From contig JAKSLD010000024.1 of the NCBI GenBank assembly GCA_024401395.1, positions 1 through 43,501 on the forward strand: a stretch of DNA of 43,501 nt, written 5' to 3'. The position numbers and the translations under genes are program-made. Shown here piece by piece: positions 1-43,501 of this stretch. Under the pieces are notes generated by a model that searched no databases, was not told where the DNA came from, and saw only the letters and a program-made list of their open reading frames with translations. Within the stretch, counting starts at the first letter, position 1; each line of letters begins with the position of its first letter. The stretch comes from Bacteroidales bacterium (GTDB lineage: Bacteria > Bacteroidota > Bacteroidia > Bacteroidales > Marinilabiliaceae).

Positions 1-927
1 CGTATGCTTCATGCAGGTTCGAAGATTACAAAGTCGAGCATCCTGACACAAGAGGTACTTGATATCTTTGCTTCTTGCAACGACCTTGGTCCTTTGCACA
101 ATCCAGCAAACCTCAAGGGTGTAAATGCGGTTAAGGCATTGCTTCCAAATATTCCACAAGTTGGTGTATTTGATACAGCATTCCACCAGACAATGCCAGA
201 CTACGCATATATGTATCCACTTCCATACGAGTTCTATGAGAAGTATGGTGTACGTCGTTACGGTTTCCACGGTACCAGCCACAGATATGTATCACAGCGA
301 GTATGTGAGTTCCTCGGAGTAAAGCCAGAAGGCAAGAAGATCATTACCTGTCACGTTGGTAATGGTGGTTCGTATGCAGCTGTAGTTGACGGTAAGTGTG
401 TTGATACGACAATGGGTCTCACTCCACTTGAGGGTATCATGATGGGTACACGTTGTGGTGAGATTGACCCAGCCATCATCCCATACGTAATGAAGCATGC
501 CAACCTCACAGCAGAGGAGATGGATACAATAATGAACAAGAAGTCGGGTCTTCTTGGTATTTCAGGCAAGACAAGCGATATGCGCGAGATACAGGCATTG
601 CGTGATGCAGGAGATGACCGTGCACGTCTTGCACAGGAGATGTATTTCTACCGTTTGCGCAAGCAGATAGGTGCTTACGCTGCTGCAATGGGTGGTGTTG
701 ATATCATCGTATTTACTGGTGGTGTAGGCGAGAACAAGCAGAATGCACGTGAGGCAGCATGTAAGGGTCTCGAGTATATGGGCGTAAAGCTTGATCTCAA
801 GAAGAACGAAGAGATACAAGGTGACGAGGCAATCATCTCGACACCAGACTCAAAGGTTACAGTTTGTGTGATTCCTACAGACGAGGAGCTTATGATAGCC
901 CTCGATACTCAGGCGCTCACAAAATAA
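1..927 (+). CDS. ackA: acetate kinase, 5'-truncated by the window edge
   Basis: Converts acetyl phosphate and ADP to acetate and ATP in the cytoplasm, the energy-yielding last step of fermentative acetate production. The reading frame is already open at base 1, and about 308 residues of a family usually near 400 are visible, so roughly the first quarter lies outside the window. Acetate-kinase signatures are intact: RRYGFHGTSHRYV near the visible start, TCHVGNGGSYAAV (phosphate-binding loop), DTTMGLTPLEGIMMGTRCG, and FTGGVGENK near the C terminus. It ends in tandem stops (TAA TAG) and is followed by a clear hairpin terminator. Phosphotransacetylase, the usual partner, would be expected upstream, outside the window. 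Confidence 0.96.
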   Translation, partial: RMLHAGSKITKSSILTQEVLDIFASCNDLGPLHNPANLKGVNAVKALLPNIPQVGVFDTAFHQTMPDYAYMYPLPYEFYEKYGVRRYGFHGTSHRYVSQRVCEFLGVKPEGKKIITCHVGNGGSYAAVVDGKCVDTTMGLTPLEGIMMGTRCGEIDPAIIPYVMKHANLTAEEMDTIMNKKSGLLGISGKTSDMREIQALRDAGDDRARLAQEMYFYRLRKQIGAYAAAMGGVDIIVFTGGVGENKQNAREAACKGLEYMGVKLDLKKNEEIQGDEAIISTPDSKVTVCVIPTDEELMIALDTQALTK

Positions 928-939
928 TAGAGAACGGAC

Positions 940-976
940 AGGGCAGAGGACATTTAGTAGTTCTCTGCCCTTGTTG
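940..976 (+). terminator. intrinsic terminator of ackA
   Basis: AGGGCAGAG (940-948) pairs with CTCTGCCCT (963-971), leaving a 14-nt loop, and is followed by a T-rich stretch. It lies 13 nt after the ackA stop. Confidence 0.8.
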
Positions 977-1036
977 TATTCGGTAGGCAGAGAGGCGATA
1001 CAGCTAGAGAATAGGGGAGAGGTTGGTACGGAGTAC

Positions 1037-1160
1037 CTACGCTAGACCTATACTACTCCTATACTAGACCTATACAAGACCTATACGGGGCCTATAAAGC
1101 TATAGACCTGCGTAGCTCCTGCTACCATAGAGCGTTAAGGTTGCTCGTAATTTTTTATTT
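1037..1160 (+). repeat. 11-bp tandem array A with conserved 3' core
   Basis: Consecutive 11-mers TACTACTCCTA (1051-1061), TACTAGACCTA (1062-1072), TACAAGACCTA (1073-1083) and TACGGGGCCTA (1084-1094), with degenerate in-phase units on both sides. The array ends in the core AGCGTTAAGG + TTGCTCGTAATTTTTTATTT (1131-1160), also seen in arrays B, C, D and E. It fills most of the spacer between ackA and the first GH28 gene. The last bases of the core, TTTATTTG, are one mismatch from a Bacteroidota -7 box and could contribute to GH28 expression, but that is only inference. Confidence 0.85.
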
Positions 1161-1224
1161 GCACACGTTATCACGAAAGGATATTTAGTTTATTAAATAG
1201 TAGAAAATATAAGCACATATAGTT

Positions 1225-2649
1225 ATGAAAAAAGGATTGTTTGTTACGTTATTGGGGTTGATGATCTTGGGTGCAAGAGTAGAGGCTCAAGATTATTCCA
1301 AATTATATGAAGGATTGCCTATTGAGGTAAAGCAAGTCACTCCTATTGTGTTCCCTGAGAATAGGGTAGAGATTACAGAGTTCGGGGCAGTAGGAGACGG
1401 TGTGACACTATGTACGCAGGCTTTTGAAAAAGCATTCAACAAGCTCAACAAGATGGGAGGCGGTCATCTTGTGGTACCTAAAGGAGTCTGGTTGACCGGT
1501 CCTATTGCTTTCAAGGATAATATTGACCTTCATCTTGAGAAGAATGCCATTATTATGTTCTCTTCAGACAAGAGCCTGTATATAGATGACGATAAAGATG
1601 CAAAGCGAGTTGTCGCTTGTATCAGAGCATCGAAGAGAAAGAATATCGGCATTACGGGCGAAGGTACTATAGATGGCAATGGTGCTCAGTGGAGACCAGT
1701 AAAGAGAGGTAAAGTATCAGATGTAGAGTGGAAGAGATTTGAAGCCATAGGAGGAGAGAAAAGAGATGACGGGCAACTATGGTACCCATGGAATGTGAAG
1801 TCGGGCTATCCAAATATAGCACAAGATCCAGTTTTACAAGAAGGAATGAGAAACGATCTAGTGCGTTTTACCAACTGCGAGAACGTGCTATTTGAGGGAG
1901 TGACATTCCAGAATGCGCCTAAATTTCACGTACACCCATGCAACTGTCTGAATGTGATTGCAGACGGTATTACTATCCGTTGCCCTTGGAATGCACAGAA
2001 CGGAGACGGATTAGATTTTTCAGATTGCAATGTAGGACTCATAAAAGACAGCACTATTGATGTCGGAGATGACGGTATCTGCATGAAGAGTGGAGAAGAC
2101 AAAGGTGCCAAGGCATTAGTAAATGGAGTTTCAGATATTCTGATAATAGATAATACCGTATACCATGCCCATGGCGGCTTTGTAGTAGGTAGTGAATCTG
2201 TCACAGCGATGAAGAATATAGTAGTCAGAGACTGTTCATTCCTTGGTACAGATGTCGGTCTGAGATTCAAGAGCGGTATTGGCAGAGGCGGAAAGACAGA
2301 GAACATATATATAAAAGACATTTATATGGCAGACATAGCAGATCAGGCCATTGTTGTACAATGTGATTATCAGAATCTGCATGCCGGAGCTAAGGCGCAA
2401 GAATTCAAGTTGCCAAAGAATCCGAAGAATGTTCCAGAGTTTACCGATATACATATAGACAATGTGGTATGTCACAGAGCTACGACAGCAATAAGGTTAA
2501 GCGGCATAAAGACATTGAACTGTGTACACGACATAGAGATAAAGAACTCGACTATTGTGTATACAAAAACAGGAGAAGATATTGACGCCGAGACCACCAG
2601 TGGCATTGTGATAGACAATGTGAAGTTGGTCAAAGACGAAAAAAAGTAA
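1225..2649 (+). CDS. secreted GH28 family polygalacturonase-like glycoside hydrolase
   Basis: Predicted to hydrolyse galacturonan or rhamnogalacturonan chains of pectin. A Sec signal peptide (about residues 1-21, MKKGLFVTLLGLMILGARVEA) exports it. The pectin-lyase-fold beta-helix starts with ITEFGAVGDG (about 50-59) and GIDGNG-type repeats follow. GH28 catalytic residues are present: N259-G-D261 (the family NTD motif with Gly in the middle), D282-D283 in VGDDGICMKSG, H316 in AHGG, and R347-F-K349. The 474-aa length is normal for the family. Exact substrate (homogalacturonan, xylogalacturonan or RG-I, exo or endo) cannot be told. It is separated from ackA by a terminator and array A, so it is probably transcribed on its own. 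The ATG at 1225 directly precedes the signal peptide. Confidence 0.92.
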   Translation: MKKGLFVTLLGLMILGARVEAQDYSKLYEGLPIEVKQVTPIVFPENRVEITEFGAVGDGVTLCTQAFEKAFNKLNKMGGGHLVVPKGVWLTGPIAFKDNIDLHLEKNAIIMFSSDKSLYIDDDKDAKRVVACIRASKRKNIGITGEGTIDGNGAQWRPVKRGKVSDVEWKRFEAIGGEKRDDGQLWYPWNVKSGYPNIAQDPVLQEGMRNDLVRFTNCENVLFEGVTFQNAPKFHVHPCNCLNVIADGITIRCPWNAQNGDGLDFSDCNVGLIKDSTIDVGDDGICMKSGEDKGAKALVNGVSDILIIDNTVYHAHGGFVVGSESVTAMKNIVVRDCSFLGTDVGLRFKSGIGRGGKTENIYIKDIYMADIADQAIVVQCDYQNLHAGAKAQEFKLPKNPKNVPEFTDIHIDNVVCHRATTAIRLSGIKTLNCVHDIEIKNSTIVYTKTGEDIDAETTSGIVIDNVKLVKDEKK

Positions 2650-2715
2650 CCAAATAATACAATTTTCGTATCAGTCAAATTGATATGTTGAATAATATAT
2701 TGGTTCCTTAATTGA

Positions 2716-5700
2716 ATGACTAACCGTAGAGTACACAGAATAGGACTTGATGTTGGCTCCACAACAGCCAAGATCGTGATGCTGGCAGAAGATGGCCAGT
2801 TGGAATATGCTCAATATGAACGACATCAGGCTAATCCTCAAGCCGTTGTCAAGGTATTTCTGGAGAAGATGTCAGAAATACTGAAAGATGATGAGTTTAC
2901 GTTTTCGGTAACAGGAAGTGTAGGCCTTGGTATGGCAGAGCGTTGTGGTTTGCACTTTGTTCAAGAGGTAGTAGCTGCGACAGAATTTACGAAGAAGCTA
3001 CATCCAGACGTTACCACTATTATAGATATAGGTGGAGAAGATGCCAAGATAGTATATCTTTCCGGAGGGCAAGTAACAGACCTCAGAATGAACGGCAACT
3101 GTGCTGGAGGTACGGGAGCGTTTATTGACCAGATGGCATTATGTCTCGGAGTAGAAGTCTCTGAGATGGATAATCTGGCGAAGAATGCCAAGATTATTTA
3201 CCCTATCGCTTCCAGGTGTGGTGTATTCTCGAAGACAGATATTCAGAATCTCATTGCGCGCAATGCTACAAAAGAGGATATTGCGGCCAGTATATTCCGT
3301 GCTGTGGCTGTACAGACAGCCAGTGCGTTGAGTCACGGCTGTCAGGTTAAGCCTACAGTCATGATGTGTGGTGGTCCATTGACCTTCCTACCATCGTTAC
3401 GTAAGGCCATAGCCGACTATTTCCAGCTAGACATAGACAAAGATATACTTAAGCTAGAACACGCTAATTACGTACCAGCGTGGGGAACTGCGATTACATA
3501 CGACGCATCGAAGGTATATACTGTTAAGTCGTTGACCAAACTTCTCTCAGAATCGGAAGTAGAGCGTGATTCCAGAGGTATAGAAAAGAAAAAATACAAC
3601 TATGCGGTTCAGATGCCTCCAGTATTTAAGGATGCTTTGGACTACGAAGCGTGGAAGTCGAAGAAATCAGAGAGCGACATACAGTTCGGCACGCTCAAGG
3701 ATTTGAACGGCAGACCTGCATACCTAGGTATAGACTCAGGTTCTACCACGACAAAGATTGTGTTGACCGATCCAGAAGGCAAGATACTATTCCGTCATTA
3801 TGCGCATAACGGCGGCAATCCTGTTGAGGCAGTGTCTGTAGGCTTGAACAAGCTCAATGAGCAGGCACAGCAAGAGGGAGTAGACGTAAAGATTGCGGCA
3901 GGTTGTTCGACAGGATATGGTGAGGACTTGATAAAAGCAGCGTTCTCGCTCAACTTTGGAATGATTGAGACCATGGCGCACTATGTGGCAGCGCAGAATA
4001 TCTGTCCGAATGTGTCATTTATCCTTGATATCGGCGGTCAGGACATGAAAGCCATCTATGTAGAGAACGGCATCCTGACGAGAATGGAAATCAACGAAGC
4101 GTGTTCGTCGGGATGTGGTTCATTCATAGAGACATTTGCGCAGACACTAGGATGTGAGATTACAGAATTCGTACAAGAAGCCTGCAAGAGTCAGACACCA
4201 TGTGACCTTGGTACGCGCTGTACGGTATTCATGAACTCCAAGGTAAAGCAAGTATTGCGAGAAGGTTACTCATTGAGCGACATATCAGCAGGTCTTGCGT
4301 ACTCAGTAGTAAAGAACTGCCTCTTCAAGGTGTTGAAAATCAAGAATTACGATGAACTAGGTGGAAATATTGTACTTCAAGGAGGTACGATGAGAAACGA
4401 CGCCATCGTAAAAGCCTTTGAGAACCTTACAGAGCGTAATGTCTACAGGAACAATATTCCAGAGTTGATGGGTGCATACGGATGTGCATTATATGCAGCA
4501 GAGCAGATAGCCAAGACAGAAGCATATATACGTCCGCTTGAAACCATTATGCAAGCTGCTAATTATGAGCTAGATTCGTTGCAATGTAAAGGTTGTGAGA
4601 ATCAGTGTCAGATTACCCGATACAAATTCCAGACAGGACAGAAGTTCTATTCAGGCAATAAGTGTGAGAAGATATTCACCAATGGTGCCAATGCCCAGTA
4701 CAAGGGAGTAAATATGAGTGAATACAAGTATCACTCATTATTTGATACACCAGACAACACGATTGCCAATCCGAAGTTGAGAATAGGCATTCCACAGGTG
4801 CTCAATATGTTTGAGGAGTACCCATTCTGGAAGTCGCTCTTCGAAGAATGTGGCTTTGAGGTAGTATTGAGTTCTACGTCTACATATCAAAACTATGAGA
4901 AAGGCGTTCACTCAGTAATGTCCGACAACATCTGTTTCCCGGCCAAGCTAGTTCACAGCCATATCTATGAGCTAGACACGATGAATGTAGACCGCATATT
5001 CTTCCCACGAGTAGTATATGAGCGAGTAGAAGATGAAAATGCGTACAACTCATTCAACTGTCCTATTATTATAGGTTATCCAGATGTTGTAGACAGTGCT
5101 ATTGAAGTCAAGACCCCAGTAGATTCACCTATTATTGCGTTCAAGAACAACGAGTTGCTCTTGAAGCAGCTAGAGGCCTATCTAAAGACCTTAGGCGTCA
5201 AGAAAGACACAGCCAAGAGAGCATTAGACAAAGCCATCAGAGACTGGGACGCATGGGGAGAAGGACTAAGAGCCAAGAATACAGAAGTTTACAACAAAGC
5301 GACCAAAGAAGGTAGGATGACAATCCTTTTGGCCGGCAGACCATACCATACAGACCCATTGGTACAGCACAATATAGCTGATATGATAGCCAAGATGGGA
5401 GTTGACGTGATTACAGAAGAGATTGCCAGAGGTGGAGCTGTGAAGTTGAAATCAGAATCACCAGAAGCATTCCATATCCGTCAGTGGTCGTATGTAAACC
5501 GCATATTGAACAGTGCGCAGTGGGTTGCAGAACAAGGTTCGCATATTCACTATGTAGAGATGACCTCCTTCGGTTGCGGTCCGGATGCCTTCCTTACAGA
5601 CGAAGTACGTTCGATATTAGGACGTCATGGAAAGAGTCTGACTCTGCTCAAGATAGACGATGTAAACAATATCGGTTCGCTCAAGCTCAGAGTACGTTCA

Positions 5701-6984
5701 CTCATTGAGAGTTTGAAATACGACAACGACAAGCATACAGAGGTAGAGATAAAGCCATTTATCAAGCCACAGAACTTTGAGGTAGGAGACAAAGAAAAGT
5801 ATACCATACTTGCTCCATTCTTCACAGAATATATGTCGCCATTGTTGCCATCGGCATTCAAGGCTATCGGCTATGAGTTGGTTGCGCTACCTATGGGAGA
5901 TGCAGAGAGTAACGAGTTAGGGTTGAAATACTCAAACAATGAAGTCTGCTATCCAGCTACAATTATTGTCGGAGACTTTATCAAGGCATTGCAAAGCGGA
6001 AAGTATGACTTGAACAAGACAGCCGTTACGATTACGCAGCTAGGTCAGTGTCGAGCTACGAACTATCCTGCATTGATAAAGAAAGCGTTCCAAGATGCCG
6101 GTATGTCGCAAGTGCCAGTCATTTCGATGGCGGGACTTGACAAGACAGAGAATCCTGGATTCCATCTTGACTTCAAGATAGCAGGCCCTATAGTGCTCAA
6201 TTCGTTGCTATATGGAGACTGGATATCAATAATGTATCATGCTACGGCGGTAAGAGAGATACATAAAGGCGAGGCCAAGAATATGAGAGAGAAATATCTC
6301 GAGTTAGCCAAGCCATTGATAGAGGCACAGCACTCCAAGCAGTTGATAAAGCTGTTAGAGAAAGCTGCAGAAGAGTTCAACACCATAGAGGTAGACAACA
6401 AGACATATCCAAAGGCAGGTATAGCGGGAGAGATATTCTTGAAGTTCAACCCATTCTCACACAAGCACGTATCAGACTGGCTGATGGATCATGGGGTAGA
6501 AGTATGTCCACCTACGTTCCACAACTTCTTCCTGAAATTCCTAGTCAATGTAGAATTCAACAGGAAGAACAAGATTACCAATCCGAAGTTGCCATCGTGG
6601 AGTATGGATTTGATATACAAACTTATTTACAAGAGAGTGCATAAGTTTGAGAAGGCAGCAAGCAAGTTCAGGTTCTTCGAGCCAGAGCCAGATATCAAGA
6701 CCATAGCAAAATGGGCAGAAGAGGTACTCTGTCTATCCGTACAAAGTGGAGAAGGGTGGTTATTGCCAGCAGAGACCATACAATATATCAAGCAAGGATG
6801 TAACAATGTGGTAAGTCTACAGCCATTCGGATGTATAGCAAACCATATTGCCGCTAGAGGTATAGAGAAGAAGATCAAGACACTCTATCCACAGTTGAAT
6901 ATGCTTGCATTGGATTTTGACGGTGGAGTATCTGAGGCCAATATTGCTAACAGATTACTGTTATTTATCAGTAATATGAAATAA
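2716..6984 (+). CDS. giant acyl-CoA dehydratase activase-related protein (two BadF/BcrA ATPase domains + DUF2229-like dehydratase region)
   Basis: A 1422-residue fusion. Residues about 8-270 form one BadF/BadG/BcrA/BcrD ATPase (LDVGSTTAKI phosphate loop, IDIGGEDAK, iron-sulfur cysteines C129 in NCAGGTGAF and C168 in SRCGVF). A second copy runs from about 336 to 600 (IDSGSTTTKIVL, DIGGQDMKA, ACSSGCGSF, TRCTVF). A Cys-rich linker (CKGCENQC, about 623-630) follows, then a long region resembling DUF2229 and 2-hydroxyacyl-CoA dehydratase subunits. Activases of this family use ATP to drive one-electron reduction of a dehydratase through a 4Fe-4S cluster shared by two subunits; here two activase domains in one chain may form that site internally. 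No separate dehydratase, CoA-transferase or ferredoxin gene is adjacent, so the substrate is unknown. Such giant orphan fusions are common in strict anaerobes. Confidence 0.88.
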   Translation: MTNRRVHRIGLDVGSTTAKIVMLAEDGQLEYAQYERHQANPQAVVKVFLEKMSEILKDDEFTFSVTGSVGLGMAERCGLHFVQEVVAATEFTKKLHPDVTTIIDIGGEDAKIVYLSGGQVTDLRMNGNCAGGTGAFIDQMALCLGVEVSEMDNLAKNAKIIYPIASRCGVFSKTDIQNLIARNATKEDIAASIFRAVAVQTASALSHGCQVKPTVMMCGGPLTFLPSLRKAIADYFQLDIDKDILKLEHANYVPAWGTAITYDASKVYTVKSLTKLLSESEVERDSRGIEKKKYNYAVQMPPVFKDALDYEAWKSKKSESDIQFGTLKDLNGRPAYLGIDSGSTTTKIVLTDPEGKILFRHYAHNGGNPVEAVSVGLNKLNEQAQQEGVDVKIAAGCSTGYGEDLIKAAFSLNFGMIETMAHYVAAQNICPNVSFILDIGGQDMKAIYVENGILTRMEINEACSSGCGSFIETFAQTLGCEITEFVQEACKSQTPCDLGTRCTVFMNSKVKQVLREGYSLSDISAGLAYSVVKNCLFKVLKIKNYDELGGNIVLQGGTMRNDAIVKAFENLTERNVYRNNIPELMGAYGCALYAAEQIAKTEAYIRPLETIMQAANYELDSLQCKGCENQCQITRYKFQTGQKFYSGNKCEKIFTNGANAQYKGVNMSEYKYHSLFDTPDNTIANPKLRIGIPQVLNMFEEYPFWKSLFEECGFEVVLSSTSTYQNYEKGVHSVMSDNICFPAKLVHSHIYELDTMNVDRIFFPRVVYERVEDENAYNSFNCPIIIGYPDVVDSAIEVKTPVDSPIIAFKNNELLLKQLEAYLKTLGVKKDTAKRALDKAIRDWDAWGEGLRAKNTEVYNKATKEGRMTILLAGRPYHTDPLVQHNIADMIAKMGVDVITEEIARGGAVKLKSESPEAFHIRQWSYVNRILNSAQWVAEQGSHIHYVEMTSFGCGPDAFLTDEVRSILGRHGKSLTLLKIDDVNNIGSLKLRVRSLIESLKYDNDKHTEVEIKPFIKPQNFEVGDKEKYTILAPFFTEYMSPLLPSAFKAIGYELVALPMGDAESNELGLKYSNNEVCYPATIIVGDFIKALQSGKYDLNKTAVTITQLGQCRATNYPALIKKAFQDAGMSQVPVISMAGLDKTENPGFHLDFKIAGPIVLNSLLYGDWISIMYHATAVREIHKGEAKNMREKYLELAKPLIEAQHSKQLIKLLEKAAEEFNTIEVDNKTYPKAGIAGEIFLKFNPFSHKHVSDWLMDHGVEVCPPTFHNFFLKFLVNVEFNRKNKITNPKLPSWSMDLIYKLIYKRVHKFEKAASKFRFFEPEPDIKTIAKWAEEVLCLSVQSGEGWLLPAETIQYIKQGCNNVVSLQPFGCIANHIAARGIEKKIKTLYPQLNMLALDFDGGVSEANIANRLLLFISNMK

Positions 6985-6992
6985 TTTTCGAG

Positions 6993-7028
6993 TATACGGA
7001 GTAACCTTTAGTGAGTGTATTCCGTATA
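6993..7028. repeat. inverted repeat after the activase gene
   Basis: TATACGGA (6993-7000) and TCCGTATA (7021-7028) form a perfect 8-bp dyad with a 20-nt loop, 8 nt after the stop of the activase gene and 22 nt before the next start. There is no T-run behind it, so it could be a weak terminator, a processing hairpin or an operator; the sequence does not decide. Confidence 0.5.
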
Positions 7029-7050
7029 TTAAATATCAAATCTTGGTGTT

Positions 7051-7485
7051 ATGAAGAAGATATTAGCTACAATATTCGTATTGGCTGGCCTATTGATGCC
7101 AAATATGGTAAATGGTCAGGCTGACGTTATCGAGTCGAACTGTAAGGCATGTTTCCAGAAGCCATTCCTTGCAACGAACCGTCCATACAGAGCGCTTATT
7201 ACAGGTGACGAGGTAGCTGAGTTCCGTACAACATTGTTTTCGGGTACTACATACCGCATTGCTGCAGGTAATGTTGAGAGTGACAAGAAGTACGTTATCT
7301 TCTCGGTATATGATACAGACCGCAATCTGTTGTTTACTAACAGTGAGTATGACAATGCGCCATATTGGGATTTCTCGGTAGACGGCTATATGGATTGTAT
7401 TGTTGAGGCGAGACTTGATGAGAGCAAGGCACAGTCGGGATTCGTAATCCTTATGACAGGTATCAAGCTCAACGAGTTGAATTAA
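7051..7485 (+). CDS. small secreted protein of unknown function
   Basis: 144 residues with a clear signal peptide (MKKILATIFVLAGLLMPNMVNGQA, cleavage near residue 23). The mature part has two cysteines in ESNCKACFQ and is rich in short beta-type segments (YVIFSVYDTDRNLLF, YMDCIVEARLD, SGFVILMTGIKL), suggesting a compact beta-sandwich in the periplasm or on the surface. The general shape is that of small exported Bacteroidota proteins, but no family is recognised. It sits 66 nt after the activase gene with a dyad between them, so co-transcription is possible. A strong terminator follows it. Confidence 0.8.
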   Translation: MKKILATIFVLAGLLMPNMVNGQADVIESNCKACFQKPFLATNRPYRALITGDEVAEFRTTLFSGTTYRIAAGNVESDKKYVIFSVYDTDRNLLFTNSEYDNAPYWDFSVDGYMDCIVEARLDESKAQSGFVILMTGIKLNELN

Positions 7486-7504
7486 TTAGTACATAGATAT
7501 TGAG

Positions 7505-7540
7505 CGAGGACATGGAGCAGATCTGTGTCCTCGTTTTTTT
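7505..7540 (+). terminator. intrinsic terminator after the small secreted protein
   Basis: CGAGGACA (7505-7512) pairs perfectly with TGTCCTCG (7526-7533), followed directly by seven T. It closes the plus-strand genes at the left; the next genes are on the minus strand. Confidence 0.92.
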
Positions 7541-7570
7541 GTGCATTATGAAATTCTATATTTGATATAT

Positions 7571-7640
7571 ACTCGGAGGGTAGTGTGTGCCTTAAGGGAG
7601 CATTAAGAGAGCGTATAGAGAGGTATAAGAGATTGAGGTG
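7571..7640 (+). repeat. 11-bp tandem array F
   Basis: Units GTGTGCCTTAA (7585-7595), GGGAGCATTAA (7596-7606), GAGAGCGTATA (7607-7617), GAGAGGTATAA (7618-7628) and GAGATTGAGGT (7629-7639), preceded by ACTCGGAGGG, which resembles the units of array C. It lacks the T6 core seen at other arrays. It lies in the convergent spacer between the small secreted protein and yigZ. Its unit is the same as that of array G at 15185-15239. Confidence 0.85.
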
Positions 7641-7654
7641 TATAGATAATAATA

Positions 7655-8254
7655 CTATTCCTTAATAATCACTTCAGCAAAAGAAGAGAGACGTTCGATG
7701 AGGCGATCGGCGTTATTCTGGCGTTGAGTCATAGAGATAGAGCACATAAGGTTGAAATCCTGGTTAATGACCTTAGGGTTCTCCTCCTTAATGACACGCA
7801 TTACGTCGTTCATAGATTCATAGGCGAAACGAGCCTCGATATTGACGTCGACAGTCTTGACAATGATATTTGCGTTGGCTATAGCATCGGCGGTAGCAGT
7901 TTTATAGGCATATATCAGACCACTAGTACCCAATTTTATTCCACCGAAATATCGGATTACGACGACCAATATATTAGTGAGTTCGTTACTGAGAATCTGA
8001 CCGTAGATAGGTTTACCAGCGGTACCAGACGGTTCGCCATCGTCATTAGCGCGGAAATTATTCTCATCCAATCCAAGTTTCCAAGCGTAGCAACAATGGC
8101 GGGCGTCAAAATACTCCTTGCGATACTTCTCGACGATTTCCTTGATTTCGTCGGTATCAGTCACTGGGTGAGCGAAGGCCAGGAATTTACTGCCCTTCTC
8201 CTTGTATATGCCCTCGGCAATACCATCTATGGTCTGGAATTCGTCTGAAGCCAT
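7655..8254 (-). CDS. yigZ: IMPACT/YigZ family protein
   Basis: 199 residues, the usual length of the bacterial YigZ family. The N-terminal UPF0029/IMPACT domain is recognisable (EGIYKEKGSKFLAFAHPV, DARHCCYAWKLG, NDDGEPSGTAGKPI, VVVIRYFGGIKLGTSGL), followed by the small C-terminal domain of the family (about residues 135-199). Its role is not settled; eukaryotic IMPACT binds GCN1 and affects translation control, and bacterial members have been proposed to bind nucleic acid or ribosomes. The start codon overlaps the stop of the upstream patatin gene by one base (TAATG), pointing to translational coupling and an operon with the envelope genes before it. Confidence 0.93.
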   Translation of the reverse strand: MASDEFQTIDGIAEGIYKEKGSKFLAFAHPVTDTDEIKEIVEKYRKEYFDARHCCYAWKLGLDENNFRANDDGEPSGTAGKPIYGQILSNELTNILVVVIRYFGGIKLGTSGLIYAYKTATADAIANANIIVKTVDVNIEARFAYESMNDVMRVIKEENPKVINQDFNLMCSISMTQRQNNADRLIERLSSFAEVIIKE

Positions 8255-10650
8255 TAGAAGAGGAAACCGATATTTACGTGAATATTGAACTTATAATCAG
8301 GAGAGTACATCAAAGTGAGGTCGAACGGCATACGAGACAAATTATAAGAAGCAGTAAGACCCACGCCGTGGAGAATCTCCTTAGGCTTAAAAGACAATCT
8401 ATCCTCGCCAAAATACTGATCTATAGACTCAAACGTGACAGCGCTATTCCAGTGCAAGGTAGCGTAGAGTTCGTCGATTACGCGATATTGGTAGCTGAGT
8501 CGAGCCATAGCCAAGGTAGACACATGACGTTGGCCCGAAGTAAAGCCATAAAAGCCCACATGGTTAGGCAAGATACGCTGAACGCCACCCAGCATAGCGC
8601 GGTGAGTCAGAGAATAATCCTGATAACTAGCATTGAGAGCGATAGTTTCGTGGAGGGTAGAGCGCTTAGTTATCGGTTGGAAGAACTGGCCGTGGAAAGA
8701 GATGCGATAAATATGGTCGCGCGGCAGTTCGCTATTAAGGTTAGAAGGATTAATGATAATAGGGAACCCAGAATTATCATCCTCAGACTCCTCCTCAGCA
8801 GAAGAGACATCAGGCGAGTCATTATTCTTGAGTTGAGGATAATAAGCTACAGGATATGAAATTTTAGGCATTTCAGTCTTGTAGCGAGGGAAGAAACCAG
8901 CGTAGACCTCAGTTTCGAGATTAACACCCGAAGTAGGGAGGTACTTACGGTCGGTAGTATTCTTATGTCGATTAACCTTGAAATAGATATTACGTACGCG
9001 ACTATCGATAGGATTAGAGACATCAGGGCGCAAGTGAGAAGCCTCGAAACCAAGAGTAGCACTTACCTCCGTGAAAGGGTTCAATATCTGAGCCCATTTG
9101 ACGTGGATATCATTATGGTTCCAGCGGTAGACACTAGCCTTAGTCTTCTTGTCATAGACAGGAATTTCGAAAGTAGAGAAACTATACTGCTGCTCAAGGT
9201 AGTTATTATACTTATTACCGAACGTCACGCGATTATTGAAACGCACGCGGAAAGTCTCACTGATAGCAACCTTGAGGTTAGTTACCGACTGGCGGCCCAA
9301 GAGATTCTTAGCAGTATAACCCAAGATAAGCCCAGCGCCGGTGAAGGTATTATAAGACAAGCCGACATTAAGCGACTGCATAGGGTTTTCAGTAACAAGG
9401 CAACGGAGATTGATATGGTTAGTAGCAGTATCTACCGGTACAAGTTCATATCTGAGGTTGCTGTAATAGCCAGAAGAAAAAGCGTGACGGAAAGCCTCAT
9501 TAAGTTGCACAGGAGTGTAAGAAGCGTGAGTCTTCATCTGGAGGTTGTGGAGGAAAAGCTCCTTGTCGGTATGTTTCAGCCCCTCGACAACCAGGTCCTC
9601 GATATATACCTTACGGTCATAAGGCTTCATACGAGTATTAGGGTTGATATAATCCATACCATAAGCGTTATGGAGAGAATCAGCCAGCTGTTTGAAGAGA
9701 GGGTAGAAATCGTAGCCGATAGAATCGCCGATACCCACTATTTCCGCTGCAGAACCAAAGCTAGCCGCGTTAAATTTTGACACGTCAGGCTCGATAACCA
9801 TATCACAGATACTCTTTTCCTCGATAAGGTCAGAAGCATCGCGGAAGTTAGTAGCCTGCATCATAACATCCATAGGGTTAGTCAGATCATTAGGATCAGT
9901 TAGGCCCTGAAAGAGGTTGACACCGATTACGAATTCGGCACCCATATCGCGAACATCCTTAACAGGGAAATTACGGACGATGCCGCCATCCACCAATTTG
10001 GTGCCATTATAAGAAGTAGCGGAGAAAGCGCCAGGGATAGCCATACTAGAGCGAACTGCGAAAGGGAGGTCGCCCTTGTCGAGAATTACCGCATCGCCAT
10101 TACGAAGGTCAGTTGCGATACACTTAAAAGGAATCTGGAGTTGAGAGAAATCAGTCGTCTTGTAAACAGGGAAGAAGACCTCCGAGAATTTAAGAGCCAC
10201 CTCTATAGGTTCGATTACGCCAGAAGAGAAAGGCTGCAAATGGATATAGTCCTCGACAGGCACCTCGAACATATAGCTCTCAAATTCATCCTTATTCTCG
10301 ATGCTGATATTATGATAATTGACATTTCCCAAGATAGAGCCAGTCCAGTCCATACCCTGAGCTATTTTACCGATTTCCTCGCCAGAGTAGCCCGAAGCGT
10401 ACATAGCTGCGATGATAGCGCCCATAGAAGTACCAGTGATGTAGTCGATTTTCAGTCCAGCCTTATCGATAGCCTTGAGGACACCCACATGGGCGAGACC
10501 CTTAGCGCCACCGCCAGAAAGGACGAGACCGATTTTAGGGCGTTGAGGTGCAGACGTAGAATCATTGCGCTGGAACTGAGCGAATGAAGCGTTGTTAATC
10601 AGCAGTGTAGATAGTAGGATTACTGCTATGTACTTTAGTTTGTGTATCAT
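8254..10650 (-). CDS. outer-membrane patatin-like phospholipase with Omp85-type barrel
   Basis: 798 residues. A signal peptide (about 1-24, ending ASFAQ) is followed by a patatin lipase domain with oxyanion loop SGGGAKGLAHVG (about 45-56), nucleophile S75 in GTSMG and catalytic D221 in VDGGIVRNFP. A POTRA-like segment follows (about 352-412, starting RKVYIEDLVVEGLKHTDKEL), then a C-terminal beta-barrel of the BamA/TamA type ending in a phenylalanine-containing strand (NIHVNIGFLF). This is the layout of type Vd autotransporters such as PlpD, which place a phospholipase on or across the outer membrane. It stands 63 nt after the phosphoglycerol transferase gene and is coupled to yigZ. Whether the lipase is released or stays surface-bound is not visible. 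Confidence 0.92.
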   Translation of the reverse strand: MIHKLKYIAVILLSTLLINNASFAQFQRNDSTSAPQRPKIGLVLSGGGAKGLAHVGVLKAIDKAGLKIDYITGTSMGAIIAAMYASGYSGEEIGKIAQGMDWTGSILGNVNYHNISIENKDEFESYMFEVPVEDYIHLQPFSSGVIEPIEVALKFSEVFFPVYKTTDFSQLQIPFKCIATDLRNGDAVILDKGDLPFAVRSSMAIPGAFSATSYNGTKLVDGGIVRNFPVKDVRDMGAEFVIGVNLFQGLTDPNDLTNPMDVMMQATNFRDASDLIEEKSICDMVIEPDVSKFNAASFGSAAEIVGIGDSIGYDFYPLFKQLADSLHNAYGMDYINPNTRMKPYDRKVYIEDLVVEGLKHTDKELFLHNLQMKTHASYTPVQLNEAFRHAFSSGYYSNLRYELVPVDTATNHINLRCLVTENPMQSLNVGLSYNTFTGAGLILGYTAKNLLGRQSVTNLKVAISETFRVRFNNRVTFGNKYNNYLEQQYSFSTFEIPVYDKKTKASVYRWNHNDIHVKWAQILNPFTEVSATLGFEASHLRPDVSNPIDSRVRNIYFKVNRHKNTTDRKYLPTSGVNLETEVYAGFFPRYKTEMPKISYPVAYYPQLKNNDSPDVSSAEEESEDDNSGFPIIINPSNLNSELPRDHIYRISFHGQFFQPITKRSTLHETIALNASYQDYSLTHRAMLGGVQRILPNHVGFYGFTSGQRHVSTLAMARLSYQYRVIDELYATLHWNSAVTFESIDQYFGEDRLSFKPKEILHGVGLTASYNLSRMPFDLTLMYSPDYKFNIHVNIGFLF

Positions 10651-10713
10651 TGTATGTTCAAATGCCTATATAATGATGCGTTTTTAATATTCTATGTAAT
10701 AAAAAGCGGGGGG

Positions 10714-12642
10714 TTACTGTACAGTCAGGCGGTCCTCAATCATACGGTTATTGTATTGCTGGAGGTAAGCCCTGACACGTTTAGTCATATTCTCCTTAGT
10801 TGCCAAAGATTCATCTACGAGATTTTTCTCGAGCATAGGGTCATTACGTAGGTCGAATAATCCAGTAATTATTTTACCATCGTAGTAAGCCAAAGTGTCG
10901 TTATTGAAATATTGGTAGACACCATCTTTGAAATTAATAGCAAATCTATCTTCTTTTGGTGTGGTACGCAAATCTTTTCCGAAAGAAAGGAAGGATTTGT
11001 TCACACCGAGGTAAGACAAAATAGTTGGGGTAATATCCGCCTGTTGTGCGATGCTATAATCGTCGAGGTGTTCGAAATCAGGATCGCCAGGGGCGAAGAA
11101 AATGATAGGTATAGCGAAAGCCTCGGCGTTATTCTTATACTCAGGGTGGTCGGGGATACTGCTATGGTCGGCAGTCAGCACGAAGAGAGTATTATTATAC
11201 CAAGGTTCATTTTTAGCCATATTAAAGAAAGTGCGCAATGCGTTATCCGAGTAACCAATACACTGTTCGACAGGAAGCGGTCCTTGAGGGAAACGACCTT
11301 CGAACTCCTTAGGCACCTGGAAAGGGTGGTGAGAAGAGAGCGAGAACAGAGCAGTACAGAAAGGCTCCTGCATCTTACTTATCTCCTGAGCATAGAAAGG
11401 GAAGAACTTATGGTCCCATATACCCCACCAGCCATCGAAGTCGGCATCGTTATTATACTCATCCTTACCGAGATAAGCATCGAAGCCAGACATTTTAGCG
11501 AAGCTATTGAATCCCATACTGCCATTAGGAGCGCCGTGGAAGAAAGCCGTCTGGTAGCCATACTCCTTGAGGATAGAGGCGACGCTATTAATCTTATTAT
11601 TAGAATACTGGCTTACGACATAGGGTAGGGTGAGAGAAGGAATAGAAGCCAAGACCGAAGGCATAGCGTCGATAGACTTACGACCGTTAGAATATGCATT
11701 ATGGTAGGCAACACCTACAGATATGAGCGAATCCAGGAACGGAGTATACCCATTATAATCAGCACCGATACGCTCCTTATTCATAGAGCCTACAAATTCG
11801 CGGCTAAAACTTTCGAGAATGAAAATAACCACATTCTTTTTGTTAAGGACTGCCGAAGTATCAGCTAGATGGACAGGAGTATATATAGACTCAAGTTCAG
11901 CTTCCTCGAAATAGCTATAATGTTCAAAACCCTTCTTGCCGATGGTACGGATGAACGAGAAAGGAGTATTAAGGACTATAGCCGACTCCTCAGGAGAAGC
12001 AGTATAAGCAGCAGCGTTGCTAATAGTAATTGGGCGAGTGCTATGCTTGAAGTCGCCACGGATACCCCCGACAGATAGCACAGCCACAACGGCAAGTACT
12101 ACGACACCCAGTCCGCCATAAAGCCAATTATTCCTGATAGGAGTCAGTCTAGGCTTCAAGATACGAGTCAAGAACACGAACAAGAATATCAGTACGATAA
12201 AATATAAGAGAGCGTACCAATAGTCGAACAAGAAACGCCACCACAATTTGCCCATATTCTCCTCACCGGCCAGAATATCAAGGACATTATAGGTAGTACG
12301 TTTAAGGATGAAGCGATAGTAGATGAAATCTATGACATTAGATCCAAGACCTATGATATTGAACGCATAGAAAATGCCATTAAGCCATTTGCTTACGACA
12401 GATTTTACCTTAGTGCGGAAACAGAGGATGTAAGCCACCATCCAGAGAGCGTTGAGGTAAATAAGGGCACAAATGTCGAATTTCAGTCCGCCCTGGAGCA
12501 AAAGAGGCCAAGTAGCCAATTCCGTATTAGAGAAAAGATCGGTATTAAACAAATAGAAAGAGACTCGCTCGACGGCATACAACAATAGCAATATGGCGAA
12601 GCGGTATGGGATTAGCAAGTATTCGTTTATCTCTTTTTTCAT
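10714..12642 (-). CDS. LTA synthase family phosphoglycerol transferase (sulfatase fold)
   Basis: 642 residues with about five N-terminal transmembrane helices (roughly 11-31, 50-75, 88-112, 138-160, 173-193) followed by a periplasmic sulfatase-fold domain. Family features are metal ligand E277 in VVIFILESFS, the candidate nucleophile S323 in SNGRKSIDAMPS (Thr in Gram-positive LtaS), HGAPNGSMGF, and the metal-binding TADHSSIPDH motif. In Gram-negative bacteria such enzymes move phosphoglycerol or related groups onto glycans or lipids at the outer face of the inner membrane; Bacteroidota do not make classical lipoteichoic acid, so the acceptor here is unknown. It starts 4 nt after the stop of the signal-peptidase paralogue, an operon arrangement. 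Confidence 0.9.
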   Translation of the reverse strand: MKKEINEYLLIPYRFAILLLLYAVERVSFYLFNTDLFSNTELATWPLLLQGGLKFDICALIYLNALWMVAYILCFRTKVKSVVSKWLNGIFYAFNIIGLGSNVIDFIYYRFILKRTTYNVLDILAGEENMGKLWWRFLFDYWYALLYFIVLIFLFVFLTRILKPRLTPIRNNWLYGGLGVVVLAVVAVLSVGGIRGDFKHSTRPITISNAAAYTASPEESAIVLNTPFSFIRTIGKKGFEHYSYFEEAELESIYTPVHLADTSAVLNKKNVVIFILESFSREFVGSMNKERIGADYNGYTPFLDSLISVGVAYHNAYSNGRKSIDAMPSVLASIPSLTLPYVVSQYSNNKINSVASILKEYGYQTAFFHGAPNGSMGFNSFAKMSGFDAYLGKDEYNNDADFDGWWGIWDHKFFPFYAQEISKMQEPFCTALFSLSSHHPFQVPKEFEGRFPQGPLPVEQCIGYSDNALRTFFNMAKNEPWYNNTLFVLTADHSSIPDHPEYKNNAEAFAIPIIFFAPGDPDFEHLDDYSIAQQADITPTILSYLGVNKSFLSFGKDLRTTPKEDRFAINFKDGVYQYFNNDTLAYYDGKIITGLFDLRNDPMLEKNLVDESLATKENMTKRVRAYLQQYNNRMIEDRLTVQ

Positions 12643-12646
12643 GGTG

Positions 12647-13684
12647 TCAGAGAACTAAATTAGAAGTGCTACCGATTATGCAATATTCAGGTACAGGTCC
12701 CCAGATGCGACTATCGGCAAGAATCTCGCGATTGTCATTGAGGAGGAAATAATAGCCATATTTGAAAGTATAATCAGTTGCCGGTTGATTGTTTATGTAT
12801 ACTATTCCGTTTTTAACTTCCGCGGTACAGTCTTCATATTTATTTATGATATCAGACAAGTAATCACGATTATTGCTATTGAAAGAAACCGTCTGATTCC
12901 TTTGAGGCAGAGATACAGGGTACATCTGCAGAGCATTGTTTGGGGTCAGAGAGTGAGGGAAGATACGTTCATCGGACTTATTGCGATAGAGGACACTATA
13001 AGTATACTTCTGCCATTTGTTGTAGACCTCCTTTACCGGGAGAGTACAGCGAGAGTCGATATTCGACGTAGTGCGAAAAGAAGAATCGACAAGTTCCTCT
13101 GTATGGCGTTGAAGCTGGTGGACGATATTCAGAGGGGTAGTACGAATGACAAAGAAAGGAGCTGTAGCCTTGTCAGATTCATACTCCGAAGAGCCATTGA
13201 CGAGAGCACATCCATTGACGATAGAAATCTCATCACCTGGAACAGCGGCAATACGGATTGCGGTTTTGACAGAATCATTAAGAGCCACAATAGCCGCGTT
13301 GCCGCGAGATATTTCGCCTAGAGAAAAAGTGCGTCGGTCCTTGTCAACGACAGCACCATATTTCAGTTTGTCGATGAAACATATACGGCTCTTGTTGGAA
13401 GAGATAGAAGTATATATATCGACATCCGTAATAAAAGCGATAATATATGCGGCCAGGCCTATGCCCAGGGCTATACTGATAGAAATCTTGACGATATCCT
13501 TCAGTTTATTAGGGAGGCGGTCTATAGCCCGATTGAGAGTATTAATCTCGTGGCGGTGGAGAATGACGAAAATGACCGATACTATTATAGGAACAAGAAA
13601 ATAGGCCTTTGCCCATAAGGCAAGACCTATTAATGGTAGTGAAATACTAACTGATTTTATTATGTTCTTTTGTAGTATTGTCAT
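12647..13684 (-). CDS. signal peptidase I paralogue lacking the catalytic lysine (probable pseudoenzyme)
   Basis: 345 residues, homologous along its length to the signal peptidase encoded just upstream. Two hydrophobic segments (about 11-43 and 64-86) anchor it. Aligning DKLKYG and VPGDEI with the neighbour's boxes places S95 at the catalytic serine, but the general-base lysine is replaced by I143 (AIRIAAVPGDEI against YVKRCVGLPGDSI). The C-terminal box is kept only partly (LNDNREILADSRIWG instead of MGDNRHKSADSRYWG). The nearest lysine is K140, three residues earlier. It probably does not cleave signal peptides by the normal Ser-Lys mechanism and may partner or regulate LepB, or bind a special substrate. 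It begins 9 nt after lepB and precedes the phosphoglycerol transferase by 4 nt. Confidence 0.82.
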   Translation of the reverse strand: MTILQKNIIKSVSISLPLIGLALWAKAYFLVPIIVSVIFVILHRHEINTLNRAIDRLPNKLKDIVKISISIALGIGLAAYIIAFITDVDIYTSISSNKSRICFIDKLKYGAVVDKDRRTFSLGEISRGNAAIVALNDSVKTAIRIAAVPGDEISIVNGCALVNGSSEYESDKATAPFFVIRTTPLNIVHQLQRHTEELVDSSFRTTSNIDSRCTLPVKEVYNKWQKYTYSVLYRNKSDERIFPHSLTPNNALQMYPVSLPQRNQTVSFNSNNRDYLSDIINKYEDCTAEVKNGIVYINNQPATDYTFKYGYYFLLNDNREILADSRIWGPVPEYCIIGSTSNLVL

Positions 13685-13693
13685 TATTGTAGA

Positions 13694-15151
13694 TTACTCA
13701 ACCCATTTGAAGAGGCGATCCCAACGAACACCGAAAGTCTTATCGGGGTCAAGAGAGAGCCATACAACGAGAGGTTTACCCACCACATGATCCTCAGGCA
13801 CGAAGCCCCAGTAGCGAGAGTCGGCAGACTTATGGCGGTTATCTCCCATCATCCAGTAGTAATCCATACCGAATGTGTAGGTTGTTGTTTCCACGCCATC
13901 GATGAATATCTTGCCATCATTGTTCAGTTCCAAGGTATGGTGCTCATACGCCTCGATGATACGTTGATATAGAAGGATATTCTTAGAATCGAGGTTGACA
14001 GTAGCTCCCTTTTTAGGAATCCATATAGGACCGTAATTATCGCGAGACCACCTATAATCAGAAGAGAAAGGGAAGATTTGGAACTGATCCGACGAAGAGT
14101 AGGCGAAATCATTCTTCTCGATACTAGTGATAGTAGGCAATTGGGCTATCTGAGCTGCTACGTCATCCGTGAGAGGGACAGTGTAGACAGGACCCAATCC
14201 AGCCTCGGCGCGATCCGCCTTACTTATACCATAAGTCTCATAGAACTTATCGTTGAGGATTACGCCATTAGTCTTAATCTGGTATGTATGCTGAACACCC
14301 TTAGGCTGCTCCTGCTTCTCGCCATTACGGTAGAGAACATTGTGGCGGAGTTCGATAGAGTCGCCAGGGAGGCCCACGCAACGTTTAACATAACAATCGC
14401 GCATATCAACAGGACGCACAGCGATATCGCTAAGCGGATTAGAAGGGGTAAGTATATTCTTACGACCCTGTTGCATAAGGAAATGGTTGATTTCCCATGA
14501 GTTATGGAACTCCTTACCCTTGAGGACGGCTGGGTTGCGAGAAGTGTATTCCAGACCAGTTGAGAGGAGGATAGAGTAGTAGTCGGGGTTATTCATATTG
14601 ACACATACAGTATCCCCTGCTGGGAAATTGAATACCACGATATCATTCAGTTCCACTTGACCCACGCCAGAAAGACGGCGGTAATCCCACTTAGGCCATT
14701 CGACGAAAGACTTACAGTTGAGAATAGGCAAAGTATTCTGTGTCATAGGGAAAGCCAAAGGAGTGAAAGGCATACGAGGACCGTATGCGACCTTGCTGAC
14801 GAACAAGCGGTCGCCGACGAGGAGAGACTTTTCCAGAGAAGACGAAGGAATCTGGTAGTTCTGGAACAAGAAAATGTTCAAGAAATAGATAGCGACTACG
14901 GCGAAAATGAGGGCATCGAGCCATTCAGCCCAAGCGCCACGAGAATTACCATTCTTGTCGCGTTTCCAAGCACCCCACTTGATAAATTCCGTAATGAAAT
15001 AGTCGAAGATGAAAGGGTAGCCCAGGAGAAGCCATAGATTAGAAGTCCAAACTATAATCAACGTCCATATAATGGCGCAAATGGCGAACTCCGTCCATTT
15101 GATCCACGATACTTTAGAGAAATCTATATTGAATTTATTGTTTTTATTCAT
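13694..15151 (-). CDS. lepB: signal peptidase I
   Basis: Membrane-bound protease that removes Sec and Tat signal peptides at the periplasmic face. The 485 residues include hydrophobic N-terminal segments (about 21-50 and 78-97), the catalytic serine S105 in IPSSSLEKSL, the general base K256 in YVKRCVGLPGDS, and the C-terminal box MGDNRHKSADSRYWGFVPEDHVVG. It is much longer than E. coli LepB because of an expanded region between the two catalytic boxes (about 125-250), as is usual in Bacteroidota. It is first in a tight run with its inactive-looking paralogue, a phosphoglycerol transferase and a patatin. The 101-nt spacer to dapB holds array G and no recognisable -7 box, so it may be read through from dapB. 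Confidence 0.96.
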   Translation of the reverse strand: MNKNNKFNIDFSKVSWIKWTEFAICAIIWTLIIVWTSNLWLLLGYPFIFDYFITEFIKWGAWKRDKNGNSRGAWAEWLDALIFAVVAIYFLNIFLFQNYQIPSSSLEKSLLVGDRLFVSKVAYGPRMPFTPLAFPMTQNTLPILNCKSFVEWPKWDYRRLSGVGQVELNDIVVFNFPAGDTVCVNMNNPDYYSILLSTGLEYTSRNPAVLKGKEFHNSWEINHFLMQQGRKNILTPSNPLSDIAVRPVDMRDCYVKRCVGLPGDSIELRHNVLYRNGEKQEQPKGVQHTYQIKTNGVILNDKFYETYGISKADRAEAGLGPVYTVPLTDDVAAQIAQLPTITSIEKNDFAYSSSDQFQIFPFSSDYRWSRDNYGPIWIPKKGATVNLDSKNILLYQRIIEAYEHHTLELNNDGKIFIDGVETTTYTFGMDYYWMMGDNRHKSADSRYWGFVPEDHVVGKPLVVWLSLDPDKTFGVRWDRLFKWVE

Positions 15152-15184
15152 AAATAATAATTGGCTAGTCCTACGGAACTCTAT

Positions 15185-15239
15185 GTCTGCCTTAAGGGAG
15201 CGTTAAGAGAGCGTTAAGGGAACACTAAGAGAGTTCGAA
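15185..15239 (+). repeat. 11-bp tandem array G
   Basis: Five in-phase units: GTCTGCCTTAA (15185-15195), GGGAGCGTTAA (15196-15206), GAGAGCGTTAA (15207-15217), GGGAACACTAA (15218-15228), GAGAGTTCGAA (15229-15239). It is followed by an A-rich stretch up to the dapB stop, without the T6 core. It lies between dapB and lepB, both on the minus strand. The 27-nt segment 15188-15214 matches 7588-7614 of array F at 26 positions. Confidence 0.88.
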
Positions 15240-15252
15240 TAATAATAAAAAA

Positions 15253-15978
15253 TTAGAAGCCCAAGAGGTCCTTCATTTCGAGGAAACCACCCTTATGCTC
15301 CACTGTATATTCAGCTGCGAGTACGGCGCCGAAAGCGAGGCCACGGCGAGACTTAGCAGAGTGAGTAATCTCGATGAAATCGTCCTCAGACTCGTAGTGG
15401 ATAGTGTGGATACCAGGAACCTCGTACTGGCGGATAGAAGCTATCTGGATAGCACCTGGGCGCTGGTCGGGACCGAGAACCCAGTCGGTTTTACGCTTAA
15501 GATTGCTCAAAATACCCTGAGCGAGCGAAATTGCTGTACCAGAAGGTGCGTCGAGCTTATGGATATGGTGAGTCTCGGTCATGTTTACGTCATACTCACT
15601 GAAGCCATTCATGAGGCGAGCCAGCTGGCGGTTGATTTCGGCGAAGATATTTACGCCGAGGCTATAGTTAGACGAGTAGAAGAAAGTCTGAGGGTTAGGA
15701 CCTACACAATACTTCTTGATTTCGTCCATTTTATCGAGCCATCCAGTAGTGCCAGCTACGACAGGCTTGTTGCGCTTAAAGCACTCTAGGAAGTTAGGGA
15801 AAGCTGTTTTAGGAGTAGTGAACTCGATAGCCACGTCCGCTTTAGCGAAACCCTCGCCGTCGAAAGTATCAGTAGAATTATTGACATCGATCTTGCATAC
15901 GATCTCGTGACCGCGTTGAATAGCTATCTGTTCGATTGCACGGCCCATTTTGCCGTAGCCTATGATTGCAATTTTCAT
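15253..15978 (-). CDS. dapB: 4-hydroxy-tetrahydrodipicolinate reductase
   Basis: NAD(P)H-dependent step of lysine and diaminopimelate synthesis, feeding peptidoglycan. The 241-residue length is typical. The N-terminal Rossmann motif IAIIGYGKMGRAIEQ binds the nucleotide, EFTTP and AGTTGW follow, and the catalytic segment ETHHIHKLDAPSGTA carries the conserved His and Lys residues. It has its own promoter-like boxes inside and after the upstream MBL gene. The other dap genes are not in the window. Confidence 0.97.
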   Translation of the reverse strand: MKIAIIGYGKMGRAIEQIAIQRGHEIVCKIDVNNSTDTFDGEGFAKADVAIEFTTPKTAFPNFLECFKRNKPVVAGTTGWLDKMDEIKKYCVGPNPQTFFYSSNYSLGVNIFAEINRQLARLMNGFSEYDVNMTETHHIHKLDAPSGTAISLAQGILSNLKRKTDWVLGPDQRPGAIQIASIRQYEVPGIHTIHYESEDDFIEITHSAKSRRGLAFGAVLAAEYTVEHKGGFLEMKDLLGF

Positions 15979-16015
15979 ATAATTGTATTGTTTGCTATGT
16001 GAATTTATGCGACTA

Positions 16016-16046
16016 CAAAATTAATCATTCTAGCGTTTGAAGCCAA
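16016..16046 (-). promoter_or_regulatory. Bacteroidota-type promoter of dapB
   Basis: On the minus strand TTG (16044-16046), 20-nt spacer, TAATTTTG (16016-16023), fitting the TTG-N19/21-TAnnTTTG pattern. The -33 element lies inside the 3' end of the MBL gene, about 65 nt before the dapB start. Confidence 0.65.
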
Positions 16047-16725
16047 ATTTGCGTCGATGAACTGTTTTTTCGATAGGTTTATGGACCTCCTTATTGTTAG
16101 CGCGTTCATAGCCGATGGTAGTTACCTCGCCATGGCCAGGGAATACGGTCACGTCGTATGGGAGGTCGAACAGGCACTCCAAGATAGAGCGAACCATCTG
16201 CTCCTGGTCGCCACCTGGGAGACGGTATGTACCCATAGAGAGGCGCATAAGAGTATCACCCGTGAATATTTTATTTTCCTTTGGGCAATAGAGAGCTATG
16301 CTACCGGCAGAATGTCCAGGAGTATGGAGAACGATGAGCTCCGTATTACCAAAGTGGATCTTGTCGCCATGCTGCAAGTGGCAGTCGATATCCGGAATTT
16401 CCTCCATGCCATCCTCATCGATGCCCAGGGCAAGAGCCTGATAGTGAGCAATACCCATAAGATACTCATCATCTACGTGAGCCTCAGGTTTCAAGCCATA
16501 GCGACGAGAGATAAAACCATTGCCACAGATATGGTCGAGATGGCAATGAGTAGAGATGAGGCGTGTAGGGTGGAGGTTATGCCCCTCGATGTATGACGCC
16601 AAAATATACTGCTCGCTTGCGTTGAAGCATCCGCAATCGATGATTATACAATCGTTAGTCTCGTCGGAAACGATATATGTATTTTCATTGTTGCGGTTAA
16701 ATATGAGTCTTTTAACTTCTATCAT
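16030..16725 (-). CDS. MBL-fold hydrolase of glyoxalase II type
   Basis: Metallo-beta-lactamase-fold hydrolase, probably acting on thioesters or a related small substrate in the cytoplasm. The 231 residues contain the metal motif STHCHLDH (H60, H62, D64, H65), the distal ligands in LHTPGHSAGS and FTGDTL, and FPGHGEVTTIGYE near the C terminus, the usual order for YcbL/GloB-like enzymes. The short C terminus lacks the full glyoxalase II substrate domain, so the substrate is open. Its start overlaps the acyltransferase stop by 4 nt, so the two are translationally coupled. Confidence 0.9.
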   Translation of the reverse strand: MIEVKRLIFNRNNENTYIVSDETNDCIIIDCGCFNASEQYILASYIEGHNLHPTRLISTHCHLDHICGNGFISRRYGLKPEAHVDDEYLMGIAHYQALALGIDEDGMEEIPDIDCHLQHGDKIHFGNTELIVLHTPGHSAGSIALYCPKENKIFTGDTLMRLSMGTYRLPGGDQEQMVRSILECLFDLPYDVTVFPGHGEVTTIGYERANNKEVHKPIEKTVHRRKFGFKR

Positions 16726-17594
16726 TTCTCAGTTTCGTTGTAGGTCCAAGGGTTCTCCTTGATACCTGCGAGTTTGACCATAGCCTCGTGAGTACGTTTG
16801 CGAAGGTCGTCGATAATAGCATTTTTATCCTTAAGATCCTTATTAGCCAAGATAGGCTCGCCTACGTTGAGGGTAATACAAGGGTCCTTGCCGAAAAGCT
16901 TAAGGAATCCAGTACGTTCGCGGTAAGACACAGCCATTGGAACGATAGGGAGGTCATATCTGAGAGCGAATACGAATGCACCCTTCTTGAAAGGGCGTAT
17001 AGGAGTATAATAATCCCATCGAGCCTCCTCTGCGAAGAAGTGGATCCACTCTTTGCGCTGGTGTACTTCGTCGAACGCAGCATAGAATTTGCGAAGGGCA
17101 GATACGCTATCAGGTACAGGTATGCCACCCATAGCACGCATGTGACGGCCATCAGGGCCAGCGAGTTGTTCGCGCCAGATAGGGAACCAGAGACGGCACC
17201 AACCAAGGGCATCCATTACGCCGGCAACATCCCAGCGGTATACGTGGTTACAAACCGTGAGACCACCATTCTTGAATATTTCCTTGTTTTTGCGGATGTT
17301 CTCATAGCCGCGACCACGGAACCCATAGACGAGGAAGTGGAGAGGGCGGATGATGAACCAGGCGCGAGCATAATATAGGAATACCCAGAATTTCTGTTTA
17401 AAAGAATGGTCGATATATGGATAATCAGCGTCGAAAGTAGGCATTTCCTTAGTGAAATTGACGCCATTGACGTGGGCGTGAGGATTCTTAGAATCGTAAA
17501 CATCTCCACGTTGAGGAACGTAACGGCCCTCTTCGACGACTAAACGGCTATATTCTTCAGGTTGCGATAGATTACTCATTTTGTAAATATTCAC
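16722..17594 (-). CDS. PlsC-like 1-acyl-glycerol-3-phosphate/lysophospholipid acyltransferase
   Basis: 290 residues with the acyltransferase HX4D catalytic box (NHVYRWD, H117 and D122) after a hydrophobic stretch (about 68-90), so it is probably an inner-membrane enzyme that acylates a lysophospholipid or related acceptor. The second box, normally FPEGTR, reads FAEEARWD here, and is followed by the expected FKKGAFVFALRYDLPIVPMAV. A long N-terminal extension (about 60 residues, YSRLVVEEGRYVPQRG) precedes the domain. Two start candidates exist, 17594 and the M6 codon at 17579; a -7 box lies 18 nt upstream of the first. Confidence 0.85.
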   Translation of the reverse strand: MNIYKMSNLSQPEEYSRLVVEEGRYVPQRGDVYDSKNPHAHVNGVNFTKEMPTFDADYPYIDHSFKQKFWVFLYYARAWFIIRPLHFLVYGFRGRGYENIRKNKEIFKNGGLTVCNHVYRWDVAGVMDALGWCRLWFPIWREQLAGPDGRHMRAMGGIPVPDSVSALRKFYAAFDEVHQRKEWIHFFAEEARWDYYTPIRPFKKGAFVFALRYDLPIVPMAVSYRERTGFLKLFGKDPCITLNVGEPILANKDLKDKNAIIDDLRKRTHEAMVKLAGIKENPWTYNETEK

Positions 17595-17611
17595 TATTCA
17601 TAATTAACAAA

Positions 17612-17619
17612 CAAAATTA
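17612..17619 (-). promoter_or_regulatory. -7 box upstream of the acyltransferase
   Basis: TAATTTTG on the minus strand, in the 79-nt spacer between lrgB and the acyltransferase. No TTG was found at the expected -33 distance. The box is very close to the first ATG (17594), which favours a short leader or the internal start at 17579. Confidence 0.5.
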
Positions 17620-17673
17620 GTCATTTCTTGTTTGTTTTGAGAAACTAAGGATGAAAATAAGTATTAGTACGTA

Positions 17674-18372
17674 TTACGAGATAAAATATTCCACGAGCGG
17701 TACAACCACTGCTGTCCAAACACCCATAAGGCCTATAGCCATACCAGCTATTGCCCCTTGGAGCTGTCCGAGTTGCATAGCGCGAGCGGTGCCTACGCCA
17801 TGGGAAGCAGCGCCGAGAGCAAGACCCTGAGCGATAGGCGATGTGACACCTATAGACTTCAAGAACCAAGGGCCTACAATATTTCCGAAGATACCGCAAG
17901 TAAAAACCGTGATAGCAGTCAGAGGAGCCAGTCCGCCCATTCGTTCCGTAATACCGAGAGCTATCGGCATAGTGACTGATTTAGGCTCCATAGATACCAT
18001 AAGCAAATGAGGGGTATCCATGACAAAACATACGGCTACGACGCTAAGAACCGACACTATGCTACCAGCAGTAATAGCGAGGAGGACACGTTTGACGTTA
18101 CCCTTAAGATGTCGGATTTGCATGTGGAGGGCATATCCCAGAGCCACCACTGTAGGCGACAAGAGCAAAGATATAGCATGGCTACCCTTTTCGTAGGTAG
18201 GGTAATCGATGTCGAGAGCCAGTAAAAGTGGGATTAGAGTAGATATAGCTATAAGAAGCGGGTTAGTCAAGGGGTGATTAAACCTGCGGTGGATTATTGT
18301 GCCGAGGTAATAAGCTCCGATAGTCAAGAGGAGGATGAACGGCTCGCTTTGGATAAGGTCAAAATCTTTCAT
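17674..18372 (-). CDS. lrgB: LrgB/CidB family membrane protein
   Basis: 232 residues, almost entirely hydrophobic helices, with the family features PLLIA..IPLLLALDIDYPTY near the start, LLSPTVVALGYALHMQ, MEPKSVTMPIALGI and the highly conserved GAASHGVGTARAMQLGQLQGAIAGMAIGLMG near the C terminus. Named as an antiholin/holin-like pair with LrgA; LrgAB homologues in Firmicutes and the plant protein PLGG1 are now linked to transport of small organic acids such as pyruvate and glycolate. It is last in a three-gene operon and overlaps lrgA by 4 nt. Confidence 0.95.
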   Translation of the reverse strand: MKDFDLIQSEPFILLLTIGAYYLGTIIHRRFNHPLTNPLLIAISTLIPLLLALDIDYPTYEKGSHAISLLLSPTVVALGYALHMQIRHLKGNVKRVLLAITAGSIVSVLSVVAVCFVMDTPHLLMVSMEPKSVTMPIALGITERMGGLAPLTAITVFTCGIFGNIVGPWFLKSIGVTSPIAQGLALGAASHGVGTARAMQLGQLQGAIAGMAIGLMGVWTAVVVPLVEYFIS

Positions 18373-18713
18373 TGCTTATTATCCTCCTTTTTATGCTTTT
18401 CGACGATAAGACCGACTACTGCCATGACAATTAAGGTAGTTACAGTAATATTCAAGACAATAGAAATCCAGTTTTCGGCTATAAGTTCGTATGCGGCCAT
18501 GAGGCCCACTCCGGCAGGGAGGAACATAAGAGCCATATTCTTAGTAAGAATAGTGCATACAGAAGATACGCTATCCTCCTTGATGAGTTTCGACTGGAGA
18601 GCCAAGAACATTATGACCATGCCGAATATATTACCTGGGACGAAACCACCTGTGAGCCAAGAAATCAATTCTCCGAGGCTTAAAATTCCCAGGATTATGA
18701 GTATTCCTTTCAT
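18369..18713 (-). CDS. lrgA: CidA/LrgA family membrane protein
   Basis: 114 residues, four predicted transmembrane helices, with the family's SWLTGGFVPGNIFGMVIMFLAL and FLPAGVGLMAAYELI segments. Works with LrgB. Overlaps both neighbours by 4 nt (flavin reductase before, lrgB after), so the three proteins are probably made together. No LytSR-type regulator is nearby. Confidence 0.93.
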   Translation of the reverse strand: MKGILIILGILSLGELISWLTGGFVPGNIFGMVIMFLALQSKLIKEDSVSSVCTILTKNMALMFLPAGVGLMAAYELIAENWISIVLNITVTTLIVMAVVGLIVEKHKKEDNKQ

Positions 18714-19291
18714 TTTTTCTTTACTGAGAAACCAAATTTACCTATTTCCTTACCAACCTTGTAGTATTTACCATGAGAGTAGCAGATAGGGTTAGCCTTC
18801 TGGAGGTCGAAAGCCCCATCCTCGTTGAGATACTTCTCGTCAGCCTGAACGGCGACCACCTCGGCAATGAACATATCGTGAGTACCCAGAGGGACTATCT
18901 GTTTGACTTTACACTCGATAGATATAGGAGATTCCTTGATAGAAGGAGCCTTCACCATTGAACTAGGTTCTGGGGTCAGTTTCATCTCCTTGAATTTATT
19001 CACGTCTCTACCAGATTTTACGCCGCACCAGTCGGTAGCATAAGCCAGTTCCTCGGTAGTCAGGTTTACTACAAATTCGCCACTCTCCTTAATAAGATTA
19101 TAAGAATATCGGCTAGGCCGGATTGAGATAGAGAGCATTGCGGGGTCGGAGCAAATAGTTCCAGCCCAAGCTATAGTAATAATATTCTGTTCTTTGCCGT
19201 CGGCGGAAGCGCAAGAAACCATCACGACGGGAAGAGGGTAGAGCTGATTACCAGCTCGCCATATTTGTTTTGTCATATTGTATGTCCTCAA
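18710..19291 (-). CDS. flavin reductase-like FMN-binding protein
   Basis: 193 residues of the flavin reductase-like/FMN-binding split-barrel family: YPLPVVMVSCASADGKEQNIITIAWAGTICSDPAMLSISIRPSRYSYNLI is the typical N-terminal half, with DWCGVKSGRDVNKF and the later ECKVKQIVPLGTHDMFIAEV. It probably binds FMN and reduces flavin or a small substrate with NAD(P)H. The internal M6 (MTKQIWRAG, at 19276) is an alternative start. It is the first gene of an operon with lrgA and lrgB (4-nt overlaps). Confidence 0.92.
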   Translation of the reverse strand: MRTYNMTKQIWRAGNQLYPLPVVMVSCASADGKEQNIITIAWAGTICSDPAMLSISIRPSRYSYNLIKESGEFVVNLTTEELAYATDWCGVKSGRDVNKFKEMKLTPEPSSMVKAPSIKESPISIECKVKQIVPLGTHDMFIAEVVAVQADEKYLNEDGAFDLQKANPICYSHGKYYKVGKEIGKFGFSVKKK

Positions 19292-19387
19292 TTATTGCAC
19301 ATAAAAGTACTATATATCAAATAAAGCATGCCAATTACAATGAAACCGAAATAGGGATCCTGTATAGGCCAGGCAATTCTGCTTTTG

Positions 19388-19470
19388 TATACTCGGGCTA
19401 CACTCGGACTATACTCGGACTGCACTCGGGCTGTATTCGGGGAAGTACCTTGTTCATCGCAATTTTTTAT
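19388..19470 (+). repeat. 11-bp tandem array C with conserved 3' core
   Basis: Units TATACTCGGGC (19388-19398), TACACTCGGAC (19399-19409), TATACTCGGAC (19410-19420), TGCACTCGGGC (19421-19431), TGTATTCGGGG (19432-19442), then the shared core GGAAGTACC TTGTTCATCGC AATTTTTTAT (19441-19470). It lies between the flavin reductase start and the trkA stop, both minus strand. Translations of this stretch in other frames give repetitive peptides but no plausible gene. Confidence 0.9.
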
Positions 19471-19480
19471 TTTTGACGCA

Positions 19481-20191
19481 CTATTTTATACTCTCCATGT
19501 ATTTAGCGATGTCGGACTGAGCGCCATAGATGAAGATATGGTCATCCTTTCCGAAAATGTAAGAATCCAGGTCATTTGTCGCTGCTTCCCAGTGTTTGCT
19601 AGCCTCGAAGCCCAAGACACCGCCCACCTTGTTTGCGATGCCAGCGTTTTCTACCTGATGCTTAACGGCAATGAGGCTGATATTGTATTCGCCCTTGAAA
19701 TTGATTTGTCCAGCTTTCTGTCCAACGTAGTAACTAGGGATTATTATTTCATTGATTACCACATCGTCAGTGATGCTATAAGTACTTACTACGTTTTCCA
19801 GCATCAGGTGGTTGGCGATAGAGCGAGCTGCGGTTTCCTCTGGGTTGACTATATTAGTAATACCCATACGTCGGAGCACCATATCGTGGAGAGGAGAAAG
19901 AGAGCGTCCGATAATATTCTTCACTCCAAGATTGAGGAGGACCGCCGTAGTCTGGACAGAAGCTGCCCAATCCTCACCGATGGCTACGATGACGGCATCG
20001 GCTTCGGTAATCTGCTGGCTCATGAGAGCATTCTCGTCGGTAGAATTCAGGCAAGCAGTATCGAAATCCTGTTTATGCATTTCCACCTTTTCGAGGTTAG
20101 TGTCAATACCAAGGACATCGTTACCCATAGCATTGAGAGTCTTGCCGAGGGAAACACCGAAAGTGCCAAGTCCTATAATAACGTACATCAT
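19481..20191 (-). CDS. trkA: TrkA/KtrA family potassium uptake regulatory subunit
   Basis: Cytoplasmic ring-forming gating subunit of a Trk/Ktr potassium channel. The 236 residues hold one RCK unit: an N-terminal Rossmann nucleotide-binding domain (MMYVIIGLGTFGVSLGKTL, then LGIDTNLEKVEM and ADAVIVAIGEDW) and a C-terminal TrkA_C domain (about 150-236). The single-unit length matches KtrA rather than the double TrkA of E. coli. It follows trkH by 17 nt on the same strand. Confidence 0.95.
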   Translation of the reverse strand: MMYVIIGLGTFGVSLGKTLNAMGNDVLGIDTNLEKVEMHKQDFDTACLNSTDENALMSQQITEADAVIVAIGEDWAASVQTTAVLLNLGVKNIIGRSLSPLHDMVLRRMGITNIVNPEETAARSIANHLMLENVVSTYSITDDVVINEIIIPSYYVGQKAGQINFKGEYNISLIAVKHQVENAGIANKVGGVLGFEASKHWEAATNDLDSYIFGKDDHIFIYGAQSDIAKYMESIK

Positions 20192-20208
20192 AATACAAAT
20201 CTCCTCTA

Positions 20209-22116
20209 TTATATTGTTATTCCTTCAGTAGGATATATTACATTCAGTTCAGATTTAGGCGTAATGAAACACATCATAAATGCCAGCAGACCGATACGTC
20301 CAATAAACATATTTATTATCAAGACCACCTCAGAAGCCACGCTGAGGTCGGGGGTAACACCTAACGACAAGCCAGTTGTAGTTAGGGCAGATACGACTTC
20401 GAACAAGATTTGGGTAGGCATTTTATCAGGCTCGAAAGTCAGGAGCAAGATATAGCTGATGATTATACTGATAAAAGACAAAGCGATAGTAGCCATAGCC
20501 TTCTGGATAGACTGACGAGATATGCGGCGTCCGAATATCTGGATATGATCCTTGCCGAGTACGGTATTTCTGAGGTTCAGCATAGCGAGGGCGAAAGTAG
20601 TGACCTTAATGCCACCACCAGTAGAGAGAGGAGCGCCACCGATCCACATAAGCACAATTACGATTGCTATTGTAGCTGGTGTCATCATGTTAAGGTCCTG
20701 GACAGCCATTCCACAAGAGCGGGAATTGATAGAGAGGAAGAAAGACTCGGTGAGCCTATCCCAGAATCCGTATTCCGACTGAGTAGCATTTATTTCGGTC
20801 AGCATAAAGACCGCAGTGGCCAAGACGAGCAATATGAGGTGAGTCCAGAACATGATACGGCAACTAGTGTCGATGAGTCTAGGACGGAATATCAGTTTAT
20901 TCTTTTTGCGGAAAAGCTTAGTGAACAGCACTTTGAAGCGATGTCTTACCCAATCTATGGCAGAACTCTGCAGTGGGAAGCCGGCACTACCGAAAACTAC
21001 GGTAAGAGCCAGAGTCCACTGTATGCCACGGCTATTGATAAGAAAAGCATCATTAAGTTCGCTAGGTACGCAAGAAAAGCCAGCGTTACAAAAAGCGATT
21101 ATAGCGTGGAATACAGCGTAGAATATACGGTCCTCCTCAGTTATCATAGGCATATTTTCGCCTATCTGGACATAGAGACACCATGCGGTAATAGCCTCGA
21201 GGATGAGAGTTACGTACATAATACGCTTTAGGGTAGTAAAAATATCTGAGATATTATTAGCAGAGACCAAGTCCTTCATTATGATACGGTTCTGCATAGA
21301 AGCCTTACCCGTAACCGAGAGTGCAAAGAAAGATGTGAAAGACATAACGCCGAGGCCGCCAATCTGAACGAGGACCACCAAGATAAGCTGCCCGAAGAAA
21401 GAGAGCTGAGTCGGGACATCTATCACAGAAAGGCCAGTGATACAAGTTGCTGAAGTAGCGGTAAAGAGAGCATCTATGAAAGAAAGTTCGCCTATATGTG
21501 CTTTAGGCATAAGGAATAGGCCTGTTCCGATAAATATGATTAGAGCGAACGATCCAGCGAAAATCAACATAGGGTTGAATCGGCGGGTAAGGATAGCAAG
21601 GCTTTGACGTGAAATCTCGTAGGCAGAAATCAGCAAAGCAGTGATGCCATTAATCCAGCTATTATTCAACAACTGTTGCCATTCCGGCATCAATTCACCC
21701 TTGTCGAGGTTATGACCGCCTGCGAAGTAGAGGAAAGACCATGTTATGATAGCGTAGACGATTTCCGAGATAGGTGCCTTAGAAGGTTTTCTCCAGTAAC
21801 CGAGAAGCTTATAGAGTTGAACTATACCGAAAGTGAAAATGACCCAGCCATTGATTTTGACACACGTTTCAGTTATTTCGTCAGTCATTTCGAAGCCAAT
21901 CTGCCAAGCGATGTCGCCAAAGCAGACGGCGGCAGCCAGCATACTGATTATGTCGATGGCGCGATCGAAGATAGTTCCCCAGTGGTGGAGGAAAGTGTAG
22001 AAACGCAAAAGGACGGTATTCACCACATTCTGAAGGTACTGATCATAGATTACGCTCCAGGCATGGCGGAAATCATCAAAATTGTTCTTTATGCGATACT
22101 TCCACTTGTCAAACAT
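20209..22116 (-). CDS. trkH: TrkH/KtrB family potassium channel subunit
   Basis: Inner-membrane potassium uptake channel driven by ion gradients. The 635 residues are longer than KtrB (about 450) owing to an N-terminal block of extra membrane segments (about 1-180). The four pore loops with filter glycines are visible: TATSATCITGLSV, FHAIIAFCNAGFS, SINSRSCGMAVQD and VVSALTTTGLSLG. A loop rich in basic residues (RHRFKVLFTKLFRKKNKL) sits between membrane-pair repeats. It pairs with trkA downstream and lies 29 nt after the DUF4268 gene. Confidence 0.95.
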   Translation of the reverse strand: MFDKWKYRIKNNFDDFRHAWSVIYDQYLQNVVNTVLLRFYTFLHHWGTIFDRAIDIISMLAAAVCFGDIAWQIGFEMTDEITETCVKINGWVIFTFGIVQLYKLLGYWRKPSKAPISEIVYAIITWSFLYFAGGHNLDKGELMPEWQQLLNNSWINGITALLISAYEISRQSLAILTRRFNPMLIFAGSFALIIFIGTGLFLMPKAHIGELSFIDALFTATSATCITGLSVIDVPTQLSFFGQLILVVLVQIGGLGVMSFTSFFALSVTGKASMQNRIIMKDLVSANNISDIFTTLKRIMYVTLILEAITAWCLYVQIGENMPMITEEDRIFYAVFHAIIAFCNAGFSCVPSELNDAFLINSRGIQWTLALTVVFGSAGFPLQSSAIDWVRHRFKVLFTKLFRKKNKLIFRPRLIDTSCRIMFWTHLILLVLATAVFMLTEINATQSEYGFWDRLTESFFLSINSRSCGMAVQDLNMMTPATIAIVIVLMWIGGAPLSTGGGIKVTTFALAMLNLRNTVLGKDHIQIFGRRISRQSIQKAMATIALSFISIIISYILLLTFEPDKMPTQILFEVVSALTTTGLSLGVTPDLSVASEVVLIINMFIGRIGLLAFMMCFITPKSELNVIYPTEGITI

Positions 22117-22145
22117 TGGCAGTCAGGACTGATGCCACTAAATTA

Positions 22146-22601
22146 CTAAAAATGTATCAAATAATCCTGCACTTCCAGGAAGGCGTTTTCCATTTTTATC
22201 ATATTATCGATCAAAAAGTGTATCATATCCGACCATTTATCGTGGTTGTACATATCACCTTCAGTCTTGACATATATTCTGATGACAGAATCTCCAGCAT
22301 CCTTGATATAGTTCTCCTCCCAAGTAAGAGGTCCGCCGAATTTAGTTTCGAACAAAGTCTTACAATTCAGCATTTTCTGCCAAAGTTCGGCTTTCTTCTC
22401 CTTGCCAGTAGGGTTTATTTCCATGGCCACCATAGCGAATTCGCGGTTGACATCGAATCTAAGGTCGAGTCCCTTGATTCCAGTTCGGTCGCCAATCCAC
22501 TTACGAGGCTTACCATTCTGACCAGGGAGGCGGCGAGTCTTGCTTTCGAGTTTGTGCCAGAATTCGTGGCGCATGTTTTGAGTTTCCTCTTTTGAGAACA
22601 T
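22146..22601 (-). CDS. DUF4268-like protein
   Basis: 151 residues, no signal peptide or membrane segment, and rich in charged and aromatic residues (MRHEFWHKLESKTRRLPGQNGKPRKWIGDRTGI, KKAELWQKMLNCKTLFETKFGGPLTW, RIYVKTEGDMYNHDKWSDMIHFLID). It resembles the DUF4268 domain, found alone or at the end of restriction-type and DNA-binding proteins; no function is known. It lies between rnz (22 nt) and trkH (29 nt), apparently in the same transcript. Confidence 0.7.
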   Translation of the reverse strand: MFSKEETQNMRHEFWHKLESKTRRLPGQNGKPRKWIGDRTGIKGLDLRFDVNREFAMVAMEINPTGKEKKAELWQKMLNCKTLFETKFGGPLTWEENYIKDAGDSVIRIYVKTEGDMYNHDKWSDMIHFLIDNMIKMENAFLEVQDYLIHF

Positions 22602-22623
22602 AATGTTGAAGTATTGTCTATTG

Positions 22624-23532
22624 TTAGAAAACTAAAGTAAAACCATCATAAACAGCCGTTGTATTAGGGAATATGGTCTGAGCCTCCTGCTCAAAAATAT
22701 CCGTCTCGCGGTATCGGCTAGAGTAGTGACCAAGGAGCAGGCGGCCAACGTGAGCGCGATTAGCTATTGTAGCAGCCTGCTTAGCTGTGCTATGATTAGT
22801 TTTTTTTGCTAATTCCTCATTATCCTGAGCAAAAGTAGACTCATGATATAAGAGAGATATATTGTCGATATAAGGGACTATGTCCGGCTTATAGGCAGTA
22901 TCAGAAATATAAGCATAACTCTTTGGCGGAGCAGCATCTATGACCAAGAGGTTTCTAGGTACGACTTCACCGGTAGTAGGGTCAGTCCATGGTCGGCCAT
23001 TCTTGATATTAACTATATCAGCGATAGTCAGACCATACTTGAATATAGCATTCTTTCTGATGTTAGGCTCTTTAGGCTGTTCGCGGAAAACGAAGCCACA
23101 AGTAGGTATACGATGTTTCAAGGGGATGCTTTGAACAGAGACACCCTTGATATTCAGGACTATCTGAGGCAGTTCGTAATGAAGATGGATGAAATTAACT
23201 TCGAAAGAGATATTGTCGCAGAAGAATTCGATTTGTTTCCTCAGCATCTCCTCGAATTGAGGATCGGCGATTATGGTCAGAGGGGTAGTCCTATTGAGGA
23301 GGGACATTGTAGATATGAGCCCGATGAGACCGAATACATGGTCGCCGTGAAGGTGAGAGATGCAGACGAAATCGATTCGCATGAAATTGATATGCATCTT
23401 TCGGAGTTGGAATTGTGTACCTTCGGCGCAATCGATCAAGAATACTCTACCTCCGACGGTAAGTACCTGAGCTGACGGCATTCTGTCAGAGATTGGCAGA
23501 GCCGAATTGCAACCGAGTATGGTCAATTCCAT
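22624..23532 (-). CDS. rnz: ribonuclease Z
   Basis: Zinc endonuclease that trims the 3' end of precursor tRNAs. The 302 residues match the short-form RNase Z. The beta-CASP/MBL metal site is intact: SHLHGDHVFGL (H60, H62, D64, H65), AYISDTAYKPD, LLYHESTFAQD and LLLGHYSSRY. The N terminus MELTILGCNSALPISDRMPSAQVL is typical for Bacteroidota members. It is 41 nt after the STAS gene and 22 nt before the DUF4268 gene. Confidence 0.96.
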   Translation of the reverse strand: MELTILGCNSALPISDRMPSAQVLTVGGRVFLIDCAEGTQFQLRKMHINFMRIDFVCISHLHGDHVFGLIGLISTMSLLNRTTPLTIIADPQFEEMLRKQIEFFCDNISFEVNFIHLHYELPQIVLNIKGVSVQSIPLKHRIPTCGFVFREQPKEPNIRKNAIFKYGLTIADIVNIKNGRPWTDPTTGEVVPRNLLVIDAAPPKSYAYISDTAYKPDIVPYIDNISLLYHESTFAQDNEELAKKTNHSTAKQAATIANRAHVGRLLLGHYSSRYRETDIFEQEAQTIFPNTTAVYDGFTLVF

Positions 23533-23573
23533 TGCAAACTAAATAGTGTGGTGTTGCGAAAGGGAAAGAAAGA

Positions 23574-23909
23574 TTATTCGCTGAAACGGCTTTCAGCCTC
23601 TTCTATGTCAGAAACGATGACCAAAGGTGGGTCGAAGCGCTGGATAGAGAGCATAGTTTCCACAGAAGGAGTCAGGTTGCAAAGGATGAGCTTACCGTTT
23701 TTACAGAGACGGTGAGCAATCATGATGCAAGAGAGACCTGCTGCGTCACAATAAGTACAGCCAGAGAAGTCTACAATAAGATTCTCGATGTGGCGACCGG
23801 AGAGAATAACCAACTCCTGGTTTAATTGAGGAGTAGTGTGAGAGTCTAGACGCTCGCTAGATATATTAAGGATTGTATAACCTTCCTTATGTGTGATACC
23901 GAAACTCAT
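23574..23909 (-). CDS. STAS-domain anti-sigma-factor-antagonist-like protein without the phospho-serine
   Basis: 111 residues forming one STAS domain (YTILNISSERLDSHTTPQLNQEL, ENLIVDFSGCTYCDAAGLSCIMIAHRL, then VETMLSIQRFD). SpoIIAA-type proteins are switched off by phosphorylation of a serine in the DSSG loop; here the loop is D55-A56-A57-G58, so there is no serine at the standard place (the next one is S60). If it binds an anti-sigma factor it would do so without that switch. No anti-sigma kinase or sigma factor gene is adjacent. It appears to head the rnz-DUF4268-trkH-trkA run. Confidence 0.85.
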   Translation of the reverse strand: MSFGITHKEGYTILNISSERLDSHTTPQLNQELVILSGRHIENLIVDFSGCTYCDAAGLSCIMIAHRLCKNGKLILCNLTPSVETMLSIQRFDPPLVIVSDIEEAESRFSE

Positions 23910-24015
23910 TTTCTATTATTTTACTGGCTCTGTTACTCACATAGCCGTTGCTAAGTTAGGAATATTTTTTTGAATTAGTGAACTATTTTCAATTTTCTTT
24001 GCAGTATTTAGTCGT

Positions 24016-24051
24016 TAAAAAGCCCATCTGGAACAGGTGTCAGACGGGCTT
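24016..24051 (-). terminator. intrinsic terminator of the second GH28 gene
   Basis: AAGCCCATCTG (24020-24030) pairs with CAGACGGGCTT (24041-24051) with one A/C mismatch (G-U on the minus-strand RNA), followed on the minus strand by a TTTTTAA tract. It lies about 37 nt after the GH28 stop at 24088. Confidence 0.85.
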
Positions 24052-24087
24052 AATTCACAAGACAAAATATGACTTAATTTTACAAAG

Positions 24088-25521
24088 TTACAAGTTGATG
24101 CTATTGCCATTAATCTTTACAGATTCGAAAGATACGTTTGTAGCATTTGAAATTTTGTAAGGGTCGCTTTCGACGCCATCCAATTGGCAGTTGATAACGC
24201 GAATATCCATTACATTGCCTGGCATATCATTGAGACCTACGATATAAGCACCATACTTACTCTTCTGGCTCTTGATGTTTTCGAGATTAACGTTGACAAC
24301 CATAGGAGGGAAGTCGCGGTTGCAAGGTTCGTCAGGTTCGTATTCGAGGTTGATTTTCAAGATAGCCTCCTGGCACTGACCCACTTCGATATTACGTACG
24401 AAGATATTTTCAATTACACCACCGCGGCAGTTGCTAGTCTTGATACGTACTACACGTTCCAGTTCTGGAGAGTCCATCTGGCAGTTCTCCACCCAAAGGT
24501 TCTTGAATCCGCCACTGATTTCGCTACCTACGACTACACCGCCATGCCCATTCTTCATACGGCAATTACGGACTATGATATTCTGACTTGGTGTATTATG
24601 TGCGCGGCCGTCATAATTTCTACCACTCTTGATAGCGATGCAATCGTCGCCAGTGTCGAAGAAACAATCCTCGATGAGCACATTCTCGCAAGATTCAGGG
24701 TCACAACCATCAGAATTAGGACCATGGCTTTCGATTTTTACGCCGCGAACCGTCAAATCCTTGACAAAAAGAGGGTGGATGACCCAGAAAGGTGAATTAC
24801 GCAAAGTCACACCCTGGATAAGAACATTCTCAGAATGGCATATATTAATCAACTGAGGACGAAGACCATCTTTCAGAGACATGATACGCTCGTTGACAGG
24901 AGTACGGCGGATATCATAGTTGATAAGAGTGTCGCGACCTCCTAAAGTCTGAGAAATCATACCCTCTTGCCAGCCATAAATCTTGCGGCCCTTCATAAAC
25001 CACCATATATCGTTAGAGCCTTGGCCATCGATAATACCCTCGCCAGTGATAGCGATATTCTGTGCACCATTGGCATAGATAAGAGGGTGAGCATTATAGC
25101 AATCAAGACCCTCCCAACGAGTTTCAACGGCAGGGTAGTAATGGTTGTAGTCCGTAGAAAACTTAAGAGTTGCGTCTTTAGATATGATGAGATTTACGTT
25201 GCTCTTCAAAGTTACAGGACCTGTCGTCCATTCGCCAGCAGGGACGAGAACGCATCCGCCACCATTCTGGCTAGCTTTATCGATTGCGGACTGAATTGCT
25301 TTTTGGTTCTGCAGAGCCTCGATATCAGTGTTAGCTCCGAAAGAAGTAATGTCTAAAGTATCGTTAGGAAAAGAGACATACTTCATATTTGAGATAACCT
25401 GTTCGGCATTGGCAAAAGCGCCATCCAGTTGGCTATTAGGTTGTGTATTGCAGGAACAAAGCATGCCTATGAGCAATACTGCACATGAAAGACTCTTGTT
25501 CATTATATAATTATTGTTCAT
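24088..25521 (-). CDS. GH28 family polygalacturonase-like lipoprotein
   Basis: 477 residues, a second GH28 enzyme for pectic galacturonan. The N terminus is a lipoprotein signal (MNKSLSCAVLLIGMLCSC, acceptor Cys most likely C24, possibly C22), which would place it on the outer membrane. The beta-helix starts at ITSFGANTD; catalytic residues are N269-S-D271 in GPNSDGCD, D292-D293 in TGDDCIAIKSG, H326 in GHGG and R359-I-K361. Compared with the first GH28, the motif is the commoner exo-polygalacturonase-like NSDGCDPESC. Two starts are possible, 25521 or M7 at 25503, both preceding the signal. It has its own promoter and terminator, so it is monocistronic. Confidence 0.93.
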   Translation of the reverse strand: MNNNYIMNKSLSCAVLLIGMLCSCNTQPNSQLDGAFANAEQVISNMKYVSFPNDTLDITSFGANTDIEALQNQKAIQSAIDKASQNGGGCVLVPAGEWTTGPVTLKSNVNLIISKDATLKFSTDYNHYYPAVETRWEGLDCYNAHPLIYANGAQNIAITGEGIIDGQGSNDIWWFMKGRKIYGWQEGMISQTLGGRDTLINYDIRRTPVNERIMSLKDGLRPQLINICHSENVLIQGVTLRNSPFWVIHPLFVKDLTVRGVKIESHGPNSDGCDPESCENVLIEDCFFDTGDDCIAIKSGRNYDGRAHNTPSQNIIVRNCRMKNGHGGVVVGSEISGGFKNLWVENCQMDSPELERVVRIKTSNCRGGVIENIFVRNIEVGQCQEAILKINLEYEPDEPCNRDFPPMVVNVNLENIKSQKSKYGAYIVGLNDMPGNVMDIRVINCQLDGVESDPYKISNATNVSFESVKINGNSINL

Positions 25522-25549
25522 TTGTCTAAGAGTAAATATTTATTGAACG

Positions 25550-25579
25550 CAAATGTAAAAGAGTCAATTATCTATGCAA
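25550..25579 (-). promoter_or_regulatory. strong Bacteroidota-type promoter of the second GH28 gene
   Basis: On the minus strand TTG (25577-25579), exactly 19 nt, then TACATTTG followed by C (25550-25557). This matches the consensus in both boxes and spacing. It stands about 29 nt before the first start codon. Confidence 0.82.
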
Positions 25580-25620
25580 GTAGGTAATTTGCTTTATGTC
25601 AATTTATCCCCCTTATTCCG

Positions 25621-27042
25621 TTACTTCTTTATAAGATAGAGGCCAGAATAGACGATAAAAGCATTGAGAATAATAAGTTCAAAGCCCATAGTGTATCCTC
25701 CCAATAAGTAGGGAGATATAATGTTGAAGAAATAAGAGAGGATAGGACCTGATATACATATCAGAGGAACGAATTTTTCATTGACCTTATAAGGTTTTGC
25801 CATTCCGAAGACGAACAGCCCCAATAGAGGACCGTATGTATAGCCAGCGAGGGTGAAAATCGTACTAACTACGGAGCGGTCGTTTATGGCATCGGCTATA
25901 AGAACGACAGCAATCAATGCCACGGCAAAGGCGATAGTTGTGATACTTTTTGTTCTTTCAGTCTTTTTGTCGGCAGATTCCACGTCCTTGTTTAAGATAT
26001 CAACGCACCAAACAGTTGTTAGAGCAGTCAGAGAAGAATCTGTACTAGACAAAGCAGCAGCAACTATTCCCAAAACGAAGCATACCCCTATGAAAGGAGT
26101 CAGATGATATTGAGCGATAGTAGGGTATAACTGATCTGTCATTGACGGTATTTCCATTCCAAGATGTTCAGAGTAGGCAGTCAGGAGAGTTCCAAGCATC
26201 AAGAACAACATAGTACAAAGAACAAAAGCGAGAGAGAACACCACAAGGTTTTTCTGCGCATCATGTCTGTTTTTGCAAGTGAGGCTCTTCTGCATGATAT
26301 TCTGGTCGAGACCATTCATCACTATTACTATAGCAATGCCGGACAAGAAATGCTTCGGGAGGAAAGATGCAGAGCGCCAATCAGTATCGAATAATTCGAA
26401 AGTATGATGCTGAGATACGAGAGACAATATGTCGCCACATTCTATATTCATAGATTGAGCTATAGTCCAGATAGTCGCTATGACGGCAAATAAGAGGCAT
26501 AAAGTCTGGAGAGTATCAGTCCATACTACAGCTTTGATTCCTACTTTTCGGATATAGAGCCATACGATGATGATAGCCACAATAGCTTCGACCCACAGAG
26601 GTACCCCCATATTCTTAAAAATGACCACTTGGAGGACACTGAGAGCCAGATAGAATCTGAGGCCAGCTCCAAGCAACTGAGAGCACAAGAAAAAGGCGGC
26701 TCCAGTCCTATGGGTTATATTTCCGAATCGATCGCCCAGGTAGCTATAGATGCTGATAAGTTTACGTTTATAGTACAAGGGGATGAGGACAAAAGCAATA
26801 ATCTGATACCCCACGAGATTGCCGAGTACGAATTGCAAGTAGTGCCATGAGTTCGTAGCCACTTCGCCAGGAACAGATACGAAAGTAACGCCAGATATAG
26901 AAGCGCCAATCATTCCGAAAGCCACTACGAACCAAGGAGACGAATGGTCGCCGGTGAAAAAAGCACCAGATTTAGCTTTACGAGTTGTGGCCCAAGCGAC
27001 AACGAAAACGATTATTATGTAAGAAGTAAGAGCTATTAGCAT
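25621..27042 (-). CDS. sodium:solute symporter (SSS family)
   Basis: 473 residues with about 13 transmembrane helices. Family features include the N-terminal TTRKAKSGAFFTGDHSSPWFVVAFGMIGASISGVTFVSVPG and the later AAALSSTDSSLTALTTVWCVDIL, which forms part of the sodium site. The substrate (sugar, uronate, amino acid or sialic acid) cannot be told; the neighbouring GH28 makes a sugar-acid possible, but that gene has a separate promoter. It begins 2 nt after the stop of the DUF6340-like gene and so belongs to the amidase-MlaD transcript. Confidence 0.92.
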   Translation of the reverse strand: MLIALTSYIIIVFVVAWATTRKAKSGAFFTGDHSSPWFVVAFGMIGASISGVTFVSVPGEVATNSWHYLQFVLGNLVGYQIIAFVLIPLYYKRKLISIYSYLGDRFGNITHRTGAAFFLCSQLLGAGLRFYLALSVLQVVIFKNMGVPLWVEAIVAIIIVWLYIRKVGIKAVVWTDTLQTLCLLFAVIATIWTIAQSMNIECGDILSLVSQHHTFELFDTDWRSASFLPKHFLSGIAIVIVMNGLDQNIMQKSLTCKNRHDAQKNLVVFSLAFVLCTMLFLMLGTLLTAYSEHLGMEIPSMTDQLYPTIAQYHLTPFIGVCFVLGIVAAALSSTDSSLTALTTVWCVDILNKDVESADKKTERTKSITTIAFAVALIAVVLIADAINDRSVVSTIFTLAGYTYGPLLGLFVFGMAKPYKVNEKFVPLICISGPILSYFFNIISPYLLGGYTMGFELIILNAFIVYSGLYLIKK

Positions 27043-27044
27043 TA

Positions 27045-28064
27045 TTAGTGTTTTCTCTTAGTCATTTGTCTGTCGAGACGGAGAAGGTCCTTCTTTCTAG
27101 CTTCCAGCATGCCGAACAATTCGTTGCAATACTCCTTTTCAGATTTCATTCCATGAAATTCATCCAATATATCCAGGGCTTTAGAACACCATATAGCAGC
27201 TGCGTCTATATTTCCCTCCCTTTCATAGGTGAGAGAGATGTCGATAGCAGCGCGGAATCTGTTCTTTTTATGACTATTCTCGTATATAGAATAGAGCAAA
27301 TCTCTAGAAGCTTTGAAATTCTCCTGTTCAAGAAGATCTATAGCGTCGATGAATTTTCGATTATGAGAATAGAAAGCGAAGCGTTCAATCTTAGTCCAAG
27401 AAGGAGTCAGATCGGCAGCCATCTGCGCAGCCAGTTCCTTTGATATTTCGTATGAGATTACCCTATGAGTCTTTAATTCAAAGAGATCAGAGGCTCCCTC
27501 TATAGATTTATTGTATGGCTCGAATTCACGTTTGTGACCAGAGCGGGATATCAGCGCCCATTTGCATCTGCCTGTAGCTTTAGAATTGATATAGTATTCG
27601 TCTTGGTTATTATAGTTTTCAAGATTATCAGGATGAACAGGAGTATGTGTTATTTTTAAGTCGAGCGAATCTAGCAGTAAGATAGCGTTTGCGTGATAGG
27701 CAGAACATAAAGAATCTGCTATATAAGGCACTATTTCAGAATCTATTATTTTGTTATGTACTTTGACAGGAATATACTGGTATGCGTTAAGTTCTGTATA
27801 AGCTATAGTAGGCACAACCAGATTTATTCTATTATCGATAAATACTATGCCTTCGCGCAAAAAATCGTTAGAGATATAAGTCGAATCAGTCCAATTATTA
27901 GGGCGTACACCGCTAACGATAAGCAATGTGTCGATGTTTCCCGGCAAAGTGTACTTAGCAGGCATCAAAGTTTCGAATGAGTATAAAGAGTGACAAGAAG
28001 CAGTGGCAATCAAAAATGCCAGAGATATACATATTTGTGTAATGAAATTAATAGCTCGATTCAT
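27045..28064 (-). CDS. DUF6340-like lipoprotein
   Basis: 339 residues beginning with a lipoprotein signal (LIATASC, Cys near residue 24). The segment LMPAKYTLPGNIDTLLIVSG is typical of the DUF6340-like Bacteroidota lipoproteins. The C-terminal part (about 225-320) has helical repeats of TPR character (IDLLEQENFKASRDLLYSIYENSHKKNRFRAAIDISLTYEREGNIDAAAIWCSKALDIL). Function unknown; a periplasmic or outer-membrane scaffold is likely. It lies 28 nt after the mlaD-like gene. Confidence 0.75.
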   Translation of the reverse strand: MNRAINFITQICISLAFLIATASCHSLYSFETLMPAKYTLPGNIDTLLIVSGVRPNNWTDSTYISNDFLREGIVFIDNRINLVVPTIAYTELNAYQYIPVKVHNKIIDSEIVPYIADSLCSAYHANAILLLDSLDLKITHTPVHPDNLENYNNQDEYYINSKATGRCKWALISRSGHKREFEPYNKSIEGASDLFELKTHRVISYEISKELAAQMAADLTPSWTKIERFAFYSHNRKFIDAIDLLEQENFKASRDLLYSIYENSHKKNRFRAAIDISLTYEREGNIDAAAIWCSKALDILDEFHGMKSEKEYCNELFGMLEARKKDLLRLDRQMTKRKH

Positions 28065-28092
28065 GGTTATAAGTTATGATAGTGAATAATGC

Positions 28093-29028
28093 CTATTTTT
28101 TACCGAATACAGACACATTTATATATCTGCTAGGGTTAGCCTTGATATCGATAAGGAGTTCGTTAAGGCTATTTATCGTAGCGTCGACGTTCTCGTACAA
28201 CTCCTTGTCGTTGATAACCTTACCTAGAGTTCCCTCGCTAGATTTAACCTGAGCTACAAGTTGGTCCAGAGAAGTAGATATAGATTTAAGGTTTATCATT
28301 GTTGAGTCGATGCCATTATTAGCGAGGGCATCAGATAATTTGCTAAAGTTGATCATGATGCTATCGATGCGCTGGTTCTGGCGGCTGAGAGTGCCAGAGA
28401 GGTCGTTAAGGTTAGTCATAAGACCATTGATGTCGCCTTTCTGACTAGTCATGCGAGCAAGATTATTGCTTATGACCTCGAAATTCTGCATAGCCTTAGA
28501 CATAGAAGCAATAGCGTCATCAAGTTTTTTGCCGTTTTCGCCCTGCAATAGATGGACCAAAGCCTCATCTGTATGCCCCATAAGAGACTCAGCCTTATCC
28601 TTCATAGGCATAAGTTGGTCGGTGAGGCCAGACAATATACCAGCGTTAATTGTATCGCCGGATACTGTAATGGCATCAGAAGAGCCGAGATGGAGTTCTA
28701 CGCCCTTGCCGCCGAGGATATCAGTGCTACATACCAATGCGCGAGAATCCATAGGAATGTCGATATTAGCCTCGATTGCGAAAGTAACGCAAAATACGTT
28801 ACCCTTGCCCTTAGGGTTCTTGATGAGATCGATGCCACGTACGCTACCGATTTTGAATCCAGAATAGATGACAGGGCAAGCCTCGGAGAGACCATCTACA
28901 TTATCGTAGAGGGCGTATAGCTTCTTGCCTCTATAGAGGAGATCCTCGCCTTTGAGGTAATTAATGCCGAAAACAACAATCAATATGCTGGCGAGAGCGA
29001 AAATTCCTATGCGTATATTTCTTTTCAT
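28093..29028 (-). CDS. mlaD: MlaD/MCE-domain phospholipid transport protein
   Basis: 311 residues with one N-terminal membrane anchor (about 4-24) and one MCE domain (about 36-115, including LYDNVDGLSEACPVIYSGFKIGSVRGIDLI), followed by a long helical region (about 140-290) of coiled-coil character. MCE proteins form rings or tubes carrying lipids between inner and outer membranes. The MlaE/MlaF permease and ATPase are not in the window. The start overlaps the amidase stop by 4 nt, a link between amidase and MCE genes that I recall as common in Bacteroidota. Confidence 0.92.
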   Translation of the reverse strand: MKRNIRIGIFALASILIVVFGINYLKGEDLLYRGKKLYALYDNVDGLSEACPVIYSGFKIGSVRGIDLIKNPKGKGNVFCVTFAIEANIDIPMDSRALVCSTDILGGKGVELHLGSSDAITVSGDTINAGILSGLTDQLMPMKDKAESLMGHTDEALVHLLQGENGKKLDDAIASMSKAMQNFEVISNNLARMTSQKGDINGLMTNLNDLSGTLSRQNQRIDSIMINFSKLSDALANNGIDSTMINLKSISTSLDQLVAQVKSSEGTLGKVINDKELYENVDATINSLNELLIDIKANPSRYINVSVFGKK

Positions 29029-30182
29029 TTCTTGCTTTCTTTCTTTTTTGCTTGTCGGACACTTGTTTTTTCTCCATCACAAAAAGCGATGATGAAAGCG
29101 TCTTCGTATTTGGTCTTAACTTTCTTGAGCAACTCCTGAGCCTCGTCGTAAGTTCTGACGTGACCTATTGTTACCTTATGCTTGTTATCCTCCTTAATTA
29201 TTTCGACTGGGCCGAACTTGTCAGAGACCTTAGCTCGTTTAGGGTCCGAAACTGTAGCAACCTGAATGCGGTAGCATACCCCCTTGTTGTAATTTTCAGG
29301 TTCTGGCTTATTCTTTTCAATCTTGACAGAAACGCTATTGCTTCCATCATATTGCTCCTTATATTTTCTAAAAGAATTATACAAAGATAGTGCCAATTGT
29401 GCTCTTCCCTCCTCGGAATTTAAGTACTTTTCCTCCTCGGCGTTACTCAAGTATCCAAGTTCTGCCAAAACACTAGGCATAGAAGTCTGGCGCAATACGA
29501 GGAATCCAGCCTGACGTACACCCTTGTCCTCGCGTCCCTGTTCAGCGAAGGCGCTCTGCATCTGTATAGCCATCTGTATGCTCTGGTCCTGATAGCGATT
29601 CTGCAAGAGAGAGAAAATGATGTACGACTCAGGGTCGTTAGGGTCGAATCCCTCGTACTTATTAGAATAGTCGTCCTCCATCGTAATTACAGAGTTCTCC
29701 TTTTGAGCTACCTCGAGGTTATCCTGAGAGCGGTGGAGACCCAACACGTATGTTTCGGCTCCGTATATTGCCTTATTGACAGAAGCGTTAGCGTGGATAG
29801 AGATAAAAAGGTCGGCCTTATTCTTGTTAGCTATTATGGCACGCTCATCGAGAGGAATAAAGACATCCTTATCGCGAGTGTAGATAGTTTTTACAGAAGG
29901 AATGCTATCATTGATAAGTTTTCCGAAACGAAGAGCTACATCGAGGACGATATCCTTCTCCTGAGCTTTCTTGCCGAGGGCACCAGGGTCTTTGCCACCG
30001 TGACCAGGGTCGATGACTACAGTAGAAAGAGTCTTATTGTTTTGTGCGATAGTGTATATGTTTGCAATGCCACAGAAAAATAGTGTTAACGCAGCATAGA
30101 AGATATATCTCAGCATAATTTTGCTCATTTGTGAATAGTATTCCATTGTTGTCACGTCACTTTCAGGGTACCTTATAGTCAC
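29025..30182 (-). CDS. N-acetylmuramoyl-L-alanine amidase (Amidase_3) with C-terminal SPOR-like domain
   Basis: Periplasmic zinc enzyme that cuts the glycan-peptide bond of peptidoglycan, typically during cell separation. Residues about 52-245 form the Amidase_3 domain with ligands in VVIDPGHGGKDPGALG, the EKDIVLDVALR segment, FISIHANA and the catalytic VLAELGYLSNAEEE. A linker and a SPOR-like C-terminal domain (about 305-375, YRIQVATVSDPKRAKV) follow, the latter binding denuded glycan strands. The hydrophobic signal (LRYIFYAALTLFFCGIANIYTIAQ) begins only near residue 24, so the real start is probably M19 (30128) or M23 (30116) instead of 30182. First gene of the amidase-mlaD-DUF6340-symporter run. 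Confidence 0.92.
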   Translation of the reverse strand: MTIRYPESDVTTMEYYSQMSKIMLRYIFYAALTLFFCGIANIYTIAQNNKTLSTVVIDPGHGGKDPGALGKKAQEKDIVLDVALRFGKLINDSIPSVKTIYTRDKDVFIPLDERAIIANKNKADLFISIHANASVNKAIYGAETYVLGLHRSQDNLEVAQKENSVITMEDDYSNKYEGFDPNDPESYIIFSLLQNRYQDQSIQMAIQMQSAFAEQGREDKGVRQAGFLVLRQTSMPSVLAELGYLSNAEEEKYLNSEEGRAQLALSLYNSFRKYKEQYDGSNSVSVKIEKNKPEPENYNKGVCYRIQVATVSDPKRAKVSDKFGPVEIIKEDNKHKVTIGHVRTYDEAQELLKKVKTKYEDAFIIAFCDGEKTSVRQAKKKESKK

Positions 30183-30193
30183 TGTCTGCTTAC

Positions 30194-30237
30194 GGTGTGC
30201 ATTAAGGGAAGTATAAGGTTGCTCGCAATTTTTTTAT
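30194..30237 (+). repeat. minimal 11-bp element E with conserved 3' core
   Basis: GTGTGCATTAA (30195-30205) and GGGAAGTATAA (30206-30216) followed by GGTTGCTCGCAATTTTTTTAT (split as GGTTGCTCGC + AATTTTTTTAT, 30217-30237). Only two units, so it shows the smallest form of the family. It lies in the divergent spacer between amidase and methyltransferase, downstream of the amidase -7 box and hence in its leader. Confidence 0.75.
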
Positions 30238-30273
30238 TATCGAGCCATTTGAATCTGCCGTGTATTGTAGTTA

Positions 30274-30281
30274 CAAATTTA
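30274..30281 (-). promoter_or_regulatory. -7 box for the amidase operon
   Basis: TAAATTTG on the minus strand. No TTG at the expected distance. It would give a leader of 85-150 nt that carries element E. Confidence 0.5.
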
Positions 30282-30302
30282 TATCATTTTTGTGGAAATG
30301 GC

Positions 30303-30310
30303 TAACTTTG
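30303..30310 (+). promoter_or_regulatory. -7 box for the methyltransferase gene
   Basis: TAACTTTG followed by T, 25 nt before the start codon at 30336. A -33 TTG is not evident. Confidence 0.55.
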
Positions 30311-30335
30311 TGACCAAATATAAGGTTAAGACCAT

Positions 30336-31121
30336 ATGTTATCATTAATTGAAAGACATTATAATAAGCATAAAGAGGATTTGCGTCTTCAGAGGCGTCA
30401 TGGAATAGTAGAGTACACGGTATCGATGCACTATATACATAAATATCTTGAAGAGATGGGAGAGAAGTCGGGTATCAAGATACTAGATGTCGGTGCGGGT
30501 ACCGGCAGGTACACCATTGCCTTGAAGAACGAGGGGTATGACGCCGAAGCAGTAGAGCTCGTTCAGCACAATATAGATGTGATGAAAAAGAACGATGCAG
30601 AGGTAAGAGTAAGAAAGGGAGATGCGAGAGACCTGTCATTCCTTCCAGATGAGACATACGATATGGTCATATTATTTGGTCCGTTATATCATTTACCATC
30701 AGAAGAAGACAAGGTAAAAGCGCTATCAGAGGCGAAAAGAGTGACGAAGAGAGGAGGGTTGATATTGGTAGCCTATCTGATGAACGACTACAGCATACTT
30801 ACATACTGCTTTGCCGAAAACCGTATGTCAAAATTGATGGAGAGCGGTTTTGTGGACGAAGAATTTCATGTGAGGACGCCAGAAGGAGAGCTATACGACT
30901 ATGTAAGAATAGAAGATGCAGACAGATTGAATAAGAAAGTAGGGTTAGAGAGACAGTTGGTTTTCTCGCCAGAGGGGGCGTCAGATTTCATGAGGACGCA
31001 GTTGAATTACATGACCGACGAAAATTTCGAGCTATTTATAAGATATCAGATACAGATGTCGGCGCGGCCAGAAGTAGTTGGAGCTGGGTCGCACATTGTA
31101 GATGTTGTAAAGAAAGTATAA
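30336..31121 (+). CDS. class I SAM-dependent methyltransferase
   Basis: 261 residues with the Rossmann methyltransferase motifs: I, ILDVGAGTGRYTIAL (about 49-63); II, DAEAVELVQ; a loop ending GDARDLSF; and IV, YDMVILFGPLYHLPSEEDKVKALSEAKRVTKRGGLIL. The C-terminal half (about 150-261) is a substrate domain. The substrate is unknown; the LFGPLYHL motif is common in small-molecule methyltransferases of gut Firmicutes and Bacteroidota. It stands alone on the plus strand between minus-strand genes, with its own promoter box and terminator. Confidence 0.9.
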   Translation: MLSLIERHYNKHKEDLRLQRRHGIVEYTVSMHYIHKYLEEMGEKSGIKILDVGAGTGRYTIALKNEGYDAEAVELVQHNIDVMKKNDAEVRVRKGDARDLSFLPDETYDMVILFGPLYHLPSEEDKVKALSEAKRVTKRGGLILVAYLMNDYSILTYCFAENRMSKLMESGFVDEEFHVRTPEGELYDYVRIEDADRLNKKVGLERQLVFSPEGASDFMRTQLNYMTDENFELFIRYQIQMSARPEVVGAGSHIVDVVKKV

Positions 31122-31127
31122 AAAAAC

Positions 31128-31163
31128 AGAGAGCCAGGTTTAGAAGCCCAGCTCTCTATTTTT
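31128..31163. terminator. bidirectional terminator
   Basis: AGAGAGC (31128-31134) pairs with GCTCTCT (31151-31157). An A6 run lies before it and a T5 run after it, so it can serve the plus-strand methyltransferase and the minus-strand gene ending at 31184. Confidence 0.8.
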
Positions 31164-31183
31164 ATATGATATAGATAGTATTG

Positions 31184-31666
31184 TTATTTCTTTGTAAGGA
31201 GAGAAGTGACAGCAGAAGTAAGGATTGTAGCCATATCTGTTGTACCAGGCTTCTCGCTCTTATTGAGCTGGCCTACCAAGTCGGTAATATTAGTAATTGA
31301 CTTGAGGTTTACAGCGCTAGCGATGCTCTCAGCGATAGAAGAACCCTGAGACTTAGCCTCCTTTTGAGAATTACCCTGAGAAGTGAAGTAAGTAGTAAGG
31401 AGAGTACCTATAGTCTTAAGATCGATTTTGCCATCCAAAATATTCTTAACTGCAGCTATTGTAGTTGCTGTAGTAGTGAGGTTCTGGAGACTATCGAGGA
31501 GACCGCCGCCATTGTTGGAAGCTGCATTATTGTTATTGCCAGCAGCTGCTGTTGCTATAGTAGAGAGAGTCTCTAGCCAGTTAGTCTCTGGTTCTGGTTG
31601 TTGCTTTTGCATTTTCTGGCTCAATACAGAACCAGCTACTTTAGTTAGTGCATCAAATAGTCCCAT
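31184..31666 (-). CDS. low-complexity protein of unknown function
   Basis: 160 residues, no signal peptide. It starts MGLFDALTKVAGSVLSQKM, carries an Asn/Ala/Gly-rich linker (AAAGNNNNAASNNGGG, about 38-53) and then Thr/Ser/Ala-rich amphipathic helices (LQNLTTTATTIAAVKNIL, IGTLLTTYFTSQG, MATILTSAVTSLL). The pattern of short helices with an N-terminal GLFD resembles DUF937-like or other self-assembling bacterial proteins, but no family is claimed. Two flanking terminator or dyad structures suggest an independent transcript. Confidence 0.75.
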   Translation of the reverse strand: MGLFDALTKVAGSVLSQKMQKQQPEPETNWLETLSTIATAAAGNNNNAASNNGGGLLDSLQNLTTTATTIAAVKNILDGKIDLKTIGTLLTTYFTSQGNSQKEAKSQGSSIAESIASAVNLKSITNITDLVGQLNKSEKPGTTDMATILTSAVTSLLTKK

Positions 31667-31672
31667 AATTCA

Positions 31673-31738
31673 AAAGGTTTTGTAAAGTTATTATGGTTAT
31701 AGATACGATGAGATACCTTGTTTTGTTACAAAACCTTT
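31673..31738. repeat. 13-bp inverted repeat spanning the yjjG 3' end and the next spacer
   Basis: AAAGGTTTTGTAA (31673-31685) and TTACAAAACCTTT (31726-31738) are a perfect 13-bp dyad with a 40-nt loop. The right arm overlaps the last codons of the yjjG-like gene (stop at 31726) and the left arm ends 7 nt before the next start at 31666. A smaller palindrome, GTTTTGTTACAAAAC, shares the right arm. It may form an mRNA hairpin between the two genes. Confidence 0.6.
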
Positions 31739-32427
31739 AGAAGATCGGGCAAGGATTCGATAGTTTCAGTGTTCATGCCCTCAGCCATACAGTTGCGCGA
31801 ATTATAGAAGAAAGTACGTATACCATACTCCTGAGCTCCGTTTATGTCGTTATCGGGGCTATCCCCAACCAATGCGCATTCCTGTGGAGTTGCGTTGATA
31901 CGAGACAACACGATATCGAAGAACTCCTTTCTAGGTTTCATAAAGCCAATTTCCTCGGATATGAAAATCTGGTTGATATACTGACCGATACCGCTATTCT
32001 TAGTTTTTTTGTACTGGACCTCTTTGAACCCATTAGTTACGATATGCATATCATAGCCCTTCTCCTTCAGTGCGGAGAGGGTTTCGAGAGCGCCAGGCAT
32101 CACCTTATTCAAACGAGTAGTGGTATCATCGAGGTAGAAATCAGATATTTCCTTTGAGAGTTTCCAGTCGTTGAGTCCGGCACCCTCTAGAGGACGCCAG
32201 AAACGAGCGACTTTAAGTTGTTCCTTGCTAATCATTCCAACTCCGTACTGATTCCACAAGATAGAGTTGTGCATATCATAAATACGGTGGAACTCCTCGT
32301 AGGACTCGAACCAATCGGCGAGAGCGTATTTCTCCCATACCACGCGCATAGTAGCGTCGCTATTGACGGCAAAATCCCAAAGAGTGTGGTCTAGATCAAA
32401 CAGTATATGTTTTATCTTATTTATCAC
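31726..32427 (-). CDS. yjjG: YjjG-family HAD nucleotidase
   Basis: Haloacid-dehalogenase phosphatase; YjjG enzymes dephosphorylate non-canonical pyrimidine nucleotides. The 233 residues hold HAD motif I HILFDLDHTLWDF (nucleophile D in DLDHT), motif II in HIVTNGF, motif III lysine in GFMKPRKEFF and motif IV in ALVGDSPDNDINGAQEYGI, with a helical cap between I and II. It starts 10 nt after the SDR stop, so the two are probably one transcript. Confidence 0.88.
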   Translation of the reverse strand: MINKIKHILFDLDHTLWDFAVNSDATMRVVWEKYALADWFESYEEFHRIYDMHNSILWNQYGVGMISKEQLKVARFWRPLEGAGLNDWKLSKEISDFYLDDTTTRLNKVMPGALETLSALKEKGYDMHIVTNGFKEVQYKKTKNSGIGQYINQIFISEEIGFMKPRKEFFDIVLSRINATPQECALVGDSPDNDINGAQEYGIRTFFYNSRNCMAEGMNTETIESLPDLLKVL

Positions 32428-32437
32428 TATAAAATAA

Positions 32438-33202
32438 TTAATGACGATCTACATAATAAGGCATAGCCTGTTGTGTAGGCATGATCAGCATATCGTTGAT
32501 ACATACGTGAGAAGGACGAGATATGATGAATTCTATAGCAGAAGCTATATCATCAGCCGAGAGAGGTTTTACGCCCTCGTAAACCTTCTTGGCACGAGCC
32601 TCGTCGCCTCTGTAGCGTACGGTAGAAAATTCGGTATTTACCATACCAGGAGCTATAGAAGATACCTTGATGCCATATTTAAGAAGGTCGATACGCATAG
32701 CCTGAGTAATGGCGTCTACGGCGTGTTTGGTAGCGCAATAGACGTTACCACCATAGTATACGTGCTTACCTGCGACGCTAGAAAGGTTAATTATATGGCC
32801 TTCGCCATTCTCCTTCATAGTCTGAGATACGAGTTGAGAAATATAGAGCAGACCCTTGACATTAGTATCAATCATCTGGTCCCACTCATTATCGTCGCAC
32901 ATTTCAAAAGAATCATCGCCCAAAGCAAGGCCAGCATTATTTACCAGAATCTTGAGATGTTTCTTCCAAGACTCAGGGAGCATATCGTAAGAGTCGAATA
33001 CCTCATGTTTGTCGCGAATGTCAAAATTGAGAATATATGATTCGACTCCAGAAGTTTTTTCTATTTCGTTGCAAAGATCTTGCAGAAGAGGGAGTCGGCG
33101 TCCTGTGATTGCGATATTATAACCTCTTCTAGCGAGCATAAGAGCTGTTGCGCGTCCAATTCCCGATGTTGCACCTGTTACTATTGCTGTCTTTATTTCC
33201 AT
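32438..33202 (-). CDS. short-chain dehydrogenase/reductase
   Basis: NAD(P)-dependent oxidoreductase of about 254 residues. Cofactor motif AIVTGATSGIGRATAL near the start, NNAGLALG, catalytic serine in INLSSVAGKH and YCATK (Tyr and Lys) follow. The closest named group is the serine 3-dehydrogenase/YdfG-like classical SDRs; the substrate is not known. The frame extends upstream to 33283, but a -7 box at 33248-33255 and the loss of homology before MEIKTAIVTG argue for the start at 33202. It is upstream of the YjjG gene by 10 nt. Confidence 0.9.
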   Translation of the reverse strand: MEIKTAIVTGATSGIGRATALMLARRGYNIAITGRRLPLLQDLCNEIEKTSGVESYILNFDIRDKHEVFDSYDMLPESWKKHLKILVNNAGLALGDDSFEMCDDNEWDQMIDTNVKGLLYISQLVSQTMKENGEGHIINLSSVAGKHVYYGGNVYCATKHAVDAITQAMRIDLLKYGIKVSSIAPGMVNTEFSTVRYRGDEARAKKVYEGVKPLSADDIASAIEFIISRPSHVCINDMLIMPTQQAMPYYVDRH

Positions 33203-33247
33203 TTTTCTGATAGTGTCGTAATAATTCGTTCTTTGAATTTTACGCCA

Positions 33248-33255
33248 CAAAGGTA
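33248..33255 (-). promoter_or_regulatory. -7 box of the SDR gene
   Basis: TACCTTTG on the minus strand, about 46 nt before the chosen start at 33202. It lies downstream of the longer candidate start at 33283, which supports the shorter protein. No well-spaced -33 TTG. Confidence 0.6.
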
Positions 33256-33296
33256 ATAATGTTTCACGAAATAATGAGGGCAAGTCTAAATCAGGG

Positions 33297-33413
33297 ATAG
33301 ACCTATTCTAGACCTATAGACCTCCTATACTAGACCTATGCTACACCTATACTACACCTATACGAGACCCTTGCTAGACCTATAGAGCACCCTCGTCCAT
33401 CGTAATTTTTTCA
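33297..33413 (+). repeat. 11-bp tandem array B with conserved 3' core
   Basis: The longest array: TTCTAGACCTA (33306-33316), TAGACCTCCTA (33317-33327), TACTAGACCTA (33328-33338), TGCTACACCTA (33339-33349), TACTACACCTA (33350-33360), TACGAGACCCT (33361-33371), TGCTAGACCTA (33372-33382), TAGAGCACCCT (33383-33393), then the core CGTCCATCG TAATTTTTT (33394-33411). It uses the same unit as array A, 32 kb away; 18 nt (33322-33339) are identical to 1056-1073. It lies between the SDR promoter and the GH127 terminator. Confidence 0.9.
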
Positions 33414-33431
33414 AAATAAGAGGATAAAACA

Positions 33432-33464
33432 AGAGGCTGTGTCGGTAATTATGACACAGCCTCT
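33432..33464 (-). terminator. terminator of the GH127 gene
   Basis: GAGGCTGTGTC (33433-33443) pairs perfectly with GACACAGCCTC (33453-33463), with one more A-T pair outside. On the minus strand it is followed by a T-rich TTGTTTTA. It lies 55 nt beyond the GH127 stop. Confidence 0.85.
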
Positions 33465-33518
33465 ATAGTTGTATTAGGGAAGTATGAAAATACTGCTTAT
33501 AGGCAATAAACTATGGGG

Positions 33519-35966
33519 TTACTTGCCAGTTTCGAAAAGTCTCATGTGGTAAACACCACCAGCGTAGTGGCCATCATGAGATTTGAAAGTAACAGTAACT
33601 CTTTGTTTACCCTTCAATAAGTCGGCAGGGATAGAGTATTCCTTCTCAACGAACTCGCTCTTATTAGTAAGGTGAGCATTGTTACAAGTAGCAATTACCT
33701 TATCATCCACTACGATATCGAAAGTACGGTTGCCCGACTCATTACCCCAGTAGCGGCAGCGGAGAGTGAGTGCTGTTTTACCCTTAGTGTCGAGGATAAC
33801 AGAGAACCAGCCATTATTAGCGTGACGGTAAGACTGACCCTGGTAGAGACCGCGTTCAGAATTAGCCGACTGAAGCTGGTGGTCGACCTCAGGCTGCTGT
33901 TCACCGAAGTTAACCGCATCCACAGTGATAGCATCGAGATGTAGCTGTTCAGCCTCTTTACGTTTGATCTCCTCCTGGCGGGCATTCCACTGCTCCTGAG
34001 TCATAGTCAGCCAGTAGAACATATATCGGGAATCGTGAATAGCGAAGAAAGGTTCCAGTTCCATACCATTATATATATAGTGGAATGGTTTGCCATCTAC
34101 AGGTTTCATTGCTTGAAGATCCTTAAGAATCTCATCCTTATTACCGATAAGAGAAGGAGTTTCTGTAACAGGAACGAGGCTACCCTGAGCGATATGGCTC
34201 CAGCGACCATCGTCGGCAATAAGTCCGGTGAGGTCATTTGTACCCATTTTTTTACCGAGTACGATAGGACCGCGCATGATAGCGATATACTCAGGCAAGT
34301 TAGGGAGCTCCTCAACATGGACATTCATAGGGAGAGAAACCTCCACTACATCGCCCTTCTTCCAGTCACGAGTTATAGTAGCATAGCCGAAAGCGTTTAT
34401 TTCAGCTTTTACAGCCTGGCCATTGACCTTGACAGCAAAATTATTGGTCCAGTAAGGCTTACGGATATTGAGAGTAAATTTACGATTACCATCGATAGTA
34501 ATCTTTGTACCCTCCTCGTATGGGAAGTTAGTCTCCTGCTTAACAGTGACAGGCTCCTTATGGTGCATACCACGGCCGTGGTGACCAGGAGTAAAGCCCT
34601 GAGTAGGAGGCATCATTCCGCGACGGAAGCGGAAAGGAGCAGGTTTCCAGTTGAGTTCAGAATTAATGAAGAGGTTGACATTCAGTACAGAGTCACCCTC
34701 GTGAGTATATATGAACTGCGAATACTTACCATGATTCTCCATGCCAGTACCCACGCAGCACCACATAGCCTCGTTTGGTTGAGAATATACGCGATAGTGG
34801 CCAGGGCGAGCAGAAGTAAAGTAGACATAACCGCCATGGTCAGGGTGCTGAGTAGAGAGGATATGGTTGAAAGTAGCGCGCTCGAAGAAATCGGCGAGTT
34901 CGAGGCGAGGAGTCATACGGAAGAGACCCTCGGTCAGCTTCAGCATATTATTAGTATTACAAGACTCAGGGCCTTCTCGATCCTCGACATAGCTAATGCA
35001 ATCATCGGCAGAAGCAAAATGTTCGCGGCGGCTATTACCACCGATAGCCAAGCTACGAGTGTTGACAACTGTATGCCAGAAGAAATCGGCAGCCTTCTTA
35101 TAATACTTAGCCTGCTCAGTGCGGCCAGCGCGCTCGCAAAGTTCGGCTATACGCTGGTATCCGACAACCTTAGGAACCTGAGTATTAGCGTGACGGTTAT
35201 CGAGCATATCATTCTCGGCAGCCATAGGGTCGAGAAGCCATTTATGAGAGAAGCGTATTGCGGCATCGAGGTAGCGCTTATCGCCAGAAAAGTCGTAGGC
35301 ATCGGCAAAAACCTCGTCCATACCACCAAATTCGGTACCAAGCATACGTTCCATAGCTGCATCGTCGAGGTTTTCAATCTGCTTGATACCCCAATCGCAG
35401 AGAGCATAGAACATTTCGAGAGCCTTGCGGCTACCAGTATATACATAAGCATCGCGGAGACCGGCGTAGACCTTGTGCATATTATACCAAGGAACCCATC
35501 GGTTTTCGACACCAGTCACATCACCTTTGCGGAGGAGGTCCCAGCACTCCTTATCTACGCCACCGATATAGCCATCACCGTTAGCGTCCTGAGCCTTCTT
35601 CATTTCGGCTAGCATGTACTCCATACGACGGAGTAGCTCCTTGTCGCCTGTTGCTGCGTAATGGATAGCGAGGGCAGAAAGATAGTGACCACCCACATGA
35701 CCGTCGAGACCGATCCAGTTGTCGAAACTCTTGGCAGCAGGGAGACCGGCTGTCTTAAGGTATGGAGCGATAAGGCGATCAGTATCATACTGCTTAAGAA
35801 CATTGACATTAACCTCGCGAGCGTGAAGGAACGGGCCATCACCGAGCTTTACATCCTGAAGGTCGAATTCGTTAGGATAAAGTTTGCTTTGCGCAGAAGC
35901 AGAAACTGCGCAACAAAGCATGACTAACCCAAATAATTTTGTTTTCATTAATTGTTTGTTAAGCAT
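33519..35966 (-). CDS. GH127/GH146-type beta-L-arabinofuranosidase (DUF1680 family)
   Basis: 815-residue secreted enzyme predicted to release beta-L-arabinofuranose from arabinan, pectin side chains or plant glycoproteins. Signal peptide ends at SASAQ (about residue 26). The (alpha/alpha)6 catalytic domain follows; the zinc-cysteine site of the family is seen as E334-S-C336 in GPESCNTNN and the CC pair C403-C404 in MWCCVGTG (one Cys being the nucleophile), with E315 (NSRREHF) a candidate acid/base. A beta-sandwich and a C-terminal DUF4986/DUF6805-like region (about 690-815) give the length typical of the GH146-like branch. Start is 35966 or M7 at 35948. A -7 box lies upstream. Confidence 0.9.
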   Translation of the reverse strand: MLNKQLMKTKLFGLVMLCCAVSASAQSKLYPNEFDLQDVKLGDGPFLHAREVNVNVLKQYDTDRLIAPYLKTAGLPAAKSFDNWIGLDGHVGGHYLSALAIHYAATGDKELLRRMEYMLAEMKKAQDANGDGYIGGVDKECWDLLRKGDVTGVENRWVPWYNMHKVYAGLRDAYVYTGSRKALEMFYALCDWGIKQIENLDDAAMERMLGTEFGGMDEVFADAYDFSGDKRYLDAAIRFSHKWLLDPMAAENDMLDNRHANTQVPKVVGYQRIAELCERAGRTEQAKYYKKAADFFWHTVVNTRSLAIGGNSRREHFASADDCISYVEDREGPESCNTNNMLKLTEGLFRMTPRLELADFFERATFNHILSTQHPDHGGYVYFTSARPGHYRVYSQPNEAMWCCVGTGMENHGKYSQFIYTHEGDSVLNVNLFINSELNWKPAPFRFRRGMMPPTQGFTPGHHGRGMHHKEPVTVKQETNFPYEEGTKITIDGNRKFTLNIRKPYWTNNFAVKVNGQAVKAEINAFGYATITRDWKKGDVVEVSLPMNVHVEELPNLPEYIAIMRGPIVLGKKMGTNDLTGLIADDGRWSHIAQGSLVPVTETPSLIGNKDEILKDLQAMKPVDGKPFHYIYNGMELEPFFAIHDSRYMFYWLTMTQEQWNARQEEIKRKEAEQLHLDAITVDAVNFGEQQPEVDHQLQSANSERGLYQGQSYRHANNGWFSVILDTKGKTALTLRCRYWGNESGNRTFDIVVDDKVIATCNNAHLTNKSEFVEKEYSIPADLLKGKQRVTVTFKSHDGHYAGGVYHMRLFETGK

Positions 35967-36017
35967 TTATTCGTGTATTAAACAACTTTAATAATGTCAA
36001 GTTGTGTTAACATATGG

Positions 36018-36025
36018 CAAAGATA
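36018..36025 (-). promoter_or_regulatory. -7 box of the GH127 gene
   Basis: TATCTTTG followed by C on the minus strand, 52 nt before the start at 35966. No clear -33 TTG. Confidence 0.55.
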
Positions 36026-36108
36026 GTTGTTTTTGTTGAAAATAGGCGTTATGCAGTTGATAAAAGATGTTTATTAAGAACAGGACTAGAGTCTTTGTAT
36101 AATATGAT

Positions 36109-36116
36109 TATATTTG
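36109..36116 (+). promoter_or_regulatory. -7 box of ppnP
   Basis: TATATTTG followed by C, 30 nt before the ppnP start. A TTTG at 36094-36097 is too close to be the normal -33 element. Confidence 0.6.
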
Positions 36117-36146
36117 CAGTGAAATAATTTTAAATTGTAATCTAAT

Positions 36147-36428
36147 ATGTTCAAGGTTAATGAATATTTTAACGGTGAAGTAGTGTCGATGGCACTTGAG
36201 AGCGCTGAGGGTAAGGCAACAGTTGGTGTTATGGCAGCTGGAGAATATGAGTTCGGTACTTCTACAGTAGAGATTATGACTGTTATTTCCGGTGCATTGA
36301 CAATTCAGCAGCCAGGAGAGACAGAATGGAAGACCTACAAGAAGTTTGAGTCATTTGTTGTTGCTAAGGATGTCAAGTACAAGGTAAAGTGCAGCGAGGA
36401 TACTCCTTATCTTTGCTTGTACAAGTAA
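36147..36428 (+). CDS. ppnP: pyrimidine/purine nucleoside phosphorylase
   Basis: 93-residue single-domain cupin of the PpnP (DUF1255) family, which splits nucleosides with phosphate into base and ribose 1-phosphate. The whole length matches: FNGEVVSMALESAEGKATVGVMAAGEYEFGTSTVEIMTVISGALTI, EWKTYKKFESFVVAKDVKYKVKC and the ending PYLCLYK. It is followed after 49 nt by the esterase gene on the same strand. Confidence 0.95.
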   Translation: MFKVNEYFNGEVVSMALESAEGKATVGVMAAGEYEFGTSTVEIMTVISGALTIQQPGETEWKTYKKFESFVVAKDVKYKVKCSEDTPYLCLYK

Positions 36429-36477
36429 TAGCCCGATATACAAAGACATATTGAAAATAGGGAGTCCTATATAGATT

Positions 36478-37284
36478 TTGCCTATGAAAAATATCTTTTT
36501 GATGTTAGTTGCGATGATGAGTTCATTGCAACTAGTGGAGGCACAGTATAAACGTGTCGACAATATCTCGTATGCTACTTCGGATGATGCATACGCCCAA
36601 GAGCGCTGTAAGCTAGATGTTTATTATCCAGAGAATGTTAAGGATGCTCCAGTGGTTGTGTGGTTTCATGGAGGAGGTCTAGAAGGCGGCAACAAGTACG
36701 TACCACAAGAGTTGGAAAATTCGGGACTTGTTGTTGTTACAGTCAATTACCGTTTGCTTCCCAAGGCGACCATTGATGATTGTATAGATGATGCAGCTGC
36801 GGCTGTAGCGTGGGCGTTCAAGCATGTGAAAGAGTATAATGGCAGTGAGAAGAAGATATATCTCAGTGGTCATTCAGCAGGCGGCTATCTTATTGATATG
36901 GTTGGACTTGATAAGAAATGGCTGGCAAAATATGGTGTAGATGCCGATGAAGTTGCTGCGTTATTGCCATTCAGCGGTCAGGCTATCACACATTATAATA
37001 TACGTAAGCAGCAAGGACTCAGTCCGCTTCAGGCGACTATTGACAAATATGCGCCACTGACATACGTACGTAAAGATGCTCCACCAATAGTTATTATTTC
37101 AGGAGACAGAGAATTAGAGTTGTTCGGGCGATATGAAGAGCAAGCATATTTCTGGAGGATGCTGAAGTTGATAGGGCATAAGAATGTCTTGTTGTATGAG
37201 ATGCAAGGATTTGACCATGGCGAGATGCCACATCCTGCGTTCCATATATTGAAGGAATTTATTGCTGGGAAGATTATGAAATAA
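36478..37284 (+). CDS. secreted alpha/beta-hydrolase (BD-FAE-like carboxylesterase)
   Basis: 268 residues with a signal peptide (start at 36478 or at M3, 36484; cleavage near VEAQ). Catalytic features of the hormone-sensitive-lipase/BD-FAE-like group: oxyanion motif WFHGGG (about 62-67), nucleophile S133 in GHSAGG, D210 in ISGDRE and H247 in GFDHGEM. Enzymes of this kind deacetylate or deferuloylate plant polysaccharides, which would suit the pectinases in the window, but the substrate is inferred. It is 49 nt after ppnP and may share its transcript; the palindromic element follows. Confidence 0.88.
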   Translation: MPMKNIFLMLVAMMSSLQLVEAQYKRVDNISYATSDDAYAQERCKLDVYYPENVKDAPVVVWFHGGGLEGGNKYVPQELENSGLVVVTVNYRLLPKATIDDCIDDAAAAVAWAFKHVKEYNGSEKKIYLSGHSAGGYLIDMVGLDKKWLAKYGVDADEVAALLPFSGQAITHYNIRKQQGLSPLQATIDKYAPLTYVRKDAPPIVIISGDRELELFGRYEEQAYFWRMLKLIGHKNVLLYEMQGFDHGEMPHPAFHILKEFIAGKIMK

Positions 37285-37305
37285 TCTATTATTCCTTTTT
37301 AGGAA

Positions 37306-37406
37306 AATAGCAATTGAGGATATCCCCTACGGCAGAAGTTTACAGCCGCTCCCTGGCGGTCGCTTTTCGTAAACCACTGCCTCCGGAGATATCCTCAATT
37401 GCTATT
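37306..37406. repeat. 101-bp nested palindromic element
   Basis: A perfect 19-bp outer stem (37306-37324 with 37388-37406, arm AATAGCAATTGAGGATATC) encloses GGCAG (37331-37335)/CTGCC (37377-37381), GTTTAC (37338-37343)/GTAAAC (37369-37374) and an inner CCGC (37346-37349)/GCGG (37356-37359). It begins 22 nt after the esterase stop and ends just before array D. There is no T-run on the plus side, so it is not a standard terminator. The nested perfect stems look like a MITE-, REP- or structured-RNA-like element. Confidence 0.85.
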
Positions 37407-37411
37407 ACGAG

Positions 37412-37482
37412 GTGTAGCGTGTAGGTGCTTTGTAGGTGCTTTGTAGTATAAGGGAAGTACCTTGTTGCTCGCAGTTTTTTAT
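37412..37482 (+). repeat. 11-bp tandem array D with conserved 3' core
   Basis: GTGTAGCGTGT (37412-37422), AGGTGCTTTGT (37423-37433), AGGTGCTTTGT (37434-37444, exact repeat), AGTATAAGGGA (37445-37455), AGTACCTTGTT (37456-37466), then GCTCGCAG TTTTTTAT (37467-37482). It lies between the palindromic element and the helicase gene. The rest of the spacer (37483-37613) shows nothing recognisable. Confidence 0.85.
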
Positions 37483-37613
37483 ATGAACAGGTAATTGGGA
37501 GAGTGTATGGCAGAACAAATATTATACTTAATTTAGCGTTTGATATAAGATTAGAATTGTTGGGATGAAACTATTCTTGAAGTCGGAATTGCTAATTAAA
37601 GTATAATGAACAT

Positions 37614-40328
37614 ATGGAAGAGAACTGGGTTGATATTCTCGGAAGGGAGTTTAATGAGAAACAGCTAGAGGTAATAAATGCTGATTCTGGAGAGCATCTA
37701 GTGTTAGCACCTCCCGGGTGTGGAAAGACAGAGGTGCTGGCTGCCAGGATTATACATGCACGTAATAGGGGAGTACAGTTTGAAGATATGCTATGTCTGA
37801 CCTTTACGAACAGAGCAGCCAGAGGGATGAGGGACAGAATAAACATGCTTCATTATGAGCATACAGACGAGCTGTTTGTGGGTAATGTGCATAGGTTCTG
37901 TTCAGAGATGCTATTCTCAGAAGATTCCAGCTATGTGCCACAAAATACCTCGATACTTGATGATGAAGACCAAAATGAGGTTTATGCCGAGATAGTTCGA
38001 GATATTACCAAGAAACTACAAGACAACCAGATACTCTTTTCATTCGGGGAGATAAAGAGAGACGATGTATTCAAGTTTCAGCATTATATATATCAACTAA
38101 GACATAACCATCCCTCGTCATTGTTTATGAGTTGGTATGACATGAGGTATCAGCAGAGCATATTCCCCGCGTACAAGTCGATAGTAGAGGTATATGACAA
38201 TATTGTTGATATTTTCATTAACAGCAAAAACTCACAGATACAGCCATATTTAGGTTCGCTGTCACTCCTGCTACTAGCAAAACTCTATGAAGAGTACAAA
38301 GAAGAGCACACATTGCTAGACTTTGATGATCTGCTACTGATGTCATATACCATACTGTCAGGACAAGATTCCCGGCATAAGCGCTATTCGTGGATACAAG
38401 TTGACGAAGTACAAGATTTGAATCCGATGCAAGTAGCCCTGATAGACCTGATAAAGGCACAGGGAGCTAATGTGGTATTCTTAGGAGATCAGCAACAAGC
38501 CATATTCTCATTTATAGGGGCGAAAGTGAGTACGCTTAATTCGCTGGTGCAGAGATGTGAGAAAAATCTACATACGTTTGAATTCAACTACAGGTCGCCA
38601 GAGTACCTATTGTCGCTGTTCAATGACTATGCGAAGACAGTTCTAGGGATAGACGGCAGGTGCCTGCCAAATACTATCAACAAGACAGAAAAGCCATACC
38701 AAGCAGTGTCGATATTACAGACAGAAGACACAGACACTGCGAAGATGGACATTGCGGAGAGAGTAGAGACACTGATGGCAGACTATCCAGAAGAGAGGAT
38801 AGCCATATTAGTATCCAGCAATAAAGAGGCAGATGCGATAAGCGAGACACTAGACAAATGCGATTTGCCGAATTTCAAGATTTCCGGCAGAGACGTATTC
38901 AGTTCCAAAGAGGTAAAATTTCTCAAGTCGCACCTAAGAGTGATGCTATTTGAAGAAAGTCAGTTAGACTGGACAAATATATATCATTGGTTTGGAGTAG
39001 GAAGTTCCCCCCAAGGCATACGAGGATTCCTTGGAGAGTTACAACGCTATTTCATCTCGCCAGCAGACCTATTGATGTATGAAGACTCGACATATTTCCA
39101 GGAATTTGAGAAAAATATGGGCAGGCCCATTGTAGTTTTTGATACAGAGACTACAGGAGTAGATGTTTTCAGTGACGATATAATACAAATTTCGGGAAAG
39201 AAACTTGTAAACGGTCAAGTGGCAGGCGAGTGCGACATATATATGAGAGTAGGGGATAGGCAGATACCAGCATATTTATCAAGTATAGAGAATCCGTTAG
39301 TAGAGCAATACGCCAAGGTAGAAAGAGAAGGAAAGCTAGTGTCGAGAGAAGAAGGGTTGAGGCAATTCTTGAAATTCAGTGAAGGGTGTCTGTTAGTGGG
39401 GCATAATGCTGCATACGATTACCATATATTAGACAACAATCTAAAGAGAAACTGTCGGGATGTTGTATTACAAGAGATACACCCATTGTTTTTCGACACA
39501 TACAAACTGATACGAATTGCAAGGCCAGGATGTAAGACATATAGATTAGGCAATCTGGTAGAAGAGTTGAAATTGACCAAAGCAGTAGGCGTTAATCACT
39601 TGGCAGACAATGATGTAGACGATACCATTTCGCTATTGAAATACATTATGTCGCAGACCAAAGCGATATGCGATCTACAGAGGCAATATTTTACGTATTG
39701 CAAGAACAAGACAGACTATGCCCGAAAAGGGCTCTCAGAGTACAGACCAGTATTTCTTAAGACGATGTCGCTACTATATGATACGACTATAAGAAGAGAT
39801 ACCCCTGTAATAGAGATGGTTTTGAGAGAAATATTTGAGAAATTCATAAAGAATGGACAAAAAGAAGATGAGAGTAGGGTAGAGAAAGTGATAGAATTTA
39901 TAGGCGAGATACTAATAGATGCAAGAGAAGAGCCATTCCTGAAGACACAGATAGACAATCATATAAATCAGATAATCACGCTAAAAGAGTCAGACCTGTG
40001 TAGCAATGACAAAAAAGGAGTAATAGAAGAAAAGATATTTGTGTGTACGGTACACAAAGCAAAGGGACTAGAATTTGAGCACGTCATAATAGCTGATGGC
40101 AGCGACAATTCGTATCCCAATTATTACTGTAAGACGATAGAAGCGCGACAAGAAAATGCGAGACTACTATATGTAGCGATTTCGCGAGCTATGAAGACAC
40201 TGACCATAGTATGTCCGAAGGTGGCGGTAGTGAATAGCGAGAAGAATAACAGCACGTACAGGTTTGGGAGAAATATCAGTCCGTTTTTAGCGCCATTAAG
40301 CAGGCATTTTGAGAATATCAATATTTGA
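37614..40328 (+). CDS. UvrD/Rep-like superfamily 1 helicase with an embedded DEDDh 3'-5' exonuclease domain
   Basis: 904 residues. SF1 helicase motifs run in order: I, APPGCGKTE (K38); Ia, CLTFTNRAARGM; a DFDDLL segment; II, WIQVDEVQDLNP; III, FLGDQQQAIFSFIGA; IV, FEFNYRSPEYL; V, TVHKAKGLEFEHVI (about 811-824); VI, LLYVAISRAMKTL (R858). Between IV and V, where UvrD/Rep carry domain 2B, lies a DnaQ-type exonuclease: D510 and E512 in FDTETTG, D602 in GHNAAYD, and H662-D667 in NHLADND, a complete DEDDh set. Predicted to unwind and resect DNA in repair. It stands alone with long spacers on both sides. Confidence 0.9.
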   Translation: MEENWVDILGREFNEKQLEVINADSGEHLVLAPPGCGKTEVLAARIIHARNRGVQFEDMLCLTFTNRAARGMRDRINMLHYEHTDELFVGNVHRFCSEMLFSEDSSYVPQNTSILDDEDQNEVYAEIVRDITKKLQDNQILFSFGEIKRDDVFKFQHYIYQLRHNHPSSLFMSWYDMRYQQSIFPAYKSIVEVYDNIVDIFINSKNSQIQPYLGSLSLLLLAKLYEEYKEEHTLLDFDDLLLMSYTILSGQDSRHKRYSWIQVDEVQDLNPMQVALIDLIKAQGANVVFLGDQQQAIFSFIGAKVSTLNSLVQRCEKNLHTFEFNYRSPEYLLSLFNDYAKTVLGIDGRCLPNTINKTEKPYQAVSILQTEDTDTAKMDIAERVETLMADYPEERIAILVSSNKEADAISETLDKCDLPNFKISGRDVFSSKEVKFLKSHLRVMLFEESQLDWTNIYHWFGVGSSPQGIRGFLGELQRYFISPADLLMYEDSTYFQEFEKNMGRPIVVFDTETTGVDVFSDDIIQISGKKLVNGQVAGECDIYMRVGDRQIPAYLSSIENPLVEQYAKVEREGKLVSREEGLRQFLKFSEGCLLVGHNAAYDYHILDNNLKRNCRDVVLQEIHPLFFDTYKLIRIARPGCKTYRLGNLVEELKLTKAVGVNHLADNDVDDTISLLKYIMSQTKAICDLQRQYFTYCKNKTDYARKGLSEYRPVFLKTMSLLYDTTIRRDTPVIEMVLREIFEKFIKNGQKEDESRVEKVIEFIGEILIDAREEPFLKTQIDNHINQIITLKESDLCSNDKKGVIEEKIFVCTVHKAKGLEFEHVIIADGSDNSYPNYYCKTIEARQENARLLYVAISRAMKTLTIVCPKVAVVNSEKNNSTYRFGRNISPFLAPLSRHFENINI

Positions 40329-40426
40329 AGATTACAATTTTCAGACAAAAGAGTAGAATTCAGAGGGGGTATGTCGATATAGAGAAGCTACTTGTCGGTA
40401 AAAATCAGACGAATGTCGTGTGAATG

Positions 40427-40457
40427 TTTGACAAGTCGGATAAAGGTTATAGATTTG
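40427..40457 (+). promoter_or_regulatory. strong Bacteroidota-type promoter of the CE1-like esterase
   Basis: TTTG (40427-40430), 19-nt spacer, TAGATTTG followed by C (40450-40457). Both boxes and spacing fit the consensus. The leader would be about 80 nt. The rest of the 217-nt spacer after the helicase shows no other feature. Confidence 0.8.
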
Positions 40458-40527
40458 CCAATGAACTTCGTGCGAATAGTTAGTGAGGCTATGTCCGGTT
40501 ATTGCTGTTGCGCAAAAAAAAGAGTAA

Positions 40528-41652
<1,125 letters not shown>

Positions 41653-41673
41653 TTGATATACGGTTAAAATAGC

Positions 41674-41715
41674 AAAGAGGTGCATCTTAGAGGAGGTGCA
41701 TCTCTTTTCGTTTTC
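41674..41715 (+). terminator. terminator of the CE1-like esterase
   Basis: AAAGAGGTGCA (41674-41684) pairs with TGCATCTCTTT (41697-41707, one G-U pair), followed by a T-rich TTCGTTTTC tract. Confidence 0.82.
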
Positions 41716-41813
41716 TTTGACTAGTGCGGACGACATTAGTTAGGTAAGAAAGAGCACTTAATGTTTGTCAATAGGGTTTTATTGGTTAAACGAAAGAGAT
41801 TTTTGGGGAAGAA

Positions 41814-42044
41814 TCAGAAAGGGGAATCGTTATTGAAGATACGTCCAGTGGTGTTGAAGGCGCTACCGTTAATGTTGAAGCCTCCATCTCCGAAGTTGAT
41901 GTCCCCCTCCCCACTATTGAAGTTGTCATCATGCTCGTTGGGGTCTGTAGGAATTTTGCTTGTTCCCTGACAGACGATCTGCTTATCGAGAATGACAAGC
42001 CCGAATGTAGGTCTTACGTAAATATGTCTATCTCTAGCATCCAT
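41814..42044 (-). CDS. possible small Bacteroidota protein
   Basis: 76 codons, MDARDRHIYVRPTFGLVILDKQIVCQG followed by an Asp/Asn/Gly/Phe-rich tail (NEHDDNFNSGEGDINFGDGGFNINGSAF). The beginning resembles the very short Bacteroidota proteins with a YxxP...(V/L)LxxE pattern, often found near surface or peptide-export genes, and the repeating GDINFGDGGFNIN tail would be unusual for random sequence. An in-frame stop lies 6 codons upstream. There is no matching -7 box, and an alternative overlapping frame (41786-41998) exists, so this remains uncertain. Confidence 0.45.
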   Translation of the reverse strand: MDARDRHIYVRPTFGLVILDKQIVCQGTSKIPTDPNEHDDNFNSGEGDINFGDGGFNINGSAFNTTGRIFNNDSPF

Positions 42045-42049
42045 TTGCA

Positions 42050-42154
42050 GTGTTGCCTTTCAAATAAAAATAGTGTAGGCCTTCAAAAAGCGCGTTGTCT
42101 TTCGAAAAATAGCGTTGTCTTTGAAATAGCGTTGTTCTCCAAAAAATTGCGTTG
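42050..42154. repeat. degenerate GCGTTG repeat cluster
   Basis: GTGTTG (42050), GTGTAG (42073), then four GCGTTG at 42092, 42112, 42129 and 42149, each followed by a short T/A-rich stretch such as TCTTTCGAAAAATA or TCTTTGAAATA. Spacing is 23, 19, 20, 17 and 20 nt, close to two helical turns. It lies directly upstream of the small minus-strand gene and downstream of nothing coding. The unit is unrelated to the 11-bp arrays. Confidence 0.7.
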
Positions 42155-42241
42155 CTATTTGAACTTGTTCCAGATTCTATTACGATGCCATAGATACAAA
42201 AGGTTACATGAAAATGCAGAACACTGAATTAAAATAATGTT

Positions 42242-42249
42242 TATATTTG
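42242..42249 (+). promoter_or_regulatory. -7 box of the last gene
   Basis: TATATTTG followed by C, 27 nt before the start at 42277. No TTG at the usual -33 distance. Confidence 0.6.
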
Positions 42250-42276
42250 CACTTTACAAAAAGTAAAAAGTAGAAT

Positions 42277-43501
42277 ATGCAACACAAGATTTTTACTACG
42301 ATAGTGATTAGTGTTTTTGCACTATTGAGTTTGAAGGCGCAAGTGGCGGTGGATGAAAGTAATTTTTCATTGCATATTATCGCGGCATTGAATGCAGATT
42401 GGTCGTCAGTAGCTGGCGATGGTACCTTGACAAGTGATGATATAGCGACAATAAATAACTTGACTATCACGGGAAAGGGATCGGGAGACGAATTGTCATT
42501 GAAAGGAATAGATATTCTGACGGCAGTAGAGACATTGTCATTGAATACCTTGAAATATGGAGGAGATTTTTCTGTTTTGCCAGAAGGGACAAGTAATTTG
42601 GAATGTCATGGCTGTGTTATTGATAAGTTTGAGATTTATGGAGATCTAGTATCATTGATAATAAGTGATAAAACTACGTTCAATGATATTTTATTGTCCG
42701 GTTCACAAGGACACAAAATAGAGAATATAGAGTTGAGGAATTTGGACATAGAAGATTTCGATCCTACATTAAAGTCAGATTACCGACTTGAAGGATATTT
42801 GAAGATAATCGATTGTCGCAGTATTAAGCATGCTAATTTGAGGATAGCTAGCTCGCTAAATATGAATGGCGTGCCAGAATTGGCTGACATGGATTGGGAT
42901 ACAATGTATACAAAGTTTGGAGAATCGAGCACAAATATAATAGAATTGAGCAAGGCTCTAGGAATTGTTACGGATGAAGATATCTACGTTAATAAGAGAT
43001 ATGGGTTCAAGTCGAATGTTACGCTGACGCTACCAGATAAGAGTACTCCGATTTCTTTAGATGATTACAGCCTTTCGGCTAGTCGTGTGAGTTCAATTAG
43101 TGGACCTATGACTAAAGATGAGGGAAGCAACACTTTAATAATAGATTGGGAGGCAGCTGGTGCTGATGAAGCTTCTGTCACATACAGGTATAACTGTTTA
43201 ACAGGAGTGTCGAAGAAATATCTTGAGGTTGAGCTTACAGTAAAAGTTGGAGCAGAGCCAGAAGATGATGAGGCACCGGTAATTAAGGTAGGAGATGATG
43301 TATTAGGAGCAACAGCCAATTATGAAGAGAGCGTTACTTTGACTATTACAGACAATAAAGGAGTAACATCGGTAACGATAAACGGAACACCAGCAAGTGA
43401 GCCGTATGTTATACCTGCAGTAGATGGGACTTATGAGGTAGTTGCCAAAGACGAGAAGGGGAATCAGGCAAAAACAACGATAACCATAAAGTTGCCAGTA
43501 G
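42277..43501 (+). CDS. secreted leucine-repeat/Ig-like surface protein, 3'-truncated by the window edge
   Basis: Open from the ATG at 42277 to the last base without a stop, giving 408 complete codons. Signal peptide MQHKIFTTIVISVFALLSLKAQ. The next part (about 25-200) has irregular leucine-rich, beta-helix-like repeats (INNLTITGKGSGDELSLKGI, VETLSLNTLKYGG, LVSLIISDKTTFNDILL, IENIELRNLDIEDF), a short form of the BspA/LRR surface style. From about 250 onward there are Ig-like beta-sandwiches, the last ending in DGTYEVVAKDEKGNQAKTTITI. Such proteins are usually exported adhesins or carry a C-terminal sorting domain, which would lie outside the window. No enzymatic motif is visible. Confidence 0.85.
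   Translation, partial: MQHKIFTTIVISVFALLSLKAQVAVDESNFSLHIIAALNADWSSVAGDGTLTSDDIATINNLTITGKGSGDELSLKGIDILTAVETLSLNTLKYGGDFSVLPEGTSNLECHGCVIDKFEIYGDLVSLIISDKTTFNDILLSGSQGHKIENIELRNLDIEDFDPTLKSDYRLEGYLKIIDCRSIKHANLRIASSLNMNGVPELADMDWDTMYTKFGESSTNIIELSKALGIVTDEDIYVNKRYGFKSNVTLTLPDKSTPISLDDYSLSASRVSSISGPMTKDEGSNTLIIDWEAAGADEASVTYRYNCLTGVSKKYLEVELTVKVGAEPEDDEAPVIKVGDDVLGATANYEESVTLTITDNKGVTSVTINGTPASEPYVIPAVDGTYEVVAKDEKGNQAKTTITIKLPV

Follow-up and report, generated by a model that had tools for sequence, protein, structure and literature searches.

Tandem arrays of 11-bp units in a Bacteroidales genome: probably the variable portion of small dispersed mobile elements specific to one clade

How do intergenic tandem repeats come to keep one unit length while the sequence of the unit changes from array to array? 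The question is posed by the window (the whole stretch of Bacteroidales DNA that was analysed, 43,501 nucleotides), in which the sequence-only reading had seen phased 11-mers in seven spacers. Tandem Repeats Finder (TRF) recovers arrays in six of the seven; the spacer at 30194-30237 holds no array reaching TRF score 30 and is a single element of the same family, its 11-mers ending at a tail at 30219. This conserved tail, or a near form of it, ends the arrays in five of the seven spacers (at 1141, 19453, 30219, 33396 and 37465), and at these five loci the 11-mers read unbroken into it. The features are:

1042..1096, + strand: period-11 array of unit CTAGACCTATA (TRF score 69 at 1042-1086; later extended to 1096)
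1141..1156, + strand: conserved tail TTGCTCGTAATTTTTT, a member of the tail family, with the upstream 11-mers in register
7592..7632, + strand: period-11 array of unit TTAAGAGAGCG, without canonical tail (TRF, 7593-7632)
15192..15233, + strand: period-11 array of unit TTAAGAGAGCG with leader TCTGCC, without canonical tail (TRF)
19388..19441, + strand: period-11 array of unit CTACACTCGGG/CTATACTCGGA (TRF, 19391-19429), a unit family found at 8 loci of the genome sample
19453..19468, + strand: second-type tail TTCATCGCAATTTTTT, of which type the genome holds 135 exact copies
30186..30218, + strand: 11-mers CTGCTTACGGT GTGCATTAAGG GAAGTATAAGG in register with the tail, no clear tandem array
30219..30234, + strand: tail TTGCTCGCAATTTTTT
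33298..33395, + strand: period-11 array of about 8 units of the CTAGACCTATA type, plus the 11-mer adjoining the tail (TRF score 83 at 33298-33384)
33396..33411, + strand: diverged tail TCCATCGTAATTTTTT
37421..37464, + strand: 11-mers GTAGGTGCTTT GTAGGTGCTTT GTAGTATAAGG GAAGTACCTTG (TRF for 37420-37446)
37465..37480, + strand: tail TTGCTCGCAGTTTTTT

The genes of the window are ordinary neighbours: Pfam matches comprise acetate kinase, GH28, a BcrAD/BadFG ATPase with DUF2229, UPF0029, signal peptidase, a methyltransferase, a short-chain dehydrogenase, GH127 and a UvrD-like helicase with exonuclease domain, and one of the ten proteins scanned (7051-7482) has no Pfam match. Immediately before the array, window positions 37380-37415 share GATATYCTCAATTRCTMTTACGRGG with a second locus (L080), where by eye it looks like an inverted-repeat arm, the repeat enclosing a hairpin-like stretch.

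The genome of the window (G000, 98% complete) was sampled over 828 kb, in six contigs or contig parts that include the window. Its intergenic DNA (298 pieces, 47,654 bases) contains 35 period-11 segments, compared to a mean of 0.0 in three dinucleotide shuffles of the same sequence: on the comparison with shuffled spacers by which the sequence-only reading proposed to judge the pattern, the arrays lie above chance. Other intergenic periods from 4 to 39 gave 0-5 segments each, except the harmonics 22 (20 segments) and 33 (7). Simple ORF calls (776,807 bases) hold six further period-11 segments, and eight each for periods 9 and 12; several of the arrays within ORFs look like elements lying under wrong ORF calls. 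Under a looser threshold and a different gene call, 45 period-11 arrays were found in the sample, against 0-7 for each other period between 7 and 16. One repeat length (11) dominates the sample, and a few separate 7-bp arrays are also present in G000.

The tail has the consensus TT(GC/CA)TCGYARTTTTTT and occurs as two main types, TTGCTCG and TTCATCG. Exact copies of the two types number 101 and 135 in G000, 139 and 12 in G065, 48 and 44 in G066, and 38 and 19 in G067; a reversed control pattern has no match in G000 for either type. These four genomes, each a different species of one genus, are the tail-rich ones (57-236 tails each): the remaining 67 of the 71 family genomes have at most one tail each. 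No 11-mer structure is visible by eye at the single matches in G031, G034 and G055, and the reversed control likewise finds a few matches in other family genomes (G016, G018 and G020; G035 and G042 for the second type). A longer tail pattern applied to an order-wide draw of 393 genomes gave 89 matches in G000 and one in one other genome. A stricter pattern, run against a species-genome scan that may leave out records of the window's own genome, matched only JAUNDI01 (Bacteroidia, S22M_St_71), JAKSLE01 and JAKSLC01 (Bacteroidales, horse faeces), assemblies that are G067, G065 and G066.

Period-11 arrays follow the tails to some of these genomes at a density per base below that of G000 (five in 357 kb of G065, two in 115 kb of G067); one was found in a 20-kb sample of G063 and none in five other samples of the genus (10-20 kb). 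In G055 (100-kb sample) and G059 (80 kb) there are no period-11 arrays, and period-7 arrays number 10 and 6, respectively; the favoured repeat length thus seems to differ within the genus. The 7-bp arrays are intergenic and of varied units (AATTNNN, TACTCTT) at L238 and L239 (G055) and at L240-L242 (G059), and after several of the G055 arrays comes a dispersed repeat of the form TGTCATYCTGAGCGNAGCGAAGRATC. On contig C12 of G000, a segment roughly 9 kb long (L083:10402-19345) has counterparts in G066 (L256, L261, L263 and L264), in pieces 88-97% identical; the adjoining 10 kb is about 77% identical and part of the segment is duplicated in G000 around tail elements, a contrast in identity which suggests recent transfer. 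A virus-borne source of the elements was considered and set aside: five tail matches in viral contigs lack 11-mer structure by eye, and the longer pattern has none there.

Tail and array are locked in register. When 81 elements are aligned on the tail, whose columns are conserved through the pattern selection itself, the upstream columns – not so selected – carry a degenerate repeating pattern (approximately S-W-R-S-W-H-H-N-W-K-K) that fades with distance; after the T-run, a test for conservation finds just a weak purine bias. Across 226 tail-upstream regions the column composition correlates at 0.64 for a lag of 11 and 0.68 for a lag of 22, against -0.20 to 0.16 for the other lags from 4 to 25. 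Same-strand tails less than 400 bp apart are spaced by a multiple of 11 in 14 of 15 pairs in the G000 sample (the exception is 89) and in 6 of 6 in the G065 sample; two pairs in G066, at 92 and 104 bp, break the rule. The spacing of tails in 11s implies that whole elements, T-run included, are mostly built in 11-bp steps.

Because most copies of the tail end in six or more T, the elements could be intrinsic terminators or small RNAs, the T-run being the 3' end of array-containing transcripts. The aligned copies, however, show no hairpin before the T-run by eye. Tails lie mostly in extragenic space (59 intergenic vs 10 within ORF calls of at least 100 aa). Their orientation is not that of terminators: among tandem genes 13 tails share the genes' direction and 14 oppose it, and just 8 of the 59 sit in convergent spacers. 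Nor does the window contain an Rfam match at gathering thresholds. We consider this reading highly improbable.

If each array had arisen where it stands, then its unit should be private to it, as the sequence-only reading had implied. This is not so: the 51 strict arrays of the G000 sample fall into 17 unit clusters, of which the four with at least five loci (11, 10, 8 and 5) account for 34 of the arrays, while for random 11-mers of the same composition the largest cluster averages 2.1. Genome-wide, and with overlapping matches counted, the CTAGACCTATA unit type has 45 matches and a two-unit TTAAGAGAGCG pattern (up to 3 mismatches) has 73. Two unit types, TTAAGAGAGCG and GTATGACGTGC, mostly lack the canonical tail. 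The TTAAGAGAGCG arrays have the leader TCTGTA in 7 of 17 cases and TCTGCC in 2 of 17. The GTATGACGTGC arrays (in G000 at C12:27373, C2:65463, C2:82791, C2:110444 and C1:213229) end in a conserved, tail-like stretch with GGTCGCAAA, and are possibly an older relative of the tail elements; the stretch that follows them is conserved and 11-phased (TGTTTGGAGGG...GTATTACTGGGGAAAGTATGGTCGCAAA).

Tails also precede a multicopy gene of 148-174 aa that belongs to no known family. In the four tail-rich genomes a profile of this gene family, built from members in G000, G065 and G066 and none from G067, has 26, 20, 16 and 10 matches; G063 and G064 have a single weak match apiece, and the other 65 of the 71 family genomes have none. 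Among 295 genomes drawn order-wide (G065-G067 not in the draw) the gene matches in G000 only. Of 22 gene copies examined among the 26 in G000, 16 have a same-strand tail 60-110 bp upstream, compared to 17 of 572 genes in the G000 sample with one within 150 bp (Fisher P = 8e-18). Comparison of the protein with known enzymes in Pfam, PADLOC, PHROG and PDB gave no convincing match. The candidates, all taken as chance, were Defensin_3 (Pfam; E = 0.0028, 18.3 bits against a cut-off of 18, over 17 residues of 1 of 13 members), DBINO (Pfam; E = 0.0055, 3 of 13 members), DruK (PADLOC; E = 0.0037, 1 of 13), endonuclease VII (PHROG; E = 0.058) and PDB 2pgw (E = 0.057). A fold comparison likewise gave no convincing relative, from a structural model that is weak and thus silent on whether the fold is new. 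A virus-borne source of the gene found no backing, the profile having no relative in viral contigs and a 168-aa member no match in phage and plasmid collections. Downstream of one gene copy (L308) lies a 19-bp tandem repeat, GTAGTGGGGCTAGGAGGAA, of a period unlike the rest.

Near-identical copies of the tail plus gene lie at different loci of G000 (93.2% identity over 650 bp, 95.8% over 698 bp, 95.7% over 782 bp). Their ends show no inverted repeat by eye, and the ends of the elements are not sharply defined. A sharp 3' boundary at the stop codon does not hold as a general rule: similarity extends 140 bp further in L325/L326, and to +720 in L310/B45b.

Elements present at one locus are missing from the corresponding site in related species. 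The window element at 30194-30237 is absent from the orthologous spacers of G065, G066 and G067; an element of G067 is absent from G000, where the flanks of the spacer have 91-93% identity, and from G065; and an element near C1:249298 of G000 is absent from G065. Among 53 gene pairs conserved between G000 and G065 and separated by at least 60 bp, a tail is found in G000 only in six spacers, in G065 only in one, in both in one and in neither in 45. Spacers with a G000-only tail have a median length of 399 bp in G000 vs 146.5 bp in G065. Seven gene pairs shared by G065 with stretches of G067 or G066 comprise two with a tail in G065 only, one with a tail in the other genome only and four with none. 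A first ortholog comparison, with little overlap, yielded 12 gene pairs and no elements, and comparing G000 with the stretches of G067 and G066 yielded no pairs. Occurrence of one unit at different loci, together with absence at orthologous sites, is a general trait of transposable elements, and from these alignments the elements appear to move around the genome.

If insertion or excision left an 11-bp copy of the target, arrays could be piled-up footprints of such events, a process that would yield both constant length and locus-specific sequence; the empty-site comparison for the window element at 30194-30237 does show a candidate duplication of about 12 bp. However, the candidates at empty sites are inconsistent (about 6, 12 and 20 bp), and flanking-repeat candidates occur at 3 of 16 gene-bearing copies, two of the three being doubtful. 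The units are not local, 34 of 51 arrays belonging to four families dispersed over 5-11 loci each. Because unit types recur across loci in this way, piled-up duplications are rejected as the main cause, and we regard this origin as very unlikely.

How an array changes can be followed at one orthologous locus of G000 and G065. Here the four units nearest the tail agree at 20 of 44 positions, with no indel, the fifth agrees at 10 of 11 and the preceding 110 bp at 86 of 110; from the tail onward 395 of 400 bp are identical, the break falls exactly at the tail start, and the high right-hand identity extends past the gene, to +720. The 11-bp length is thus kept better than the sequence at this locus, which bears out one half of the earlier proposal of a mechanism that fixes length over sequence. 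Either replacement took in the tail and the downstream DNA and stopped at the tail's left edge, or it is the array that was rewritten: in both cases the tail start is a boundary. Homology between gene units from different loci starts at the tail start in G000_L310/G065_B23a and G000_L324/G065_B23a, and 6-75 bp upstream of the tail in other pairs. Change is not extremely fast, since at a G066 locus of 93% identity the array is little altered.

The other half of that proposal, independent local expansion, is not supported: units recur at many loci, their common positional pattern is locked to the tail, and three elements have empty orthologous sites. Taken together these point to dispersal of related copies as the source of much of the spread. 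Plain slippage and unequal exchange in ancient minisatellites, passively scattered by genome rearrangement and needing no dedicated enzyme, would account for two units that changed alike in a paralogous copy and for tandem blocks of 44-88 bp, both typical of such processes. Alone it leaves the conserved tail at hundreds of loci, the empty orthologous sites and the linked clade-specific gene without explanation, and periods other than 11 are not raised. We judge it distinctly unlikely.

The position of the tails relative to promoters supports a different alternative, namely that the arrays serve as platforms for protein binding. Members of a multicopy, clade-specific DNA-binding family – the 148-174-aa proteins, perhaps – would polymerise along the DNA with one protomer per 11 bp; the different specificities of paralogues would give rise to the unit types, and with tails near promoters the elements would be operators or promoter modules. 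In line with this, the tail lies just upstream of the start region of the gene family itself, and divergent gene pairs, whose spacers make up 22% of intergenic bases, hold 24 of the 59 intergenic tails. TAnnTTTG, a -7-like motif known from Bacteroides promoters, is found on the same strand, no more than 110 bp downstream, for 33 of 125 tails; the corresponding counts are 7 of 125 for an upstream window and 1 of 125 for the opposite strand. The T-richness of the tail can itself raise the same-strand count, and some of these tails are those in front of the linked gene. The distribution of the motif suggests that the elements also influence or exploit transcription, although part of the excess may be due to these two factors. 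Constant unit length also fits a polymer, as has been proposed for other constant-size repeats in the available part of PMC8161180. Absence at orthologous sites, on the other hand, is unexpected for fixed operators (though mobile elements can carry operators), and the unit sequence is largely replaced at the orthologous locus (20 of 44 positions retained). We give this reading a real but minor chance.

We favour the explanation, with a probability of about 0.62, that the arrays form the variable left-hand portion of small, dispersed mobile elements belonging to a clade-specific family. Each element would consist of 11-bp modules with a weak positional pattern, then the tail, then a short variable stretch; some copies run on from the tail into a promoter-like stretch followed by a 148-174-codon gene, and may represent the autonomous form. 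Either the product of this gene or a partner would move the elements and read them in 11-bp steps. Units would be gained, lost and exchanged through slippage and recombination among the hundreds of copies, and copies out of register would be disfavoured, leaving length fixed while sequence drifts. A bolder version can be put forward tentatively, and we think it doubtful: that the tail+gene unit is a new kind of minimal mobile element and its protein an undescribed transposase or recombinase working in 11-bp quanta (about one helical turn), which writes, copies or trims arrays in trans at hundreds of tails. We know of no enzyme that explains fixed-length, free-sequence tandem repeats in bacteria; such a protein would be the first.

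A comparable arrangement is that of REP elements, non-autonomous short repeats which a small protein, a RAYT transposase, is thought to move in trans. REPs are palindromic and carry a GTAG or CGTC tag, whereas the elements described here have no hairpin by eye. A REP/RAYT system was also rejected on the basis of protein content: G000 has no Y1_Tnp (PF01797) match at E 1e-3. Matches to PF01797 are found in 5 of 15 genomes of the genus, including one in the tail-rich G065.

Constant repeat size with variable sequence has itself been published for other bacteria, with units of 20-21 nt (20-23 in other groups) and of 52 nt in the part of PMC8161180 available to us. Those repeats and ours are alike in having a dominant length that is no multiple of three (there, the 52-nt class), in sequence that varies between families – several families of one unit length are likewise found here – and in being species-specific, with function unknown there. 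They differ in that 11 bp falls outside 20-23 or 52 nt (22 being a harmonic), and in the phase-locked tail and linked multicopy gene, neither a conserved tail nor a linked gene family being described in that same part of PMC8161180. BrickBuilt, a MITE of Porphyromonas gingivalis, is also a dispersed intergenic element with a minisatellite and a conserved tail, and has promoter activity; as given in the available text (PMC4596501), its unit is 23 nt long, its small terminal inverted repeats resemble those of resident insertion sequences, and strain ATCC 33277 carries 19 copies. The present elements have 11-bp units, no recognised terminal inverted repeats and hundreds of tails. Porphyromonas is also within the Bacteroidales; the heptamer repeats of cyanobacteria are termed STRR. 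Repeats of the heptamer TAACTGA occur in Beggiatoaceae, cyanobacteria and some Bacteroidetes, and are likewise short intergenic tandem arrays of fixed unit length at many loci, with function and spread unknown there; the accessible portion of that account (PMC4679880) gives one sequence in Beggiatoaceae and describes no tail or linked gene, and the unit is 7 bp rather than the 11 bp seen here.

The sequence-only reading knew of no named Bacteroidota repeat of this form, and searches of the open-licence PMC literature found no description of such 11-bp arrays. Repeats of constant length and variable sequence are a known kind; what is new, as far as those searches show, is an 11-bp unit combined with a tail, mobility and a linked gene. 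Fixed-length, variable-sequence tandem repeats of bacteria have been called enigmatic (PMC8161180), and the available part of PMC8161180 attaches no protein to them. With a tail, presence and absence between species, a co-distributed gene family and a locus at which length is kept, the question becomes testable. Should the protein move the elements, it would be a small enzyme of mobile elements not described before; should it only bind them, it would represent a new chromosome-wide regulatory or packaging family. The system offers a starting point for explaining how fixed-length repeats of changing sequence arise in bacteria.
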